From the NCBI RefSeq assembly GCF_002979975.1, contig NZ_PCQD01000002.1, positions 434,001 to 498,000 on the forward strand: a DNA stretch of 64,000 bases. The letters run 5' to 3'. Numbering within the stretch: position 1 is the first letter of the stretch; each line of letters starts with the position of its first letter. Position numbers and translations under genes: made by a program. The notes under the pieces are model-generated. The model saw only the letters and a program-made list of their open reading frames with translations. It made no database searches and was not told the origin of the DNA. Positions 1 through 64,000 of this stretch are shown here, piece after piece. Origin of the DNA: Pseudomonas sp. MYb185 (lineage in GTDB: Bacteria > Pseudomonadota > Gammaproteobacteria > Pseudomonadales > Pseudomonadaceae).

Positions 1-34
1 CGATCTGCGTCGCCACTGATCAGCCTGTCGCTGG

Positions 35-58
35 AACCCCGGCCATGCCGCCGGGGTT
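35..58 (+). terminator. Hairpin terminator at left edge
   Basis: A 9-bp perfect inverted repeat (arms 35-43 and 50-58) is GC-rich in the middle and ends in T residues on the plus strand. It lies just beyond the 3' end of the minus-strand solute-binding gene. It could end that gene, a plus-strand gene left of the window, or both, since the arms also begin with AA. Confidence 0.5.
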
Positions 59-83
59 TCCCGCCAAGCCGGCAAGCCTCCCG

Positions 84-821
84 CTACTGCCGCGTCACAT
101 CCAGTTCGACACCCTGCGCCTGCAGCCGATCGAAGGCCGCATCCAGATCCGTCTTCAATCGCTCGGCAAATCCCGACTGGCGTGACAGCACGAAGCGCAT
201 GGGCAATTCAGCCACCCCGACCGAAGGCAGGGCCTGCATGCCCAATGTCTCCAGTGCCGAGCTCACCTGGGTCCGATAATCCAGCAGATAGTCGCCCCGT
301 CCACGCAACAGCATCTGTACCGCGCCGACATGCGAGTTGCTTTTATGCACGGTGAGATCCCGGGCAGGATCACTGAGAATCTGCCGCAGGGCAGTAGTGT
401 AGGTGAAGTTGGTAATCATGATCAGGCTCTTGCCCTGGATATCCTCCGGCCAGCGGGGCGGCGGAGTGCCGGGCAGGTGGTACAGATTGATGCCCACCCG
501 CCCCAGGTCACGCTCGGTCTGCAGCGTATGCTCAGCCAGCCCCGGCTTATTCAGCATGCCCGGCCACACGTGGACCTCACCGCTTTCCAGCCCCAGCCAG
601 ATGCGAGCCGCCGGCAGGATGCGCAACTCGGCCCGGTAACCGGCCTCGTGCAACAACCTGGTGGTCAAGTCGACCCCCTTACCGACCACCCTGCCGGATT
701 CATCCCGTTCCGCATATCCCGAGAAATTGAGAAACGCCACCTGCACCACGGGCTGCTGCGCAGCGGTGCAAACACCAGAACATAGAAGAAACAAGGCCAG
801 CCATACCGCTGCTTTCTTCAT
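84..821 (-). CDS. Periplasmic solute-binding protein, SBP family 3-like
   Basis: A 245-residue exported protein. It starts with two lysines, a hydrophobic stretch and an Ala-rich cleavage region (about residues 1-21), a classical signal peptide. The rest resembles amino-acid-type extracellular binding domains (SBP_bac_3), with an early segment predicted to contact ligand and a C-terminal helix. I place the start at 821 rather than the upstream ATG at 833 because GGGAGG precedes it and the signal peptide begins there. No permease or ATPase gene is adjacent, so it may be an orphan binding protein or sensor of the kind common in pseudomonads. Ligand unknown. Confidence 0.75.
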   Translation of the reverse strand: MKKAAVWLALFLLCSGVCTAAQQPVVQVAFLNFSGYAERDESGRVVGKGVDLTTRLLHEAGYRAELRILPAARIWLGLESGEVHVWPGMLNKPGLAEHTLQTERDLGRVGINLYHLPGTPPPRWPEDIQGKSLIMITNFTYTTALRQILSDPARDLTVHKSNSHVGAVQMLLRGRGDYLLDYRTQVSSALETLGMQALPSVGVAELPMRFVLSRQSGFAERLKTDLDAAFDRLQAQGVELDVTRQ

Positions 822-885
822 AGGACCTCCCATTCCTTGCCGAGTGTGTCCCAGCCTAGCCGGCTGGCCCGGTATTGCAATAAAA

Positions 886-915
886 AACCCCTTGCCGGCA
901 ATCCGGCAAGGGGTT
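886..915 (-). terminator. Rho-independent terminator of glyA
   Basis: A 13-bp perfect stem (886-898 with 903-915) with a 4-nt loop is followed on the minus strand by a run of T (complement of the A run at 882-887). It begins about 20 bp past the glyA stop codon. Confidence 0.88.
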
Positions 916-934
916 CGTTCAGCAAAGCACGCGT

Positions 935-2191
935 TTAGTCGCGGTATACCGGCAGACGAGCGCAGATAGCCTTGACCTGATCACGCACGCGGTCGATCAC
1001 CGACTCGTCACCCATGTTGTCGAGAATGTCGCAGATCCAGCCGGCCAGCTCGCGACACTCGGCTTCCTTGAAGCCGCGGGTGGTCACCGCCGGCGTACCG
1101 ATGCGCAGACCGGAGGTCACGAACGGCGAGCGCGGATCGTTCGGCACCGCGTTCTTGTTGACGGTGATATAGGCGCGACCCAGGGCCGCGTCCGCGTCCT
1201 TGCCGGTAATGTCCTGCTTGATCAGCGACAGCAGGAACAGGTGGTTCTTGGTACCACCGGAAACCACGTCGAAACCGCGCTCGATGAATACCTCGGCCAT
1301 GGCCTGGGCATTCTTCACCACCTGCTGCTGGTAGGCCTTGAACTCGTCGCTCATGGCTTCCTTGAAGCAGATCGCCTTGGCCGCGATCACGTGCATCAGC
1401 GGGCCACCCTGGCCACCGGGGAATACCGCCGAGTTCAGCTTCTTCTCCAGCGCCTCGTTGGCACGGGCCAGGATCAGGCCACCACGCGGGCCGCGCAGGG
1501 TCTTGTGGGTAGTGGTAGTGACCACGTCAGCGTAGGGTACCGGGTTCGGATATACACCAGCGGCAACCAGGCCGGCCACGTGGGCCATGTCGACGAACAG
1601 GTAGGCACCCACCTTGTCGGCGATCTCGCGGAAACGCGGGAAGTCGAGGATCTGCGAATAGGCGGAGAAGCCGGCGATGATCATCTTCGGCTTGTGCTCG
1701 AGCGCCAGCGCTTCGACTTCGTCATAGTTGATCAGGCCGGTATCGGTATTGATCCCGTACTGAACGGCGTTGTACATCTTGCCGGAGAAGTTTACCGAAG
1801 CACCGTGGGTCAGGTGACCACCATGGGCCAGGCTCATGCCCAGCACGGTGTCGCCAGGCTGCAGCAGCGCCTGGAATACCGCGCTGTTGGCCTGGGAACC
1901 GGCATGCGGCTGGACGTTGGCGTAGTCGGCACCGAACAGTTCCTTGGCGCGGTCGATGGCCAGTTGCTCGGCCACGTCCACGAACTCACAGCCGCCGTAG
2001 TAACGCTTGCCCGGGTAACCTTCGGCATACTTGTTGGTGAGCACCGAGCCCTGTGCCTGCATGACCGCAGGACTGGTATAGTTCTCGGATGCGATCAGCT
2101 CGATGTGCTCTTCCTGACGCTGTGCTTCCTGCTGCATGGCTGACCACAGCTCGGCGTCGAAAGTGGCAATATCGTTGGAACGGCTAAACAT
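935..2191 (-). CDS. glyA: Serine hydroxymethyltransferase
   Basis: Cytosolic PLP enzyme that interconverts serine and glycine with tetrahydrofolate, supplying one-carbon units. The product is 418 residues, the family's usual length. The PLP-lysine motif [14 protein letters not shown] is present near residue 230, and YPGKRYYGG near residue 55. The frame stays open upstream to 2275, but homologs begin at the MFSRSND methionine, so I start at 2191, preceded by GAGGG. It is a single gene with its own terminator. Pseudomonads often carry more than one glyA copy, so the paralog number cannot be assigned. Confidence 0.96.
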
Positions 2192-2318
2192 GTCACGGCC
2201 CTCTGCCAGAGATGTACAAATAAAAAAGAGGCCGCATTTTACCCCAACCGGACGTAACTGGCACATGAAAAGCATTCAGTCGGTCATATAGGTCCTTTCA
2301 AGGAGTTACCCGCCCCCG

Positions 2319-2434
2319 CTGGGTCGCCGCGCCACTGCGTGGCTCGCAATGACATGACTGTGAAGTATCGGGTAAAGGGGCGAGGCCGTCCCCGCTGTCA
2401 TTGCGAGGAGCCGTAGGCGACGCGGCAACCCATG
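2319..2434. repeat. REP-like inverted repeat pair between glyA and ettA
   Basis: The 395-bp spacer 2192-2586 between the divergent glyA and ettA genes contains two imperfect inverted copies of a 35-bp element (about 2320-2353 and 2397-2432). Each contains GTCATTGCGAG on one strand or its complement on the other. Elements with this core are known as dispersed intergenic repeats in many bacteria. The two arms could fold into a long cruciform or mRNA hairpin. I see no gene in this spacer. Confidence 0.75.
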
Positions 2435-2586
2435 TTCCCGAAGTTACCGGCAACACCTGCAGTTTATATGGACGACGGGTCGGATTTGCCCTGGCCCCTA
2501 ACTTGGGCTAGCCTTGCCCCCCATTCCCCGCCCCTTCTTTGCGGGTGCCCCATTATTCTCCATCAGCAATTACAGGTTTACGCCCC

Positions 2587-4251
2587 ATGGCCCAATACGT
2601 TTACAGCATGCACCGGGTGAGCAAGGTTGTGCCGCCCAAGCGGCAGATCCTCAAGGATATTTCCCTGTCATTCTTCCCCGGCGCCAAAATCGGCGTACTG
2701 GGCCTGAACGGTGCGGGTAAATCGACCCTGCTGCGCATCATGGCCGGAGTGGACACCGAATTCGACGGTGAAGCCCGCCCCATGCCCGGCATCAACGTCG
2801 GCTACCTGCCGCAGGAGCCGCAGCTGGAGCCGGAAAAGACCGTCCGCGAGATCGTCGAGCAGGCGGTCAGCCAGATCAAGGACGCCCAGGCCCGCCTCGA
2901 CGAAGTCTATGCCGCCTATGCCGAGCCGGATGCCGACTTCGACGCACTGGCTGCCGAACAGGCCAAGCTGGAGGCCATCCTCCAGGCTGCCGATGGTCAC
3001 AACCTGGATCGCCAGTTGGAAGTCGCCGCCGATGCGCTGCGTCTGCCACCGTGGGATGCGGTGATCGGTAACCTGTCCGGTGGCGAGAAGCGCCGCGTGG
3101 CATTGTGCCGCCTGTTGCTGTCGGCACCCGACATGCTGCTGCTGGACGAGCCGACCAACCACCTGGACGCCGATTCGGTCGCCTGGCTGGAGCAGTTCCT
3201 GCACAACTTCCCCGGCACCGTGGTCGCCATTACCCACGACCGCTACTTCCTGGATAACGTCGCCGGCTGGATTCTGGAACTGGACCGCGGCCACGGCATT
3301 CCCTTCGAAGGTAACTACTCCCAGTGGCTGGAATCCAAGGCTGCCCGCCTGAGTGCCGAAGCCAAGCAGGAGGCCTCCCACGCCAAGGCGATGAAGGCCG
3401 AGCTGGAGTGGGTGCGCCAGGGGGCCAAGGGCCGCCAGGCCAAATCCAAGGCCCGCCTGCAGCGTTTCGAGGAAATGCAGTCCCAGGAATTCCAGAAGCG
3501 CAGCGAAACCAATGAGATCTATATTCCCGCCGGGCCGCGCCTGGGCGACAAGGTCATCGAATTGCACGGCGTCACCAAGAGCTATGGCGACCGCGTGCTG
3601 ATCGATGACCTGAGCCTGAGCATTCCCAAGGGTGCCATCGTCGGCGTGATCGGCGGCAACGGGGCCGGCAAGTCCACCTTGCTGCGCATGATTACCGGCA
3701 AGGAACAGCCCGACAGCGGCGAGATCGTCATCGGCGATACCGTGAAGATTGCCAGCGTCGACCAGAGCCGTGATGACCTGGATGGCAACAAGACCGTGTG
3801 GGAGCAGGTCTCCGACGGCTTCGACCTGATCACCGTGGGCGGCTATGAAGTGCCCTCGCGCGGTTACGTTGGCCGCTTCAACTTCAAGGGCGCCGACCAG
3901 CAGAAGTTCGTCAAGGACCTGTCCGGCGGTGAGCGCGGCCGGCTGCACCTGGCGCTGACCCTGAAACAGGGCGCCAACGTGCTGTTGCTGGACGAACCGT
4001 CCAACGACCTCGACGTGGAAACCCTGCGTGCACTGGAAGAAGCCCTGCTGGATTTCCCGGGTTCCGCCATCGTGATTTCCCACGATCGCTGGTTCCTGGA
4101 CCGCATCGCCACGCATATTCTTTCCTATGAAGATGATGCGAAGGTGGTATTCTTCGAGGGCAACTACACCGAATTTGAAGCAGACCGCAAGAAACGCCTG
4201 GGCGAAGCAGCCGCCCAGCCGCATCGTGTGCGCTACAAAAAACTGGCCTGA
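2587..4251 (+). CDS. ettA: Energy-dependent translational throttle protein EttA (ABC-F ATPase)
   Basis: ABC-F protein of 554 residues that binds the ribosomal E site and gates entry into elongation according to ATP/ADP. It has two ATPase domains: Walker A GLNGAGKST, signature LSGGEKRR and LLLLDEPTNHLD in the first; GGNGAGKST, LSGGERGR and LLLDEPSNDLD in the second. A charged linker of about 80 residues separates them. Length and the N-terminal MAQYVYSMHRVSK match EttA rather than other ABC-F members. I use the ATG at 2587, which gives this conserved N terminus. It is cytosolic, with no membrane segments. Confidence 0.96.
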   Translation: MAQYVYSMHRVSKVVPPKRQILKDISLSFFPGAKIGVLGLNGAGKSTLLRIMAGVDTEFDGEARPMPGINVGYLPQEPQLEPEKTVREIVEQAVSQIKDAQARLDEVYAAYAEPDADFDALAAEQAKLEAILQAADGHNLDRQLEVAADALRLPPWDAVIGNLSGGEKRRVALCRLLLSAPDMLLLDEPTNHLDADSVAWLEQFLHNFPGTVVAITHDRYFLDNVAGWILELDRGHGIPFEGNYSQWLESKAARLSAEAKQEASHAKAMKAELEWVRQGAKGRQAKSKARLQRFEEMQSQEFQKRSETNEIYIPAGPRLGDKVIELHGVTKSYGDRVLIDDLSLSIPKGAIVGVIGGNGAGKSTLLRMITGKEQPDSGEIVIGDTVKIASVDQSRDDLDGNKTVWEQVSDGFDLITVGGYEVPSRGYVGRFNFKGADQQKFVKDLSGGERGRLHLALTLKQGANVLLLDEPSNDLDVETLRALEEALLDFPGSAIVISHDRWFLDRIATHILSYEDDAKVVFFEGNYTEFEADRKKRLGEAAAQPHRVRYKKLA

Positions 4252-4284
4252 CGAAAAAGTCACATTTTTGTGGAACTTTTCCGA

Positions 4285-4319
4285 CCTGCCGCGTGCGACC
4301 AAAAAGCGCACGCGGCAGG
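4285..4319 (+). terminator. Strong stem-loop downstream of ettA
   Basis: A perfect 13-bp stem (4285-4297 with 4307-4319) with a 9-nt A-rich loop lies 33 bp past the ettA stop. No T tract follows, so it may act with Rho or as an mRNA 3'-end stabiliser rather than as a classical terminator. The rest of the spacer to gdhA is AT-rich with no recognisable gene. Confidence 0.5.
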
Positions 4320-4501
4320 GCTTCGCATAAGAGCCATAAATCCCTTAAAAAACATAAACTTGAATCTGTTTCACCAGCATCCAGCGGTCCCCTGCGCACC
4401 ACTGCAGGGCACCCTTGAGCCCCATTGACGTGCATGTTTTTTTGTTAAGCACTATTTCAGAGCGTGTTCACCTCTGATAAATTTGCACCAACACGTCTTA
4501 A

Positions 4502-5863
<1,362 letters not shown>

Positions 5864-5884
5864 CCTTCCGCCCTTACCTCCTTT

Positions 5885-5914
5885 CCTCCTCCTCGGCCTG
5901 CTCCGAGGAGGAGG
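5885..5914 (+). terminator. Hairpin downstream of gdhA
   Basis: A perfect 12-bp stem (5885-5896 with 5903-5914) with a 6-nt loop starts about 20 bp after the gdhA stop. Only a weak T content follows it. It separates gdhA from the PilZ gene. Confidence 0.65.
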
Positions 5915-5991
5915 TCATTCCCTCCGCAGCAACACCAGCAACTGAGCAGCTATAATAAGTCGCATAACGTAGCCGCCCGACGGGGGCCGTC

Positions 5992-6369
5992 ATGTCAGAC
6001 CATTATCGGCGCTTTTCCCGCATTCCCTTTGACGCCCACGTCAGCTTGCACCAGGACAACTGGCACGCCCACGGCCAATTGATCGATATCTCCCTGCATG
6101 GCCTGCTGCTCAGGCAACCCGACACCTGGTCACAAGTGGATATCAGCCAACCCTTGCGTGCGGTGGTCGAGCTGTCCAGCACCGACCAGATCCACATGGA
6201 AGTACAACAGGTATTCGCCCGCAATGGTTTACTGGGCCTGGAGTGCCGGCATATCGACCTGGATTCCATCAGCCACCTGAAACGGCTGGTGGTGCTGAAT
6301 CTGGGCGATGATGTACTGGCCGAGCGGGAGCTCACGGCACTCTGCGCCGAACCCCATACAGATCCATGA
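5992..6369 (+). CDS. PilZ-domain protein
   Basis: A 125-residue, single-domain cytosolic protein. The c-di-GMP-binding signature is complete: RxxxR (R6 and R10) and DxSxxG (D32, S34, G37). It is therefore expected to bind c-di-GMP and relay the signal to a partner. A TATAAT hexamer at 5951-5956, 36 bp upstream of the start, is a likely -10 box, although no good -35 box is visible. It converges on rlmG with 10 bp between the stops. The output partner is unknown. Confidence 0.85.
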   Translation: MSDHYRRFSRIPFDAHVSLHQDNWHAHGQLIDISLHGLLLRQPDTWSQVDISQPLRAVVELSSTDQIHMEVQQVFARNGLLGLECRHIDLDSISHLKRLVVLNLGDDVLAERELTALCAEPHTDP

Positions 6370-6379
6370 CCGCTTCGAT

Positions 6380-7504
6380 TCAGGCCGCGCGCAGCACCAC
6401 GAACTTGCTATTGCCACCCACCTGCGCAACGTTGCCGAAAAAGCGCCGCAATTTGACGTGATAACCGAGGTGACGGTTGCCGACCACCAGCAGCTCGCCA
6501 TCCGCTACCAGCGCCTGGCGACTCTGCTGGAACAGGCGCATGGCGATTTCATCACCGATCACCTGTTGCTGATGAAATGGCGGGTTGCACAACACCAGGT
6601 CGGCACTGCCCGCCGGGGCGCCCAGCAGGCCGTCGCCGACGATGAAGCGCGCCTGTCGGTCGGGGAATGCCTGACTGAAATTCTGCCGGGCCGAGGCAAC
6701 CGCAGCGTAGGACTCATCGATGAAGGTCAGCTGCGCTTCGGGGTTGAGCAAGGCAGCCTGGATACCCAGCGCGCCGTTGCCGCAGCCGAGGTCGACAATG
6801 CGTACCGCCCCCTCCATCCGGGGAAGGCATGGCAATAGCACCCGGGTGCCGATGTCCAGCCGCTCGCGGGAGAATACCCCGGGCAGGTTGGCCAGCTCGC
6901 AGCCACTGTCCGGCAGCGGATAGTGCGTGGTCAGTTGCGGCGTACCCGGCACAAGCGCGCTGTCGAGACGGGCGGTCAGCAGGCGTGCCTTTTTCCATGC
7001 CAGCGAGGCCTGATACGGGCCGATATAGTGGGCCAGCAGGTCTCCCGCACTCGGTGGCAGGTGCTTGAGCATGGCCCCAGCAGTCACCAGCGCATCCGCT
7101 GACAACAACGGTCGCAGACGACTGAGCTGGTCTTCCAGCAGGGCCAGGCTTTTCGGGATGCGCAGCAGGACCTGACTTATGGGCCCTTCGGGCAGGTGTT
7201 GACTGTCGATGAAGGTAACCTGCTCTGCCGTCAGCCGATTGTGGTCGATATTCAGCTGCAGGGCCTGCTGCGCCAGATGCGAGTCGCTCCAGCTGATCAC
7301 CGGTCGGCCAGATCGCGCCAGTGCACAGGCCAGCGCGCCGAAGTTGTCATTGATCACCAGTATCGGCCCTGCGGCGGGCTCCGGTGCTGCCAGAGACTGC
7401 AACAGATACAGGTCCGCCGTATCCACCGGTTGCAAGGTCGGATTACGGGTAGGTGGGTAGCGCTCGAGCTGCAGCGAGCCGAAAGGGGTATCGCAATGGT
7501 ACAT
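6380..7504 (-). CDS. rlmG: 23S rRNA (guanine1835-N2)-methyltransferase RlmG
   Basis: SAM-dependent methyltransferase of 374 residues with the two-domain layout of RlmG/RsmC: an N-terminal pseudo-methyltransferase half and a C-terminal catalytic half. The catalytic half shows the SAM-binding VDLGCGNGALG and the base-flipping motif LCNPPFHQ near residue 300. The early segment NPTLQPVDTADLYLLQ is typical of RlmG. It is transcribed alone toward the PilZ gene. RsmC is the main alternative, but the N terminus and length favour RlmG. Confidence 0.9.
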   Translation of the reverse strand: MYHCDTPFGSLQLERYPPTRNPTLQPVDTADLYLLQSLAAPEPAAGPILVINDNFGALACALARSGRPVISWSDSHLAQQALQLNIDHNRLTAEQVTFIDSQHLPEGPISQVLLRIPKSLALLEDQLSRLRPLLSADALVTAGAMLKHLPPSAGDLLAHYIGPYQASLAWKKARLLTARLDSALVPGTPQLTTHYPLPDSGCELANLPGVFSRERLDIGTRVLLPCLPRMEGAVRIVDLGCGNGALGIQAALLNPEAQLTFIDESYAAVASARQNFSQAFPDRQARFIVGDGLLGAPAGSADLVLCNPPFHQQQVIGDEIAMRLFQQSRQALVADGELLVVGNRHLGYHVKLRRFFGNVAQVGGNSKFVVLRAA

Positions 7505-7626
7505 GGCGGGCCGGTCTTGAATGAAAGACGGCTAGTATAGCCCAGGCCCCGCGGTGCCATCACCGCTGACGTCGCTCGGGCGAATAGCCGTCTGCAATAC
7601 CTGAGCTGATGCGGTATTTCTGCAGC

Positions 7627-9069
7627 TTATTTCAGCGCCTGGCGCAACGCCTGGCAGACTATCTTCAGCGCTTCCACCCGCGCGTAGCGTTTGTTTTCGG
7701 CGGGTACGATGTACCAGGGCGCCAGAACCGTATCGGTATGCGCCAGCATATCGTTCAGCGCCTGTTCATAGTGCGGCCAGCGCTCGCGGTTGCGCCAATC
7801 CTCCTCGGTCAGCTTGTAATGCTTGAGCGGGGAGCGCTCCCGGGCCTTGAAGCGCCGCAACTGCTCATCCTGGGTAATGGCCAGCCAGAACTTCAGTACC
7901 AGGGTGCCCTTGGCGCTTAGCTGCGCCTCGAAATCGTTGATCTCATCATAGGCACGCTGCCATTGCCGGCGGCTGCAGAAGCGTTCGACCCGCTCGACCA
8001 ACACCCGTCCGTAATAGCTGCGATCGAAGATGGCAACCCGACCGGGGGTAGGTACTCGCCGCCAGAAACGCAGCAGATAGGGTTGCAGGCGCTGCTCATG
8101 GGTTGGCGCGCGAGTGCCGTGCACGCGCATGTAACGCGGGTCCAGGCACTGGGTGATGCGGCGAATGGCGCCACCCTTGCCGGCGGCATCGGTACCTTCG
8201 AACACCAGCAGCAGGCTGCGCTCGGCAAAGGCCGGGTGCCGCACCAGTTCGCGCAGCTCCGCCTGATAATGCCTGAGCTGCTGCTTGTATTGCTGCTTGC
8301 CCAGCTTGAGGCAGTAATCCACCTGTTGCAGGCGCACCAGCGGCGCAGGCAGCAGCGGGGTCGGTGCCGGACGTTTGGTCTGCTTGTCCAGCAACTGGTG
8401 AATCTGCTGCAGCACTATCTGGCCAACGCGAATATCACGGTAGTGGGCGTCATCACTGGGCACTGCTATCCAGGGCGCCCAGGGGGTCGAGGTCAGCTCG
8501 CTCATCAGTTGCGTGGAGGTCATCACCTGCTCATGATCCACCGAACCAAGATCCCCCCACTCGCGCATCACCACGCTCTGCTCCAGCTCCTGCGCTGCGC
8601 CTTCCCCACCCGACGGCTGCTCGATCTGCAGCCAGAGCTTGACCAGTGCCACGCCTTCCTCGCTCAGCAATCGCTCGAAGCGGGCAATCTCCTCCATCTG
8701 CAGTTGAAACGCCTCAGCGTTGATTTCACCACGGCAGTAGCGGATCTGCGGCTGGTGGTACCAGGAGCCGAGATAGAAGCCGAGCTTGCCCGGTCCGGGC
8801 AGACTGATCCAGTAGCGCCACAGGTGCGGCATGCGCTGTTCGATCCCCTGGGGCAAGGCGAAGGCGCGGGTATCGAGGAAGCGGTTGTCCAGCCATTCGT
8901 AGAAGCTGTAGATGGCTTCGGCCTTGCCACCGTTGTCGTTGCCGCTGACCAACACCAGTACCGGCCCCTTGTTCGCCTTGCGCAGCTCGTACTGCGCCTC
9001 CAGCAGCGCCTCGTTGAGCTCGGCCCGCTGCCGTTTGAATGCTTTCTTGCTGAGATGGTGCTCCGGCAT
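7627..9069 (-). CDS. pap: Polyphosphate:AMP phosphotransferase (two-domain PPK2)
   Basis: Transfers phosphate from polyphosphate to AMP to give ADP. The 480-residue protein has two tandem PPK2 domains, as in the Acinetobacter/Pseudomonas PAP class. The first carries the P-loop SGNDNGGK near residue 43. The second carries FEGTDAAGKGGAIRR near residue 280 and the lid segment with FDRSYYGRVLVERVE. The two-domain architecture separates it from single-domain PPK2 enzymes, which make GTP or ATP. It is divergent from radA, with an 80-bp spacer that must hold both promoters. Confidence 0.92.
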   Translation of the reverse strand: MPEHHLSKKAFKRQRAELNEALLEAQYELRKANKGPVLVLVSGNDNGGKAEAIYSFYEWLDNRFLDTRAFALPQGIEQRMPHLWRYWISLPGPGKLGFYLGSWYHQPQIRYCRGEINAEAFQLQMEEIARFERLLSEEGVALVKLWLQIEQPSGGEGAAQELEQSVVMREWGDLGSVDHEQVMTSTQLMSELTSTPWAPWIAVPSDDAHYRDIRVGQIVLQQIHQLLDKQTKRPAPTPLLPAPLVRLQQVDYCLKLGKQQYKQQLRHYQAELRELVRHPAFAERSLLLVFEGTDAAGKGGAIRRITQCLDPRYMRVHGTRAPTHEQRLQPYLLRFWRRVPTPGRVAIFDRSYYGRVLVERVERFCSRRQWQRAYDEINDFEAQLSAKGTLVLKFWLAITQDEQLRRFKARERSPLKHYKLTEEDWRNRERWPHYEQALNDMLAHTDTVLAPWYIVPAENKRYARVEALKIVCQALRQALK

Positions 9070-9149
9070 CTTTGTCGCCTGCGTCAGGATTTATTGCGTG
9101 CCGAACAGTATAGTGACGGCTGACAGAAAACAGGTTCAATGGAACGGCA

Positions 9150-10523
9150 ATGGCGAAGAACAAACGACTCTACGGCTGCACCGAGTGTGGCGCCACCTTT
9201 ACCAAATGGGCCGGCCAGTGCGCAGAATGCCGGGCGTGGAACACCCTGGTCGAGACCGTGATAGATACCACACCGGTCGGCGGCAGCGGCGGCCCGCGTG
9301 CCAGCAACTGGGCCGGAGAAGCGGCCCAGGTCAAGACCCTGGCCGAGGTCTCCACCGAGGAGATGCCGCGCCAGCCCAGTGGCTCTTCCGAGCTGGACCG
9401 GGTACTCGGCGGCGGGCTGGTCGGCGGCTCGGTGGTGCTGATCGGCGGCGATCCGGGCATCGGCAAGTCGACCATCCTGTTGCAGACCCTGTGTCGCCTG
9501 GCCCAGGACATGCCGGCGTTGTACGTCACCGGCGAGGAATCCCAGCAGCAGGTGGCCATGCGCGCCAAGCGCCTGAGCCTGCCGGAAGACAAGCTGAAGG
9601 TGATGACTGAAACCTGCATCGAAAGCATCATCGCCACCGCCCGCCGCGAACAGCCGAAGGTGATGGTGGTCGACTCGATCCAGACCATCTTCACCGAACA
9701 GTTGCAGTCGGCCCCCGGCGGTGTCGCCCAGGTGCGTGAAAGCGCCGCGCTGCTGGTGCGCTATGCCAAGCAGAGCGGTACGGCCATCTTCCTGGTCGGC
9801 CACGTGACCAAGGAAGGCTCGCTGGCCGGGCCGCGGGTACTCGAGCACATGGTCGATACCGTGCTGTACTTCGAAGGCGAGGCCGATGGTCGCCTGCGCA
9901 TGCTGCGTGCGGTGAAGAACCGCTTCGGTGCGGTCAACGAGCTGGGCGTATTCGCCATGACCGACAAGGGCCTGAAGGAAGTCGCCAACCCCTCGGCGAT
10001 CTTTCTCTCGCGCTACGAAGCGCCGATTCCCGGCAGCGTGGTGATGTCCACCTGGGAAGGGTCGCGGCCGATGCTGGTGGAGGTGCAGGCACTGGTCGAC
10101 ACCAGCCACCTGGGCAACCCACGGCGGGTCACCCTCGGGCTGGACCAGAACCGCCTGGCCATGCTGCTGGCGGTGCTGCACCGGCATGGCGGGGTGGCGA
10201 CCTATGACCAGGATGTGTTCGTCAACGTGGTCGGCGGGGTCAAGGTGCTGGAAACCGCGGCCGACCTGGCGCTATTGGCAGCGGTGATCTCCAGCCTGCG
10301 CAACCGGCCCTTGCCGATGGACCTGATGGTATTCGGCGAGCTGGGCCTGTCCGGTGAAATCCGCCCGGTACCCAGTGGCCAGGAGCGCCTGAAGGAGGCC
10401 GCCAAGCACGGCTTCACCCGCGCCATCGTACCCAAGGCCAATGCCCCCAAGGAAGCGCCGAAGGGCATGCAGGTGGTGCAGGTCACCCGGCTGGACGAGG
10501 CCTTGGGAGTCCTGTTCGATTGA
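9150..10523 (+). CDS. radA: DNA repair protein RadA
   Basis: Recombination-associated ATPase of 457 residues that helps branch migration. In order it has a four-cysteine zinc finger (C10, C13, C24, C27), a RecA-like core with Walker A GGDPGIGKST near residue 100, the RadA-specific KNRFG motif near residue 255, and a Lon-protease-like C-terminal domain. It is followed by a non-coding spacer with DnaA boxes, not by another gene of its operon. Confidence 0.96.
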   Translation: MAKNKRLYGCTECGATFTKWAGQCAECRAWNTLVETVIDTTPVGGSGGPRASNWAGEAAQVKTLAEVSTEEMPRQPSGSSELDRVLGGGLVGGSVVLIGGDPGIGKSTILLQTLCRLAQDMPALYVTGEESQQQVAMRAKRLSLPEDKLKVMTETCIESIIATARREQPKVMVVDSIQTIFTEQLQSAPGGVAQVRESAALLVRYAKQSGTAIFLVGHVTKEGSLAGPRVLEHMVDTVLYFEGEADGRLRMLRAVKNRFGAVNELGVFAMTDKGLKEVANPSAIFLSRYEAPIPGSVVMSTWEGSRPMLVEVQALVDTSHLGNPRRVTLGLDQNRLAMLLAVLHRHGGVATYDQDVFVNVVGGVKVLETAADLALLAAVISSLRNRPLPMDLMVFGELGLSGEIRPVPSGQERLKEAAKHGFTRAIVPKANAPKEAPKGMQVVQVTRLDEALGVLFD

Positions 10524-10570
10524 GTTGACGTCGGATGCCGACATTGGAGGGTCGAGCGGTTGTGCACATA

Positions 10571-10845
10571 AACTGTGGATAACTCTGTGAGCAGGCTTGT
10601 AGTAAACGCCGCTGGGCCATGCCGGGACAGGCGTTGGCCGGAGTAGTTCAAAAAACAGCCAGTACGCTTGATACCCTGTCCGGGGATAGTGGCAGAATGG
10701 CTGCAGCAGGCGAATTCCAGGGCTTGGCGAATTTGTCCAGGAAAAACTGTGCGGCCCGCCACAGTTTTCCGGAAATGGGTTATTGACAGGCCAGCGTAAA
10801 AATGGCCCTGCAGAAGTGTTCCACACAAACTGTGGATAACTCTGT
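10571..10845. repeat. Direct repeat with two DnaA boxes in radA-protease spacer
   Basis: The 380-bp spacer 10524-10903 has no gene. It contains two identical 18-bp copies of AACTGTGGATAACTCTGT at 10571-10588 and 10828-10845, in the same orientation and 257 bp apart. Each contains TGTGGATAA, the complement of the consensus DnaA box TTATCCACA. Similar but imperfect sequence extends on both sides of each copy. A separate hairpin lies between them (10740-10770). Confidence 0.7.
10740..10770. other. Inverted repeat between the DnaA boxes
   Basis: Arms GGAAAAACTGTG (10740-10751) and CACAGTTTTCC (10760-10770) flank an 8-nt GC-rich centre, giving an 11-bp palindrome. It has no adjacent gene start or T tract. 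It could be a protein-binding site or a DNA or RNA hairpin. Confidence 0.5.
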
Positions 10846-10874
10846 AGACAAGGCTGGGAAAGGCCGCTGCAGGG

Positions 10875-10899
10875 CTTGCCGGGCCTGGCGCCCGGCAGG
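10875..10899 (-). terminator. Hairpin after Lon-related protease gene
   Basis: A GC-rich stem of about 10 bp (10875-10884 with 10890-10899, one G-T pair) with a 5-nt loop lies 4 bp beyond the stop codon of the minus-strand protease gene. There is no strong T run after it. Confidence 0.5.
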
Positions 10900-10903
10900 C
10901 TGT

Positions 10904-13342
10904 TCACGGTTTGATCAGCGGTTCGATGCCCGGCGCTTCCTCTGCAGCGTCGCGGTTTTCCTCGTTATGCTGGCCACGGTGATTGATGGTCTTGAGGCGC
11001 TGCACCACCCGGTCATTGATCGAGCCTTCGGGGAACTTGCCCTCGGCATCCGGGGTACCGGCATCTTCCCCGGCCAGCAGGCTGAGTGCCTGATCGACAT
11101 TGTCCACCGCATAGATGTGGAACAACCCGGCCTTGGCCGCGTCCAGCACGGTCTGGTGCAACATCAGGTTGGGTACGTTGGCCCGGGGAATGATGACGCC
11201 CTGCTCGCCGGTCAGGCCGCGCGCCTCGCACAGCCGGAAGAAACCCTCGATCTTGACGTTGACCCCGCCAATCGCCTGCACTTCGCCGAACTGGTTGATC
11301 GAGCCGGTAATGGCGAAGCACTGTTTCAACGGCACCCGTGACAGCGCCGAGATCAGCCCGCAGACCTCACCCAGCGAGGCACTGTCGCCATCGATATAGC
11401 CATAGGACTGCTCCAGCGCGATGCTCGCGGAGATCTCCAGCTGATGATCCTGGGCATAGCGGCTGCCGAGATAGCCGGTGAGGATCATCACCCCCTTGGA
11501 GTGGATCGGCTGGCCGAGGTTAACCTCGCGTTCGATATCCACGATACCGCTGCTGCCGGGGTACACGGTGGCACTGATGCGCGCCGGCACACCGAACACC
11601 GAATCGCCGATGGCCAGTACCGTCAGGCCATTGCATTTGCCCACCGCCGCGCCATCGGTATCGATCAGGATCACCCCGGACAGCATGTCCTCGCGGATGC
11701 GCGCACTGGCCCGCCCGGTACGTGCCTCCTTGGCCTGCAGCGCGCGTTCGATGTGGCCGGTGTCGGTCATCCGGTCACCCGCCAGTTGGCGAACCAGGTC
11801 CGCCTCGGCCACCAGCTGGAAGATATCACTGATGCTCGCCGACAGATGCTGCTGATGCTCGGCCAGGCGCGCGCTGTAGGTCAGGATGCGTGCCACCGCT
11901 GCCACCGTCAGCGGCGCCAGCCCCTCCTCGTCCACCCGGGTCTTGAGCAACTGGGCCATGCCCTCGATGCTGTCGGGGGTGCGTGGCAGATGGTCGTCAA
12001 AATCCACCAGCACGCGAAACAGCTCCTGGAAGTCCGGATCATAATCCTGCAGCAGGTAATAGGCGCGGCGCGAGCCGATCAGGATCACCTTGACCGACAG
12101 CGGGATGACCTGCGGCGTCAGGGTCACCGTGGTCAGGCGGCCGATATCCGCCCAGGGCGATTCGATCTTCAGTTGCCGGGCGTGCAATGCCCGCTTGAGC
12201 GCCTCCCAGACGAAGGGCTCGGCCAGCAGCTTGTCCGCCTCCAGCACCAGGTAGCCGTTGTTGGCCCGGTGCAGCGCGCCGGGGCGGATATGCCGGTAGT
12301 TGGTGATCAGCGCACCCTGCTCGGAACTGTACTCCACCCGGCCGAACAGGTTGTCGTAGGAAGGGTGCGGCTCATGCACCACCGGCGCGCCGGGGGAGCC
12401 GGGATGGTCGACGATCAGGTTGGGGCTGTAGTGCTCGATCAGCGCAGCCTTCTTCGCTGCTTCGGGGCGTGCTTCCGAGCGCTCATCGACCAGCAGTTCC
12501 ACCACCACCTTGAGCAGGTTCTGGTGGATCGCCTGGACATAGGCGCAGATGTCGGGGTTGTCGCAATAGCGCTCGGTCAACGGCTGCAGCAGCGGTTGCA
12601 GGGCATCGGTAATGGTCTGCTCGTTCAACTCCCGCAGCTCGTTGCTCGACTCGCGCTTCCATTGCGGCAGGCTGGCCAGCGCCTCGTTGAGTACCTCCTC
12701 GAGCACCGCGATGTCGGCATGGAAGCGCTCGCGCTCGGCTTCCGGCAACTGGGAGAACTCCGCCTCGTCCAGTCCCTTGCCATCACGCATCGGCGTGAAC
12801 ACCAGGTTCTGGCCGTCACGGTACAGCACGATACTGCGCTCCAGCGCCTGGCGCTCGACCATGTCGATGGCAGCGTCGTAACGCTTGTTGAAACTGCGGT
12901 CGATGGCGCTTTTCTTCTGCTGGAAGGCCGGATGTTCGAAGGCCGCCGGGAAGGTCGCCAGCAGGTTGTCGATAAGCTGGTGGATGTCGTCGATCAGCTG
13001 AGTCGCGGTACCGGCCGCCATATGCAGCGCCTTGGGCTCGCGTGACTCCTCGAAGTTGTTGATATACACACAGGCCTGTGGCGTGGGCATGCGCTTGGCC
13101 TCGGCCTTGAGATAGCGCATGGCATAGGAAAAGCGCCCGGTACCCGGCTCACCCATGACGAACATGTTGTAGCCCGCACGGCGCATGGCGACGCCGAAGT
13201 GCATGGCTTCGACGGCACGATCCTGACCGAGAATGCCCTTGAACGGCTCCAGATCGTCGGTGGAGGCAAAGCCCAGGCTCTCCAGGTCGATTGGCACGGT
13301 GAGTTGTTCTGGCGGCAGGCGCAGCGGGCCGGTTTTGCTCAT
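10904..13342 (-). CDS. Lon-related ATP-dependent protease (LonB/AsrA type)
   Basis: An 812-residue AAA+ protease of the large soluble Lon-related group, lacking the classical Lon N-terminal domain. A P-loop-like MGEPGTGR segment occurs near residue 65. The Walker B region and a long helical insertion follow, and the S16 protease domain fills the last 230 residues with the catalytic-serine segment GDSASLGEVC and a downstream lysine. The P. aeruginosa relative is AsrA, a stress-response protease, so a role in proteostasis is likely. The ATG at 13342 follows AAGGAAG; a TTG three bases upstream is less likely. It is transcribed alone. Confidence 0.88.
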   Translation of the reverse strand: MSKTGPLRLPPEQLTVPIDLESLGFASTDDLEPFKGILGQDRAVEAMHFGVAMRRAGYNMFVMGEPGTGRFSYAMRYLKAEAKRMPTPQACVYINNFEESREPKALHMAAGTATQLIDDIHQLIDNLLATFPAAFEHPAFQQKKSAIDRSFNKRYDAAIDMVERQALERSIVLYRDGQNLVFTPMRDGKGLDEAEFSQLPEAERERFHADIAVLEEVLNEALASLPQWKRESSNELRELNEQTITDALQPLLQPLTERYCDNPDICAYVQAIHQNLLKVVVELLVDERSEARPEAAKKAALIEHYSPNLIVDHPGSPGAPVVHEPHPSYDNLFGRVEYSSEQGALITNYRHIRPGALHRANNGYLVLEADKLLAEPFVWEALKRALHARQLKIESPWADIGRLTTVTLTPQVIPLSVKVILIGSRRAYYLLQDYDPDFQELFRVLVDFDDHLPRTPDSIEGMAQLLKTRVDEEGLAPLTVAAVARILTYSARLAEHQQHLSASISDIFQLVAEADLVRQLAGDRMTDTGHIERALQAKEARTGRASARIREDMLSGVILIDTDGAAVGKCNGLTVLAIGDSVFGVPARISATVYPGSSGIVDIEREVNLGQPIHSKGVMILTGYLGSRYAQDHQLEISASIALEQSYGYIDGDSASLGEVCGLISALSRVPLKQCFAITGSINQFGEVQAIGGVNVKIEGFFRLCEARGLTGEQGVIIPRANVPNLMLHQTVLDAAKAGLFHIYAVDNVDQALSLLAGEDAGTPDAEGKFPEGSINDRVVQRLKTINHRGQHNEENRDAAEEAPGIEPLIKP

Positions 13343-13419
13343 CAAACTTCCTTGGAAGAAAAATAGGGAATGGGGGATCGTAAAAATTCAGTGTAAACCA
13401 TGACCTGCGCCGGGGCCTG

Positions 13420-14250
13420 TCAAACCGCCCCGAACTTGCGCACCAGCTCGCGCACCAGCGGCTTCATGAAATAGCTGCTGGGCGGCATCAGGTCCACCTG
13501 CAGGCCCCGCTCACGCAATTCCTCAGCCACCACCGGACCGACCGCGGCGATGGTCAGGCCACCCAGGATCTCGCCCAGCCGCTGCTGGCCTACCGAGCGC
13601 CGGCCGATCTGGAACAGCCGGCGCACCTGGGTGGCGCTGGTGAAGGCGATGGCGTCTACCCGGCCGCTGGCCAGTTCGCTGATCAGGCTTTCCACCCGCG
13701 CATCCTCGACGTCATCGGCGTAGACATAGGGCGCCACCGGCGCCACATGCGCACCAGCACCCTGCAGGAACTCCATCAGCGGCAGGTTGGGATCGGTACC
13801 GTACAACTGCACGGCGATACGCCGGCCATACAGGTCCTCGCTCTGCAGGGTGCGTATCACCCCTTCGGTAGTGGGCTCCAGCGCAACCACATCAGCCTTC
13901 AGGCCAATACTGCGCAGCGCCGCACCGGGTTTGGGGCCGCGGGTCAGCTTGCGCACCTGGGCCAGCCGGGCGATGAAGTCCTCGCGCAGGCTGCCCCCGG
14001 CCCGCTCGGCAGCGGCCAGCAGGCGGCGAATACCTTCGCCGGTCAGGGCGATGAAATCATCCCAGGGCTCGGCGCTGAACTGCTGGAGCCAGTCCAGCAC
14101 AGGGCGCTGGTCCGGTGCGTCATGGATGGATACCAGCGGACAGCGCAACACCTCGGCACCGCGCTTGAGCAGCATATCGGCGAACAGGTCCAGCTCGCGA
14201 CTTTCCGGCAGGGCAATACGGCGGCCCGCAAGGGGCAGGGAATCAGGCAT
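13420..14250 (-). CDS. Uroporphyrinogen-III synthase (HemD)-like protein
   Basis: A 276-residue protein with the two-lobed HemD fold pattern. It begins with LAGRRIALPESRE, and has the linker segment near TGEGIRRLL and a second lobe starting around AFTSATQVRRLFQ. It is not next to hemC, where the main hemD of pseudomonads lies, so it may be a second copy or a divergent paralog. Conservation between HemD proteins is low, so activity cannot be judged from sequence. Its neighbours (protease gene and AraC regulator) give no hint. Confidence 0.7.
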   Translation of the reverse strand: MPDSLPLAGRRIALPESRELDLFADMLLKRGAEVLRCPLVSIHDAPDQRPVLDWLQQFSAEPWDDFIALTGEGIRRLLAAAERAGGSLREDFIARLAQVRKLTRGPKPGAALRSIGLKADVVALEPTTEGVIRTLQSEDLYGRRIAVQLYGTDPNLPLMEFLQGAGAHVAPVAPYVYADDVEDARVESLISELASGRVDAIAFTSATQVRRLFQIGRRSVGQQRLGEILGGLTIAAVGPVVAEELRERGLQVDLMPPSSYFMKPLVRELVRKFGAV

Positions 14251-14332
14251 GGTTGCATCCGTTTCGAATCAGAGCAGCCATTGTGGGGTCGATCCGCCGG
14301 GTCATCAAGTGATGACCCGGCGCCGCAGCGCC

Positions 14333-15286
14333 TCAGTGGTGCCGGCGCAGGGTATCGGATGGCAGTTCGCCGAAGGCGCTCTTGTAGCTTTCCGAGAAGC
14401 GCCCAAGGTGCATGAAGCCATAATCCAGGGCAATCTCGGTGATATTGCGCACCCTGGTCGCCGAATCGCTCAGATGGTGATGAATCTGCTCCAGCCGGCG
14501 CTGGCGGATGAAGGATTTCGGCGTGGTCCCGGCCTGGCGCTCGAACAGCGCGTACAGCGAGCGCGGGCTCATGTTCGCCAGCTGCGCCAGTTGCTCCACG
14601 GAAATATCCTTCTTCAGGTGCTCGTCGATGTAGTCGGTGATACGCCCGAACGAGGGGCAGCTCTCGCCCTGCGGCTCGCGGCAGACGTTGCTGGCCAGGG
14701 TGCACAGCAGCTTGGAGGCGATGATGCGGCTGTACTGTTCCTGCAATGGCTGCTGGCACTTCTCGGAGGCCGCTTCCTGGCAGATCAGCGCCAGCAGGCT
14801 GTCGATACCCGACAGCTGCCGCAATTCATGCCGACTGGTACTGAAACGTATGCCCTGCCCCGGTGCCCGCCAGTGGTTGTCGAGGCAGACCTGCTCGAGT
14901 AGCGTCGCCGGCAGCTTGACGATCAGCTTGGTGCAATCCTCGGAATAGGTCAGGTCCACCGGGTCATCCGGATTGATCAGCAGCAGCTCACCGGGGGCGA
15001 AGTAATGCTCCTGGCCGCGTCCGCGCCACAGGCAATGACCGCTCAGCAGCAGTTGCAGGTGATAGATGGTTTCCAGCGCCGGCGAGGTGACCTGCACCCG
15101 GTCGCCATAGCTGAGACTGCACAGGTCGAGCTGGCCGAAGCGGCGATGCCGCAGGCTGGCCTGGGCCGCAACCCGGCGCGGCCGCCGGATGCAATGCACT
15201 CCCACGTGCTGGTTGACGTAATCCGACACCACATGGGGATCGGCATGTTCGAAGACGGTACTTCCGACATCCGGCAGACTGATCAT
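14333..15286 (-). CDS. AraC-family transcriptional regulator
   Basis: A 317-residue regulator. The N-terminal 200 residues resemble the AraC_binding_2 sensory domain found in XylS/FeaR-like regulators. The C-terminal about 100 residues form the two helix-turn-helix AraC domain, with VEQLAQLANMSPRSLYALFE and the end motif ALDYGFMHLGRFSESYKSAF. It is divergent from the acetoacetyl-CoA synthetase gene (spacer 15287-15483), so that gene is its probable target. The ATG at 15286 is preferred over the GTG three bases before it. Confidence 0.88.
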   Translation of the reverse strand: MISLPDVGSTVFEHADPHVVSDYVNQHVGVHCIRRPRRVAAQASLRHRRFGQLDLCSLSYGDRVQVTSPALETIYHLQLLLSGHCLWRGRGQEHYFAPGELLLINPDDPVDLTYSEDCTKLIVKLPATLLEQVCLDNHWRAPGQGIRFSTSRHELRQLSGIDSLLALICQEAASEKCQQPLQEQYSRIIASKLLCTLASNVCREPQGESCPSFGRITDYIDEHLKKDISVEQLAQLANMSPRSLYALFERQAGTTPKSFIRQRRLEQIHHHLSDSATRVRNITEIALDYGFMHLGRFSESYKSAFGELPSDTLRRHH

Positions 15287-15483
15287 CACAGGGCACCCTA
15301 CATGTTCTTATAGTGCGGCCGGCAAGGGAGATTCCGGGCCGGACGCCGGGATGCAGCCAGCATAGGAGATTGGCTTGGTGCTCAACAGGCACCTTGTTCG
15401 ATAATCGCACACTTTCAGCCGGTGCGGAGCGCCATCGGCGCCGGCTATACTCCGGCATGAGCGCCGCATTGAGGAGGATGCCG

Positions 15484-17436
<1,953 letters not shown>

Positions 17437-17437
17437 C

Positions 17438-18325
17438 CTACTCGGCGTCAGCCTGCGCGCCGTTGCCATTGTTGGGCTGATAGTAGCCGACCGCGACCAG
17501 GTAGTTGCCGACCTTGCGCGCATAGGCGTGCTTGTGCTCGGTATCGCCGCTGATCGGGTGCTTCCACTGGTAGTCGAACTCGACCATCTCGCTGCTCGCC
17601 AGCTTGTCCAATGCCTCCTGGCCGAAAGGCTTGCCGAGGCGATCGGCCAGGGCGCTGAAGTCCCGCCCGATCAGACGCAGGTTGGAGCCATGGGCGACGA
17701 AGCGGTTGTTCTCCAGCTCCACGACGAAGACGTAGAGATCATCCTTGTAGAAGCGCTGATCCAGTGCGTTGATCGCATTGAAGGTGGCACGTGGATCACT
17801 GTTCACCGCCTCGGCGGCGGTATCCAGCAACTGCAGTGCCTGCTCGGAACTGGCCCGCGGCTGGTAATAGCCCACCGCCAATACGGTGTCGCCCACCCGC
17901 TGGAAGTACACATGCTTGGTGATCTTGCGCCCACCGGTACTCCAGTTGCCCCACGGGTAGTCCGCCTCCAGGATATCACCGCTCTCCGGCTGGCTCAGCG
18001 CCTGCTGGAACTTGGGCTTGAGCTCATCGTCGATGGTATTCATGATATCGCGCCCGATCAGCATCACCGACGGCCCGCCACTGGCGAGCATGATGCCGTT
18101 GGTGTTGATCACGAACACATACAGGTCATCCTTGACGAAGGGCCCCTGCCGACTGAATACCGCCAGGGCCTTGTCGCCGTTGGCCTTGTAGTAGTCGACG
18201 GCTTCGGTGAGCAGGGCTCGGGCTTTTTCGCCGTCTTCCTCGGCAGCTGCGATCTGCGTCTGCAATGGCAACAGCAAACAGGTAGCGAGCACTATCAATA
18301 ACTGATGGACTTTTCTTGTCAGCAT
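17438..18325 (-). CDS. Periplasmic double-Cache (sCache_2) protein
   Basis: A 295-residue exported protein with a signal peptide (residues 1-28, ending around IAAAEE) and two tandem sCache_2-type domains. Both repeats carry the same pattern: KDDLYVFV, then a glycine-rich strand with LIGRD, then HVYFQRVGDTVLAVGYYQP or its equivalent. It has no kinase, methyl-acceptor or membrane domain, so it would be a stand-alone periplasmic ligand binder. Its stop codon is one base from that of aacS on the other strand. The ATG follows AAAGGAAACCAGG. Ligand unknown. Confidence 0.85.
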   Translation of the reverse strand: MLTRKVHQLLIVLATCLLLPLQTQIAAAEEDGEKARALLTEAVDYYKANGDKALAVFSRQGPFVKDDLYVFVINTNGIMLASGGPSVMLIGRDIMNTIDDELKPKFQQALSQPESGDILEADYPWGNWSTGGRKITKHVYFQRVGDTVLAVGYYQPRASSEQALQLLDTAAEAVNSDPRATFNAINALDQRFYKDDLYVFVVELENNRFVAHGSNLRLIGRDFSALADRLGKPFGQEALDKLASSEMVEFDYQWKHPISGDTEHKHAYARKVGNYLVAVGYYQPNNGNGAQADAE

Positions 18326-18418
18326 CCTGGTTTCCTTTTCTGGTGATATCGCTTGTGTGCTCTAGCCAAGATACGCCAGGGAGACATGAAGCGCCAATGA
18401 TGTCGAGCCCATCACATT

Positions 18419-18442
18419 AAAAACATTTTGATTTGTTTTATT
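18419..18442. promoter_or_regulatory. Shared palindromic operator, site 1
   Basis: AAAAAC (18419-18424), 10 bp, then GTTTTATT (18435-18442). The site is 80 bp upstream of the first gene of the plus-strand operon. It is one of eight matches to the palindrome AAAAC-N10-GTTTT in this window. Binding protein inferred, not known. Confidence 0.6.
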
Positions 18443-18522
18443 GTTAAAGGTACTCTCATCAACGAATCGGAGCGCCATTTCCGCTCCACAGGGCAAAACA
18501 ATAATGCACAAGGGCCTGAACC

Positions 18523-19068
18523 ATGACACCAATCCCGAACCAGCATCACAGTCTGATTTCCCGCCTGGGCCGCATCATGCAGTTGGCCTGGGTACCCAGG
18601 GATTACGATGCCACCCTCCGCTACTGGACCGAGACCATGGGCGTAGGGCCGTTCTTTGAGCTGAACCACATCCAGGTAGACGCCTGCCATTACCGCGGTC
18701 AGCCATCCAATGTCGACTTCTCGGTCGCCATTGCCTACTGGGGCGAGATGCAGATCGAACTGGTTCGCCAACACAATGACGCTCCTTCCATCTACCAGAG
18801 CTGGTTGAAGCAGGGTCGTGAAGGTTTGCACCACATCTGTCTGATAGTAAACAGCATGACCGAAGCCCGGGCACTTTGCGCCGAGGCTGGCGCAGAGGTC
18901 ATGCAGGAAGTCTGGCTGCCCGGCGGTGGCGAAGCCATTTACGTTGATCTGGGTGGCCTTATGGTGGAGATGATCGACTTTCCGCAGGAGAGCCTGGCGG
19001 TGTTTGCCGATATGAAAGCCGCCGCTGACAGCTGGGACGGCAGCGAGCCCGTACGGGTCCTTGGCTGA
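18523..19068 (+). CDS. VOC/glyoxalase-family protein
   Basis: A 181-residue metalloenzyme-fold protein with two betaalphabetabetabeta halves. The first begins RIMQLAWVPRDYDATLRYW and the second begins LHHICLIVNSM, a layout shared with methylmalonyl-CoA epimerase-like and glyoxalase_4 proteins. Likely metal ligands are His and Glu residues in these strands. It opens the operon that contains the Lva-like trio, so an epimerase, isomerase or dehydratase acting on an acyl-CoA or oxygenated intermediate is plausible. The exact reaction is not deducible. Confidence 0.75.
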   Translation: MTPIPNQHHSLISRLGRIMQLAWVPRDYDATLRYWTETMGVGPFFELNHIQVDACHYRGQPSNVDFSVAIAYWGEMQIELVRQHNDAPSIYQSWLKQGREGLHHICLIVNSMTEARALCAEAGAEVMQEVWLPGGGEAIYVDLGGLMVEMIDFPQESLAVFADMKAAADSWDGSEPVRVLG

Positions 19069-19104
19069 CCCGAATCAGTAGAACAAACGCACGATAGAGG
19101 CAGT

Positions 19105-20166
19105 ATGAACGCTGATACCCTTTGCCCCAGCGCGACCGTGGTCCCGCCTATGGTGGATCAGGCATTACCGGCCATTGCTGGGTTTCTGAATAGCCACTTC
19201 GGTGCCCAGCATACCCGGATTATCCAGGCCAACCGTCTGTCCGGTGGTGCAATCCAGGAAAACTGGCTGTTACAGGTCGAACATCAGGGCGGTAGCCGCC
19301 CTGGTCAGCAACGCTGGGTATTACGTACAGATGCCCCCTCAAGTGTGGCCGTCAGCATGACCCGCGCCCAGGAGTTCGCGGTACTGCGCTGCGCCTTCGA
19401 GGCTGGCGCCAGAGTGCCTGAACCGCTGGTACTGTGCTCAGACCAGCGGGTGCTGGGCCGCGAGTTCTTTATCATGCAGGCTCTGGAAGGCACCGCCTTC
19501 GGGCCAAAGCTGACCCGCGATGCAGTCAACGAAGAGCAGCGCCCTGCTCTGTGCCGAGAACTGGGCGCCAGCCTCGCCAGCCTGCACCGGATCACCCCAC
19601 CGCACCCGCAGCTGGATTTCCTGCCGGCTCCTGCGGCTGACCATGCGCAGCACTGCATTGCCACCTACCGCGCCTATCTGGATACCCTCAGTGAGGGCTT
19701 TCCGGCACTGGAATGGGGGCTGCGCTGGTGCGAACTGAACCGTCCGACGTCGCTGCCTCCGCGCCTGCTGCACCGGGATTACCGCACCGGCAACTATATG
19801 GTCGCCAACGGTCAGCTCAGCGGTATTCTCGATTGGGAGTTTGCCGGCTGGGGCGACCCTCGGGAAGATATCGGCTGGTTTACCGCCCGCTGCTGGCGCT
19901 TTGCCGGGCCCCAGCGTGAAGCCGGTGGCATAGGTGAACTGGAGGACTTTTTCGATGGCTACAACAGCGTCGCGGAACTGCAGATGGACAGGGCAGCACT
20001 GACCTACTGGCAGGTCATGGCTCACCTGCGCTGGGCGATCATTGCCCTGCAACAGGCCGAGCGCTACCTCAGCGGCGGCGAGGATTCGCTGGAGCTGGCC
20101 CTGACCGGGCGCATGCTGTCCGAACTGGAACAGGAAATTCTGCTGCTGACCGGAGCCACGCCATGA
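19105..20166 (+). CDS. APH-family kinase, LvaA-like (4-hydroxyacyl-CoA kinase candidate)
   Basis: A 353-residue aminoglycoside-phosphotransferase-fold kinase. The catalytic loop HRDYRTGN (H223-N230) has D225 as probable base, and the metal-binding ILDWEF has D243. It is followed, with a 4-bp overlap, by a DUF6285 gene and then by an acyl-CoA dehydrogenase. The same trio makes up LvaA-LvaB-LvaC of Pseudomonas levulinate catabolism, where the kinase phosphorylates 4-hydroxyvaleryl-CoA. By analogy it would phosphorylate a 4-hydroxyacyl-CoA. The fold and gene order support this; the chain length and substrate do not follow from sequence. Confidence 0.8.
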   Translation: MNADTLCPSATVVPPMVDQALPAIAGFLNSHFGAQHTRIIQANRLSGGAIQENWLLQVEHQGGSRPGQQRWVLRTDAPSSVAVSMTRAQEFAVLRCAFEAGARVPEPLVLCSDQRVLGREFFIMQALEGTAFGPKLTRDAVNEEQRPALCRELGASLASLHRITPPHPQLDFLPAPAADHAQHCIATYRAYLDTLSEGFPALEWGLRWCELNRPTSLPPRLLHRDYRTGNYMVANGQLSGILDWEFAGWGDPREDIGWFTARCWRFAGPQREAGGIGELEDFFDGYNSVAELQMDRAALTYWQVMAHLRWAIIALQQAERYLSGGEDSLELALTGRMLSELEQEILLLTGATP

Positions 20167-20516
20167 ATCGTCCCTGCGCCCCCGATCTACTGGTGACCGC
20201 CCGCCAACTGCTGCTGGACGAACTGCTGCCGGCCCTGCCCCGGGAGTTGCACTACCAGGCGCGAATGATCGCCAGTGCCATGATCACCGCCGCCCGGGAC
20301 CAGCAGTTGGGCGAGAGCTGCGCTACGCAAGAGCGCCAGCAGCTGCAGGCGTTACTGGACGGGGCGGACAATACCGAGCTGCCTGCCCTGCGCAGACAAC
20401 TGGCTGCTGCCATTCGCCTGGGGCAGCTCGACCACCACCCACAGTTGCACCAGAGTCTGCGACAGATCAACCGCAGCCAACTGGCCATCAATAACCCCAG
20501 AGCGGTGCGCGACTGA
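20163..20516 (+). CDS. DUF6285 protein, LvaB-like kinase partner
   Basis: A small 117-residue helical protein that starts inside the last codons of the kinase gene (ATGA overlap). This indicates translational coupling and a tight complex. Proteins of this family (DUF6285) accompany APH-like kinases, and LvaB is needed for LvaA activity in the levulinate pathway. It has no catalytic motif of its own that I can see. The sequence is rich in Leu, Gln and Arg and has no signal peptide. Confidence 0.75.
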   Translation: MNRPCAPDLLVTARQLLLDELLPALPRELHYQARMIASAMITAARDQQLGESCATQERQQLQALLDGADNTELPALRRQLAAAIRLGQLDHHPQLHQSLRQINRSQLAINNPRAVRD

Positions 20517-20543
20517 CGCGCCTGCGCCTACAGGAGAAGTACC

Positions 20544-21704
20544 ATGGATTTCAGCCTTGACCAGGAACTGCTGGAGCTGCAACAGCGCACCCGCGAGTTT
20601 ATCACCGAACAGGTCATCCCTCTGGAATTTGATAGCCGCCAGACACCCCACGGCCCCAGCGAGGAACTGCGCAATGAACTGGTCGAGCGGGCACGCAAGG
20701 TCGGCCTGCTGACCCCACATGCCTCCCGGGAATTGGGCGGTCTGGGTCTCAGCCACAGGGCCAAGGCGATTGTCTTCGAGGAAGCCGGCTACTCGCCACT
20801 GGGTCCGATTGCGCTGCATATCCACGCCCCTGACGAGGGCAACATCCACATGCTGGAAGCCATCGCCAACGAGGCGCAGAAGGATCGCTGGCTCAAGCCA
20901 ATGGTCGATGGCCGCATCCGCTCCTGTTTCGCCATGACCGAACCCAGCCCGGGTGCTGGCTCCGACCCCTCGATGCTGGCCACCACCGCAGTACGCGATG
21001 GTGACGATTACATCCTCAATGGTCGTAAATGGTTTATTACCGGCGCCACCGGTGCCAGCGTCGCCATCATCATGGCCCGCACCGAAGACGGCAACGCTAC
21101 CATGTTCCTCAGCGATACCGACCAGCCCGGCTTCAAGGTCGAACGCATGATGGATTCGCTGGACAGCTGCTTTACCGGCGGCCACGGCGTGGTGGATATC
21201 GAGAATCTGCGGGTTCCGGCGGAAAATGTGCTGGGCGAAGTCGGCAAGGGCTTCCGTTATGCCCAGGTACGCCTGGCCCCGGCGCGCCTGACCCACTGCA
21301 TGCGCTGGCTCGGTGCCGCCCGCCGCGCCCACGATATCGCCACCGAGTATGCCCGCACCCGCGAGTCCTTCGGTCGTCCGCTGGGTGAGCATCAGGGCGT
21401 CGGTTTCATGCTCGCGGATAATGAGCTGGACCTGCATACTACCCGCCTGGCAGTGTGGCATTGCGCCTGGGTACTGGATCAGGGTGAGCGTGGCAATCTC
21501 GAATCGAGCATGGCCAAGGTACTCAGTTCCGAGGCCATCTGGCGCGTGGTGGATCGCTCGGTACAGATTCTTGGCGGCCAGGGCGTCACCGGGGAGAAGA
21601 TCGTCGAACGCATCTTCCGGGACGTGCGTCCATTCCGTATCTACGACGGTCCCAGCGAAGTGCACCGCATGAGCATTGCCAGAAAACTGCTGGCCGGCAA
21701 GTAA
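20544..21704 (+). CDS. Acyl-CoA dehydrogenase, LvaC/ACAD10-11-like
   Basis: A 386-residue acyl-CoA dehydrogenase with the usual N-terminal, middle and C-terminal domains and FAD-binding FAMTEPSPGAGSDPS near residue 130. The C-terminal end carries YDGPSEVHR (Y367-R375). Where classical enzymes have a catalytic Glu (Y-E-G-T), this has Asp, the pattern of ACAD10/11 and LvaC. Those enzymes remove phosphate from a 4-phosphoacyl-CoA and shift the hydroxyl group rather than simply oxidising. AGGAGAAG precedes the ATG. It completes the Lva-like trio. Confidence 0.85.
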   Translation: MDFSLDQELLELQQRTREFITEQVIPLEFDSRQTPHGPSEELRNELVERARKVGLLTPHASRELGGLGLSHRAKAIVFEEAGYSPLGPIALHIHAPDEGNIHMLEAIANEAQKDRWLKPMVDGRIRSCFAMTEPSPGAGSDPSMLATTAVRDGDDYILNGRKWFITGATGASVAIIMARTEDGNATMFLSDTDQPGFKVERMMDSLDSCFTGGHGVVDIENLRVPAENVLGEVGKGFRYAQVRLAPARLTHCMRWLGAARRAHDIATEYARTRESFGRPLGEHQGVGFMLADNELDLHTTRLAVWHCAWVLDQGERGNLESSMAKVLSSEAIWRVVDRSVQILGGQGVTGEKIVERIFRDVRPFRIYDGPSEVHRMSIARKLLAGK

Positions 21705-21742
21705 ACTCCGTTGCAACACCCCTGGTGTGAGGTGTTGGGCTT

Positions 21743-21781
21743 GGGCCACTGATCTTGTACTTAGTCAGTTGGCCCTTTTTT
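21743..21781 (+). terminator. Intrinsic terminator inside the catabolic operon
   Basis: A stem of 10 bp with one bulge (21743-21752 with 21765-21775) is followed by seven T residues. It lies between the acyl-CoA dehydrogenase stop and the thiolase start, only about 28 bp before the thiolase ATG. That leaves no room for a full promoter, so thiolase expression should depend on read-through. Confidence 0.72.
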
Positions 21782-21808
21782 ATTCGATTGAGCCTGAAGG
21801 TATAAGTC

Positions 21809-22996
21809 ATGACACAACGTCAGATCTATGTTGTAGGAGCAGCCCGCACCGCCATTGGCAGCTTTGGCGGTAGCCTGAAAGATAAACCCCTGACCGAGAT
21901 CGCCACCACCGCGGTCAGTGCCGCCCTGACCCGCTCCGGGGTTGATCCTGAAGCGGTCGGCCATGTGGTCATGGGCAACGTGATTCCAACCGAACCCAGG
22001 GATGCCTATCTCAGCCGGGTAGCCGCCATGGACTCGGGTATTCCCAAGGAAACCCCGGCGTTCAACGTCAACCGCCTGTGCGGCTCGGGCTTGCAGGCCA
22101 TCATCTCCGCAGCCCAGTCGATCCTGCTGGGCGATACCGATATCGCCATTGGCGGCGGCGCGGAAAGCATGAGCCGTGGCCCCTTCATCATGCCGGCCAT
22201 GCGCTGGGGTGCGCGGCTGGGCGACGCCCAGGCAGTGGATTACATGAACGGCATCCTGCACGATCCCTGGCAGCGCATCCACATGGGTGTGACCGCCGAG
22301 AACGTCGCCAAACGCTACAACATCAGCCGCGAGGCCCAGGATGAACTGGCTCTGGAAAGCCAACGCCGCGCTGCCCGCGCCCGGGCCAAAGGCTATTTCA
22401 CCGAGCAGATAGTGCCGGTGGAAATCCGCACCCGCAAGGGCGTGATCATCTTCGATAGCGACGAGCATATCCGTGAGGATGTCAGCCTGGAACAACTGGC
22501 CGGCATGAAACCGGTATTCCAGCGCGACAACGGTAGCGTCACCCCCGGCAACGCCTCCGGCCTCAACGACGGCGCCGCCGCCCTGGTACTGGCCGAAGAA
22601 CAGGCCGTCAAACGGCACAACCTGACCCCCATGGCTCGCCTGGTCGGCTATGCCCACGCCGGTGTCGAACCAGAATACATGGGTATCGGCCCGATCCCCG
22701 CCACCCGTCTGGTGCTGGAACGTACCGGTCTGAGTCTGGCAGACATTGACCTGATCGAGGCCAACGAAGCCTTTGCCGCCCAAGCCTGCGCCGTGGTGCA
22801 GGAGCTGGGGCTGAACCCGGAGATCGTCAACCCCAATGGCTCGGGCATTTCCCTCGGTCACCCAGTAGGTGCCACCGGCGCAATCATCAGCACCAAAGCC
22901 ATCTACGAGCTGCAACGCACCGGCGGACGCTATGCGCTGGTCACCATGTGCATCGGTGGCGGTCAGGGTATCGCCGCCATTTTCGAACGTGTCTGA
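21809..22996 (+). CDS. Acetyl-CoA acetyltransferase / 3-ketoacyl-CoA thiolase
   Basis: A 395-residue canonical thiolase. The nucleophile Cys91 lies in RLCGSGLQ, and the C-terminal half has GHPVGATG and the second active-site cysteine in CIGGGQG. It would carry out thiolytic cleavage of 3-ketoacyl-CoA, releasing acetyl-CoA (or propionyl-CoA from odd chains). GAAGG precedes the ATG. It sits directly after an intrinsic terminator, so it may be made at lower levels than the Lva-like trio. Confidence 0.92.
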   Translation: MTQRQIYVVGAARTAIGSFGGSLKDKPLTEIATTAVSAALTRSGVDPEAVGHVVMGNVIPTEPRDAYLSRVAAMDSGIPKETPAFNVNRLCGSGLQAIISAAQSILLGDTDIAIGGGAESMSRGPFIMPAMRWGARLGDAQAVDYMNGILHDPWQRIHMGVTAENVAKRYNISREAQDELALESQRRAARARAKGYFTEQIVPVEIRTRKGVIIFDSDEHIREDVSLEQLAGMKPVFQRDNGSVTPGNASGLNDGAAALVLAEEQAVKRHNLTPMARLVGYAHAGVEPEYMGIGPIPATRLVLERTGLSLADIDLIEANEAFAAQACAVVQELGLNPEIVNPNGSGISLGHPVGATGAIISTKAIYELQRTGGRYALVTMCIGGGQGIAAIFERV

Positions 22997-23029
22997 AATC
23001 CATCCAGGATATAGCAGGAGAATAACAAC

Positions 23030-23884
23030 ATGAGCATTCGTACCGTTGGCGTGATTGGCGCCGGTACCATGGGCAACGGCATCGCCCAGGTCTGCGCCGC
23101 AGCCGGCTTCCAGGTCACTCTGGTCGATATCAACGAGGCAGCACTGGAACGTGCTCTGCAGACCATCGATCGCAGCCTTGATCGGCTGGTACAGAAGGAA
23201 AAACTGGGTAGCGAAGACAAGCAGCAGGCGCTGGGCAATATCCGCACCACCACCGAGCTGGCGGCACTGGAATCCGCTGACCTGGTAATCGAGGCCGCTT
23301 CCGAAGCGGAACCGGTCAAACTGTCGCTGATCCGTCAAATCGATGAGATCGTCTCCGCGCAGGCAATCATCGCCACCAACACCTCCTCCATCTCCATCAC
23401 CCGTCTGGCGGCGGCCAGCAACAATCCGGAGCGGGTGATCGGTATGCACTTCTTCAACCCTGTGCCGGTCATGGCACTGGTCGAGCTGATTGGCGGTCTG
23501 CAGACCAACGAAGCCACTCGTCAGGCTGCCACCGAGTTTGTCAGTGACATCCACAAGACCGCCATCACTGTGCGCAACAGTGCCGGTTTTGCGGTCAACC
23601 GCATTCTGGTGCCGATGATCAACGAAGCCGTGTTCGTACTGCAGGAGGGGATCGCCAGTGCGGAGGATATCGACCTGGGCATGCGCCTGGGCTGCAGCCA
23701 TCCGATCGGTCCACTGGCGCTGGCCGACCTGATTGGCCTGGATACTCTGCTGGCGGTGATGGATGTGTTCTATACCAGCTTCAACGACAGCAAATACCGC
23801 CCTGCCCCGCTGCTGCGGGAAATGGTCGAAGCGGGCTACCTTGGTCGCAAGAGCGGTCAGGGCTTCTACCACTACCCGGCCTGA
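23030..23884 (+). CDS. 3-hydroxyacyl-CoA dehydrogenase (3-hydroxybutyryl-CoA type)
   Basis: A 284-residue NAD(P)-dependent enzyme that oxidises 3-hydroxyacyl-CoA to 3-ketoacyl-CoA. The N-terminal Rossmann motif is GAGTMGNGIAQ, followed by the catalytic region GMHFFNPVPVM and the C-terminal helical domain. It is single-function and of typical length. It lies between thiolase and enoyl-CoA hydratase genes with AGGAG-type ribosome sites, so the three form a complete late beta-oxidation set. Confidence 0.93.
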   Translation: MSIRTVGVIGAGTMGNGIAQVCAAAGFQVTLVDINEAALERALQTIDRSLDRLVQKEKLGSEDKQQALGNIRTTTELAALESADLVIEAASEAEPVKLSLIRQIDEIVSAQAIIATNTSSISITRLAAASNNPERVIGMHFFNPVPVMALVELIGGLQTNEATRQAATEFVSDIHKTAITVRNSAGFAVNRILVPMINEAVFVLQEGIASAEDIDLGMRLGCSHPIGPLALADLIGLDTLLAVMDVFYTSFNDSKYRPAPLLREMVEAGYLGRKSGQGFYHYPA

Positions 23885-23928
23885 GTGCCGGGTAGTTCCA
23901 TGACCAGCTCAATGAAAAGGAGAGAGCC

Positions 23929-24690
23929 ATGTCTGATGCGCCCTTGACCCTGGAGCGTTCCGGCAAACTGCTGCACCTGCAATTCAACCGCCCGGCCTCG
24001 CTGAATGCCATCGACAGCGCCATGGCCGAGGCCTTCCTCGGTGCAGTCACCGAGGCTGTGGCGGATGATGCAATTCGCGTCATCATCCTCAGCGGCGCCG
24101 GACGCTCGTTCATGGCCGGAGGGGATATCGCCCAGTTCAGCCGTGATCCAGGCAGCATTCCGGACAGCCTAATCGAACCGATGAACAAGGCCATCCTGCT
24201 GCTCAGTGGTAGCGACAAGCTGGTGCTGGGTAGCGTGCAGGGGCCAGTCGCCGGTGCCGGCATGAGCCTGGCACTGGTCTGCGACCTGCTGATTGCCGCG
24301 GACAATACCCGCTTCAGCTTTGCCTATACTGCGCTGGCCGCCAGTGGCGATCTGGGTATCAGCTGGAGCCTGCCGCGCCTGCTGGGCCTGCGTAACGCCA
24401 TGGGCGTGGCGCTGCTGGGCGACAGCATCAAGGCCGATGAAGCGCAACGTCTCGGGCTGGTCAATCGGGTAGTAGCCGCAGAACAGCTGGCAGAACAAAC
24501 GCTGAACCTGGCCAACCAGCTGGCGGAACTACCGGCACTGGCCAGCGCCAGCATCAAGCGACTGATGCAGGCCGCAGTGCAACAGGACCTGGGCAGCCAG
24601 CTGGCCGCCGAGAAACAGGCCTTCAGCCAATGCATCGAGCAACCGGAGTTCCACACCGCCGTTGCCGGATTCCTGGCCAAACGCAAGTAG
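23929..24690 (+). CDS. Enoyl-CoA hydratase/isomerase family protein (PaaG-like)
   Basis: A 253-residue crotonase-fold protein. The oxyanion-hole segments are AGGDIAQF near residue 65 and GPVAGAGMSLAL near residue 107. Where a true hydratase has the second catalytic Glu, this has D141 in SGDLGISWSLPR. That matches the PDGG-x-SW-x-LPR pattern of PaaG-type isomerases more than that of hydratases. It is therefore likely to shift a double bond or open a strained ring in a CoA ester, with hydratase as the alternative. Last gene of the plus-strand operon. Confidence 0.82.
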   Translation: MSDAPLTLERSGKLLHLQFNRPASLNAIDSAMAEAFLGAVTEAVADDAIRVIILSGAGRSFMAGGDIAQFSRDPGSIPDSLIEPMNKAILLLSGSDKLVLGSVQGPVAGAGMSLALVCDLLIAADNTRFSFAYTALAASGDLGISWSLPRLLGLRNAMGVALLGDSIKADEAQRLGLVNRVVAAEQLAEQTLNLANQLAELPALASASIKRLMQAAVQQDLGSQLAAEKQAFSQCIEQPEFHTAVAGFLAKRK

Positions 24691-24732
24691 CCACCAGGCC
24701 ACTGGCGTAGCAGGTGCGCTCCACCCCGGGTT

Positions 24733-24750
24733 GGCGAGCGTCTGCTCGCC
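24733..24750. terminator. Hairpin between convergent operons
   Basis: A 7-bp perfect stem (24733-24739 with 24744-24750) with a 4-nt loop sits between the ends of the plus-strand operon and the minus-strand transporter gene. It has no clear T tract, so it is only a candidate bidirectional terminator. Confidence 0.45.
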
Positions 24751-24793
24751 GACAGCCTTCAGCAACTGCACATCCGCGGCATGACGAAGGGAG

Positions 24794-25684
24794 CTACCCT
24801 CCGCTTCCAGCCGCCCGCCTTGCCCTCGGCTGCCACTGGTGCAGCAACAGTCCCAGGCCAATCAGCAGTGCGCCAAACCACACACCGGGCGGCAATTGCT
24901 CGGCATTGAACAGCTTGCCCACCACCAGCGCCAGCAGGGGTGTAATCACCAGAATCAACGCCACCGATGCCGAACTCATATGGCGGATGATGTAGTAGTA
25001 CATGGCAAAGCCCACTACCGAGCCGAGCACGCCCAGATAGGCAATCGACAGGCTGGCGCGCAGGCTCAGTTGCGCTGGCCAGCCTGCATCATCGAAGCAC
25101 CACAGCAGCAGGAACAGCGGCGCCGCCACCAGCAGAGAACCAGTGGTGGTAGCCATGGGATGGCTATCATCGGCAATCACCTTCATACCGACCAGTGAAG
25201 CGGAGTTGCACACCACGCCGAGCAGCAGGGCCACGACGCCGGCGGCAAAGCCCGCATGCAAGCTCAGACCCTGATCGAGAAACACCACGCCCAATCCAGC
25301 CAGGCCAAGCAGCATGCCCGATAGTCGGGCCGGACTGAAGCTGTTCTCCCCCAGCCACCAGGCCGCCAGCGCACTGGTCATCAAGGGCGACAATCCAAAG
25401 ATCACCGACATCAAGCCTGATTCAATACGGGTAGAAGCCCAATAGACACAGCTCATGGCAAGAAAGATTCCCAGACCCGCGCAGCAATAGCTGCGCAGTG
25501 CCTGGGCATGCAAGGGTAGAGGAATACGCCAGAGCACCAGTACCAGCAGCGCACAGATCAGCGCCATGAGCATGCGCAGCATGGCGGCAAAGCTGAAGCT
25601 GCTATCCAGCGTCCCCCACTGAATCGCCAGCGGGGTGGTGGCCCAGATGGCGACTACCCCAAGATAGGCCAGTGACACCGGCAT
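24794..25684 (-). CDS. EamA/DMT-family membrane transporter
   Basis: A 296-residue inner-membrane protein with ten predicted hydrophobic segments in two EamA repeats, typical of drug/metabolite transporters. It starts 7 bp after the reductase gene ends, so it is the last gene of the operon led by the DUF35/thiolase pair. A role in export or import of a pathway intermediate is plausible. The family is too broad to name the substrate. Confidence 0.85.
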   Translation of the reverse strand: MPVSLAYLGVVAIWATTPLAIQWGTLDSSFSFAAMLRMLMALICALLVLVLWRIPLPLHAQALRSYCCAGLGIFLAMSCVYWASTRIESGLMSVIFGLSPLMTSALAAWWLGENSFSPARLSGMLLGLAGLGVVFLDQGLSLHAGFAAGVVALLLGVVCNSASLVGMKVIADDSHPMATTTGSLLVAAPLFLLLWCFDDAGWPAQLSLRASLSIAYLGVLGSVVGFAMYYYIIRHMSSASVALILVITPLLALVVGKLFNAEQLPPGVWFGALLIGLGLLLHQWQPRARRAAGSGG

Positions 25685-25691
25685 GGGCAGA

Positions 25692-26660
25692 TCAGAGATC
25701 CAGAACCAGGCGTTTACCCGCTACGCCACGGGAACAGCACGGGGTAAACCAGCCTTCCTCGTTACGCTCCTCATCGCTCAATACCTGATCCCGGTGATGC
25801 ACCTCACCTTCCAGTACCCGGGTAATGCAGGCACCGCAGATGCCCTGCTCGCAGGAGGTCATGATGCCCACACCCGCCTGGTCCAGCACTGAAACGATGG
25901 TGTCATCTTCACCAATAGTGAATACCTGCCCGGTGCTGGCTACCTGTACCTCGAAACTTTCATCTTCGCTGGTATCGATTTCCTTGGCGCTGAAGAACTC
26001 GTAGTGGATACGCTCATCATCCCAGCCGGCAGCTCTGGCGCTGGCCAGAACGAAGTCGATAAAACCACCCGGCCCGCAGACATACAGATGGGTATCATCC
26101 GACTGCTGTTGCAGCACCGCAGCCAGATCCAGCTTTTGCTCGTCAGCACCGTCATCAAAATGCAGCTGCACCCGGTCGGCATAGGCCGCGTTCTGGATCT
26201 GCTCACGGAACGCCATGCGCTCCGGGCTGCGGGCGCAATAGTGCATGCTGAACTCGGCATCAGTACGCGCCAGCCGCTCGGCCATGCACAGGATGGGGGT
26301 CACGCCAATACCACCAGCCAGCAGCAGCGAGCGCTTCGCGCTGGGCACCAGCGGAAACAGGTTACGAGGCTGACTGATACGGATTTCCTGACCTTCCTGC
26401 AGCTCATCATGCACGGCAATCGAGCCGCCCCGGGAAGCCGGGTCACGCAGCACGCCAATCACGTAACGGTGCTGTTCCGATGAGTCATTGCACAGTGAAT
26501 ACTGGCGCAACAGGCCGGGACGTACTTCCACATCGATATGCGAGCCGGCACTGAAGGGGGGCAGGCTGCTGCCATCCAGTGCGGCCAATTCCAGGGTGAC
26601 AATGTCGCGAGCTGCCGAGGCCTTGCGTGCGATTCTTACTTTGAGTGTGGTGGTATCCAT
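25692..26660 (-). CDS. Phthalate-dioxygenase-reductase-type flavoprotein with 2Fe-2S
   Basis: A 322-residue single-chain reductase. The N-terminal flavin domain has RQYSL near residue 53, the NAD domain has AGGIGVTP near residue 114, and the C-terminal plant-type ferredoxin domain has CxxxxCxxC (in CEQGICGAC) plus a distant Cys near residue 308. This is the layout of PDR/VanB reductases, which pass electrons from NAD(P)H to a Rieske oxygenase. It is the only such reductase in the window and no separate ferredoxin gene is visible. It may therefore serve all three Rieske alpha subunits here. Confidence 0.92.
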   Translation of the reverse strand: MDTTTLKVRIARKASAARDIVTLELAALDGSSLPPFSAGSHIDVEVRPGLLRQYSLCNDSSEQHRYVIGVLRDPASRGGSIAVHDELQEGQEIRISQPRNLFPLVPSAKRSLLLAGGIGVTPILCMAERLARTDAEFSMHYCARSPERMAFREQIQNAAYADRVQLHFDDGADEQKLDLAAVLQQQSDDTHLYVCGPGGFIDFVLASARAAGWDDERIHYEFFSAKEIDTSEDESFEVQVASTGQVFTIGEDDTIVSVLDQAGVGIMTSCEQGICGACITRVLEGEVHHRDQVLSDEERNEEGWFTPCCSRGVAGKRLVLDL

Positions 26661-26671
26661 GATTTCATCCG

Positions 26672-28318
26672 TTATTGTGCGACGGCGGTCTGCTGTTCGA
26701 GGCGTGCGCGGATATCGGCTCGCAACTGATCCTTACGTACCTTGCCGGAGGCGGTACGCGGAAAGTCGTCCAGCACCACCAACTGCTCGGGGATCTTCTG
26801 CCGTGCCACGCCGCTGTCACTGACCATCTCGACCATCTGCACCAGCGACAGCTGCTGCCCGTCACGCAGTATCACGTAGGCACAGAGGGTTTCGCCCAGA
26901 CGCATATGCGGCATGGATACTACCGCAGCCTCATGCACCTGGGGCAACTGGTGCAGGATATCCTCCACTTCCTTGGCGCTGATCTTCTCACCGCCACGGT
27001 TGATCAGATCCTTCTTGCGCCCGGTAATGACAATCGCATTGTCGCGAGTCAGGCGGCCCAGATCGCCAGTGGCAAAATAGCCCTCAGCATCGAAGCTGCC
27101 GGCATTCTGCTGCGCATCGGCATAACCGAGGAACATGGCGGCGCCCTTGATCATCAACTCTCCTTCCGCGCCGGCGGGGACTTCGTGGCCCGCGTCATCC
27201 ACCACCTTGACCTGGTAACCATGCACCTCGCCATCCGTGGTCGCAGCCAGTTCCAGCTGCTCCTCACCGACAAAGCCCAGGGTCACCAGCGGCACCTCGC
27301 TGGAGCCGAATACGCGGAACGCACGGCAGCGCTCGAATACCTCAGCGGCACGGTAGATCAGTGCCGGCGGTACTTCGGCGCCACCACAGGCAAAGGCCTG
27401 CAAGGACGGCAGCCGACGCCCGTGCTGTTCAGCCTGGGTCAACAGTTCATGCAAAAACGGCGTAGCGCCGAGACTCACACTGACCTGTTCGCGATCAATG
27501 ATTTCCAATGCTTCGCGGGCATCCCAGCGATCCATGAACACCGTGCGGCTGGGCAGGTAGAAGGGCAACTCCAGACCGCTGAGCCCGGTTACATGGGTCA
27601 CCGGCGAGGCCATCAAAAGGGTACCGCCCTGCCCCCGGGTCCAGTGCTCGAAACCACGCTTGAGGCGCAACGGGCCGGTATTGTGTGAGTGCAGCACAGC
27701 CTTGGGCCGCCCCGTGGTGCCGGAGGTATAGAGCACCAGCTTGACTCCATTGGCATCCACCACCGGCAGGCTCACCGCCGGCTCGGCTTCAGCCACCAGC
27801 GCCGCATAATCCAGCGCCTGGCTCTGCTCACCCCGTACACAGCAGAGCAAGTGCAGCTGCGGCAGCTCGCCCTGCAGACGCTGCATCATCGCGGCAAAAT
27901 CAAAACCACGGTACTGCTGCGGGAAGAAAGCCGCCTTGACCCTGGCGTCGGCCAGCATGAAGCTGACTTCGGCATCCCGGTAGATAGGCACAATGGGCAC
28001 AATCACCAGGCCCAGCAGGCTGGCGGCCAGGTCGATGACAGCGGACTCACGCCAGTTGGGCAGTTGGAAACTGATGGCATCCCCGGCGGCCAACCCTCGA
28101 CGTTGCAGGGCACCGGCCAGCAGTCTGGCTTCCTGCAACAGTTCACTGACGGTGCAGGATTGCCCCTCAAATACATGGGTAATGCGCTGCGGATCATGGG
28201 CAGCTATCTCCGCGGCCATTTCGGCAATGGTCCTGTTCAGCCACTCGCCGCTGGCCTGGCCCTGCTCCAGTCGCTGCTGGCTCAATTCAATGTTCCAGCC
28301 ACTGATATCTCTATTCAT
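26672..28318 (-). CDS. Acyl-CoA synthetase (AMP-forming)
   Basis: A 548-residue adenylate-forming ligase with ATP loop YTSGTTGRPKAV near residue 180, GDLGRL, the hinge GRKKDLINRGGEKIS near residue 435, and the C-terminal catalytic lysine in ASGKVRKD. Its closest look-alikes are cyclohexanecarboxylate-CoA and medium-chain ligases. It is placed next to a dehydrogenase pair and would activate a carboxylic acid side chain or ring acid of the substrate. I use the ATG at 28318, with GGGG upstream, instead of a TTG at 28339. Confidence 0.88.
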   Translation of the reverse strand: MNRDISGWNIELSQQRLEQGQASGEWLNRTIAEMAAEIAAHDPQRITHVFEGQSCTVSELLQEARLLAGALQRRGLAAGDAISFQLPNWRESAVIDLAASLLGLVIVPIVPIYRDAEVSFMLADARVKAAFFPQQYRGFDFAAMMQRLQGELPQLHLLCCVRGEQSQALDYAALVAEAEPAVSLPVVDANGVKLVLYTSGTTGRPKAVLHSHNTGPLRLKRGFEHWTRGQGGTLLMASPVTHVTGLSGLELPFYLPSRTVFMDRWDAREALEIIDREQVSVSLGATPFLHELLTQAEQHGRRLPSLQAFACGGAEVPPALIYRAAEVFERCRAFRVFGSSEVPLVTLGFVGEEQLELAATTDGEVHGYQVKVVDDAGHEVPAGAEGELMIKGAAMFLGYADAQQNAGSFDAEGYFATGDLGRLTRDNAIVITGRKKDLINRGGEKISAKEVEDILHQLPQVHEAAVVSMPHMRLGETLCAYVILRDGQQLSLVQMVEMVSDSGVARQKIPEQLVVLDDFPRTASGKVRKDQLRADIRARLEQQTAVAQ

Positions 28319-28341
28319 TATTGTTACCCCACTGGACAATC

Positions 28342-29430
28342 TCAGGCTGCCGTCAGACTCTGTTCCACAAAACGCAGGAAGTGTTTATCACGACCACCCA
28401 ACAGGCTGTTGAGCAGCATCACCCGGCGGAAGTAGTGGCTGACATCCAGCTCCTCGGTGATCCCCAGACCGCCGTGCAGCTGCACCGCCTCGTTGGCTAC
28501 CTTGCGCGCCGCATCACTGATATAGCTGCGCGCTCCACTGACCAGTCGTGCACGCTCTGCTGCGGGCCCGGTCAATGCCTGTTGCGCAGCCTGGGTCAAC
28601 GCGTGGGTTTCCTGCTGCAACAGGTACAGATCGGCCATGCGGTGCTGCAACGCCTGATTCACCGCCAGTGGCCTGCCGAACTGTTTACGCATCTTGAGGT
28701 ACTCATTGGTGGTGTGCAGCAGAGCATCGATCATGCCGCAGGCTTCCGCGCACAGGGCAACGTTGGCCTCATCCAGCAACAGTTGCAGGTTGTCCGCTAC
28801 GCTCAGGCCGTTATTCGGCGTCGCCAGCAGCTCGACCTGGGCATTATCAAAACTGATACTGGCAGCGCCACGACCATCCAGCAGGCGCGCAGCAGTGCGC
28901 TGTACCCGGGACTGGTCAGTATTGACCAGGCATAGATGCAGTTGGCCCTGGGCATCCTGCGCCGCCACCAGCAGACCATTCGCCGCATCGCCATGCATGA
29001 CCAACGGAATGCGCCCGCTCAGACGGTTATCTTCCAGCTGGCATTGATGAGCATGCTCCACAGCACAGCTCAGCACCACTTCACCTGAGGCGAGCCCGGC
29101 CAGCAGCCGCTCACGTTGCTCACCATTGCCCAGCCGTGCCACCAGCCGGGTAGCCAGCACGGCACTCATCAGAAAGGGTTCCTGCAGCAGTGCCTTGCCG
29201 GCCACCTCCATCAACGCGCCAACTACCGCCGCATCGCCATCCAGACCGTCATTCTCGGTTGGCAGGCACAGGGAGAGAAAGCCGAATTCGGCCAGCTCCG
29301 CCCAGATCTGCTGACTGAAGCTGCCCGGCTCCCGCATACGCTCCAGCCGCTGCAGGAAGCTGTAGTTATCTTCCATATAGCGCTCCAGGCTGTTGCGGAG
29401 CATGCCAATGGTTTCAATATCGGTTGTCAT
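28342..29430 (-). CDS. Acyl-CoA dehydrogenase, small-subunit type
   Basis: A 362-residue divergent acyl-CoA dehydrogenase, similar in style to small subunits such as PimD or the partner chains of heteromeric steroid dehydrogenases. The helical segments and the C-terminal QLHGGLGITEELDVSHYFRR are present. The FAD-binding middle region is poorly conserved. It overlaps the large-subunit gene by 4 bp (ATGA), which points to a 1:1 complex. The catalytic acid cannot be assigned with confidence; E227 in CAEACGM is a candidate. Confidence 0.82.
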   Translation of the reverse strand: MTTDIETIGMLRNSLERYMEDNYSFLQRLERMREPGSFSQQIWAELAEFGFLSLCLPTENDGLDGDAAVVGALMEVAGKALLQEPFLMSAVLATRLVARLGNGEQRERLLAGLASGEVVLSCAVEHAHQCQLEDNRLSGRIPLVMHGDAANGLLVAAQDAQGQLHLCLVNTDQSRVQRTAARLLDGRGAASISFDNAQVELLATPNNGLSVADNLQLLLDEANVALCAEACGMIDALLHTTNEYLKMRKQFGRPLAVNQALQHRMADLYLLQQETHALTQAAQQALTGPAAERARLVSGARSYISDAARKVANEAVQLHGGLGITEELDVSHYFRRVMLLNSLLGGRDKHFLRFVEQSLTAA

Positions 29431-30623
29431 AGTCCCAGTACCACCTTGGCCAGAATATTGCGCTGAACTTCCGAGGAACCACCAAAGATGGTGTTCGCCC
29501 GGTTATACAGATGCTCCTTGAGAATGCCGCCGACATCATCTGCGCCCAGCAGCGGCAGGCCTGGCGTGGCATGCAGGGCTTCGGTATCGAATACCATGCC
29601 CGCCTCGGCCAGCGCATCGACCAGGGTGTCACTGACCTGCTGATACAGCTCGGTGCCACGGATCTTGATCAGTGACGCCTCGCCCCCGTTATCGCGCTTC
29701 TCGTCCATTGCCAGCACACCAGCGTAAGACGCCTGCTCCAGCGCCAGGAAGCGCAGCTCGAACTCACCGATACGATTGCGCATCAGCGGCTGCTCCAGCA
29801 GCGGGCGACCGTCGACCAGGGTTTCGGCGGCGTGCTTTTTCAGTCGATCCAGCACATGCCAGGCCTGGCCGACTATGGCCCCGGCAGTGCGCTCGTTCTG
29901 CAACAGGAACTTGGCATAGGTCCAGCCGGCGCCCTCTTCACCAACCAGGTTCTCGGCGGGAACGATCACATCCTCCAGCCAGACCTCGTTGACATGGTGA
30001 TAGCCGTCCATGGTGTGAATCGGCTTGACCGTCACCCCGGGGCTACGCATATCGATCAGCAGGAAGGAAATACCACTCTGCGGCTTGCCGTCGGTCCCGG
30101 TGCGCACCAGACAGAACAGCCAGTCCGCCCACTGAGCGTAGGTGGTCCAGACCTTCTGGCCGTTGACCACGTAATGGTCACCATTGCGTACTGCCCGGGT
30201 GCGCAGCCCGGCCAGATCCGAACCGGCACCGGGCTCTGAATAACCCTGGGCCCAGAACTCCTCGGTTTTGACGATACCCGGCAGGAAACGTTGTTTCTGC
30301 TGTTCGCTGCCGAAGCTATAGATGACCGGGCCAACGTACTTGACCCCAAAGGGGATGATCCAAGGACAGCCCAGCCGCGCCAGCTCATCCTCGAACACAA
30401 AGCGCTCCAGCGATGACCATTGCTGGCCGCCATATTGCTCAGGCCAATGCCCCACTGCCCAGCCCTTGCGCTCCAGCAGTTGCATCCATTGCAGATAGTC
30501 CTGGCGATCCAGAACCTGATGGCGATGGGATTTGGCCTTGAGTTCAGCCGTCATCTCATGTGCCACAAAGTGCCGAACAGCCTCGCGCAGCTGCTGCGCC
30601 TTTTCCAACAGTTGTGTACTCAT
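29427..30623 (-). CDS. Acyl-CoA dehydrogenase, large-subunit type
   Basis: A 398-residue acyl-CoA dehydrogenase with the FAD-binding GYSEPGAGSDLAGL near residue 128 and C-terminal TIFGGSSEVQRNI. It resembles PimC-like large subunits and the FadE-type chains that act on bulky CoA esters. The gene is immediately before the small-subunit gene. Together they probably form a heteromeric enzyme that introduces a double bond next to the CoA thioester of a ring-bearing or branched acid. Confidence 0.86.
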   Translation of the reverse strand: MSTQLLEKAQQLREAVRHFVAHEMTAELKAKSHRHQVLDRQDYLQWMQLLERKGWAVGHWPEQYGGQQWSSLERFVFEDELARLGCPWIIPFGVKYVGPVIYSFGSEQQKQRFLPGIVKTEEFWAQGYSEPGAGSDLAGLRTRAVRNGDHYVVNGQKVWTTYAQWADWLFCLVRTGTDGKPQSGISFLLIDMRSPGVTVKPIHTMDGYHHVNEVWLEDVIVPAENLVGEEGAGWTYAKFLLQNERTAGAIVGQAWHVLDRLKKHAAETLVDGRPLLEQPLMRNRIGEFELRFLALEQASYAGVLAMDEKRDNGGEASLIKIRGTELYQQVSDTLVDALAEAGMVFDTEALHATPGLPLLGADDVGGILKEHLYNRANTIFGGSSEVQRNILAKVVLGL

Positions 30624-30650
30624 ATTCTTTTTCTCGGGCTGTCAAAACGG

Positions 30651-30675
30651 CCCCCGCCCACGCGCCGGGCGGGGG
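30651..30675 (-). terminator. Strong hairpin between Rieske and dehydrogenase genes
   Basis: A perfect 9-bp GC stem (30651-30659 with 30667-30675) lies in the 59-bp gap inside the operon. On the minus strand it is followed by CCGTTTTG, a short T run. It may partly terminate or process the transcript, so genes after the oxygenase would be expressed less. Confidence 0.55.
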
Positions 30676-30682
30676 AGACGAA

Positions 30683-32077
30683 CTACTTGTCGAGCCCCAG
30701 GTACTTGTCCAGCGTCAGGTGGTGATGACGAATACGGCTCTCCTGGTAGCTGGCCAGGCTGACGGTGCCCTTCTTCGAGGCCTTCAGACCCTTGGTCATG
30801 GCATCGAGGTTACTCATGTCCTGATCGAATACCGGGCCCAATGCACCCAGTTCGGGAGCCTTGGAGAAGTCCAGATCATCAGGCAGCTGATTCAGCTTGG
30901 CACCTGGCGGGCAGGCTTCACCCTCCTTGTAGCGCCCCAGCAGCCAGACATCGAACAGGCAACTCTCATGGTTGTCACCATCAGGAATGGCGCGATACAC
31001 AATATTGCCGAAGTAACCCGCCCAGACCTGGGTGTTGGGGAAGATTGAATACAGAATGGCGTCCTGCAATTCGGCCAAGGTGGCTTGGGACAGGTCATCA
31101 CCGGAAGCCTCGGAGAATATCTGGCGGTTCAGCTCACCGATATACTCCCGGGTGGTCATGCCCTCGGGCAGGACGTGCTTGCTGGCATCGGAATCGGCCA
31201 TACGCCCGGACTCCTCCAGGATATCGTGCAGAATCAGCGCCTCGCTCACATCACTGAGGTTGGAGCTGGTCACCGCCATTGGTGTGACGCTGCGGCTGAT
31301 ATTGTCGCCATACATGTCGTACTGGCTGTCCACATCCCCGGTAAAGGTCATGATCTGCGGGTGGGTGGCGCGGGTATGCATGGACTCCATGAAGGCTTCC
31401 TGGGCTACCTTCCAGTTGCAGGCCATACGGCGCTGCACATGGGCAATGGATACCGAGCGATCCATGCTGTAGTCCTTGAAGTGCTCGGGCAGTACATCCA
31501 GGTGCTCGTTCAGCGGAGCGGCATCCAGATCCGGGTTGATGAATACGAAACCAGCCCAGGTATCCACCTTGACCTGCGGCAGTTTCAACTCGCAGGGGGA
31601 CATATGCTTGAAGTCCCAGACGGTGGGCATGGACTTGAACTCACCCTGTAAGTCCCAGGTAAAGCCATGGTAGGGGCAGCGCAGCTGGTTGACCGCGCCA
31701 CCACTCATGCGCAGCGCACGCCCCCGGTGCAGACAGGAGTTATGGAAGCCACGGATCACATTGTCCTGGCCACGCATGACGATGATCGACTGATTGACGA
31801 TATCGTATACCACATGATCACCCGGCTTCTGGATATCCTCGACCCGGCACACCATCTGCCATGCTTTAGTCCACAGTTTCTCGGCTTCCAGCTCATGGAA
31901 CCAGCGGGAGCTATAACGCTCTACCGACAGGTCTTCATCGGTAAAGCCCGGATGATTGGACTGCAGCCGATCAGGTACCGGCACCTTCTCCTGCTCGAGC
32001 AACTGCTGGAACAGATTCGGGTTACCGACATCCTCCGGCGGCAACACAGTGAACTTGGCTTGTTTGAGATTGGTCAT
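30683..32077 (-). CDS. Rieske non-heme iron oxygenase alpha subunit 1
   Basis: A 464-residue ring-hydroxylating-type oxygenase. The Rieske cluster ligands are C115, H117, C134 and H137. The mononuclear iron site has H234 and H239, preceded by E231 at the position of the bridging acidic residue (usually Asp). The long C-terminal region has extra helices. It would insert oxygen into the substrate using the reductase two dehydrogenase genes and one ligase gene downstream. No beta subunit gene is adjacent, suggesting an alpha-only enzyme. Product unknown. Confidence 0.9.
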   Translation of the reverse strand: MTNLKQAKFTVLPPEDVGNPNLFQQLLEQEKVPVPDRLQSNHPGFTDEDLSVERYSSRWFHELEAEKLWTKAWQMVCRVEDIQKPGDHVVYDIVNQSIIVMRGQDNVIRGFHNSCLHRGRALRMSGGAVNQLRCPYHGFTWDLQGEFKSMPTVWDFKHMSPCELKLPQVKVDTWAGFVFINPDLDAAPLNEHLDVLPEHFKDYSMDRSVSIAHVQRRMACNWKVAQEAFMESMHTRATHPQIMTFTGDVDSQYDMYGDNISRSVTPMAVTSSNLSDVSEALILHDILEESGRMADSDASKHVLPEGMTTREYIGELNRQIFSEASGDDLSQATLAELQDAILYSIFPNTQVWAGYFGNIVYRAIPDGDNHESCLFDVWLLGRYKEGEACPPGAKLNQLPDDLDFSKAPELGALGPVFDQDMSNLDAMTKGLKASKKGTVSLASYQESRIRHHHLTLDKYLGLDK

Positions 32078-32115
32078 GCTCTTGCCCTCTTTATTTTTAT
32101 AGGTAAGGCCAGTAG

Positions 32116-33267
32116 TTATGGCGCTTCCAGAATGGTGACGGCACTGACACCAGGCGCACCGTATACATGGGTATAACCAAGGCGTGGGGCACCGGGAACC
32201 TGGCGCTGTCCAGCCTGTTGACGCAGCTGCTGGCAGACTTCCACTACCTGCCGCAGTCCGGAGGCGCCCACCGGCTCACCGTTGGCCAGACATCCGCCAT
32301 CGGTGTTCACTGGCAAGCGCCCACCAATATCCGTAGCTCCCTCGCGCAGCAACCACTCCTGTTCGCCATGCTCACAGAAGCCGTTTTCCGCCAGGTGAAT
32401 GATCTCCGAGCCGCTGTCGGTATCCTGCAACTGGATGACATCGATATCCTCCGGACCCACTCCCGCCTCCTCGTAAGCCGCACGGGATGCGGTTACTGTG
32501 GGGGCCGGAGCCATCTCGGCAGCCAATGCGGGACTGAATACCTCGAAGGAGCCGTGGTGACGGGTACGCATCACCGCAGCCCGTACCAGCACCGGTCGGT
32601 CGGTATAACGATGCGCCTCACTGGCACGGCACAGCACCAGGGCGGCACCGCCTTCAGCAGGATTACAGAACATGTACTTGCGCAGCGGCAGATTGACCGG
32701 CATCGACTGGGCAATTTCTTCGTAGCTCAGCTCCCGTTGCCGCCAGGCATGGGGAGTAATGGCGCCATTACGGAAGGCGCGTTGAGCGACCCGCACCAGC
32801 GTTTCCTCGGAAATGCCATGCTCATGCATATAACGCTGGGTCTTCAGGGCAAAGAACTGAGTGGTGAGCATCAGGCCGGATTCGCCGTACCAATCCTCCA
32901 GTCCCCAGTCCGCCGGCTTCGGATTGAAAGCACCCCGGGGATGCTTGTCAAAACCCACCGCGACACCAATATCCGCCGTCCCCGCGCGCAGGGCCGAGAC
33001 TACGCTGGCCAACGCACTGCCGCCGGTGGCACAACCATTGGCCACATTGATAAAGGGCAGGCCGGTCAGGCCCAGATGGTTGGACAGAGCATCGGCATTA
33101 CCTGCGTCCTGGCTGCCGCCGTAGGCTATCCCCACCTGATCCCAGCTGACATTGGCATCCTGCAGAGCCTGACGCACGGCATAGGCTCCCTGCGCCTGGC
33201 CGGACATACCGTCAGTCCGACCGAAGGGGTGCATACCGATACCGATGATTGCAATCTGTTCCATCAT
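32116..33267 (-). CDS. Thiolase-fold protein (lipid-transfer/SCP2-thiolase-like), altered active site
   Basis: A 383-residue thiolase-superfamily protein. The N-terminal cysteine is kept (C79 in VANGCATGG). The usual GHPxGxSG His is replaced by Glu (GEPVGASG, residues 330-337), and the final CxG motif reads YGAPG. It is therefore unlikely to be a normal thiolase. Such proteins pair with DUF35 partners and, in bile-acid and sterol side-chain degradation, act as retro-aldolases. It overlaps the DUF35 gene by 4 bp. Substrate not known. Confidence 0.82.
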   Translation of the reverse strand: MMEQIAIIGIGMHPFGRTDGMSGQAQGAYAVRQALQDANVSWDQVGIAYGGSQDAGNADALSNHLGLTGLPFINVANGCATGGSALASVVSALRAGTADIGVAVGFDKHPRGAFNPKPADWGLEDWYGESGLMLTTQFFALKTQRYMHEHGISEETLVRVAQRAFRNGAITPHAWRQRELSYEEIAQSMPVNLPLRKYMFCNPAEGGAALVLCRASEAHRYTDRPVLVRAAVMRTRHHGSFEVFSPALAAEMAPAPTVTASRAAYEEAGVGPEDIDVIQLQDTDSGSEIIHLAENGFCEHGEQEWLLREGATDIGGRLPVNTDGGCLANGEPVGASGLRQVVEVCQQLRQQAGQRQVPGAPRLGYTHVYGAPGVSAVTILEAP

Positions 33268-33719
33268 TGTTTCTCCTGGGCCGCAGGACCGGCGGCAGGT
33301 GCAAAGGCAAAGGTACGCAGCAAGTGGCCCTCTTTCTGGCCGTAATCGACCTCTACCAGTTGCATGGGCATGCCGATGTGCAGCTGTTGCGGATCAGCAC
33401 AGGTCAGACGACTCTCCACCTTGAGGCCACAGGACAGCTGCACATAACCCACCCCATAGGGCTGGAAGTCCTCACTGGACTCGCCGCTGTTATAGGGCGA
33501 CTTGGGAAGAAACCCCTGCACCGTCCATGACCACAGCTCACCCCGGTTGCCCAGCACACATTCGCCGAGTTCAGTTCCACAACAACGAGTGCAACTGCTG
33601 GTCGCCGGAAAATAATGCTCTCCGCAGGACTGGCAGCGGCTGCCAAGCAATACCGGCCCCGCCTCGCTCCGACTCAGCAGATGCCCGGTCACATGCTGCA
33701 TAGATAGACTACCGCTCAT
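33264..33719 (-). CDS. DUF35 OB-fold zinc-ribbon partner of thiolase-fold protein
   Basis: A 151-residue protein. The N-terminal zinc ribbon has two CxxC-like pairs (CQSCGEHYFPATSSCTRCCG). The OB-fold C-terminal part fits DUF35. Members bind CoA esters and form complexes with thiolase-fold aldolases or with synthases. It is translationally coupled to the thiolase-fold gene and leads the operon 33,719-24,794. The ATG is preceded by AGGAT. Confidence 0.85.
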   Translation of the reverse strand: MSGSLSMQHVTGHLLSRSEAGPVLLGSRCQSCGEHYFPATSSCTRCCGTELGECVLGNRGELWSWTVQGFLPKSPYNSGESSEDFQPYGVGYVQLSCGLKVESRLTCADPQQLHIGMPMQLVEVDYGQKEGHLLRTFAFAPAAGPAAQEKQ

Positions 33720-33738
33720 ATATCCAATCCTGTTTTCT

Positions 33739-33762
33739 TTAAACCAACCAGATTGTTTTTAT
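33739..33762. promoter_or_regulatory. Shared palindromic operator, site 2
   Basis: TTAAAC (33739-33744), 10 bp, GTTTTTAT (33755-33762). It is only 19 bp upstream of the DUF35 start codon, so a bound protein would block elongation or overlap the promoter. It lies in the short spacer between the TetR gene and the operon it may control. Confidence 0.6.
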
Positions 33763-33774
33763 AAATCCAAATAA

Positions 33775-33795
33775 GCCACCTTAATCTCAGGTGGC
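33775..33795 (-). terminator. Hairpin at the TetR gene end
   Basis: A 6-bp stem (33775-33780 with 33790-33795) with a 9-nt loop overlaps the TetR stop codon. On the minus strand it is followed by TTATTTGGATTT, moderately T-rich. Modest candidate terminator. Confidence 0.42.
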
Positions 33796-34503
33796 AACTA
33801 CCTGCTGCTGCCGCGCCTGATAGACCCGCTCGAACTGCGCCATGGCGGTTTCCACCAGCAGACCATGCAAGCGCTCCAGACGGTCGCCCTGCAGATAGGG
33901 TGCCGGGTTCATCGCCACGCCCTGCAATGAATGCATGATCAGGTCACGCAGCGCCTCACCTACCTCCCGCAGATCTTCATCAGCCCAGATCGGGAAGCGG
34001 GTCACCATGCTCTGCGACATCCGCTCATCCAGCGAGTTTTCCAGCGGTCCCATGACCTCCTGCAACTGCTCATCGGTACGCGCGCCACGAACCAGTTCCT
34101 GGAAGGCCAGGAAAGACGGTTTCATGTAATAACTCTGCAGAGTAGTAATGGTGTCACGCATGTTCTCTGCAGTTGGGAAAGTACCCGATTTCTGCGTCAC
34201 CCCACGAATCGCCTCGTCGTACTCCTTTACCCGGATATCCGTGATGTGCTCGGCAGCCGCATTGAACACCTCGGCGCGGGACTTGAAATGGTGGGTCATG
34301 GCACCCCGGGACACGCCTGCCTGCTTGGCGATCTTTTCCGTGGTGGTCTGGCTGTAACCAATATTGACCAAGCACTTCATGGTCGCATCCAGAATATGCA
34401 TGCGCATCAAATGGCTTTTTTCCGCCTGCCAACTACCATGACCCGCCCGGGAGCGGCGCGCAGGACGAGCAGCAGGTTTGACGGTTGCATTCTGGCTTTC
34501 CAT
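33787..34503 (-). CDS. TetR-family transcriptional regulator, candidate cluster repressor
   Basis: A 238-residue regulator. The helix-turn-helix TTEKIAKQAGVSRGAMTHHF starts near residue 50, after an Arg/Ala/Pro-rich N-terminal tail. The C-terminal ligand-binding domain is helical with no recognised ligand. AAAGGAAG precedes the ATG at 34503, favoured over a GTG at 34542. It is the only regulator inside the cluster. A weak copy of the shared palindrome lies upstream (34574-34597), consistent with autoregulation. It is the best candidate to bind all eight operator sites, but this is inference. Confidence 0.88.
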   Translation of the reverse strand: MESQNATVKPAARPARRSRAGHGSWQAEKSHLMRMHILDATMKCLVNIGYSQTTTEKIAKQAGVSRGAMTHHFKSRAEVFNAAAEHITDIRVKEYDEAIRGVTQKSGTFPTAENMRDTITTLQSYYMKPSFLAFQELVRGARTDEQLQEVMGPLENSLDERMSQSMVTRFPIWADEDLREVGEALRDLIMHSLQGVAMNPAPYLQGDRLERLHGLLVETAMAQFERVYQARQQQVVAT

Positions 34504-34573
34504 AGTTCTTCCTTTCACCTGGTCTTTGGCCATAACTGACACAATTCAACGGATTGGCTTGCAGTATAGACCA

Positions 34574-34597
34574 AAAAACAAACAAACAGTTCTTTTA
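34574..34597. promoter_or_regulatory. Degenerate operator upstream of TetR gene
   Basis: AAAAAC (34574-34579), 9 bp, then GTTCTTTTA (34589-34597). It differs from the eight clear sites by a one-base shorter spacer and an interrupted T run. It lies 70 bp upstream of the TetR start, so it is a possible weak autoregulatory site. Confidence 0.35.
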
Positions 34598-34608
34598 TTT
34601 CAAGAGGG

Positions 34609-35385
34609 TCACGTCAGTTTCACCGAATGCCCGGCATCAACGGTAATCACGCTGCCGCTCATGTAGGTAGAGGCCGAGCTGGCCAATAGCAGCAACGGAC
34701 CGTTCAGCTCTTCATGTCGCCCCAGGCGCTGGATCGGCAACGCCGCAATCTCCCGCTTTCCAGCTTCCGATTCGTAGAACGGATTGGTCATTTCACTCGG
34801 GAAATAACCTGGAGCCAACGCATTGACACGAATACCGTAGGGCATCAGATCCAGCGCCATATACTGGGTCATATGGATCACTCCGGCCTTGGTGGTACCG
34901 TAGTTGATAAATTGCGGGCGGGCCAGGTGGCCGAGAATCGAGGCAATATTGATGATGCTGCCCGGCTTGCCTGCAGCAATCAGGCGCTTGGCCATTTCCT
35001 GGGCTACATAGAAAGGCCCGGACAGGTTGGCATCCACCAACGAAGTCCACTGTTCGCGGGTCATTTCCTCGAACGCAGTGGGGTTGGACAAACCCGCATT
35101 ATTGATCAGCACATCCACCGGGCCACATTGCTGCTGGATGCAGGCAAAGCCGTCCTTGATACTATCCGGGTCGGTTACGTCCATGCTCAGAGCCAGCGCC
35201 TGCCCCCCCTGATCACGAATACCTCGCGCTACCGACTCAACCGGCTCCAGCCGGCGGCCAACGCACACCACGGTAGCGCCAGCGCGTGACAGCACCCCGG
35301 CAAAGTGCTTACCCAGACCACTGCCGGCACCGGTTACCAATGCTACTCGCCCCGCAAGAGAAAACTGTTCAACAATATCTTTCAT
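34609..35385 (-). CDS. Short-chain dehydrogenase/reductase (SDR 1)
   Basis: A 258-residue classical SDR. The cofactor motif TGAGSGLG starts near residue 19, followed by NNAG, the catalytic Ser in INIASILG and YxxxK (YGTTK). It is intact and would interconvert a hydroxyl and a ketone with NAD(P). It is the last gene of the 2-oxo acid dehydrogenase operon, so it may act on a product of that step. No signal peptide. Confidence 0.88.
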   Translation of the reverse strand: MKDIVEQFSLAGRVALVTGAGSGLGKHFAGVLSRAGATVVCVGRRLEPVESVARGIRDQGGQALALSMDVTDPDSIKDGFACIQQQCGPVDVLINNAGLSNPTAFEEMTREQWTSLVDANLSGPFYVAQEMAKRLIAAGKPGSIINIASILGHLARPQFINYGTTKAGVIHMTQYMALDLMPYGIRVNALAPGYFPSEMTNPFYESEAGKREIAALPIQRLGRHEELNGPLLLLASSASTYMSGSVITVDAGHSVKLT

Positions 35386-35417
35386 TTATAATTACTCTCT
35401 TATTTTCTGCCCGGTCT

Positions 35418-36173
35418 TTAAATCAACTGTTCTGGATGTTCCAGCTGGCTGGCATAGAAGTGGCAGAAGCGTGCTGCATCAGCACCGTTGATCACCCGAT
35501 GGTCATAGCTCAACGACAGGGGGATAAAGCGTCGGGTGGTTACCTCACCATCCACCATCACCACCCGTTCGAACTCACTGGTGATCCCCAGAATGGCTAC
35601 TTCCGGCGCATTTATGATGGGCGTGAACGATGTACCCCCGATCGATCCGAGGGAGCTGATGGTCATGCAACCACCGGACATCTCACCGATCGGTAGCCCC
35701 TTGGTACGTGCCCGTGTTGCCTTGTCGACCAGCTCATCGGTCAATTCGCTGAGGGACTTCTTATCTGCATCCCTAATCACCGGCACCAGCAAGCCCCGGT
35801 CGGTTTCCACCGCAATGCCGATGTTGAAATACTGCTTCATCACCAGATGCTTGCCATCGGCGGACAGAGAAGAGTTGAATACCGGAAACGCCTTCAGGCT
35901 ATTGACCAGCGCCTTGACCAGAAACGGCAGCGGTGTCAGCTTGCGGCCGATTTCACGACCATAATCCCGGCGGAATTGATTGAGCGCATCCACTGATGCC
36001 TCGTCGTTATGGGTCACATGGGGAATCTGCGCCCAGTTGCGCGCCAGAAAGGCCCCCGCATACTGCTGGTGGCGGGATACCTCAGCCAGTTCGAATTCAC
36101 CGAACTGACTGAAGTCCACCTCCGGCATGGGCGGCAAGGTCGCCGGCCAGACCTTGGTGGGTACGCTGCTCAT
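35418..36173 (-). CDS. 2-oxo acid dehydrogenase acyltransferase (E2) catalytic domain only
   Basis: A 251-residue E2 catalytic core with no lipoyl or peripheral-subunit-binding domain. The chain starts directly with the core after about 20 residues. Near the C terminus DHRVINGADAARF carries the active-site His, with Asn in the place of Asp. That is the same exchange known in Azotobacter/Pseudomonas E2p, so it is not a defect. The lipoyl domain is encoded separately by the preceding gene, whose TGA shares one base with this ATG. It would transfer an acyl group from lipoamide to CoA. Confidence 0.87.
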   Translation of the reverse strand: MSSVPTKVWPATLPPMPEVDFSQFGEFELAEVSRHQQYAGAFLARNWAQIPHVTHNDEASVDALNQFRRDYGREIGRKLTPLPFLVKALVNSLKAFPVFNSSLSADGKHLVMKQYFNIGIAVETDRGLLVPVIRDADKKSLSELTDELVDKATRARTKGLPIGEMSGGCMTISSLGSIGGTSFTPIINAPEVAILGITSEFERVVMVDGEVTTRRFIPLSLSYDHRVINGADAARFCHFYASQLEHPEQLI

Positions 36174-36403
36174 CAGACCAGCTCCCCGATCACGGTACCT
36201 ACATCGTAGGTTTCGCCCGCTTCCTTCAGGATGCGCAGGGTACCGTCAGCCGGCGCTTCGATCTCCTGCACAGACTTCTCGCTTTCCAGTGCATACAGAA
36301 TATCGCCCTTGCTCACTGTGGCCCCATCAGCCACCAACCATTCGGTCAGCAACGCCTCGTTTACAGAAAAGCCCAGCTTGGGAAGAAGAATTTCAGTAGC
36401 CAT
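36173..36403 (-). CDS. Stand-alone lipoyl domain protein
   Basis: A 76-residue protein consisting of a single lipoyl/biotinyl domain. The lipoylated lysine lies in the ESEKSVQEI turn, near residue 43, and the flanking beta strands are complete. In most complexes this domain is fused to E2. Here it lies between the E1-beta and E2-core genes and must act as a mobile acyl carrier between them. It depends on lipoate ligation or LipB/LipA supplied elsewhere in the genome. Confidence 0.87.
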   Translation of the reverse strand: MATEILLPKLGFSVNEALLTEWLVADGATVSKGDILYALESEKSVQEIEAPADGTLRILKEAGETYDVGTVIGELV

Positions 36404-36424
36404 AAGATCATTCCATTCTGTTTT

Positions 36425-37420
36425 TTATTTAAGCACGTCAAGCACGGCATCGGTAATACGCCGCTTGGTCGGGATAAACTCGTCTTCCAGCGCCTTGGAG
36501 AAAGGTACCGGCGAGCGCGCCGCACCCACCCGGGCAACAGGTGCCTTGAGCTGACCAAACAGCTCCTTATGCACCCGGGTGGCGATTTCCGCGCCGACGC
36601 CGAAGTCCACCTGGGCCTCATGAGCGACTACCAAACGACCAGTCTTGGCCACCGAGTTCAATATGGTGTCCATATCCAGCGGCGAGATGGTGCGCAGATC
36701 GATCACTTCGACCGAGATATCCTGCTTCTCCAGCTCCTGAGCTACCTGATTCACTTCCACCATGGTGCGGCTGTAGCTGACGATGGTCACATGGCTGCCC
36801 TGGCGCACTACCTTGGCCTTGCCCAGCGGAATCCGTTCACCCTGCACCGGTGCATCGCCCATGGCGAAATACAGCGGCAGCCCCTCGATGAACAGACAGG
36901 GATCGTCGTCAAAGATGCAGGACAGCAACAGGCCGTAGGCATCCGCCGGGTTCGACGGTGCCACCACTTTCATACCGGCGGTATGGGCGAACCAGGCCTC
37001 CAGGTAATCCGCATGCTGCCCTCCGGTACCAAAGCCGGCACCAGTGGTGGTGCGGATGGTCAACGGCACGTTGGTCTGCCCACCGGTCATGAAACGCAGT
37101 TTGGCTGCATGGTTTACCACCTGATCCATCGCCACGGTGATGAAGTTCATCAGCATGATTTCCGCCACCGGACGCATGCCGGCCAGCGCTGCACCCACCG
37201 CCGCACCCATGATCGCCTGTTCAGCGATAGGGGTGGACTTGACCCGGTCAGTGCCAAAGGCCTCGGACAAGCCGGCGGTGCACTTGAACACCCCGCCCCC
37301 CTCCCGATCGGCAATATCCTCACCCAGGGTAACGACGGTCTCATCCAGCGCCATGGCGTCATGCATCGCCAGGTTGATGGCCTGGGACATATTCATGCGT
37401 TCTTTCTTCACTTCGCTCAT
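36425..37420 (-). CDS. 2-oxo acid dehydrogenase E1 beta subunit
   Basis: A 331-residue transketolase-like chain. The conserved start has LGEDIADREGGGVF near residue 35. TGGQTNVPLTIRTTTG follows near residue 110, and the C-terminal transketolase domain carries VVAHEAQVDFGVGAEIA. It pairs with the E1 alpha gene, whose stop overlaps its start (ATGA). It resembles pyruvate/acetoin/branched-chain E1 beta subunits without matching one clearly. No E3 gene is present here. Confidence 0.9.
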   Translation of the reverse strand: MSEVKKERMNMSQAINLAMHDAMALDETVVTLGEDIADREGGGVFKCTAGLSEAFGTDRVKSTPIAEQAIMGAAVGAALAGMRPVAEIMLMNFITVAMDQVVNHAAKLRFMTGGQTNVPLTIRTTTGAGFGTGGQHADYLEAWFAHTAGMKVVAPSNPADAYGLLLSCIFDDDPCLFIEGLPLYFAMGDAPVQGERIPLGKAKVVRQGSHVTIVSYSRTMVEVNQVAQELEKQDISVEVIDLRTISPLDMDTILNSVAKTGRLVVAHEAQVDFGVGAEIATRVHKELFGQLKAPVARVGAARSPVPFSKALEDEFIPTKRRITDAVLDVLK

Positions 37421-38403
37421 ACCCCGACCTCCTCGGCAAATACATCCCTGGCTAATTCCGATACATCGGGATAAGGACTGTTCAGACCGAACTGAACAGC
37501 TTCTTCAAACTGCTCACGATTTTCGTTTTCAATCGACTGCAGCTGTTCGTCCGAAGCATGACCTTCGGCAATCAACCACGCACGGTAGGCTGGCATGGGA
37601 TCAGCCGCTACGGCTGCCTCCATGATTTCTTTGGAAATGTAGTGACCATCGTCACCCAGCAGGTGTCCACGGAAACGGAAGGTCTTGGCCTCCAGCAACG
37701 TTGGCCCCTGACCGTTGCGCGCCCGCTCGATGGCCTCACGGGCAGCGGAGTACATTTCCACCGCATCGTTACCATTGCACTGGATACCATGCATGCCATA
37801 ACCGATGGCACGATCGACGATAGCCCGGGCACCAGTGCCATATTCATACTTGGTGTGCTCGGCGTAACCGTTGTTCTGGCATACGAACACCACTGGTAGG
37901 TTCCATACCGAGGCCAGGTTCAGCGCCTCATGGAAAGCCCCGATGTTGGAAGCACCATCACCGAAGTTGACCACGGTCACCTGGCCGGTCTTCTTCAACA
38001 ACGAAGCCCAGGCCAGGCCATTGGCAATCGGCAGGCCGGAGCCCACTACCCCGGTAGTCACCGGCAGGCCAGACTCCAGGTGGGTAATGTGCATGGGGCC
38101 GCCCTTGCCTTTGCAGGTGCCGGTAGCCCGTCCCATGAACTCGGCAACGAAGGGTTTGAGTGGAATACCCTTGGCCAGTTGGTCGTGAATGCCACGATAG
38201 GTGGTAATGACATAGTCATCAGCACGCAGGTTAGCTGAAATCGCGGAGGGCACCAGCTCCTGGCCACGGGGAGAGTAATACGGCGAGGCAATCTGCCCGG
38301 CTTTGATAAGTTCAATAAAGCGGTCGTCGGCTGTCTTGATCAATGTCGCCTTGCGATAGATATCAAGCAATGTAGCCGTGTCGAGAGACCTGGTATCAGT
38401 CAT
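37417..38403 (-). CDS. 2-oxo acid dehydrogenase E1 alpha subunit
   Basis: A 328-residue thiamin-diphosphate-dependent chain. The TPP motif begins GDGASN near residue 145 and ends QNNGYAE near residue 177. GPTLLEAKTFRFRGH comes later. GAGG precedes the ATG at 38403, and longer in-frame starts are rejected. It would decarboxylate a 2-oxo acid and reductively acylate the lipoyl protein. First gene of the operon, under operator site 3. The substrate is likely a 2-oxo acid from ring or side-chain cleavage. Confidence 0.9.
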   Translation of the reverse strand: MTDTRSLDTATLLDIYRKATLIKTADDRFIELIKAGQIASPYYSPRGQELVPSAISANLRADDYVITTYRGIHDQLAKGIPLKPFVAEFMGRATGTCKGKGGPMHITHLESGLPVTTGVVGSGLPIANGLAWASLLKKTGQVTVVNFGDGASNIGAFHEALNLASVWNLPVVFVCQNNGYAEHTKYEYGTGARAIVDRAIGYGMHGIQCNGNDAVEMYSAAREAIERARNGQGPTLLEAKTFRFRGHLLGDDGHYISKEIMEAAVAADPMPAYRAWLIAEGHASDEQLQSIENENREQFEEAVQFGLNSPYPDVSELARDVFAEEVGV

Positions 38404-38454
38404 GGTTACCTCGCATGGTGCACCTCTGATTATTGTTGACTCACCTTGCTCGAT

Positions 38455-38478
38455 TAAAACCGACAAGGTTGTTTTTAT
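38455..38478. promoter_or_regulatory. Shared palindromic operator, site 3
   Basis: TAAAAC (38455-38460), 10 bp, GTTTTTAT (38471-38478). It is 51 bp upstream of the E1 alpha start, in the gap after the VOC gene. Confidence 0.62.
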
Positions 38479-38535
38479 TGATTCTAGCCAGACTGAATTC
38501 AAACAGCAAGCTGTTATTATTCATTCTACCCTCTC

Positions 38536-38985
38536 TTAAATGCCTGCCTTTCCATCAAGAAACTCAGTTAGTTCAAAGACGTTACCGTCAGGATCCCGTC
38601 CATAAGTGGTTTTTGAGATCCCAAAGTCTTGGGGAGTACAGTGAAATAAAGCACCAAGTATCTTGAGCCGTTCACATACGGCATCAATAGAGGTGACATC
38701 AAAGCAGAAGTGGGTAATGCCATGGTGGTGTACCGGTCGCACCGCCTCAATGGCCGGCGGCACCGGTTGTTCAAACTGGAAAAGCTCTAAACGCATGCTG
38801 CCCAGACGCAGCATCACTGTTCGCGCTGCGGACTCCGGCAACCCCATGATCCGGTTGATCTGCTCAATCCCTTCATCCCATTCAATCCGACTTTCCTCCA
38901 CAAAGCCAAAGCCTTCACGATAAAAAGCAGCCAGTTTTTCCAGATCTGGCGTGGAAACAGCGACATGGTGCACGGCGTTAATCAT
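38536..38985 (-). CDS. VOC-family protein
   Basis: A 149-residue single-domain vicinal-oxygen-chelate protein. The first strand has HHVAVSTPDL and the second half has HFCFDV. The C-terminal TYGRDPDGNVFELTEF contains a likely Glu ligand, so a metal site is plausible. It is similar to methylmalonyl-CoA epimerases and glyoxalases and is different from the VOC protein at 18.5 kb. It lies last after the Rieske/SnoaL group, behind a hairpin, and probably acts on an intermediate of that branch. Confidence 0.78.
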   Translation of the reverse strand: MINAVHHVAVSTPDLEKLAAFYREGFGFVEESRIEWDEGIEQINRIMGLPESAARTVMLRLGSMRLELFQFEQPVPPAIEAVRPVHHHGITHFCFDVTSIDAVCERLKILGALFHCTPQDFGISKTTYGRDPDGNVFELTEFLDGKAGI

Positions 38986-39073
38986 CTATATCACCTCGGC
39001 GCGCATTTTCATGCACTCGATCGACAGCGCAAAGACATACGGAAGGAAATACGAATCTGAACCGCCAAGATAA

Positions 39074-39099
39074 GGTGGACGCACCCTGGTACGCCCACC
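39074..39099 (-). terminator. Hairpin after Rieske gene 2
   Basis: An 8-bp stem with one mismatch (39074-39081 with 39092-39099) in the 133-bp spacer between the Rieske gene stop and the VOC start. It is a weak terminator candidate that could lower VOC expression. Confidence 0.4.
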
Positions 39100-39118
39100 C
39101 CGGCAGCTCAATTGAGGA

Positions 39119-40438
39119 TCAGACTCGGCCAGCAATATAGTCGTTGATGACCTCATGGTAACGGCGCACACGGGACTCCTGGCCGGCCAGGTAGGAGTCC
39201 GTATAACCACGGGAGTGCAGGCCGCGCTGCTGAGCAATCGCGACGCTCAGATCCTGATCAGCAACAAAGCCGATGGACTTGTCACCATGCTTGAATACCT
39301 CATGTTTTGCAGGTTTGGCCGGAGCAATACCTACAGGAGTTTCCACTTCGACCTGCCCTTCTTCCGGACGCACGAAGAACCAATGATCAAACAGACACTT
39401 CTCCGGATCAGTCGGGTGCGGCTGCGGACGCAAAATCTGGTAGCTTTCCGCAGCCATGGTGAAGGACATGTTCGGGAACAGGGTATAATGGTAATAGTCG
39501 GTCAGTTGGTCATCAGCCAAGTTGGCATAGTGGCTATAACCGCGTTCAGCCCCCAGTGCTCGCTTCTGTTTTTGCAGGGCTAGCCGCACTTCATGGGTGC
39601 GCCCCTGGAACTCCTCGGCATCCAGCCCCCAGTGCCGCATGATACTGTCCAGCGGTGCCTGCACCTTCTTCGACTTGACTCCGGCGGCCGGCAAGGCTCC
39701 TTTCATCAGCATCCGGCTGTGCCCATTCTGGAACACCTCGAATTCGGTATTCTGGTAGTCATCATCTATGAAGGTAGCCAGCTCCTTGTGCAGCGCCTGC
39801 ACATGATAGGCTTCATTGAAGTTATCCTGAATGACCTTCCAGTTGCAGTTCACCTCACAGGTCATATGCATGACACGGGTCATCTTGCCCATCTCGTAAC
39901 AGTCCAACTGATCGGCGACCACGCCCAGCGCCTCGCGCAGCGGCTTGGCATTCTGGTCCATGTTGAACCAGACCAGGCCACCGAACATCTCGCAACGCAA
40001 CTCCTTCAGTCCCAGTTTGCCTACCGGATTACCCTGTGGAAAATCTCCCGAATCTTTGGCAATCAGCAGAGCGCCATTCAGTCCATAGCACCAACTGTGG
40101 TAGTTGCAGACCAAGCGTTTCACCTTGGTTTCTTCGCACTCGATCATGCGGTTTCCGCGGTGCTGACAAACGTTATAGAAGGCTCGGATACGTCCTTCAT
40201 CATCGCGCACCATCAGAATGGATTCGTTGCCGATCTCATGGGTAACAACACAGCCTGCCTCGGGGAACTGTGCCTCAACGGCACCTACCTGCCAGGTGCG
40301 GGTCCACATGTGGTCCCACTCTTGCTGCATGAACTCCCGACTATAATAGCGATCGCCGGTAATGGGATCGCCCCGTAGGAAATCCTCGCCCACCAGAGCT
40401 TGACGTGTACGTTCTGCCAATGACAAAGAAGCATTCAT
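39119..40438 (-). CDS. Rieske non-heme iron oxygenase alpha subunit 2
   Basis: A 439-residue alpha subunit. The Rieske ligands are C91, H93, C111 and H114. The mononuclear iron site has H212 and H217 with E209 as the bridging acid. It is less similar to the first oxygenase than expected for a recent duplicate, with different spacing and C terminus. It is placed after the two SnoaL-like genes, whose NTF2 fold is the fold of Rieske beta subunits. It would hydroxylate a ring, perhaps on a ketosteroid-like intermediate. Confidence 0.9.
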   Translation of the reverse strand: MNASLSLAERTRQALVGEDFLRGDPITGDRYYSREFMQQEWDHMWTRTWQVGAVEAQFPEAGCVVTHEIGNESILMVRDDEGRIRAFYNVCQHRGNRMIECEETKVKRLVCNYHSWCYGLNGALLIAKDSGDFPQGNPVGKLGLKELRCEMFGGLVWFNMDQNAKPLREALGVVADQLDCYEMGKMTRVMHMTCEVNCNWKVIQDNFNEAYHVQALHKELATFIDDDYQNTEFEVFQNGHSRMLMKGALPAAGVKSKKVQAPLDSIMRHWGLDAEEFQGRTHEVRLALQKQKRALGAERGYSHYANLADDQLTDYYHYTLFPNMSFTMAAESYQILRPQPHPTDPEKCLFDHWFFVRPEEGQVEVETPVGIAPAKPAKHEVFKHGDKSIGFVADQDLSVAIAQQRGLHSRGYTDSYLAGQESRVRRYHEVINDYIAGRV

Positions 40439-40494
40439 TTCTCTCTACTCCTGCCCGGTATCAGCCATACAGGCCGAAAAGGGATTATTGTTTT

Positions 40495-41025
40495 TCAAAG
40501 CGGTCGGATCAGCTTATGCTGGTAGACCACATCACTCTCATCACGCCGACCCCGTAACTGATACTGCTCAAACTCGCCATCCACCCGCTCACTGAGCGGC
40601 CATGAGGCATTCCAATCCAGCACCAGATCCCGGGAATAGATTCGCCAGATACCATCACGCTTTTCCCATATATCGAGATAGCGCATGTTATCCGGACAAT
40701 TGACCAGACTGCCGTCGGGCAAACGTATGGCAGCATTACCAAGCATATAACTCTCCGCCCTGGCGCGAGCGCCATCCAACTGGAGATCGACATTGGTGAA
40801 GCGATGCCACCCCATCACCAGGTTCTCCTTGATGAAGGGAATATTTTGCTCGCAAAATGCCCAGGCATTGCCGGCAAACACCCCAAAGTCAACTACCCCA
40901 TCGGCATGAAATACCGATTTGAGCAACTCCAGATCACAACGGTCCACCGCCTGTATGTAACGGGACATCTGATCGTAGATCGCCTGGCGATCGATGATGG
41001 CAAGCATTCTCTCGGCCAGTTCCAT
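40495..41025 (-). CDS. SnoaL-like (NTF2-fold) protein A, predicted catalytic
   Basis: A 176-residue SnoaL_4-type protein. It has the Asp-His pair seen in LinA and scytalone-dehydratase-like enzymes: D28 in QAVDRCD and H74 in GWHRFTN, with N78. The C-terminal WxxExxDGxWRIxSRDLxLDW is typical of the family. I use the ATG at 41025, with GGAG at a good distance, so the gene starts 2 bp after the stop of its paralog. It is likely a dehydratase or isomerase, or a beta-like partner of the adjacent Rieske protein. Confidence 0.78.
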   Translation of the reverse strand: MELAERMLAIIDRQAIYDQMSRYIQAVDRCDLELLKSVFHADGVVDFGVFAGNAWAFCEQNIPFIKENLVMGWHRFTNVDLQLDGARARAESYMLGNAAIRLPDGSLVNCPDNMRYLDIWEKRDGIWRIYSRDLVLDWNASWPLSERVDGEFEQYQLRGRRDESDVVYQHKLIRPL

Positions 41026-41027
41026 GA

Positions 41028-41555
41028 TCACTCTCCAAGCAAAGCGTAAACGGGATCATTCTTGCTGCGCTCACCTCGCAAGCGGAACAGCGCAAACATA
41101 CCCTCATCAAGTACCGCCGTGGTTGGGTGGTTCATATTCCAGTCATGAACAAAGGTGCGCTTGGCTATCTTCCACTCGCCCCGATCCTTGCGATAGTGAT
41201 CCAAGAAGCGACCTCCAATCAGGCGATCTTCTTTTTCACCCTTGCTGACAATAGTACTGACATTGATGACATACACCTCGCCTCGGGCAGTATTGCCGTC
41301 AATTTCGAAATACTCGTTGGAGATGGATGAGAAAGTACGCTCAAGCGCCTCATCTGGAGAGGTCGCTGCTATCACGAACGGCTGCACATTCCCCTGGAAA
41401 TGCCCCCAATCGATCTTGGCATCATCTGTCCAGAGGGAAATCATCAGACAGCGATCCATGCGATCATAAGCCCGGGCAAATGTTGCATTGAGGTGCTGCA
41501 GAGCCTGCTTGGCCTCGACCTCTTGAAGAATATCCAGATCGGATTCCCGATTCAT
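41028..41555 (-). CDS. SnoaL-like (NTF2-fold) protein B, active-site His lost
   Basis: A 175-residue paralog of the next gene. The Asp of the putative dyad is kept (D31 in AYDRMD), but the equivalent of the His is Ser76 (TFSSISN). N80 is kept. The C-terminal GEWKIAKRTFVHDW matches protein A. It is thus probably non-catalytic alone, perhaps a partner chain. Operator site 4 lies 90 bp upstream. First gene of the unit that also holds protein A, Rieske 2 and the VOC protein. Confidence 0.77.
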   Translation of the reverse strand: MNRESDLDILQEVEAKQALQHLNATFARAYDRMDRCLMISLWTDDAKIDWGHFQGNVQPFVIAATSPDEALERTFSSISNEYFEIDGNTARGEVYVINVSTIVSKGEKEDRLIGGRFLDHYRKDRGEWKIAKRTFVHDWNMNHPTTAVLDEGMFALFRLRGERSKNDPVYALLGE

Positions 41556-41645
41556 GCTGCCTCCATACCCTGATTATTTGATTTATTCCGGTATTACGGA
41601 TGACTTGTATTAACAGAGAGATGGCCTCACCATACTGCCGAAATA

Positions 41646-41669
41646 CAAAACAAGTCAAACTGTTTTTAT
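41646..41669. promoter_or_regulatory. Shared palindromic operator, site 4
   Basis: CAAAAC (41646-41651), 10 bp, GTTTTTAT (41662-41669). It overlaps the stop codon of the flavoprotein gene and is 90 bp upstream of the SnoaL-like B start. A bound protein could also affect the end of the preceding operon. Confidence 0.58.
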
Positions 41670-43108
41670 GCATGGCAAATCTTGTCGCTCATATGGGCAT
41701 GAGCCGCCTCACGACCGGCTACCCGCCCAAAAAATGATCCTGGTCCCAGACTCATTCCACTGGCGTAGCTTTTGCCCGTCCGGGGAATATGCACGGCACA
41801 AGCCCCTGCAGAATAAAAGCCGGGAATTGGATAGCCCGCGTGGTCGAGCACCTGGGCTTTCGCATTCGTTTCCAACCCGCCTAACGTCATATAGAGGTAG
41901 ATCGACTTGTTGAAGGAAATATCGAATGCTGCGTAAGGCCCCTGGTCCAGCGGCTTCAACCATTCCGCCGCCTTGAACAGGTAGGGGTCGGATCTGGTAT
42001 TGGCATGCTCATTGTACAGGGCCAGCGTTTCCTGCAGGGATCCAGCAGGCAACCCCAGCCCGATCTCCATCGCTTCGATTGTCTCCCACCCATCCACCAG
42101 CGCATGCTGTGCTGAAGTGATTTCTGGATAAGCGAAAATCTCGGCATCGACGATCAAGTAAGCAGTCTGATCCGGCTGCTCCATGACCATGGAAGCAGTC
42201 CGACCATGATACGAATCTTCTGCTACGAAGCGCTTGCCCAACTTGTTAACCAGAATGCCCTTGATCAATTGTCCAGGTGGATAAATCGATGCCGTGGCGA
42301 TCACGCCATCCATGGCTGCGGTAGCTGCGCCGATCTGCTGCCCCATAATGATGCCTGATCCATCGGATGAAGGAATTCCCAGAGGCATCGCCGTCTCACT
42401 CATCATCGGAATATGCTCAAGCACCATGTCACTGTTCATGGCAAAACCACCAGTGGCCATGATCACCCCGCGGCGTGCTCCCACTCGCAGGGTACGACCA
42501 TCCTCGCGAGCTTGAACCCCGACCACCCGCCCCTGCTCGTTGCGAATGACCGACTGAACCTGACAATCGTATCGCGCTGCCACCCCCAGAGCGTCACTGC
42601 GGGCAAGTATCGCCTTCATGGCTACAGCGCCGGCGTTCTCACCCGTACCCGCCACCTTGTGTCCCCGGGGAGCTGGTCGTGCTATCAGTTTATACGGCCA
42701 GACCTTCTCATTCCCTGTACTGAAAAGGCATTCGCTGGTATTGAGAAATACCGCTTTACCTTTGTACTCACTCCGCTCAAAAGGTACGCCCAGGGCCTCA
42801 AGCCAATTGAAATGTTCCAGGCTGTTGTCACAAAACATCTTTATGGCTTCAGGGTCTTCCGCTTCCGTAGAGGCCATCAAGAATTTGTACATTTCCTCGG
42901 CTGTATCGTCATAGCCGAAAAGATTCTGGACCGGCGTACCACCACCTAGATAGAAGATACCAGATGACATTGCACTGGCACCACCACCCCCACTGGCACG
43001 CTCCAAGACCAGCACCTCAACGCCCGCCTCCGCAGCTTCGATGGCTGCACAGGCACCCGCAATACCGTAGCCAACCACAACCACATCCGTTTCAATATCC
43101 CAATGCAT
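41666..43108 (-). CDS. FAD-dependent dehydrogenase, 3-ketosteroid-dehydrogenase-like
   Basis: A 480-residue FAD_binding_2 flavoprotein. The dinucleotide motif is GYGIAG (G13, G15, G18), with VLERASGGGGASAMSSG near residue 35 and the C-terminal YASGMSLGPGSFFGR. These are shared with 3-ketosteroid Delta-1 and Delta-4(5alpha) dehydrogenases and fumarate-reductase-like enzymes. It would remove hydrogen from a ring next to a ketone. I use the ATG at 43108, since the upstream 11 residues are not part of the fold. Last gene of its operon. Steroid specificity is not proven. Confidence 0.85.
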   Translation of the reverse strand: MHWDIETDVVVVGYGIAGACAAIEAAEAGVEVLVLERASGGGGASAMSSGIFYLGGGTPVQNLFGYDDTAEEMYKFLMASTEAEDPEAIKMFCDNSLEHFNWLEALGVPFERSEYKGKAVFLNTSECLFSTGNEKVWPYKLIARPAPRGHKVAGTGENAGAVAMKAILARSDALGVAARYDCQVQSVIRNEQGRVVGVQAREDGRTLRVGARRGVIMATGGFAMNSDMVLEHIPMMSETAMPLGIPSSDGSGIIMGQQIGAATAAMDGVIATASIYPPGQLIKGILVNKLGKRFVAEDSYHGRTASMVMEQPDQTAYLIVDAEIFAYPEITSAQHALVDGWETIEAMEIGLGLPAGSLQETLALYNEHANTRSDPYLFKAAEWLKPLDQGPYAAFDISFNKSIYLYMTLGGLETNAKAQVLDHAGYPIPGFYSAGACAVHIPRTGKSYASGMSLGPGSFFGRVAGREAAHAHMSDKICHA

Positions 43109-43193
43109 TTTGCTTCTCTTTATCAGGAGCTGATTCAGCAATATCTCTTCATGCGACTATCGAATAGCCTGCAAGATATCGGAAGAGTGCTTG

Positions 43194-44390
43194 TCAGAGT
43201 TCCGGCTGCGTACGCTCTGGATCATCGCTCAGGTAATACTCGAGCCAGCGGTGGAAATACTGGTTGCCCCGCTCATTCCTGCCAAAGGTCACATGACTGA
43301 ATGCACCAGACGCCATCCCGTTCTGGACCTTGAGCCCCAAGTCGTAATCCTCGGTCTGCACCACATCACGCAACCAGTCCATCATCTCTTCCAACTTCTG
43401 AGTGTCTTCCGCTGTCTCCGGCTTACGATGATGAATGTAGTGAAGAATGGTGGTGTTCTCTCCTACCGTCGGTCCCGGAATCAATTGGGCAACCTGGGTA
43501 ATCTCCGGAGCCACAAAAATGGAAGTATTGGGAAAGATGGTACGGACAAAGTCATAGCCATCGTTTTCGTGCTTGTATCTTTCATTTTTCGGAACGTCAT
43601 TCAACTTGGCTATGCTGCGCTGCGGAAAAGCAATCAGCAGATGCGGCCCGTAGCCGCGAAACTCCATAATATTGGAGTAAGTACGCGCATTGATGGTTTT
43701 CGGGTGAGCTGCAGCGAAATGATAGCCTTCAAGGTAGCCATCATAGGCTACTTTCCAATTAGCACCTTGGATCACCCGCTGGCCGCAATAATGCCAGTCG
43801 GCAAAACCCAGACTTTCGATATCCTCGATCATCCCACCGAGGAACTCTTCGAAGTCCACCTCCACTCCAGGAGTAAGTACAGCGAAGATCAATCCGCCAC
43901 GCTCATACACTGGCAACTGAGTCAGACTCATCGCGGCCTTGTCCACCGCTCCGTAGGTATCCTCGCCGTATACCCGCTGCAAGGAGCCATCATTCCCATA
44001 AAGCCAGGCATGGTAGGGGCAGGCGAACTTGTCACACTTCCCCTCACCTTCGGCCACTTGCATGCCCCGGTGGGCGCAGGCATTAAGCATGGCCCGCACA
44101 CTGCCATCCTTGAGCCGTGTCAGCAGCAGCGGTACACCCAGCAGGTTTTTGGTCTTGTAGAAACCGGGCTCCGGCAGCTCTCCAGACAGACCTACCAACA
44201 GGGGCAGGCGCTTGAAAATCTGTTCCATCTCCCGCTCCCAGCGTTCCGGATCAGCATAGCTATCGCTGGCGATTCTCATCTGCTGATCAGCCATATCGGT
44301 GCTGCGCATTTCCACATGCTCCAGCAACCGGGACGCAATCAGATTATACTCTTGTTGTTTTTCCACACTCTTCACGGCCTCTATCCTCAT
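43194..44390 (-). CDS. Rieske non-heme iron oxygenase alpha subunit 3
   Basis: A 398-residue alpha subunit with Rieske ligands C105, H107, C124 and H127. The iron site has E221, H224 and H229. It differs from the other two in length and spacing, so the three probably act on different positions or compounds. It is placed between MDR reductase 1 and the ketosteroid-dehydrogenase-like flavoprotein. Start codon at 44390 is likely; a GTG seven codons in is possible. Confidence 0.89.
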   Translation of the reverse strand: MRIEAVKSVEKQQEYNLIASRLLEHVEMRSTDMADQQMRIASDSYADPERWEREMEQIFKRLPLLVGLSGELPEPGFYKTKNLLGVPLLLTRLKDGSVRAMLNACAHRGMQVAEGEGKCDKFACPYHAWLYGNDGSLQRVYGEDTYGAVDKAAMSLTQLPVYERGGLIFAVLTPGVEVDFEEFLGGMIEDIESLGFADWHYCGQRVIQGANWKVAYDGYLEGYHFAAAHPKTINARTYSNIMEFRGYGPHLLIAFPQRSIAKLNDVPKNERYKHENDGYDFVRTIFPNTSIFVAPEITQVAQLIPGPTVGENTTILHYIHHRKPETAEDTQKLEEMMDWLRDVVQTEDYDLGLKVQNGMASGAFSHVTFGRNERGNQYFHRWLEYYLSDDPERTQPEL

Positions 44391-44429
44391 GCATGCTTGT
44401 TATTTTCACGGGCCAGCATGTTGTTTTGC

Positions 44430-45449
44430 CTAACGGATCTTCACCAGCAATTTGCCCTTGTGCTGGCCACTGAAAAGACGGGAAAAAACTGATACCGTAT
44501 TCTCCAGCCCTTCGACCACATCCTCATGAAATACCAGATCTCCAGCGGCTATCCATGCTTCGATTTTCTGAATCGCTTCCGGAAAACGGTCCCGATAATT
44601 CAGCGCTAGGAATCCCTGCACTGTCACGTTCCGTGCCAGTATCTGCCAATAGTTGTAGGGACCAGGCACCGGCGCTTCGGTGTTGTACTGAGCGATAGCA
44701 CCGCAAAATACAACGCGGGCAAAATTGTTCAGGTTCATCAGCGCAGCATCCAGTATCGCCCCACCAACATTGTCGAAGAAGATATCCACACCATTCGGGC
44801 AGGCTGCCGCGATAGCTGCCGTTAGATCCAGGTTGCTGCGATAGTTGATGGCGCCATCAAACCCCAGCTCGTCCACTAGCCAACGGCACTTCTCATCAGA
44901 GCCAGCTATACCTACCACCTTGCAACCGGCAAGCCGGGCAATCTGCCCAGCAAGGGAACCCACGGTACCGGCTGCAGCGCTGATCAGTACGGTATCCCCA
45001 GGGCGGGGTCGCCCCACATCCAACATGCCGAAATAGGGCGTCAAGCCCACCGCGCTGTAGATACTCAGATAATGGCTTAGCGGAAAATCAATCTCGGCGT
45101 CCACCTTGTATATCTGTGTCGGATCAGCCAGGGTGTAGTCTTCCCAGCCATTGCAGGCAATGCCGACGGCGTAGTCCCCCACACAGAAGTCCGGATGCCC
45201 ACTGTCAACAACCTTGCCGAGTGTCGACCCGCGGATCGTTTCTCCCAGGGCCAAGGGAGCCGTATAACTCACTTTCTCACTCATCCAGCCCCGGATCGCC
45301 GGATCCATGGATAGATAGATATTTTCAAGTAGAACCTCGCCGCTCTCCACCCGAGGCACAGGTACCTCCCGCAAGCGGATATGCTCCTGACCCGGCACAC
45401 CAGACGGCCGTTGATGCAGGTACAGTTGACGATTGATAGCTGGTGACAT
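44430..45449 (-). CDS. MDR-family NADP-dependent enone reductase 1
   Basis: A 339-residue zinc-free medium-chain reductase of the curcumin/prostaglandin reductase type. The N-terminal ADH_N_2 domain shows YLSMDPAIRGWM near residue 50, the NADP site AAAGTVGSLAGQIARLAG near residue 155, and the SDEKCRW segment. It would reduce the C=C of an alpha,beta-unsaturated carbonyl. Two paralogs follow at 54.3 and 57.9 kb. GGGGGA precedes the ATG at 45449, and upstream in-frame starts are rejected. Confidence 0.88.
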   Translation of the reverse strand: MSPAINRQLYLHQRPSGVPGQEHIRLREVPVPRVESGEVLLENIYLSMDPAIRGWMSEKVSYTAPLALGETIRGSTLGKVVDSGHPDFCVGDYAVGIACNGWEDYTLADPTQIYKVDAEIDFPLSHYLSIYSAVGLTPYFGMLDVGRPRPGDTVLISAAAGTVGSLAGQIARLAGCKVVGIAGSDEKCRWLVDELGFDGAINYRSNLDLTAAIAAACPNGVDIFFDNVGGAILDAALMNLNNFARVVFCGAIAQYNTEAPVPGPYNYWQILARNVTVQGFLALNYRDRFPEAIQKIEAWIAAGDLVFHEDVVEGLENTVSVFSRLFSGQHKGKLLVKIR

Positions 45450-45492
45450 GGTTTCCCCCATATTCTTGAATCTGCAGATTCTGACGTCTGGC

Positions 45493-46107
45493 CTATTCAA
45501 ACGCCTTGCACCAATCTCGCATACGAAGTACCCATACATGGAGGCGCCGACAGTCCTGCGGTATGGGCTGCCCAACGAGATCGCCGAAATCAGCGAAGCA
45601 CAGAAGCAGCAGATCCACTACAGTAGGCCGCTTCCCACAGATGAATACAGCCTCCCCAAGCTGCGCCTCCAACCAGCGCCATCCATGTGCAGCCTCCTGC
45701 TTGTAGCGCTCGGAGACCTCCGGATAGCAGGCGACCCGGTTCTTAAACATCTCTAGCCCCTCTGCCCCGCGAAAACCTGCGGTCATCGGGTGCACTATCA
45801 TTTGATCCACCCGGCGCCACCACATGCGTGCCTGAGCACGCTCTCGCGCATCGCTACCAATCAACACAGGCTGGGGACAATGCTCTTCCAGGTATTCGCA
45901 GATAGCCATCGTCTCGGCTATACGTGTTCCATCCTCCAACTCCAACACGGGCGTGGTACCGGTGGGGTTGATTGCCAGATAGGCTGGCTGACGGTTTTCC
46001 CCCGCCATGATGTCAATCTCGACCAGAGGCAGGGATAAACCCTTCGCTGTCGCAAACAAACGAACCAGACGTGGGTTCGGTCCTATCGAGTGATACAGCT
46101 TCATCAT
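45493..46107 (-). CDS. Glutathione S-transferase family protein
   Basis: A 204-residue cytosolic GST with an N-terminal thioredoxin-like domain (the glutathione-binding TTPVLELEDGTRIAETMAI lies near residue 50) and a helical C-terminal domain. The N terminus has no clear catalytic Ser or Tyr in the first 15 residues other than Tyr5 and Ser7 (LYHS). In catabolic clusters, GSTs open epoxides, remove halogens or isomerise cis-trans products. Which one applies here is unknown. Confidence 0.84.
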   Translation of the reverse strand: MMKLYHSIGPNPRLVRLFATAKGLSLPLVEIDIMAGENRQPAYLAINPTGTTPVLELEDGTRIAETMAICEYLEEHCPQPVLIGSDARERAQARMWWRRVDQMIVHPMTAGFRGAEGLEMFKNRVACYPEVSERYKQEAAHGWRWLEAQLGEAVFICGKRPTVVDLLLLCFADFGDLVGQPIPQDCRRLHVWVLRMRDWCKAFE

Positions 46108-46134
46108 TCTTCTCCCTGTCTCCAGTCTATGGCA

Positions 46135-46893
46135 TCAGAACTGCACACGCTTGGTGTAGCCGCCATCGATCACCACGTTGGTGCCGGTGATGTAGGATGC
46201 TGCCGGGCTGGACAGAAAGACCACCGTGCGGGCTACATCATTGGGCTCACCGAAACGGCCCAGGGCCATCTGCGCCAGAGTCTGATCGTAGAACTCCGGC
46301 ATCGCTTCCTTGATCGCAGACCAGTTACCGCCCGGATACTCGATCGGGCCGGGAGATACCATGTTCACACGGACTTTCTTCGCACCCCAGGCCTGGGACA
46401 GTTGCTTGCCGTAGGTGATCATCGCCGCCTTGATCGCATTGAACGCCTGGGGAATGATGAAGGTTTCGATTGCAGCGGTGCTGGACATCAGGATCACCGA
46501 GCCCTCACCACTGGCACTCAAATGCTCCTCCAGCATTTCACAACCAATGACCGCTCCCATCATGTCCAGGCGGAAGGTCATCTCCCAATCAGTGGTGCCT
46601 TGGGCGCCAGAGGAGCTGGCGTTATGAATGAAGATGTCACAACCGCCCAGCCGCTCCGCCGCCGAGACCAGCCATTTCCTATATGCCTCGGTGTCGTTCA
46701 TATCGAACGCATCGCCGAATACCGTCACCCCGTGAGCTTCCAACACCTTGACGGTTTCCGCGACCCGCGCGGCATCACGAGAGAAGAATGCGATATCGCA
46801 ACCTTCGGCAGCGTACAGTTCCAATGCCGCGCGCCCCAGACCACGGCTGCCGCCATTGATGATGACTTTCTTTCCACGCAGACCTAATTCCAT
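46135..46893 (-). CDS. SDR 2 with catalytic Tyr replaced by Phe
   Basis: A 252-residue SDR-fold protein. The cofactor motif GGSRGLG (14-20) and the Ser (S138) are kept. The YxxxK position is F151-x-x-x-K155, so the catalytic tyrosine is missing. The NAG motif also reads HNAS. It may be inactive as a normal dehydrogenase, work in a non-standard way, or have a binding role. CAGGAG precedes the ATG. It is next to the ThuA-like and GST genes. Confidence 0.82.
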   Translation of the reverse strand: MELGLRGKKVIINGGSRGLGRAALELYAAEGCDIAFFSRDAARVAETVKVLEAHGVTVFGDAFDMNDTEAYRKWLVSAAERLGGCDIFIHNASSSGAQGTTDWEMTFRLDMMGAVIGCEMLEEHLSASGEGSVILMSSTAAIETFIIPQAFNAIKAAMITYGKQLSQAWGAKKVRVNMVSPGPIEYPGGNWSAIKEAMPEFYDQTLAQMALGRFGEPNDVARTVVFLSSPAASYITGTNVVIDGGYTKRVQF

Positions 46894-46928
46894 GACACTC
46901 TCCTGAATGCATCTCGTTGTTGTAGAAA

Positions 46929-47702
46929 TCAGTTATTACGCTCGCACGCCGGCTCGCTGGCCCAAGCCAGACCGCGACGCAGCAGTTCATAGAACACTGG
47001 CGACTCCCATGAACACCGGTCCACATCGGGCCAGTAGTCCATCAGTGGCCGGAGATCGTAGTGTCCCCGGCAATGCCCCAGCGTCAGGTACAGCACCCCT
47101 CCTTTGCCAAGCGCACGGCGATACAACACCGGATGCCTCTCGGGCAGCCATTGATCGCGTACAAAACCGGGAGTTTCACCTTCAAACTCGATATCCAGCA
47201 GAACATCGATATCAGCACACTGATCTACCAGGTACTGCTCATCGACCACTTCAAAGTCCTCTATACCTTGCACCAGAGGATCCTCCGGCTTTGCTACCCG
47301 TACCATGAAGGGGCCGATAGGAGGATGAGAGGCGAACTGGGTACCGAGCGTCTCCATGAAATGACTGGCCCAATCGGGTGTGTCCACCAGCCCGCTGTCC
47401 AGGAAGCGCAGAATGGAGTTAGTGCCATGCAGCGCATACCAACGCCCCCCCTGCTCCAACCAGGAGCGCAGCGCCTGTTGCTGGTCGAGACTCGGAATCA
47501 CCTCACAGGTATAGGTCACCAGAAAATCAGCATTCTGGATCGCCTCCATATTCGAGTAGTCCTCGAAAACCCTCACCCTGAAACGCTCATTCTCAGCCAA
47601 CAGTTTGAGCAGCTCGAGCCGGGCGAAATCGATATCGTGGTACTTGCCTGCAGCAATCAATACACAATCAATTCTGCCTGTTTGTTTTATATCCAAGGTC
47701 AT
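46929..47702 (-). CDS. ThuA-like domain protein
   Basis: A 257-residue protein with the ThuA (glutamine-amidotransferase-like) fold. It begins with IDCVLIAAGKYHDIDFARLELL. RWYALHGTNSI follows near residue 92, and the C-terminal YLTLGHCRGHYD carries the conserved His/Gly pattern. The family is named for a trehalose-utilisation gene but is found in many catabolic clusters with unknown roles. AGGA is 9 bp before the ATG at 47702. Confidence 0.75.
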   Translation of the reverse strand: MTLDIKQTGRIDCVLIAAGKYHDIDFARLELLKLLAENERFRVRVFEDYSNMEAIQNADFLVTYTCEVIPSLDQQQALRSWLEQGGRWYALHGTNSILRFLDSGLVDTPDWASHFMETLGTQFASHPPIGPFMVRVAKPEDPLVQGIEDFEVVDEQYLVDQCADIDVLLDIEFEGETPGFVRDQWLPERHPVLYRRALGKGGVLYLTLGHCRGHYDLRPLMDYWPDVDRCSWESPVFYELLRRGLAWASEPACERNN

Positions 47703-47776
47703 AGATGACAATCCTATTATTTTGATCCCGACTCCTCCTTCATGGATCGGAGCCGAATTATTTCAATAGCAGGCCA

Positions 47777-50212
47777 TCAAGCCGCACCGCCAGCCAAGGC
47801 AGCCGCTTTAGTCTCTTCAGCCGTCAAGGCTGGCTTGGCAGTATTGTTGCGAAGCAGGAAGTGCGACAGAGCCGGCACCAAGATCAATGCCCCGACCATG
47901 TTCAGCAGGAACATGAAGGTCAACAGGATCCCCATATCCGCCTGGAACTTGATCGGCGACCAAGCCCAAGTCACCACGCCTGCGGCCAGAGTCACCCCGA
48001 CCAGCGCCACTACCTTGCCAGTGGTGGCCAGCGCTTTGCGGTAGGCATCAGCCACCGAGTAGCCCATACGCTGGAATGCCAGCTGGGTACTCAATAGGTA
48101 GATCGCATAATCCACCCCAATCCCAACCCCTAGCGCCACTACCGGCAGAGTCGCTACCTTGACTCCGATTCCGAGAAACACCATCAGCGCCTCGGCCAGC
48201 ATCGAAGTCAGGATCAATGGCACCAAAGCGACAATCACCGCCCTCCAGCTTCTAAACGTGATCAGGCACAGCAGCGCCACCGCTGCATAGACGTATAACA
48301 GCATCTTGCGGTTCGCTTCCCGGACGACGATGTTCGTCGCCGCATCCACTCCGGCATTACCGGCTGCCAGCAGGAACTGGTAATCCTCGGTGCTGTTTTC
48401 CTCAGCAAACGCGCTGGCCGCTTCTACGACACGATCCAGCGTGTCGGCCTTGTGATCAGACAGGTAGGCCAGAACCGGCGTCATGCTGCAGCGGGTATTA
48501 AGGAACTCCGAGTTCCAGGACACAGCATTGCCAATCTGAGCATCAATCAATCCCTGATTGTCACTGACTGTGGCCCATTTCGGGTTACCTTCAAACATAC
48601 CAGCAGTATAGTTGCGCACCGTGTCGGCCAGTGAGCCCGTTCGCTGCACCCCCGGCACCTGGGCCAGATGCCAGGAAAGGCGATCCACCTCGATCAAGGT
48701 TTCATAACGGCGGCAGCCGTCCTCGGGAGTTTTGACCATCACCGCAAATACATCGCTGGAAATGCCATAGTGTGAAGTGATGTAGGCATTATCCAGGTTG
48801 TAACGTGAGTCTGGACGCAGCTCAGGCGCGCCTGCATCCAAGTCGCCAATCTGCAGTTTGGTCGACATGTACACACCCCAGGAAAGCAGGATCGCAGCAG
48901 CGACAATAGATCCAATCGCCCAGCTTCGCTGAGTAAAAAGTGCCAGGAAACGCCATAGTACACTTGGTCTGCGCTGATCCACTTCCAGACTACGCTGGGC
49001 CGCCTTGGGACTGACACCGATGTAGGAGAGTAGTACCGGGATCAGGATCAGGTTGGTAAAGATCAGCACACCGACACCGATACTTGCGGTCAATGCCAAA
49101 TCACGGATAACCGGAATATCAATGATCATCAGCACCGCGAAGCCGACCACGTCCGCCAGCAGGGCCGTCAGCCCAGGCAGGAACAATCGCCGGAAGGTGA
49201 AACGTGCCGCGACCTCCTTGTGCGTACCACGACCGATATCCTGCATGATGCCGTTCATCTTCTGAGCACCATGGCTGACACCGATGGCCACCACCAGGAA
49301 CGGTACCAGCATGGAGAAAGGATCCAGATCATAGCCAAGCAACGTCACTGCGCCCAGTTGCCAGATGACCGCAACAATGGAGCATGACAGCACCAGCAGC
49401 GAACTCCGCATACAACGGGTATAACTGTAGATGATCACCACAGCAATGATGGCCGCCGCCAGAAAAAACAGCATGACCAGTTTCAGACCATCGATCAGAT
49501 CACCAGTGAGCTTGGCAAAACCGATGATATAGATATTGACATCATGCTCGGCGCTGTTGATGTATTTCTGCCGAATATCCTCAATGGAATCAGCCAGCAC
49601 CTTGTAATCGATAAGGTTTCCCTCGGAATCCTGACCCATCAGTGGAACAACAATCATGCTGGATCGATAGTCATTGGCAACCAGGCTGCCGACCACATCC
49701 GCGCGGCCGATATTGATCCGCAGGTTCCGAATACTACGCGGGCTGCCATCGTAATCGTTGGGCAGTACCGGGCCACCGGTAAACCCTTCCTCGGTAACCT
49801 CGGTCCAGCGTACTACGGGGGTAAAAATGGATTTCATCCATGGCCGATCCACTCCGGAAAGAATGAATATCTCATCGTTAATGTTTGCCAGCGTCTCCAA
49901 ATAACTGGCGTTGAATATATTGCCCTCCCTGGCCTCCACCACGATACGCAGCGAGTCACCAAACCCCCGTAGTTCCTCACGATTTTCCAGGTAATTCTGA
50001 ATGTATTCGTGACTTTGCGGTAATGTCTTCTCATAACTTGCACTGACCTTCAGGTCCTTCAAGTGGTAACCGAAGAACACAGTAAGAATCAGGCAGAACA
50101 ACATCAGAGCCACGCGGTGGTTGAACACTAGCCGCTCGATCACACCACCGGAATTGTGATCAAAATCTTCCAGGCGAGTCCCGGACTGAGTATTGTTATT
50201 ATTGGGTGACAT
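47777..50212 (-). CDS. RND-superfamily (MMPL-like) transporter
   Basis: An 811-residue inner-membrane protein with the two-repeat RND plan: one membrane segment near residue 38, a periplasmic loop of about 190 residues, five segments to about residue 400, then the same again from about 430. Family-specific features include the VAIGVSHGAQKMNG and GVGIGVDYAIYLLST segments in the fourth helices of each half. It lacks an adaptor protein or outer-membrane channel. It overlaps the YCF48-like gene by 14 bp. Relatives move hydrophobic lipids or sterol-like compounds, so substrate uptake is likely, but direction is unknown. Confidence 0.88.
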   Translation of the reverse strand: MSPNNNNTQSGTRLEDFDHNSGGVIERLVFNHRVALMLFCLILTVFFGYHLKDLKVSASYEKTLPQSHEYIQNYLENREELRGFGDSLRIVVEAREGNIFNASYLETLANINDEIFILSGVDRPWMKSIFTPVVRWTEVTEEGFTGGPVLPNDYDGSPRSIRNLRINIGRADVVGSLVANDYRSSMIVVPLMGQDSEGNLIDYKVLADSIEDIRQKYINSAEHDVNIYIIGFAKLTGDLIDGLKLVMLFFLAAAIIAVVIIYSYTRCMRSSLLVLSCSIVAVIWQLGAVTLLGYDLDPFSMLVPFLVVAIGVSHGAQKMNGIMQDIGRGTHKEVAARFTFRRLFLPGLTALLADVVGFAVLMIIDIPVIRDLALTASIGVGVLIFTNLILIPVLLSYIGVSPKAAQRSLEVDQRRPSVLWRFLALFTQRSWAIGSIVAAAILLSWGVYMSTKLQIGDLDAGAPELRPDSRYNLDNAYITSHYGISSDVFAVMVKTPEDGCRRYETLIEVDRLSWHLAQVPGVQRTGSLADTVRNYTAGMFEGNPKWATVSDNQGLIDAQIGNAVSWNSEFLNTRCSMTPVLAYLSDHKADTLDRVVEAASAFAEENSTEDYQFLLAAGNAGVDAATNIVVREANRKMLLYVYAAVALLCLITFRSWRAVIVALVPLILTSMLAEALMVFLGIGVKVATLPVVALGVGIGVDYAIYLLSTQLAFQRMGYSVADAYRKALATTGKVVALVGVTLAAGVVTWAWSPIKFQADMGILLTFMFLLNMVGALILVPALSHFLLRNNTAKPALTAEETKAAALAGGAA

Positions 50213-51455
50213 GACGAAGCTCCAGACGATTCATGGCGACGTTGCCTGACTCAAACAGGGACACGCTCGACTCTCCGGCAGAACTGTCAGTAGCTACCAC
50301 TGCAAGCTCCTGCACACCTTCAGCACCAACCAGTGCCAGGTGGCTACTTGATATCTGAGCCAGCCCATAAAAGGGCATGGGTTCGATGATGGCCTGGGCA
50401 GTAAAGCTGCTGCCACCATCGCTACTTATCAAGAGTTCTCCAGCCAGATTGACCAGCGCAATGGCACCATTATCAAAAATCATCCCATCGGTAATGCCAG
50501 CTACGGAATCCACTTCCAGTCGCGTCCAGTTCTGCCCTCGATCCATGCTCAGGAAAACACTCCCGCGCATACCAAAAACCACCAACTCATCAGAGCCAAT
50601 AGCAGAGCCGAATAGAGTTCCATCGTAAGGTGTTGCGACGCTGACAAATTGCTGATTGTCTTCCTCCAGACGCCAGACCATCCCCTGCTCTCCAGTGATA
50701 TAGAGACCATCTTTCCCAGCATTGATGGAATAGAAGTGCAGTTCGTATGGATTATCTATGCGATGAACCCAAGGCTCCCAGGTTTCGCCACCATTCACCG
50801 TCTTCAATAAGCGATTGAAGACACCCACAACGTAACCAACCTGCTCATTCTCAAAGTACACATCCATCAGAGCTTGCGTACCACCAAACCCCACCAGTAC
50901 TTTCTCACGCTCTATAAGCAGGCTGGCGTCAGGATAGCGTTCATCACCAATCCGCTGCGCATAGTAATCGAGGATAAGCTCAGAACTCTGATTGCCATCG
51001 AGCTGCACAGCCCAGCTCAGACCACCATCTTCGGTTTTCAGCACCACACCGCCATGCCCTACCGCCCAGCCGTGGCTGGCAGAAGCAAATGACACGGCGA
51101 CAAGATCGCTGCTGACCGGCACACTGGCCTGGCTCCAACTCTTACCAGCATCTTCAGACACCAGGATGTGTCCCCTCTGCCCTACTGCAACCAGTCGATC
51201 TCCCGCCCTGGTTATTGCTGTCAGGGGACTCTTGGCTGCTTTTATGCTCTGTACCGCCGGCATCGAGAGTGGGCTTTCGAAAGCAAAGCCGGTAAGACTC
51301 ATCATGAACAGAACCAGCAGAACGAAAAGTCTGAACTCGATCCCGACGCTCACTCTTCCGAGAAAGCAAAGCAATCGTCTCGGAAGAGGGGCAGCCACAA
51401 AGGCTTGATCTCGAGGGCTCCGGAAAGGGGGGGATAGCAGCTCGCAGCTCATCAT
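50199..51455 (-). CDS. YCF48/BNR-repeat exported protein
   Basis: A 418-residue beta-propeller protein related to photosystem II assembly factor YCF48. It has repeats of the form VAVGxxGxILxSxDGGxxW along its length. A hydrophobic stretch (about residues 42-57, RLFVLLVLFMMSLTGFAF) acts as signal or anchor. It heads the operon and is coupled to the RND gene. Such proteins usually accompany RND and DUF1329 genes. Operator site 5 lies 36 bp upstream of the ATG. The start at 51455 leaves a long n-region, and a later GTG is less likely. Confidence 0.82.
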   Translation of the reverse strand: MMSCELLSPPFRSPRDQAFVAAPLPRRLLCFLGRVSVGIEFRLFVLLVLFMMSLTGFAFESPLSMPAVQSIKAAKSPLTAITRAGDRLVAVGQRGHILVSEDAGKSWSQASVPVSSDLVAVSFASASHGWAVGHGGVVLKTEDGGLSWAVQLDGNQSSELILDYYAQRIGDERYPDASLLIEREKVLVGFGGTQALMDVYFENEQVGYVVGVFNRLLKTVNGGETWEPWVHRIDNPYELHFYSINAGKDGLYITGEQGMVWRLEEDNQQFVSVATPYDGTLFGSAIGSDELVVFGMRGSVFLSMDRGQNWTRLEVDSVAGITDGMIFDNGAIALVNLAGELLISSDGGSSFTAQAIIEPMPFYGLAQISSSHLALVGAEGVQELAVVATDSSAGESSVSLFESGNVAMNRLELRHVTQ

Positions 51456-51491
51456 TGCGCATCCTATTTATTTTTGTTGTGACACCGGCTA

Positions 51492-51515
51492 AAAAACCGA
51501 CATGAACGTTTTTTA
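51492..51515. promoter_or_regulatory. Shared palindromic operator, site 5
   Basis: AAAAAC (51492-51497), 10 bp, GTTTTTTA (51508-51515). It is 36 bp upstream of the YCF48-like start and heads the longest minus-strand operon. Confidence 0.62.
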
Positions 51516-51580
51516 TTAAAGTACTAGCTCTTGCGAATAGGTGCAAGCCCTGATGAGCTAATCAGACCCGCTGAGGGTCA

Positions 51581-52051
51581 TCACTCATTCCCCATCCCCC
51601 CTTCCCGCACCCGTTTACAAGCTTGATCAAGACCTTTGAACATCAGCCCATAGGCAGCCCGCAAGAAGATCTCAGCCTCTTGGGCCCGACCAGGCTGGGT
51701 AGTAAATTCACTACAGTAGTTTAAACAGCAACGATCACCAGGCAGCGAGCTTATCCAGCCGGTCGCCTGATAGGACAACAATCCCGCAGGGCGCTCCCCC
51801 ACAATGGAAAGCTTGTAGCTAAGACTTTCTGAGTCCTGGAAATCCAGACGTTCGCTAACCGCACCAGGAAAGCCCCGGTTGTAAATGTGACGGATCTGGC
51901 CAATGCCTTCCCCTTCGAGTTCCACACGCTCGATCACCACTATCTCGTCATCGGTGGGCCACCAGCGTTGGATGTTAGCGAAGTCGGCCAGCAACGCCCA
52001 GACCGTAGCAGCCGACCCGTTTAGTTCCTGATGAGTTTCTATGCGCAGCAT
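51581..52051 (-). CDS. SRPBCC (polyketide cyclase/START-like) protein
   Basis: A 156-residue helix-grip-fold protein that can bind or act on a hydrophobic ligand in its cavity. The ATG at 52051 has GGAGG 8 bp upstream, and a TTG five codons earlier is rejected. It begins with MLRIETHQELNGSAATVWALL, the typical start of the fold. Last gene of the unit with MDR 2, DUF1329 A and SDR 3. Possible roles are cyclase, dehydratase or carrier. None is certain. Confidence 0.8.
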   Translation of the reverse strand: MLRIETHQELNGSAATVWALLADFANIQRWWPTDDEIVVIERVELEGEGIGQIRHIYNRGFPGAVSERLDFQDSESLSYKLSIVGERPAGLLSYQATGWISSLPGDRCCLNYCSEFTTQPGRAQEAEIFLRAAYGLMFKGLDQACKRVREGGMGNE

Positions 52052-52106
52052 AGAGGAGTCCTCCAAAAGACAAAGGGTGGAAAATTAGGCGTCTAAAGCT
52101 GTCGAC

Positions 52107-52820
52107 TCACGCCTCGCCTCCTACCATCGAGCCGGCGTTGTCGATGACGAACTGTGCCCCCGATACATGCTTGGATTCGTCAGAGGCGAGAAACAGAACC
52201 ATCTGCGCAACATCCTCAGGCTGCCCCATGCCACTGGCGTCCTCGATCACCGTGAGCGCCAAAGGTGTGGCGATTGGCCCAGGCAACACAGCGTTGCAGC
52301 GGATCGGATAGCCTTTCTGCCGGCAATGCACGGCGACGGTGTGAGTCAGCGCCAGCACAGCCCCCTTCGCAGCAGCGTAGGAAGGTACCAACGGATAGCC
52401 ACGAATCGCCGTCAATGAAGACATATTGATGATCGAACCTCCTCGTTCACGCATGGCCTCGATTGCATAGCGGCAGCCAAGAAAAGTACCATCGTTGTGC
52501 ACCGCGTTCATTCGTTGATAGAGCTCTAGCGACGTCGACTCGATATCCGCTACCTGCACGATGCCAGCATTGTTCACCAGGATATCCAGTCCGCCGTAGT
52601 GCTCAGTGACAGCATTCATTACCCGCTGCCAATCGCTCTCGCTGGTCACATCATGGTGCAAAAACAGGCCATTCAATGTACTCGCCAATATCTGACCGGC
52701 CTTATCATCAATGTCGGTGATCACTACCCGGGCACCCTCAGCGGCGAGCAGCTCGGCGTCCATCTGACCCAACCCCGAGGCGCCGCCAGTGATCAGCGCA
52801 ACCTTGTCTTTCAAACGCAT
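52107..52820 (-). CDS. SDR 3
   Basis: A 237-residue classical SDR. The cofactor motif TGGASGLG starts near residue 11, with NNAG near residue 80, catalytic Ser in INMSSLTA and YAAAK. All key residues are intact. GAGG is 5 bp before the ATG at 52820, and the earlier in-frame ATG at 52850 is less likely. It resembles SDR 7 at the right edge in key regions. It is likely an alcohol dehydrogenase of the pathway. Confidence 0.86.
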   Translation of the reverse strand: MRLKDKVALITGGASGLGQMDAELLAAEGARVVITDIDDKAGQILASTLNGLFLHHDVTSESDWQRVMNAVTEHYGGLDILVNNAGIVQVADIESTSLELYQRMNAVHNDGTFLGCRYAIEAMRERGGSIINMSSLTAIRGYPLVPSYAAAKGAVLALTHTVAVHCRQKGYPIRCNAVLPGPIATPLALTVIEDASGMGQPEDVAQMVLFLASDESKHVSGAQFVIDNAGSMVGGEA

Positions 52821-52858
52821 GAGAACCTCACATTTCGTAGAAGTTTGCATAAAGGGAT

Positions 52859-52878
52859 GAGGCGCCCGTGAGCGCCTC
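52859..52878 (-). terminator. Hairpin after DUF1329 gene A
   Basis: A perfect 7-bp stem (52859-52865 with 52872-52878) with a 6-nt loop, 10 bp past the DUF1329 stop and inside the operon. On the minus strand it is followed by ATCCCTTT. It could separate strong expression of the envelope gene from the enzymes behind it. Confidence 0.5.
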
Positions 52879-52888
52879 GGTCGGCTAT

Positions 52889-54262
52889 TCAGCGAACTCC
52901 GCTACCCGCCATGGATTGCGGGTTAAAATGAGAATCCGGCCGACCATCAGTAATGACCCAGCCAGTTCCCATGGTAGGATTCTGTGAGCGGTAATAGGCG
53001 CCTGTAGCAAGATCGTATGTCACCGTTTCGTCAGTAGCATGACCCGTCGCTTCATAAAAGGTGATTGGCAGACTATGCGTCAGGCGATACACCTTTCCGG
53101 CAGCATCATAGTTGTCACTGATGCCAGTGCCGTAGAGATCTTCGTCAAGAAAAAGCATTCGCCGCGGGTAGATGTGACGGTTACCCTCCTTGAGCGTTGC
53201 TTCCACCACCCAGACGCGATGCTTCTCCCAGCGCATGCAGTCAGGATTGAGGTGATTGGGCGTTTCGGCAACGGGATCCGGGCAGATGTTGCGGTCATGC
53301 AGCTTGTAGGTGTTGTATGGAATGAACATCTCTTTCTTACCCTTGAGCTCGAAGTTGTAGCGATCCAGGGCACCATAGAAGACCGCCATCTCATCCACTA
53401 CACCGACGCCAGCACCGGTTGGGCTTGGGGTATCGTAGGCCAGGTCAGGCGACAGTTTCACGCGGCGCTGACCAGGTAGGTACTGCCACGCACGCCGGCC
53501 CGTATTGACCATATCAATGGAGTCATGTACCACAATTTTTTCTCCGTTCTTCCGTGCTGGATCGTGGAAGTCGTTACGGATCATCTCGTAGATGTCCTTT
53601 TCACCAATCGGCTCGGTCCGCTTAGGATCGAAGATAGGGTATTGGATCTCCATACTGGCCACACCGGTCACATTTCGGCGACCACTGGCATCCACCACGC
53701 TGCCAGTGAACAACGGCGTTTCAAAGGCAAACTGGTCAAACTTCAACAAGCGGTTCCACATCACTTCGTTGCCGGTCTTCGGGAAGGGAAACGGCGTACC
53801 ACCATAACAACCCGATAGACCCAGTTCATCATTCACCGTCTTGCACGCTGTCATGTTTTTACGGGCATTTTCCAGGTAGTAATCAGGATAAGACGCCGTG
53901 CGGTGAGTAGGGTAAATATCCATACGAAATGAAGGGTAGTTGCGCAGCAGTTCCTTTAGTCCTTCGCTCAACTGATCAGCGTACTGCCCCATATTCTCAG
54001 CAGTAACCGAAAACAGTGGTTTTTCATCGGCAAAAGGATCGGGGCGATAGCCCGGATTCTTCGGATCATAGGTCGACGGCGGCGATATCGGCCCAGTATA
54101 TGCGGGAATGCTGCCATCGGCGTTGGCACCCATTTCTGCACCCCAGGGAGTGAATTTAGTACCGATCTGGTCGATTTCTTCCTGGGTAGCCGCGGCTTGG
54201 ACGGAGAGGGCGAAGCTCCCCGAAATAGCCATGGCGGTGATGCTGCATGCGAAATATTTCAT
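52889..54262 (-). CDS. DUF1329 exported protein A
   Basis: A 457-residue protein with signal peptide (residues 1-23, cut after VQA) and the DUF1329 hallmark FTPWGAEMGANADGSIPAYTG after it. The family has an outer-membrane-lipoprotein-sorting (LolA/LolB-like) fold and usually occurs with DUF1302 beta-barrels and RND transporters. No DUF1302 gene is in the window. The second copy at 61 kb shows the same motif with a similar length. It probably aids transfer of hydrophobic compounds across the periplasm. Confidence 0.86.
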   Translation of the reverse strand: MKYFACSITAMAISGSFALSVQAAATQEEIDQIGTKFTPWGAEMGANADGSIPAYTGPISPPSTYDPKNPGYRPDPFADEKPLFSVTAENMGQYADQLSEGLKELLRNYPSFRMDIYPTHRTASYPDYYLENARKNMTACKTVNDELGLSGCYGGTPFPFPKTGNEVMWNRLLKFDQFAFETPLFTGSVVDASGRRNVTGVASMEIQYPIFDPKRTEPIGEKDIYEMIRNDFHDPARKNGEKIVVHDSIDMVNTGRRAWQYLPGQRRVKLSPDLAYDTPSPTGAGVGVVDEMAVFYGALDRYNFELKGKKEMFIPYNTYKLHDRNICPDPVAETPNHLNPDCMRWEKHRVWVVEATLKEGNRHIYPRRMLFLDEDLYGTGISDNYDAAGKVYRLTHSLPITFYEATGHATDETVTYDLATGAYYRSQNPTMGTGWVITDGRPDSHFNPQSMAGSGVR

Positions 54263-54327
54263 TAGTCAGACTCCACTCTTGTTGTTGTAGTCACGGTATT
54301 ACCCGTGTGTGCTTCGATCCTGCAAAG

Positions 54328-55347
54328 TCAGGGCGCGACCCTGACCATCAGCTTGCCCTCGTTACGCCCCTCGAACAGCAGATTGAAAGCGTCCAGCGTA
54401 TTCTCTAACCCGTCGATGACCTGCTCCCTGAATTGGAGCCGGCCTGTGCCGACCCACTCGCGCATCTGTGCAATACCCTGGGGGAACTGGTCCAAATAGT
54501 CGGAAACCAGATAGCCCTCGATCGTCGCGCTGCGTGCCAAGATCTGCCAAAAGTTGTACGGTCCGGGCACAGGCTCAGTGCTGTTGTAGCTGGAGATAGC
54601 CCCACAGAAGACAACGCGAGCATCCTTGTTGAGATTGAGTAGCGTGGCATCCAGGATCTGACCGCCAACGTTGTCGAAGTACACATCCACCCCCTGCGGG
54701 CATGCTCGGGCAATCGAAGCGACCATATCGGTTTCGGTTCGGTAGTTGATTGCAGCATCGAAGCCCAAGTCCTCGACAATCCAGCGACACTTTTCATCGC
54801 TACCGGCGATACCTACCGCGCGGCACCCTTTGATTTTGGCAATCTGCCCCACCAGCGACCCCACCGCTCCGGCCGCGGCGCTGACCAGCACGGTTTCACC
54901 CGGCTTAGGCTTGCCCACTTCCAACAAGCCAAAATAAGGCGTCAGTCCGACCGCACCGTAGATGCTGAGGTAGTGCTGCGCCTCATCCCCAGGTTTCAGC
55001 TCGACCAGCGAGAATTGACCGGCATCAGCTACCGAGTATTCTTCCCAGCCGCCAATACCCACCACAAGTTGGCCAGGTCGAAAACGGGAAACGCGACTTT
55101 CCACCACCTGGCCAATTACGGTACTGCGCACCGGATCACCGATGCGGATGGGTGGCAGGTAGCTGGGCCGCTCTGACATCCAGTCACGGATCGCCGGATC
55201 GATGGAAAGAAAATGATTGCGAATCAAGATCTGGCCATCGCCGGGACTATCAACGAGCGCTTCGTGTAAAACGACATCTTCGTTGGTGACAGTGCCTTGG
55301 GGACGGCGCTCCAGAATCAATCGACGCTGAATGGTTGGGTCGGACAT
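54328..55347 (-). CDS. MDR-family NADP-dependent enone reductase 2
   Basis: A 339-residue paralog of the reductases at 44.4 and 57.9 kb. It keeps FLSIDPAIRDWM near residue 50, NADP-site AAAGAVGSLVGQIAKIKG and the GSDEKCRWIVEDLGFDAAINY segment. It has no zinc ligands. It heads the operon behind operator site 6. It would reduce the double bond of an enone or enal. Whether the three copies differ in substrate or are kept for dosage cannot be told. Confidence 0.88.
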   Translation of the reverse strand: MSDPTIQRRLILERRPQGTVTNEDVVLHEALVDSPGDGQILIRNHFLSIDPAIRDWMSERPSYLPPIRIGDPVRSTVIGQVVESRVSRFRPGQLVVGIGGWEEYSVADAGQFSLVELKPGDEAQHYLSIYGAVGLTPYFGLLEVGKPKPGETVLVSAAAGAVGSLVGQIAKIKGCRAVGIAGSDEKCRWIVEDLGFDAAINYRTETDMVASIARACPQGVDVYFDNVGGQILDATLLNLNKDARVVFCGAISSYNSTEPVPGPYNFWQILARSATIEGYLVSDYLDQFPQGIAQMREWVGTGRLQFREQVIDGLENTLDAFNLLFEGRNEGKLMVRVAP

Positions 55348-55394
55348 AGCAAGTTCCTCTTGTTATTGGGAGGAGTGAGGCTCAAACACACCAT

Positions 55395-55418
55395 AAAAAC
55401 CAGCAAGATGGTTTTTAA
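55395..55418. promoter_or_regulatory. Shared palindromic operator, site 6
   Basis: AAAAAC (55395-55400), 10 bp, GTTTTTAA (55411-55418). It is 47 bp upstream of the MDR reductase 2 start. It is one of the two sites with the most symmetric arms (AAAAAC with GTTTTT). Confidence 0.65.
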
Positions 55419-55498
55419 TTCGGACATATCACCCCACTCATCCAAGCTTCCTTTTCCATCCCTCAAAAGGTTACCGGAAAAGTTCTTATTCAAACACG

Positions 55499-57163
55499 TT
55501 AGCTTAGCGAGGCTGTCGTCTTGCCCCATGCCTGGTCAGGCTGCATACGCTCCGGCTCCGGATCTTGAATAAGGTCCGCCGCTCGCCACCCCAGCGCCAT
55601 GGCCGGACCGTTGGTATTGGCGGACACCAGCTCAGGCATCACCGAACAGTCCGCGGCGCGCAGTCCCTGAACACCACGGACACGCAAGTGTTCATCTACG
55701 ACGGACTCAGAATCCCGCCCCATGCGGCAGCTGCCTACGGCATGGGTACCGCACAGAGAGGCAGTACGAAAATAATGCAGGATGTCTTCATCCGACTGGC
55801 ACTGTGTCCCTGGTACCAGCTCCTCGCCAACGTATTCAGATAGTGCCGGCTGGCGCATGTAGCGACGCATATAGTGAACCATGGCCACTGCTGCCCGGCG
55901 ATCAGCTTCGGTAGACAGCCAGTTCGGCGTGATCTCCAGCGGTGCATCAGGATCTGCGGACTGGATCAGTACGGTTCCCTCGCTCTCGAGATTCAGCAAC
56001 TGCCCATAGATGGTTATGCCGGGCTTATCCTCGACCCCATCCGGCACTGGGAAGTTGTCTTCGCTGCGAGGATAGGTGAATGCGCTGAGATACAGTTGTG
56101 CGTCAGGCCGGGCCAGATGCGGCTGGGTACGAAAGAAGGCACCCACCTCGAACGGTCCAGTCGCCATCGGCCCACTACGGGTGGTGTAATATTGAAGCAG
56201 GCTACCTGCCAAGCCGAGGCCCTGGAAACGATGATTCAGTCCCTTCGTCCCCTTCAGTCGATACGGCAACAGGAATCCCAGGTGATCGCGCAGATGCCGG
56301 CCGACATCGCGGTTGCTTGCCACCATGGCGATGCCCAACGGAACGAGATGGTCGGGATCACCGATACCCGACAACTGCAGAATTTTCGGTGTCAGGATAG
56401 CCCCAGCGCAAAGAATGACTTCACCATGGCAACCGAACTCGCATGGCTGCCCTTTCACGTTTGCTCGCACGCCCACTGCCCGCAGACCATCGAACAGCAC
56501 CTGCTCAACCTTGGCGCTGGTCTGAACCACAAGGTTCTTGCGCGACATTACCGGATGCAGAAAAGCGGTGGCAGCGCTAACCCGACGACCGTTCTTGATC
56601 GTATGGCTGTAATAGCCAACCCCTTCCTGGCGCTCGCGGTTGAAGTCCTCCACCCGTGGCAACCCCATCTCCTCGCCAGCGCTTACCATGGCCTCGCTAG
56701 CCGGATAACGGAACTTCCCAGTACTGATATGCAGTGGCCCACCCGCGCCGCGGAGCTCATCGGCGCCCAGCTCGTGGTCCTCAATAGCACGGAAGGCATT
56801 CTTCATTGCAGTCCAGCCCCATTCAGGTCCGGCCTTTTGTTCCCAGCGCTGATAATCTTCGGGCTGACCACGCACATAAATCATGCCATTAATCGAGCTG
56901 GAACCACCGACTACCTTACCGCGCACCCACATTTCGGCAGATTCGGTGTCAGGAAAGCGTGGCTGCTGTACTGGAAAATGCCAGGCGTGTCTGGGATCAC
57001 TGACCAGCTTGGCGATACCCTTAGGCATCGTTACCAGCGGACTGCGGTCCCACTCTCCAGCCTCCAGAAGCAGCACTCGCTTCGATGGATCGGCAGACAG
57101 CCGGTTAGCCAATACGCAGCCGGTGGAGCCTGCGCCCACAATAATGTAATCGTAAGTAGTCAT
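55499..57163 (-). CDS. GMC-family oxidoreductase
   Basis: A 554-residue FAD enzyme of the glucose-methanol-choline family. The N-terminal IIVGAGSTGCVLANRL binds FAD. The GMC signature GGSSSINGMIYVRGQPEDY lies near residue 85, and the C-terminal active site has THAVGSCRMG (catalytic His) and the NTNGPAM segment with Asn. It would oxidise a primary or secondary alcohol of the substrate. It is last in its operon. Close relatives are choline- and alcohol-dehydrogenase-like proteins with varied substrates. Confidence 0.9.
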   Translation of the reverse strand: MTTYDYIIVGAGSTGCVLANRLSADPSKRVLLLEAGEWDRSPLVTMPKGIAKLVSDPRHAWHFPVQQPRFPDTESAEMWVRGKVVGGSSSINGMIYVRGQPEDYQRWEQKAGPEWGWTAMKNAFRAIEDHELGADELRGAGGPLHISTGKFRYPASEAMVSAGEEMGLPRVEDFNRERQEGVGYYSHTIKNGRRVSAATAFLHPVMSRKNLVVQTSAKVEQVLFDGLRAVGVRANVKGQPCEFGCHGEVILCAGAILTPKILQLSGIGDPDHLVPLGIAMVASNRDVGRHLRDHLGFLLPYRLKGTKGLNHRFQGLGLAGSLLQYYTTRSGPMATGPFEVGAFFRTQPHLARPDAQLYLSAFTYPRSEDNFPVPDGVEDKPGITIYGQLLNLESEGTVLIQSADPDAPLEITPNWLSTEADRRAAVAMVHYMRRYMRQPALSEYVGEELVPGTQCQSDEDILHYFRTASLCGTHAVGSCRMGRDSESVVDEHLRVRGVQGLRAADCSVMPELVSANTNGPAMALGWRAADLIQDPEPERMQPDQAWGKTTASLS

Positions 57164-57173
57164 AACTGGGTCC

Positions 57174-57935
57174 TCAAAAGGTGCTCATGCCACCATCAGC
57201 GGTATAGAGGGAGCCGGTGACGTATGAGGCCTCCGGCGAGAGCAGGAAGGCGATCACCGCAGCAATCTCCTCCGGCTCGGCATAGCGTCCGAGCGGAGTG
57301 GCGGCGCGGTTGGCAGCTGCGGTGGCCGTCGCGTTGCCAGAGTCACGTTCGATGCGACGCATCATCTCTGTGTTGATCGCCCCCGGCAGTACCGCATTAA
57401 CCCGTACGCCGACGTCGGCCGCCTCTGCTGCGGCGGTACGAGTCAGGCCGATCACGGCGTGCTTGGACATGACGTAGGCACCATGGGTGGGTGCTCCCAT
57501 GATTCCAGCCAAGGACGACAGGTTGACGATCGCTCCGCTGCCTTGACGGCGCATCACTTGCAAAACATGTTTTAGGCCAAGGAAAACGCCGCGAACATTG
57601 ACCATGTAGACCCGGTCAAGCATCTCCACCGACTGCGCCTCAATCAAAGCCGGTGCACCTTCAATACCTGCATTGTTGGCGAAGGCGTCGATCCTTCCGA
57701 AGCGTTCGAGGGCAGCAGCGACGTAACGCTTCACGTCGTCCTCGCAGGATACATCGGCGGATATCAATAGGATGCGTGCCGGATCGAGGCTGCCCTCCTT
57801 TGCAGCTCTTTCCAATGCGGCCTGATCCAGGTCCACCAGCACGATCCGGTAACCCTGCCTCTGCAGATGCCGGGTCAGGGCCAGACCTATTCCTCCGGCG
57901 GCACCAGTGATCACCGCGACAGGTGCATCAGACAT
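57174..57935 (-). CDS. SDR 4
   Basis: A 253-residue SDR with TGAAGGIG near residue 10, NNAG near residue 87, catalytic Ser in VNLSSLAG and YVMSK. It is intact. The ATG at 57935 overlaps the stop of MDR 3 by 8 bp and has GGGAG upstream, so the two are translationally coupled. It may reoxidise the alcohol formed after double-bond reduction by MDR 3, or the reverse. The GMC gene is 10 bp away. Confidence 0.87.
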   Translation of the reverse strand: MSDAPVAVITGAAGGIGLALTRHLQRQGYRIVLVDLDQAALERAAKEGSLDPARILLISADVSCEDDVKRYVAAALERFGRIDAFANNAGIEGAPALIEAQSVEMLDRVYMVNVRGVFLGLKHVLQVMRRQGSGAIVNLSSLAGIMGAPTHGAYVMSKHAVIGLTRTAAAEAADVGVRVNAVLPGAINTEMMRRIERDSGNATATAAANRAATPLGRYAEPEEIAAVIAFLLSPEASYVTGSLYTADGGMSTF

Positions 57936-59010
57936 GGGTAGGCTCCCGAGCAGCAGCGCGAATCTCTTCAATCGTCGGTGCTGGCTCCGAAGGATCGCGC
58001 ACCTTAACCATCAACTTGCCTCTATTGGCGCCAGTGAACAGACGAGAGAAGGCATCGAGAGTATTCTCCAGCCCCTCGACGATATCCTCGGCGAATATCA
58101 GCCGACCATCGGCAATCCAGGTACTCATCTCCTCAATGCCTTCGCCAAAACGATCCTTGAACTCGGGCGAGATGAAACCTCGCACGGTGAGACTACGAGC
58201 AAGGATCTGCCAATAGTTGAACGGCCCCGGCACCGGCTGCTCGGTGTTGTACTGGGCAATGGCACCACAGAACACAACACGGCCAAAATTGTTCATGTTC
58301 AATAACGCCGCATCGAGTACCTCACCGCCAACATTGTCGAAGTAGCAGTCGATCCCGTTCGGACAGACCTCGGCGATGGTCTTGGCCAAATTTTCGCTAG
58401 TCTTGTAATTGATCGCATAGTCGTAACCCAACTCCTCGACAATCCAGCGGCATTTTTCGTCACTACCGACCAAACCCACCGTGCGGCAGCCTTTTATTTT
58501 AGCGATCTGGCCAGCCAAGGAACCCACCGCCCCCGCAGCGGCGCTCACCAGCATCGTTTCACCCTGCTTCGGCTTGCCGATGTCCAGTACACCAAAGTAA
58601 GGCGTTAGCCCTACCGCACTGAAGACACTCAGGTAATGACTGAGGGGAAAGCGGGAATAGGGCTGGATGTGGTCGAGTTGCTCGCCAGCCGTCAGGCTGA
58701 AGTCCTCCCAGCCGTTGGCCGCAAGCCCGACGACAATGTCACCAATCTGAAAATCCGGGTGACGACTCTCCACTACCCGCCCCAACGTAGAACTCCGCAC
58801 AACCTCCCCTAGAGCGATGGGTGGCATGTAACTAGGCTTGTCGCTCATCCAGCCACGAATTGCAGGGTCCATCGACAGATATAAATTCTGCAATAAAACC
58901 TGCCCCGGACCGGGACGAGACAAAGAAACACTGCGCATGCGTACATTTTTCTCGTTGGGCACACCTTCGGGTCGAGACTCCAGATAGAGCTGGCGGTTGA
59001 GCAAAGTCAT
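57928..59010 (-). CDS. MDR-family NADP-dependent enone reductase 3
   Basis: A 360-residue zinc-free MDR reductase. It has the same motifs as copies 1 and 2 (YLSMDPAIRGWM, AAAGAVGSLAGQIAKIKG, GSDEKCRWIVEELG) plus about 20 extra C-terminal residues. AAGGAT precedes the ATG. By family it reduces C=C bonds conjugated with a carbonyl. It shares longer identical stretches with copy 2 in the cofactor region, so that duplication may be the later one; an alignment is needed to confirm. Confidence 0.88.
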   Translation of the reverse strand: MTLLNRQLYLESRPEGVPNEKNVRMRSVSLSRPGPGQVLLQNLYLSMDPAIRGWMSDKPSYMPPIALGEVVRSSTLGRVVESRHPDFQIGDIVVGLAANGWEDFSLTAGEQLDHIQPYSRFPLSHYLSVFSAVGLTPYFGVLDIGKPKQGETMLVSAAAGAVGSLAGQIAKIKGCRTVGLVGSDEKCRWIVEELGYDYAINYKTSENLAKTIAEVCPNGIDCYFDNVGGEVLDAALLNMNNFGRVVFCGAIAQYNTEQPVPGPFNYWQILARSLTVRGFISPEFKDRFGEGIEEMSTWIADGRLIFAEDIVEGLENTLDAFSRLFTGANRGKLMVKVRDPSEPAPTIEEIRAAAREPTHV

Positions 59011-59097
59011 GAAGTTATCCTTTTTTCTTATTCAGATTCGTTATTCAGGAAAGCACCAGGGTTCGCACCTGAAGAATCACGCTACTTCCCGGCCCAC

Positions 59098-59850
59098 TCA
59101 GACCGCTGTCCAGCCACCGTCCACCGTCATCAAACTACCGTGCATGAACGAAGCGCCATCGGAGGCAAGCCATAGGACTGCGTTCACCACCTCATCGATC
59201 TCACCCAGCCGCCCAGCCGGATGCAATGCCAGTAACTTCGGCTCTATCTCGTCCAGTTGGGGATGGTTGTTGAGCATGGCAGTACGGATCACTCCAGGAC
59301 AAACCGCGTTAATGCGAATGTTCTGTCGTCCGTACTCGATGGCCGCAGTCTTGGTCAGTCCTGCTACCGCATGCTTTGTAGCGGTGTACGGGGCCGATCC
59401 AGGCAAAGCAGTGATCGATAAGGCCGAAGCCGTATTGATCAAGACTCCCCCGCCCTGCTTGAGCATCTGTCCAATCGAGTACTTCATGCACAGCCAGACT
59501 GCTTTCAGGTTGACTGCAATAATCTGATCGAACTCGGCCTCAGCCACCTCAGCGACGAAGTCATTCCCCCCGCTGATGCCGGCGTTGTTATGCACAATAT
59601 CCAACCGACCAAAGCGCTGGACAGTCTCGTTGATCAGCGTTTGCATTTGCTCGGCCGAGGCGACGTCTAGGCAAAAGAATGCGGCTTCACCGCCCGCAGA
59701 CTCGATTTCAGCCAGCCGCTGCTTGCCTTGTTCAATATTGATATCGGCCAGCATCACCTTTGCACCCTCACGGGCGAAGGCTGCCGCAGTTCCTGCTCCG
59801 ATGCCACCACTGGCACCGGTAACCAGTACTACTTTGTCTTTGAATTGCAT
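59098..59850 (-). CDS. SDR 5
   Basis: A 250-residue SDR with TGASGGIG near residue 11, NNAG near residue 88, catalytic Ser in INTASALS and YTATK. It is intact, with AAGGAG before the ATG. It is one of three SDRs in this operon. The spacer to MDR 3 (59011-59097) is AT-rich and holds no gene. Confidence 0.88.
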   Translation of the reverse strand: MQFKDKVVLVTGASGGIGAGTAAAFAREGAKVMLADINIEQGKQRLAEIESAGGEAAFFCLDVASAEQMQTLINETVQRFGRLDIVHNNAGISGGNDFVAEVAEAEFDQIIAVNLKAVWLCMKYSIGQMLKQGGGVLINTASALSITALPGSAPYTATKHAVAGLTKTAAIEYGRQNIRINAVCPGVIRTAMLNNHPQLDEIEPKLLALHPAGRLGEIDEVVNAVLWLASDGASFMHGSLMTVDGGWTAV

Positions 59851-59971
59851 GCTGTGCTCCTTATTGTTATTGCTACAGCAGTTTTACGTGACAGAGCCCG
59901 GATGACGTTCTGATGTACCCGGCTTGATGCTCATTGGGAAGGCAGCTTCAAGTTTATGCAGCCCCTCTTTC

Positions 59972-60772
59972 TTAATTGCTGGGCTTCGCCGCCATTGCCT
60001 TTTCTACCGCAGCGCCGACATCTGCACCGGTGGGATTACTACGCAGCAGCAAACCGCCGTTGACCTGAAGATTTTCCCCAGTCATGAAGCACTCATCGCA
60101 GGCGAGCCACACCGCAGCGGCGGCAATATCTGCTGTGGTACCAATGCGGCCCAGTGGGTAACGCGCCGTAAAGCATTCGCGAACCCCAGGCGTAGCCATG
60201 GCCTCAGCGGTCATTGGAGTCTCGGTCAATCCGGGGGAAATGCTGTTGGCGCGAATGCCGCGGCTACCGAATTCATTGGCAACGCAGCGCATCACATGGT
60301 CGATGCCACCCTTTGTGCCAATATAAGCTGCGTAGTTCTCAATCACCGCACGGGTGGTTGCGGAGCTGATTTGAATGATCGAGCCACCCTCCTTCATTCC
60401 TTCAATCACCGCCTGAAAGAAAAAGAACGGCCCCTTGAACTGCAGAGCAATCATTTTCTCCAATTCTTGCTCACCTGTTTCCAGAAAGCCTTGCGTCAAC
60501 CCCCAACCGGCGCAGTTGACTGCCACGTCCAACCGTCCACCCCACTCTCTGGCATGAGCGACGGCCGCGTTCAACTCGGCCTTCGACGTGATATCGCAGG
60601 CCACATGGGTTCCACCGATTTCCTGGGCGAAACGTGCCGCTTCATCACCATCGCGACCGGAAATCACCAATCGGGCCCCTTCATTTGCGAAGCGGCGAGC
60701 GATGTCCTGCCCCATATTGTCACGGCTATCAGCACCCAGTATCAGGGCAATCTTGTTCTCAAGTCGTTTCAT
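59972..60772 (-). CDS. SDR 6
   Basis: A 266-residue SDR with an unusual cofactor motif GADSRDNMGQD near residue 13, in which the last glycines differ from TGxxxGxG. The catalytic Ser in IQISSATT and YIGTK are intact. NCAG replaces NNAG. It could use a different cofactor mode, similar to enoyl-reductase-type SDRs. The ATG at 60772 is preferred over a TTG at 60781. It heads the operon, with operator site 7 about 87 bp upstream. Confidence 0.83.
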   Translation of the reverse strand: MKRLENKIALILGADSRDNMGQDIARRFANEGARLVISGRDGDEAARFAQEIGGTHVACDITSKAELNAAVAHAREWGGRLDVAVNCAGWGLTQGFLETGEQELEKMIALQFKGPFFFFQAVIEGMKEGGSIIQISSATTRAVIENYAAYIGTKGGIDHVMRCVANEFGSRGIRANSISPGLTETPMTAEAMATPGVRECFTARYPLGRIGTTADIAAAAVWLACDECFMTGENLQVNGGLLLRSNPTGADVGAAVEKAMAAKPSN

Positions 60773-60859
60773 CAAATACAACTCCGGAATGACAGAATTC
60801 GTTTCTAAAAAGCCAGCAATCCCCGCAGTAGCAGCGCATTAGGGCCTTGGGGACTAAAA

Positions 60860-60883
60860 ATAAACAATCAATATAGTTTGTTT
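60860..60883. promoter_or_regulatory. Shared palindromic operator, site 7
   Basis: ATAAAC (60860-60865), 10 bp, GTTTGTTT (60876-60883), followed by TTTATG. It is the least regular of the eight sites. It lies 87 bp upstream of the SDR 6 start, inside the AT-rich 232-bp spacer 60773-61004. Confidence 0.48.
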
Positions 60884-60968
60884 TTATGTTAATGGTCTCT
60901 CTGTACGCCCGTCTCCGATTAACTGTCAGAATGTGAATGTATTCGTCACCGCTGAAACAGCGCTATTA

Positions 60969-60997
60969 TTGCGCACTCTTTCGCCAAGAGTGCGCAA
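60969..60997 (-). terminator. Terminator of DUF1329 gene B
   Basis: A perfect 12-bp stem (60969-60980 with 60986-60997) with a 5-nt loop, 7 bp after the DUF1329 B stop codon. The minus-strand tail is AATAATAG rather than a T run. It also insulates the next operon's promoter. Confidence 0.7.
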
Positions 60998-61004
60998 GTC
61001 TCGA

Positions 61005-62369
61005 TTATCTAACCCCACCACCACTCATGGCTTGAGGAGTAAAAAAGTTCATTGGCTTGGGCTCAATATCATGCCATCCGGAACGGCCAGTAGAATAGGC
61101 TTGCCGCGCATAGGCTCCACTTGCTAGGTCATGTGTAATGAACTGACCGCTGATGTGTCCATAGCTTTCATATTTAGGAAAGCTTTCCGAGTGCACAACC
61201 CGATAGACGGAGCCTGTATTATCATATGCGGAACTCATCCCGACTCCCAGAAAATCCTCATCCCAATAGAGGGTGCGTCGCGGATAGATATGGCGCTTTC
61301 CTGATTTCAACGTTGCCTCCACTACCCATACACGATGCAACTCCCAACGTACACAGTCAGGGTTGGCAAAATTCTTGGTAAATACCTGCTCGCGACCACA
61401 CTGCTCCGCATCGTACATTTTGAACATGTTATAAGGTATATACACTTCTCTCTTTCCAACCAGCTCAAAGTCATAGCGATCAAAAGCGCCATAAAAAACG
61501 GAGGAGTCATCCACAGTGCCTATACCAGCACCCGCCGGCGATGGCGTATCGTAAGCTACATCAGGAGATAGCTTGACCCTCCGCTGGCCCGGCAAGTAGC
61601 TCCAGGCACGACGAGCATTGGTTAACATATTCAAAGAGTCATGAATGACCAGCTTTTCACCTGACTTGCGCGCTGGAGAGTCATAATCAGCACGCAATAT
61701 CTCATTGATTTCGTCTCCCTTCAGGAGATCCGTACGGCTGGGATCCCACAACGGATACTGGTTCCACTGAGTTTGCCCTGCCGTATCGATCACCGTTCCT
61801 GAACCATCAACAATGGTGGTTTTCAAGTCCTGACTCATGAACGCATGACCTTCATACTTCATGTACCGATTCCACATCACTTCACTACCGTTCTGGGGAA
61901 TCGGAAAAGGCGTGCCAGCCCAGCACCCTTTCAACTGCAATCCATCTTCTATAAGAGTACAGCTGGTTGCATTCTTCTTGGCGTTGGCCAAATAGTGCTC
62001 GGGATAGCGGGCTGTTCTATGGGTTGGGTAAACATTGATTTTGAAGTCCGGGTACTTCTCGAACAGCGCCAGCGCCCCAGAAGTCAAACGTTCCTGATGC
62101 TCCTTGTAATTGCTCGCATCTATGGTGAAGAGCGCCTGCTCATCTGCGAAGGGATCTGGTCGTATCCCCGGCCGGCCCGGGTCATAACTGCTCGGCGGCT
62201 GTATTCCACCAGTATACGCAGGAATGGTGCCATCGGCATTACCAGCCTGCTCCGCCCCCCATAGAGTCAGATTGTTCCCTAATTGACGGGCTTCCTCCTC
62301 CGAGACTGCAGCCATGGCTTGGCCACCTATCATCATGCACAATGCCAAAGGTAAGTATTTTGTTTTCAT
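61005..62369 (-). CDS. DUF1329 exported protein B
   Basis: A 454-residue paralog of DUF1329 A with signal peptide (residues 1-20, cut after AMA) and the hallmark LTLWGAEQAGNADGTIPAYTGG. Later blocks (YPTHRTARYPEHY, AWSYLPGQRRVKLSPDVAYDTPSPAG) match protein A closely. It is alone between a hairpin and operator site 8. GAAGGA precedes the ATG. Two separately controlled copies suggest different partner proteins or a dosage need in envelope transport. Confidence 0.86.
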   Translation of the reverse strand: MKTKYLPLALCMMIGGQAMAAVSEEEARQLGNNLTLWGAEQAGNADGTIPAYTGGIQPPSSYDPGRPGIRPDPFADEQALFTIDASNYKEHQERLTSGALALFEKYPDFKINVYPTHRTARYPEHYLANAKKNATSCTLIEDGLQLKGCWAGTPFPIPQNGSEVMWNRYMKYEGHAFMSQDLKTTIVDGSGTVIDTAGQTQWNQYPLWDPSRTDLLKGDEINEILRADYDSPARKSGEKLVIHDSLNMLTNARRAWSYLPGQRRVKLSPDVAYDTPSPAGAGIGTVDDSSVFYGAFDRYDFELVGKREVYIPYNMFKMYDAEQCGREQVFTKNFANPDCVRWELHRVWVVEATLKSGKRHIYPRRTLYWDEDFLGVGMSSAYDNTGSVYRVVHSESFPKYESYGHISGQFITHDLASGAYARQAYSTGRSGWHDIEPKPMNFFTPQAMSGGGVR

Positions 62370-62495
62370 AATTATTCCTTCACCTAATAATCCAGATTTC
62401 TACAGCCTGATTGATCTAAATCCCGCTCCGAATCCGAGTCGGATCACGTCAGTCGGCACTTACGCCCCACGCTATAGCAGATTAGCGCGCAAAAT

Positions 62496-62519
62496 AAAAA
62501 CCATCTTGATCGTTTTTAT
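62496..62519. promoter_or_regulatory. Shared palindromic operator, site 8
   Basis: AAAAAC (62496-62501), 10 bp, GTTTTTAT (62512-62519). It is 126 bp upstream of the DUF1329 B start. Its arms are fully symmetric (AAAAAC with GTTTTT). Confidence 0.65.
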
Positions 62520-62585
62520 AAACTACTACCGTTCAGTTGGATACACAAGCCTGCTCGCATACTATTCTCCTCGAGAAGCCGGCCC

Positions 62586-63248
62586 TCAGGTCACCCTTTG
62601 GTCACACTGTGGCCTTACAATTACCATGCTTTTATACAAACCAGCGTTCAGGGGTCGCACGCCCGGCAGTTGCAGCAACAGCGAAGCCAGAACCGATACG
62701 CCCTGTTGCGCAGCCTTAACATCATCCCAAAAACCACTGCATAACACGCCTTGGGCACGCTCACCTGCAGCATGGCTGATGCTGTACACATCAGCGGCCC
62801 GCCCTTGGTTGCACTGTTCCAAGATGCCGGTTATCTGCCCAAACTGCCTTTGCGAATCGGCGTGAGCAAACAACAAATGCCGTATACCGGGAGTGGGGCA
62901 CGACAGAACTCCCAGCACCCGTTCAGGCCCCTCATCTCCGACGTAGGAAACAATCTTGCCCGACGTAAAGTTTGGCTCATCCTTCGCGGCACCCTGTTGA
63001 TACAGCTCTGAAGCAGCCAGCTCAGCTAAGGAATCGGCTGTTGGAGTCCAGATCTCCGGAATACCATCCGCCGCGGGCCATCCCGAAGCCCGCAGATCAC
63101 TTATCAGGTGATTCTGAATATACCCAGTGAAAAAGCCCTCCCGGGCCAGGTCAAGAGCATGCTCCTTGTGTATCGTGGCCCAGTACTCACTGAACTGTGC
63201 ACCGCTCCAACCGCTTCTACGGTGCAGCAGGGTAAATACTTTTGTCAT
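62586..63248 (-). CDS. EthD-domain protein
   Basis: A 220-residue protein. The first about 105 residues match EthD (a ferredoxin-like dimeric alpha-beta barrel), including RRSGWSGAQFSEYWATIHKEHALDL. The second half looks like a degenerate copy of the same fold. EthD proteins accompany oxygenases in ether and polyketide catabolism, with roles from ligand binding to decarboxylation. It is downstream of the truncated SDR 7 and probably belongs to an operon that begins outside the window. Confidence 0.72.
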   Translation of the reverse strand: MTKVFTLLHRRSGWSGAQFSEYWATIHKEHALDLAREGFFTGYIQNHLISDLRASGWPAADGIPEIWTPTADSLAELAASELYQQGAAKDEPNFTSGKIVSYVGDEGPERVLGVLSCPTPGIRHLLFAHADSQRQFGQITGILEQCNQGRAADVYSISHAAGERAQGVLCSGFWDDVKAAQQGVSVLASLLLQLPGVRPLNAGLYKSMVIVRPQCDQRVT

Positions 63249-63325
63249 GATCTATACCAGAGCCTTTTGGCTCCGCTCTCCATCCTATTAGCTCTGTTGA
63301 GCTTCCCGATCGTAATCATCTCGGC

Positions 63326-64000
63326 TTACTTGATGGTCTCACCATTATCGATGACCAATTGGGCACCATTAATCTGTCGGGACTCATCGCTGGCTAGAAA
63401 TAGAACCAGATTCGCCACGTCCTCGGGCTTGCCCTGACCAACCTCTTGCAACTGCGTCAGCGCATCGGTATCTGCACCCGCCAGCTCGATCAGGGCCTTA
63501 GCGGTCATAGGCGTATCGTGCGCGCCAGGCAGAATTGTATTGCAACGGATTCGGTACCCCTGATTCTGACAATGAATGGCAATACTGCGCCCCATGGACG
63601 CTATCGCTCCCTTGGCTGCGGTATAGGCAAACACCTCGGCAATCCCTTTAACCGCCGCCACCGAAGATATATTGATGATGGCCCCCCCTTTCTCTCGCAT
63701 CAGCGGAATTGCATGCTTGCAGCCGAGAAAAGTGCCTTCGGTCATGACCTGAAGGTGTCGTCTGAACTGCTCCAGCGACTGCTCCTCAACCGTGGAGAAG
63801 TTGACGAAACCAGCATTGTTGACCAAGATATCCAACCTGCCGAAACGTTGCTTGACCTGGTCAAGAACACTGATCCATTGAGCTTCATCGGCCACATCAT
63901 GAACCAAGAACAGTGCACCGGGTATTTCCGCTGCCAATGCCTCACCCTGTATGTGATTGATGTCGGTGATGACCACCCTCGCACCATGCTCTGCGAGCAG
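63326..64000 (-). CDS. SDR 7, cut by the window edge
   Basis: The 3' part of an SDR gene. About 224 codons are visible and the frame stays open to base 64000, so the N-terminal cofactor motif lies outside. Visible features are NNAG (LVNNAGFVNF), catalytic Ser in INISSVAA and YTAAK, all intact. The wording is close to SDR 3 at 52.1 kb, including RQINGAQLVIDNG near the end. It is likely the same kind of alcohol dehydrogenase. Confidence 0.83.
   Translation of the reverse strand: MLAEHGARVVITDINHIQGEALAAEIPGALFLVHDVADEAQWISVLDQVKQRFGRLDILVNNAGFVNFSTVEEQSLEQFRRHLQVMTEGTFLGCKHAIPLMREKGGAIINISSVAAVKGIAEVFAYTAAKGAIASMGRSIAIHCQNQGYRIRCNTILPGAHDTPMTAKALIELAGADTDALTQLQEVGQGKPEDVANLVLFLASDESRQINGAQLVIDNGETIK

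Follow-up and report, generated by a model that had tools for sequence, protein, structure and literature searches.

A palindrome of the form AAAAC-N10-GTTTT recurs at the heads of catabolic transcription units in the window (the whole 64,000-nucleotide stretch of DNA analysed here) and beyond it. We regard it as the likely operator of the TetR-family protein encoded at 33787-34503, which would act as a local repressor of about 54 genes in 11 units; we put the probability of this reading at roughly 85%. The controlled units would oxidise and export a hydrophobic, probably cyclic compound.

Without inducer, TetR, as one dimer or a pair of dimers, would occupy the 20-bp site and block RNA polymerase at the 11 promoters, leaving the roughly 54 island genes silent. 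An inducer, either the substrate itself or an intermediate formed early on, would free TetR from the site; the compound in question is probably hydrophobic and either cyclic or aromatic. Genes for export, ring oxygenation, CoA activation, beta-oxidation and thiolase- or retro-aldol-type cleavage would then be switched on together. The TetR gene closes unit 3 and has a weak site upstream; it would also be repressed by its own product.

Candidate operator sites and the units they head

Six copies in the window are exact (starting at 18420, 38456, 41647, 51493, 55396 and 62497), while 33740 (TAAAC..GTTTT) has one mismatch and 60861 (TAAAC..GTTTG) has two. All eight places named in an earlier note on this DNA thus exist, each one base further right, but only these six are exact. 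Three further exact copies lie beyond the window at C12:503473, C12:508017 and C12:509290 of the host genome (G000), and are counted as operators 9, 10 and 11. Against the 6 exact copies observed in the window, 200 Markov-1 resamplings gave a mean of 0.01 and a maximum of 1. Among spacers of 0-30, none but the 10 bp noted earlier yielded more than one exact copy in the window. With up to two mismatches, the window contained 32 matches against 9.15 expected, a count reached by 0 of 100 shuffles. Genome-wide, AAAACN10GTTTTTA with two mismatches allowed was not enriched (45+40 matches versus 44+49 in the backward control), and we therefore give such loose matches no weight. On the scale of our script, 10 of the 11 main sites scored 28.0-38.3, and 60861 only 20.2.

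Distances from site to first ORF range from 20 bp (33740) to 127 bp (62497), close to the 19-126 bp first given; for 38456 the gap presupposes that translation begins further downstream than 38502, the mechanically called TTG start. Operator 1 (18420-18439, plus strand, exact) is identical over 20 bases in all 4 clusters compared. It heads the seven ORFs of unit 1 (18523-24690, plus strand), which encode VOC-like, APH-family kinase, small, acyl-CoA dehydrogenase-like, thiolase-like, 3-hydroxyacyl-CoA dehydrogenase-like and enoyl-CoA hydratase-like products; the VOC, thiolase and hydroxyacyl-CoA dehydrogenase labels are our presumption from the sequence. The remaining sites and units in the window lie on the minus strand. 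Operator 2 (33740-33759, one mismatch) has the TetR stop on one side and, on the other, a DUF35-like gene whose ORF starts at 33719. Its unit 2 (24794-33719) comprises eight ORFs for DUF35/ChsH2-like, SCP2-type thiolase-like, Rieske oxygenase, two acyl-CoA dehydrogenase-like, CoA ligase, ferredoxin reductase-like and, presumably, EamA-like proteins. Operator 3 (38456-38475, exact) precedes the five ORFs of unit 3 (33787-38502), encoding 2-oxoacid dehydrogenase E1 alpha, E1 beta and E2, an SDR and, last, the proposed repressor TetR.

Operator 4 (41647-41666, exact) touches the end of the ORF at 41666-43141, an overlap with the preceding unit that had been pointed out before, and belongs to unit 4 (38536-41555; four ORFs: two SnoaL-like, Rieske oxygenase-like and VOC-like). 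Unit 5 (41666-51455), behind operator 5 (51493-51512, exact), has eight ORFs for YCF48-like, RND (MMPL/HAE3-like), ThuA-like, SDR, GST-like, MDR reductase-like, Rieske oxygenase and FAD dehydrogenase-like proteins, of which we take 46135, 45493 and 44430 to be the SDR, GST and MDR genes. Operator 6 (55396-55415, exact) heads the four ORFs of unit 6 (51581-55347; MDR reductase-like, DUF1329, SDR and polyketide-cyclase-like). Unit 7 (55499-60781) has five ORFs for three SDRs, an MDR reductase-like and a GMC oxidoreductase-like protein. Its operator 7 (60861-60880) is degenerate, with its two mismatches, and is the weakest of the eleven, comparable to the weak copies described below; the orthologous unit in another Halopseudomonas genome (G024) has a one-mismatch site. 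Operator 8 (62497-62516, exact, with 8 of 10 complementary pairs in the 20-bp core) precedes the DUF1329 gene of unit 8 (61005-62369), and part of unit 9 (62586-63976) runs on past the window end. Adjacency and direction suggest 11 units and about 54 genes in total, so that the figure of about 35 genes in the earlier note was an underestimate.

Weaker copies were also found. The one upstream of TetR (34575-34594, minus strand, script score 17.8) confirms an earlier observation, with a scoring match at this place in all 4 genomes (12.8-22.6). Another lies at the boundary of the E1 beta and E2 genes (36405-36424, minus strand; 20.3-21.2 in 4 of 4 genomes, script scale) and may reflect coding conservation. 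Since it lies within unit 3, the claim that no copy occurs inside an operon is limited to the strong sites; a one-mismatch match at 49465 also falls within the RND gene.

Genome-wide ranking, island and distant relatives

To rank sites genome-wide, we used a matrix (R1) trained on 30 sites of three other Halopseudomonas genomes (G003, G016 and G024). In the 4.1-Mb host genome, 10 of the 11 cluster sites ranked first (15.6-24.4 bits), outranking every other place in the kind of matrix scan that the earlier note had proposed, and just two further places were reported, at 13.4 and 10.5 bits. Operator 7 reached 9.3 bits and is absent from this list, i.e. near background, and the copies at 34575 and 36405 were not reported at E<=10. 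In 12 of 32 cluster-free congeners, R1 gave 7 matches at E<=10, the best at 15.1 bits. The training sites and the full Halopseudomonas set of 42 sites were hand-picked from matches to the arms, and arm conservation is therefore partly a product of selection. The sites are not fully palindromic: interior positions 8 and 13 are complementary in 7 of 42, and positions 10 and 11 in 5 of 42. Left out of the set were 49465 in the host, 22650, 44824 and 60115 in G016, and 4533, 75702, 90821, 98830 and 109022 in G024. The one exact match among them, G024 90821, is found where a Cache-domain gene starts, immediately outside the cluster; each of the rest has one mismatch, and most of these fall within genes or beyond the cluster limits.

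A further exact match in the host, at C27:41394, lies outside the cluster. Besides the host, only G003 and G009 of the 58 genomes searched share it letter for letter, and it is absent from the R1 list of the host. It sits between two divergent genes that we take to be folB- and plsY-like. We take it as common descent of an unrelated stretch; it is possibly a minor site. We also set aside near matches at C12:5307, C27:82416, C28:157023 and C29:58820; each falls within or next to another gene, and R1 did not list any of them. The exact 17-letter pattern gave 3 rows in G016, not above some cluster-free genomes.

The host is an environmental Halopseudomonas bacterium. The site is present for eight unit types in all 4 clusters compared. 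In G024, a site with the operator 4 core also heads a further catabolic gene set, located on a different contig. The marker Rieske gene was found in 5 of 37 genomes of the genus (E<=1e-60) and the TetR gene in 4 of 37 (E<=1e-20), all within the five marker carriers; in the fifth, G009, the marker lies on a 3079-bp contig that ends before any TetR position. Cluster, sites and TetR together form an island of at most 57 kb, which is absent from G008 and G036, where the flanking genes adjoin each other. In all 45 plasmid records, relatives of the Rieske protein fell short of 60% identity; the best listed reached 43.2%, and its region is unannotated.

Through TetR peptide patterns we fetched 62 loci with distantly related TetR proteins, at identities of about 32-41% and from several proteobacterial classes; many of these loci are closely related to one another. 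R1 sites occurred in 54 of them, with 115 sites versus 1 in reversed sequence, and 89 of the 115 lay outside ORFs, compared with 19% of random points. Among the loci with the operator are some titled Halieaceae, Luminiphilus, Steroidobacteraceae and Alphaproteobacteria such as Aurantiacibacter, and the motif stays with the TetR subfamily where the surrounding gene set is different. Matrix ranking supports the single regulator suggested by the earlier note, and its link to TetR rests on co-occurrence in the genus, recurrence in the subfamily and the shared island. Tentatively, and at slightly less than even odds, this subfamily of alpha-, beta- and gammaproteobacteria may have retained one operator code of about AAAC-A-N-T-C-N2-G-A-N-T-GTTT as identity in the ligand domain fell to about 23%. 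Within the same reading, it may mark a widespread and so far undescribed pathway that uses an oxygenase and a thiolase/retro-aldolase on hydrophobic cyclic compounds. If so, the pathway genes of uncultured marine and soil bacteria could be listed by operator scanning alone.

The proposed regulator, candidate promoters and other readings

The 33787-34503 protein carries a TetR_N helix-turn-helix (PF00440, 54.5 bits against a cut-off of 24, E 1e-14). Its model is all-helical (mean pLDDT 88.4), and the best fold matches are TetR-family or putative regulators. Four weaker TetR-like matches lie elsewhere in the host genome. The sites are inverted repeats at unit starts, as expected of TetR-family operators, and are probably bound by this protein. 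With about 15 bp between the arm centres, one or two dimers may occupy a site.

From consensus, candidate promoters can be placed at several sites. Operator 1 contains a candidate -35 (TTGATT), with a -10 (TACTCT) 17 bp downstream; this promoter candidate is the second-best by score in the host and is kept in 4 of 4 genomes. Operator 4 likewise contains TTGACT, followed after 18 bp by TATGGT. At operator 3 the candidate promoter TTGCTG-17-TAGAAT ends 5 bp ahead of the core, with the same offsets in 3 of 4 genomes and the -35 moved one base in G024. Sites that hold a likely -35 (units 1 and 4) or directly follow a likely -10 (units 3 and 11) would fit repression. No offset was common to all 14 site families; the best family means (0.47 at +18 and 0.44 at -2) fall on the A/T-rich arms.

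Several site families without a clear promoter leave some room for the shared factor, TetR or another, being an activator recruited to the palindrome, and some TetR-family proteins do activate. A site just downstream of a likely -10 or over a likely -35 would hinder polymerase, however, and we consider activation very unlikely. The palindrome could also be bound by a regulator encoded elsewhere, with TetR controlling at most its own operon: a LysR gene adjoins the last site, and the genome holds the further TetR-like genes. Yet this LysR gene occurs in 7 of 21 genomes searched, including cluster-free G008, G021 and G036; R1 gave a single weak match in G008 (11.7 bits) and in G021 (13.3 bits), and the motif follows the TetR subfamily into loci of different gene content, making this improbable. 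A factor travelling with TetR may bind the sites at the distant loci. Least probable is a dispersed repeat or promoter sequence lacking a dedicated regulator. The A/T-rich arms at promoters and the unenriched loose matches would suit it, but matrix-level sites are confined to the cluster, the 12 cluster-free congeners have no comparable set, and the distance from site to likely -10 varies among units.

Comparison with known systems

A TetR-operated catabolic island is a familiar type of system, but we found no published description of this TetR subfamily, operator or pathway in a broad search of mostly openly accessible literature, and no paper on the gene set with its regulator. Searching with the operator letters, we did not find the full palindrome strings among the matches listed, none of which was on the subject by title. 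PheR, an IclR-type regulator, is unrelated in the part of the source available (PMC13273656), and the passage available from a Zoogloea oleivorans paper does not describe this cluster (PMC7012976). The palindrome offers a concrete candidate operator for the subfamily and delimits a putative regulon of about 54 genes. It could connect oxygenases, DUF1302/DUF1329 proteins and thiolases of unknown role with a single pathway, and knowledge of the inducer would allow its use in a biosensor.

In mycobacteria, the cholesterol cluster is large, and many of its units have a short palindrome in front that serves a single TetR-family repressor, KstR or KstR2. The arrangement here is alike in combining a putative TetR repressor, a palindrome and a large cluster for a probably hydrophobic compound. 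The KstR motif is TNNAACNNGTTNNA; compared by eye, the operator here differs from it in spacing. KstR with its DNA (5fmp) is among the fold matches of the TetR model (TM 0.48 by query length), and no KstR-named chain appeared among the 46 PDB sequences listed by phmmer. The KstD-like and Rieske proteins match at family level only, with steroid-dehydrogenase models far below their cut-offs; a steroid substrate was considered and not confirmed, no steroid-specific gene being proven.

The ipf genes for ibuprofen reportedly bring together a Rieske oxygenase, a CoA ligase, an SCP2-type thiolase and a DUF35 protein. The same four types occur here, but the gene set is far larger and also encodes 2-oxoacid dehydrogenase, ThuA-like and SnoaL-like proteins, a comparison of gene types rather than orthologs.

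EdcR of the Caenibius tardaugens estradiol cluster is described, in the part of the source available, as a TetR-type repressor with promoter palindromes overlapping the -10 (PMC8700777). The combination of repressor and palindromes at cluster promoters resembles ours, but in that part the EdcR palindrome, TnnCnnTACnAnTnGTAnnGnnA, is unlike the operator here and serves four promoters of one smaller cluster.

For export, the closest parallel is AmeABCD of the Castellaniella defragrans monoterpene island, given in the portion available as DUF1302, DUF1329, a COG4447 photosystem-II-assembly-like protein and an HAE3 RND protein (PMC6394551). Here PF06980, PF07044, PF14870 and PF03176 (DUF1302, DUF1329, YCF48-like and MMPL-type RND) all scored above gathering; TIGR00921 was the best match of the RND protein (E 5e-45; 153.8 bits against a cut-off of 351.9). 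The four genes do not form one cassette, only the YCF48-like and RND genes being adjacent; the matching families lie under the palindrome across units 5, 6, 8, 9 and 10, with three DUF1329 copies.

Palindrome copies and genome-wide specificity

A pattern search for AAAAC-N10-GTTTT found the palindrome at all eight places in the window reported by the earlier note, but only six are exact copies: the copy at 33740 carries one mismatch and that at 60861 carries two. Resampled windows contain a mean of 0.01 exact copies, and when spacers of 0 to 30 were compared in the window, none except N10 yielded more than one. Three further exact copies lie outside the window (434001-498000 of contig C12), at 503473, 508017 and 509290 of the same contig. 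When two mismatches were allowed in the 17-letter pattern, no enrichment was detected across the whole 4.1-Mb genome (85 rows versus 93 in the backward control), and thus only close matches are informative.

For the whole-genome matrix scan proposed in the earlier note, we used a sequence-only model, R1, trained on 30 sites chosen by hand in three other Halopseudomonas genomes (one of 31 was left out) and scoring 150 of the 508 to 1783 first-pass candidates in each genome. At E<=10, R1 returned 14 rows, 12 of them at 10 of the 11 cluster sites, whose best rows scored 15.6 to 24.4 bits; the other two rows, at 13.4 and 10.5 bits, mark non-cluster places. The operator at 60861 was absent from this genome-wide list and scored 9.3 bits in a local R1 search. 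R1 gave two matches of 20.6 bits in G009, which carries part of the cluster, and 7 matches altogether, the best at 15.1 bits, in 12 of the 32 cluster-free genomes of the genus. Separately, an exact AAAAC-N10-GTTTTTA lies between divergent genes at C27:41394 (L003 position 4397); its letters are identical in G003 and G009 only, and all three are close cluster-bearing genomes.

The sites occupy an island, with a Cache-domain protein gene on the left flank of the first site and a LysR gene on the right flank of the last. In G008 and G036, two genomes without the marker Rieske oxygenase gene and the TetR gene, some 170 bp separate these flanking genes (168 and 174 bp when measured between matches). 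Homology to G008 stops at window position 18270 and restarts at L001 position 11485; the extra block between the two genes (window 18270 to C12:509485) therefore spans at most 57.2 kb and holds all 11 sites and the TetR gene. Neither of the two empty-site stretches, 2.4 kb each, contained a palindrome match even with two mismatches. In Pseudomonas linyingensis, an exact-arm match (L126 position 668) lies about 80 bp 5' of a LysR gene 63% related to the one flanking the island.

Conserved operators and their putative regulator

We compared gene order and sites in four clusters, those of G000 (the window's genome), G003, G016 and G024. A site with at most one mismatch heads eight unit types in all four: VOC/APH, DUF35-thiolase, E1-E2-TetR, SnoaL, YCF48-RND, DUF1329 (61005), DUF1302 and the last SDR. 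Some sites, such as operator 4 (41647), remain with their unit even where the genomes have different genes upstream of the site. The unit 6 site (55396) is present in G000 and G024; in G016, the first gene of this unit sits within a longer run and has no site directly upstream. The unit 7 site occurs in G024, with a degenerate version in G000 (60861), and operator 9 (C12:503473) was found in G000 only, where the neighbouring gene order is different. Nine extra matches in the compared regions, of which that at G024 90821 is exact, were excluded from the sites. Across 42 sites, the AAAC and G.TT positions are invariant, which partly reflects selection because the arms were the search key. In the unselected interior, a C/G pair occurs in 30 of the 42, and the consensus is otherwise oriented with the gene, approximately AAAAC(A/G)ATCTGGTTGGTTTT.

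Two further places were observed. At the E1beta-E2 boundary, a weak site-like stretch at window 36405 is identical in the four genomes save its last base, and may be either an internal operator or coding conservation. A separate contig of G024, C34, carries a further set of catabolic genes (L115 9629-14674; SnoaL-like, SDR, DUF1329, MDR-like), and the site in front of this set has the same 20-bp core as G000 operator 4 read on the gene strand.

The marker gene was found in 5 of 37 genus genomes and the TetR gene in four, all among those five. The fifth genome, G009, is fragmented into about 510 contigs; the one with the marker is 3079 bp long and would not extend to a TetR gene at the position seen in the other four, and the sites of G009 lie on further short contigs. 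Exact 17-letter rows numbered 11 in G000, 8 each in G003 and G024, and 3 each in G016 and G009; each of the 32 remaining genomes gave 0-3. By this crude count alone, G016 is indistinct from cluster-free genomes; with the 20-bp AAAAC-N10-GTTTT, six of its eight places fall in the cluster region, at 92.8-150.0 kb of contig C1.

The TetR gene (window 33787-34503) was the sole regulator gene recognised when part of the island's approximately 54 genes was scanned against a family library. Its predicted model has a TetR-type fold (mean pLDDT 88.4) supported by fold matches, and no close relative was found among solved-structure sequences (best E 8e-07, HTH region). Taken together, a real regulon with this TetR protein as its putative regulator is well supported. 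The earlier note's reading of a single regulator is supported; its extent of about 35 genes was understated, with roughly 54 genes and three more exact copies counted.

Candidate promoters were scored against E. coli-type boxes in 14 site families. In three of the four genomes, unit 3 (38456) has a candidate TTGC(T/C)G-17-TAGAAT ending 5 bp upstream of the core; in the fourth, the candidate -35 is one base further. Unit 11 (C12:509290) has a candidate TTGT(C/G)A-17-TAnnTT in all four genomes. In all four, the candidate -35 lies within the operator in unit 1 (18420; TTGATT, -10 at +31; in G000 and G003 another candidate scores higher) and unit 4 (TTG(A/T)(C/A)T, -10 at +32). The remaining families showed no clear conserved promoter by this scoring, and no common offset holds across the 14. 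Because both clear operator placements would impede polymerase, this predicted geometry favours repressive action.

TetR relatives beyond the genus

TetR loci were also retrieved outside the genus with the peptide patterns WQA[EQ]KS[HA]L and RGAM[TL]HHF. A closer set of 15 loci (L021-L034 and L040; TetR identity 47-70%) came from Pseudomonas, Zoogloea, Thauera, Pseudoduganella and related bins. The order E1a-E1b-E2-SDR-TetR is kept in 13, and DUF35, thiolase and Rieske genes lie directly 3' of this block in 11. Sites with at most one mismatch were found upstream of both E1a and DUF35 in eight of the 15 and of one of the two in three; they adjoin TetR in two, and two (L032 and L033) have no such site.

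The distant set comprised 62 loci (L035-L097 except L040; best-segment identity about 32-41%), many closely related to one another, in which a matrix from Halopseudomonas sites at score >=15 found 115 sites in 54 loci, versus one in reversed sequence, and none in the other eight. Outside predicted ORFs lay 89 of the 115 (random points, 19%), and 90 were near an ORF start (random, 29%). Many are nearer to a perfect palindrome, such as AAAACAGTCATGACTGTTTG. In 14 inspected loci, the recurring neighbours were Rieske, ThuA-like, SDR, E1/E2, DUF35 and thiolase genes, in differing subsets. Compared with the window protein, 61 distant TetR proteins are 54% identical over residues 24-86 and 23% over residues 87-230, although the peptide patterns used bias retrieval towards conserved HTH residues.

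In Thauera linaloolentis C72 (L123 position 6429), relatives of the window's SDR, SnoaL-like and VOC-like genes follow a site located on a separate contig. Zoogloea oleivorans (L035) and Pseudoduganella rivuli (L032) carry a second, diverged TetR copy on the same contig as the closer one. Since both Zoogloea TetR loci have sites, the two paralogues may share one operator. The family also occurs in some metagenome bins titled Kuenenia, Rhizobium, Planktophila or Klebsiella (L059, L060, L062, L070 and L095), titles that may not fit the contigs.

Predicted function and comparison with known systems

The units encode several Rieske oxygenases, SDRs, a CoA ligase, a 2-oxoacid dehydrogenase, an SCP2-type thiolase paired with a DUF35 partner, and an acyl-CoA dehydrogenase pair whose nearest models are pimeloyl-CoA dehydrogenase; most NCBIfam matches score under curated cut-offs. 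Judged from these predicted functions, the gene set suits a hydrophobic cyclic compound as substrate, and no single gene names it. The encoded DUF1302, DUF1329, YCF48-like and RND proteins resemble the AmeABCD exporter, described from the monoterpene island of Castellaniella (PMC6394551). As a type of regulon, one TetR regulator acting through a common operator is ordinary; what looks new, from sequence comparison, is an operator apparently shared at the subfamily level and its tie to a pathway in several proteobacterial classes.

Follow-up and report, generated by a model that had tools for sequence, protein, structure and literature searches.

An LvaABC module in an operon adjoining an uncharacterised Rieske oxygenase/SCP-x thiolase cluster of Pseudomonas sp. 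MYb185

We analysed a stretch of 64,000 nucleotides from Pseudomonas sp. MYb185 (referred to here as the window) and identified at 19105–21704 a trio of genes, for an APH-fold kinase, a DUF6285 protein and an acyl-CoA dehydrogenase (ACAD), which is probably a genuine LvaABC module acting as the final point of entry to beta-oxidation for an uncharacterised degradation pathway (rough probability 0.65). The module itself is already known; its genomic context is new, and suggests that the chemistry of LvaABC is reused for a compound other than levulinate in a marine Pseudomonas-type bacterium. The positions given for the three genes in an earlier note on this DNA were exact, and their domains were confirmed by Pfam (Table 1). 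The Lva-like function on 4-hydroxyacyl-CoAs which that note had proposed is strongly supported, as far as sequences can tell, by orthology and by the active-site residues.

Table 1. Genes of the LvaABC operon and of the adjoining cluster (window positions)
Feature	Position	Strand	Basis
VOC-family protein (Glyoxalase_4, methylmalonyl-CoA-epimerase-like), first gene of the operon	18523..19068	+	Pfam PF13669 2.1e-15
LvaA ortholog, predicted APH-fold 4-hydroxyacyl-CoA kinase	19105..20166	+	353 aa; Pfam APH 2e-40
LvaB ortholog, DUF6285	20163..20516	+	117 aa; Pfam PF19802 3.8e-19; 4 bp overlap with kinase ORF
LvaC ortholog, ACAD10/11-like flavoenzyme (predicted 4-phosphoacyl-CoA-processing)	20544..21704	+	386 aa; full Acyl-CoA_dh domain set
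BktB-type beta-ketothiolase	21809..22996	+	NCBIfam PRK09051, 700 bits (cut-off 565); 81% in Zoogloea cluster
3-Hydroxybutyryl-CoA-dehydrogenase-type 3-hydroxyacyl-CoA dehydrogenase (HBD)	23030..23884	+	NCBIfam PRK05808, 447 bits (cut-off 408); 68% in Zoogloea cluster
Crotonase-family enzyme	23929..24690	+	Pfam ECH_1 7.5e-49; nearest NCBIfam oxepin_alt/PaaG, none above cut-off
EamA transporter, cluster gene nearest the operon	24794..25684	-	Pfam; synteny
Ferredoxin/NAD reductase, probably serving the Rieske oxygenase	25692..26660	-	Pfam Fer2, NAD_binding_1; 65% in Zoogloea
Acyl-CoA ligase, medium-chain type, not LvaE (30%)	26672..28339	-	Pfam/NCBIfam; 66% in Zoogloea
Acyl-CoA dehydrogenase, small-subunit (PimD-like)	28342..29430	-	Domain families, synteny
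Acyl-CoA dehydrogenase, large-subunit (PimC-like)	29427..30623	-	Domain families, synteny
Rieske oxygenase alpha subunit	30683..32077	-	Pfam; 72% in Zoogloea
SCP-x thiolase/Ltp2-aldolase-like enzyme	32116..33267	-	Domain families, genus distribution; 81% in Zoogloea
OB-fold (ChsH2/DUF35-like) thiolase partner	33264..33719	-	Pfam PF01796 2.3e-14
SDR, LvaD sister clade	34609..35385	-	46% to LvaD; 71-72% in Zoogloea cluster; 79% in P. profundi
E2 acyltransferase catalytic domain, E1 beta, E1 alpha (2-oxoacid-dehydrogenase-type complex)	35418..38502	-	Co-conserved

The LvaABC trio and its operon

A homolog search on one genome per species retrieved Pseudomonas loci at which the ACAD homolog lies inside a canonical lva operon. 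At one of these (L028, P. putida KH-21-134) the order is LvaR, LvaA, LvaB, LvaC, LvaD, LvaE and an SSF symporter, the genes being named by order and family, consistent with how PMC6692424 describes the KT2440 operon. The A-B-C order, which the earlier note had recognised, is the same in the window, whose three proteins share 53, 48 and 76% identity with LvaA, LvaB and LvaC of KH-21-134, far beyond chance. Identity to the P. citronellolis-type proteins is 63% for LvaA and 78% for LvaC.

The C-terminal motif of the window LvaC reads FRIYDGPSEVHR and includes the YDGP on which the note had remarked, with the catalytic Asp replacing Glu. The stretches QVRLAPARLTHCMRWLGAARRAHDIA (unbroken) and FRIYDGPSEVHRMS are identical between this protein and P. 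putida LvaC, and the LvaC phosphate-site motif, R-x7-HCMR, is present as VRLAPARLTHCMR. The conserved residues of mouse ACAD11, namely R626, the HCMR motif and D753 (PMC12440821), have their counterparts in Arg243, His251, Arg254 and the catalytic Asp368 of the window LvaC. R-x7-HCMR was found in 85/85 tree members and is missing from both other ACADs of the window; it also occurs in three paralogs that are less closely related, and one more gene of the genome carries it as well (RLGPGRVHHCMR, ADGP). Since the motif marks the entire ACAD10/11 group, the identity of LvaC rests on the tree, where the window protein falls within the Pseudomonas lva LvaC clade (100/98), beside the P. citronellolis-type loci (97/80), with the more distant ACAD10/11-like paralogs outside that clade. 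The LvaA tree agrees with it (wider group 96/89). In the window LvaA, the catalytic Asp225 and Asn230, and DWE from position 243, were assigned, HRDYRTGN and DWE being read directly in the sequence; the protein can be aligned to the kinase domain of ACAD11, with the catalytic Asp conserved.

The genome holds a second ACAD10/11-like gene with no LvaA-like kinase next to it, through which some 4-phosphoacyl-CoA capacity may exist apart from the trio. The identity of 56–62% between LvaC and ACAD10/11 given in PMC11342911 seems to be above the similarity found here, for the window LvaC and the P. putida LvaC alike.

As regards LvaB, 71/392 genomes in an order-wide sample carry DUF6285, and at 30/30 fetched loci it directly follows, or is fused to, an APH kinase, the two forming a single ORF in 18/30; both domains of one fusion (L123) were confirmed by Pfam. 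DUF6285 and the kinase are clearly partners. At these loci the kinases are only ~30% identical to that of the window, thus their substrates may differ. The AF2 model of the window LvaB is all-helical with a pLDDT of 94, and Foldseek gave for it no significant match among solved structures. A model of the fused APH-DUF6285 protein was moderate only (pLDDT 72) and matched APH-fold kinases, including 25-hydroxy steroid kinase (25-HSK). LvaB is a probable partner subunit of the kinase, small and all-helical. A literature search on DUF6285 found nothing.

The trio lies in a seven-gene operon on the plus strand, in the order VOC-LvaA-LvaB-LvaC-BktB-HBD-isomerase, with intergenic spacing of -4 to 104 bp. 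The position of the VOC gene is conserved in P. profundi (76%), and a 33% homolog is present in Zoogloea. From its active-site loop (ASGDLGISW), we take the crotonase to be probably a PaaG-like enoyl-CoA isomerase and not a hydratase. The BktB and HBD families suggest short chains (C4–C6), as would be the case in the conversion of 3-ketovaleryl-CoA to propionyl-CoA and acetyl-CoA. The gene upstream of the operon encodes a Cache-domain protein. AACS (15313–17436) and an AraC regulator were considered as members of the module and rejected, as they are conserved in a near relative (G145) and not in P. profundi.

None of LvaR, LvaD and LvaE is encoded within the trio operon. The earlier note was correct in finding no adjacent LvaD or LvaE, and to this we add an LvaD-sister SDR 13 kb from the trio. 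The genome as a whole yielded no true LvaE or LvaD either, its best LvaD-like SDRs falling outside the LvaD clade. Pseudomonas lva loci carry an LvaR homolog divergently upstream; in the neighbourhood of the trio neither such a sigma54-type regulator nor a symporter was found.

The adjoining cluster and its distribution

The cluster on the minus strand spans 24794 to about 38502, including a TetR gene. As operon and cluster lie on opposite strands, they might have separate regulation and function. The SCP-x thiolase retains an N-terminal Cys at the aligned position (NGCATGG), and its C-terminal His and Cys motifs are altered. Literature searches on a Rieske/ACAD/SCP-x thiolase cluster found nothing. 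In the window there are Rieske oxygenases, SDRs, enone reductases and a KstD-like flavoprotein, a set that would be in keeping with a compound of cyclic terpenoid or steroid-like type.

In the SDR tree, LvaD and another SDR encoded in the genome form a group to which the cluster SDR is sister (98/95 with the cluster SDR included), and the latter is therefore a reasonable candidate for a 4-oxoacyl-CoA reductase. The conservation of this LvaD-sister SDR, in the adjoining co-conserved operon, points to a precursor of the 4-oxoacyl-CoA kind, like that of levulinate catabolism; the SDR, lying outside the LvaD clade proper, could also act at another step of the pathway. The pathway would be levulinate-like at its reduction step but would not start from free levulinate, which would make LvaE unnecessary.

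LvaC and the cluster thiolase were found in exactly the same 5/37 genomes of the genus (Fisher 2e-6, uncorrected for shared ancestry). These five genomes may stem from one acquisition, so that the co-occurrence perhaps represents very few events. At a strict threshold, the cluster thiolase was present in 2/399 sampled Pseudomonadota genomes, the source genome included. Operon and adjoining cluster are both conserved and syntenic in P. profundi. Most of the two is syntenic as well within a single contig of Zoogloea oleivorans, a beta-proteobacterium (G579:C44:120682-148944), where LvaA, DUF6285 and LvaC are found with BktB, HBD, the crotonase (ECH, 54%), the thiolase, the Rieske oxygenase and the SDR (other identities in Table 1).

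On the other hand, the trio and the cluster differ in their affinities. The window LvaA is 50% identical to the Zoogloea LvaA, against its 63% to the P. citronellolis type, and both trees, of LvaA and of LvaC, set the Zoogloea proteins apart in a group with those of other proteobacteria, the window proteins standing with Pseudomonas lva. The cluster SDR, in contrast, is 71–72% identical to its Zoogloea counterpart and 46% to its best P. putida match. Given this split of the trio within a shared cluster, LvaABC likely entered the cluster separately in the Pseudomonas-type and Zoogloea lineages, or was replaced in one of them, which the sequence comparisons suggest and do not prove. A wider and more tentative reading, which we rate at somewhat under even odds, is that LvaABC was recruited at least two times, from different lva lineages, into a cluster shared horizontally by Halopseudomonas-like and Zoogloea bacteria, where it would clear a 4-hydroxyl from a larger, probably cyclic or branched, molecule.

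A looser parallel was seen in three Rhodococcus plasmids, at which homologs of the cluster thiolase are near an APH-family kinase and an Asp-type ACAD (RLGGGRIHHAMR in two of them).

Proposed pathway and alternative readings

The orthology, active-site residues, operon structure, synteny and co-occurrence are features of the sequences themselves; the route that we infer from them, with each of its catalytic steps, its C4–C6 chain length and the role of the SDR, would be as follows. The acyl-CoA ligase, the two ACADs, the Rieske oxygenase and the SCP-x thiolase/OB-fold pair would yield a short-chain 4-oxo- or 4-hydroxyacyl-CoA, and the LvaD-sister SDR would most likely reduce the 4-oxoacyl-CoA to the 4-hydroxyacyl-CoA. 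LvaA with LvaB would then phosphorylate the 4-hydroxyl at the expense of ATP, and LvaC, with FAD, Asp368 and a phosphate site made of Arg243, His251 and Arg254, would eliminate the phosphate to give the enoyl-CoA and, in part, the 3-hydroxyacyl-CoA. Oxidation could be completed by the isomerase, the 3-hydroxyacyl-CoA dehydrogenase and BktB of the operon, a C5 unit giving propionyl-CoA and acetyl-CoA.

Among the other explanations, the one that survives best, which we still consider unlikely, is that of an operon for levulinate or 4-hydroxyvalerate (or gamma-valerolactone) that has lost lvaD and lvaE, where generic ligases and SDRs fill in and the adjoining cluster is unrelated. It would agree with the grouping of LvaC and LvaA with Pseudomonas lva proteins, with the dispensability of lvaE in KT2440 (PMC6692424) and with the presence, elsewhere in the genome, of a 52% LvaD-like SDR (C23) and a 55% LvaE-like ligase; however, the sigma54 regulator and the symporter of lva loci are missing from the neighbourhood, trio and cluster thiolase never occur one without the other within the genus, and BktB, HBD and ECH, which lva operons lack, keep their synteny with the cluster in Zoogloea.

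That LvaE-like protein (G000:C12:518843), the best of the genome, is encoded ~60 kb downstream of the trio on the same contig, and its gene is grouped with those of a permease and an MBL-fold hydrolase. We considered it as the missing LvaE; since an 82% ortholog exists in P. putida alongside the true LvaE, and the gene is present in 22/37 genomes of the genus, it is a core paralog. In P. profundi, the ligase, the permease and the hydrolase are directly upstream of the trio operon, and in P. saliphila the LvaE-like gene is likewise close to the trio. This placement, together with the shared contig here, is what a lactone route could draw on, in which a lactonase such as the MBL-fold hydrolase would open a gamma-lactone, leaving the resulting 4-hydroxy acid to the LvaE-like ligase and the trio. 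We regard such a route as quite improbable: an MBL fold alone is insufficient for a lactonase, no recognisable lactonase gene was found in the operon or the conserved cluster, and the block is core to the genus, mostly in genomes with no trio, whereas the trio is in 5/37, so that the hydrolase was rejected as the pathway lactonase, its distribution being unlinked, and the block was not counted in favour of the route. Thus, of the origin proposed in the earlier note, a separate pathway feeding a 4-hydroxyacyl-CoA to beta-oxidation is supported by the operon, the Zoogloea synteny and the identical distribution within the genus, while its lactone source found no such backing.

Least probable of all is a kinase for some other alcohol, for instance a tertiary one of steroid or terpenoid type as for 25-HSK, with elimination by another enzyme, since the window kinase matches LvaA proteins at 53–63% identity along almost its entire length (25-HSK, 9fsg: 6e-05, half length) and is accompanied by LvaB and by an LvaC bearing the 4-phosphate motif, even though a hydroxyl-phosphorylating kinase that precedes ATP-dependent dehydration is known (PMC8449060) and Foldseek places 25-HSK near the related APH-DUF6285 fusion model.

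With the LvaABC module as the preferred reading, its presence gives a handle on the compound that the cluster degrades. In bacteria, the removal of a 4-hydroxyl driven by phosphorylation is known chiefly from levulinate use; the mammalian case is that of ACAD10/11. If LvaABC was indeed recruited multiple times, it would be a natural means of phosphorylative 4-hydroxyl removal unrelated to levulinate. Its conservation together with an uncharacterised cluster, in more than one bacterial class, would show it to be a general solution to 4-hydroxy blocks in catabolism. Because kinase-DUF6285 fusions exist in nature and the LvaB model is of high confidence, with no counterpart among solved structures, the unexplained part played by the LvaB subunit can be tested directly.

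Comparison with known systems

With the levulinate operon lvaABCDE(FG) of Pseudomonas putida (Rand et al. 2017, as cited in PMC6692424 and PMC11342911), the window shares orthologous LvaA, LvaB and LvaC in equal order and with overlapping A-B frames. It differs in having no LvaR, LvaD, LvaE or symporter, in its VOC gene upstream and BktB, HBD and isomerase genes downstream, and in the embedding of the trio in a Rieske/ACAD/SCP-x thiolase cluster. The window LvaA and LvaC have some of their nearest relatives in the lva cluster of P. citronellolis (LA18T, PMC6692424; LMG 18378, locus L019), whereas the histidine phosphatase between LvaB and LvaC, LvaD, LvaE2 and LvaR of that cluster are absent from the window operon.

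Mammalian ACAD10 and ACAD11 (PMC12440821, PMC11342911; PDB 8v3u, 8v3v, 2wbi) have the same kinase and ACAD chemistry, with R-x7-HCMR and the catalytic Asp conserved, but in the window the polypeptides are separate, LvaB is additional and the sequences are distant. Like the bile-acid and steroid side-chain clusters with Sal/Ltp2 aldolases (PMC8399759), the window cluster brings together a ligase, heteromeric ACADs and an SCP-x/OB-fold pair. Unlike them, it was not seen to include a MaoC hydratase, has LvaABC added to it, and its SCP-x protein retains the N-terminal Cys position that Sal and Ltp2 lack.

Kinase, DUF6285 and dehydrogenase genes in other genomes

Of the 30 loci fetched in the order-wide search, 18 carry an APH kinase naturally fused with DUF6285 in a single ORF. 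LvaC homologs of about 71-73% identity were identified in L055, L060-L064, L066-L069, L071, L074-L078 and L081, loci fetched from hosts that include Caballeronia, Pseudorhodoferax, Variovorax and Massilia; no LvaA or DUF6285 genes were detected around these homologs within the fetched flanks.

Other catabolic genes in the window

The acetoacetate-CoA ligase family gene, which an AraC regulator gene adjoins, is common to the window and the near relative G145, but not to P. profundi, and its true start is likely downstream of the listed GTG. Because the SCP-x thiolase/Ltp2-like protein retains the N-terminal Cys position of thiolases, it may work as a thiolase and not as an aldolase. Genes for E1 alpha and E1 beta adjoin the E2 gene.

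Coordinates of the features in the window and in homologous loci
Feature	Location	Remark
Acetoacetate-CoA ligase family gene	window 15313-17436	967 bits
SCP-x thiolase/Ltp2-like protein	window 32116-33267	
E2 acyltransferase	window 35418-36173	catalytic domain alone, without lipoyl domain
Histidine phosphatase (PF00300)	L008:9251-9970	Pseudomonas lva locus
Histidine phosphatase (PF00300)	L023:9265-9978	Pseudomonas lva locus; likewise in further Pseudomonas lva loci
Histidine phosphatase (PF00300)	G579:C44:128721-129377	within Zoogloea cluster
DUF6285 (LvaB) gene	L019:8884-9264	P. citronellolis LMG 18378 lva locus; Pfam 1.4e-17
APH kinase-DUF6285 fusion	L118, L120, L123 and 15 more	one ORF

Comparison with levulinate catabolism loci

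Many lva loci carry a histidine phosphatase gene between LvaB and LvaC. A gene of this family is also part of the Zoogloea cluster, but it is absent from the window operon. Although the cluster of P. citronellolis strain LA18T was reported to be without LvaB (PMC6692424), the lva locus of LMG 18378, another strain of this species, has the LvaB gene.
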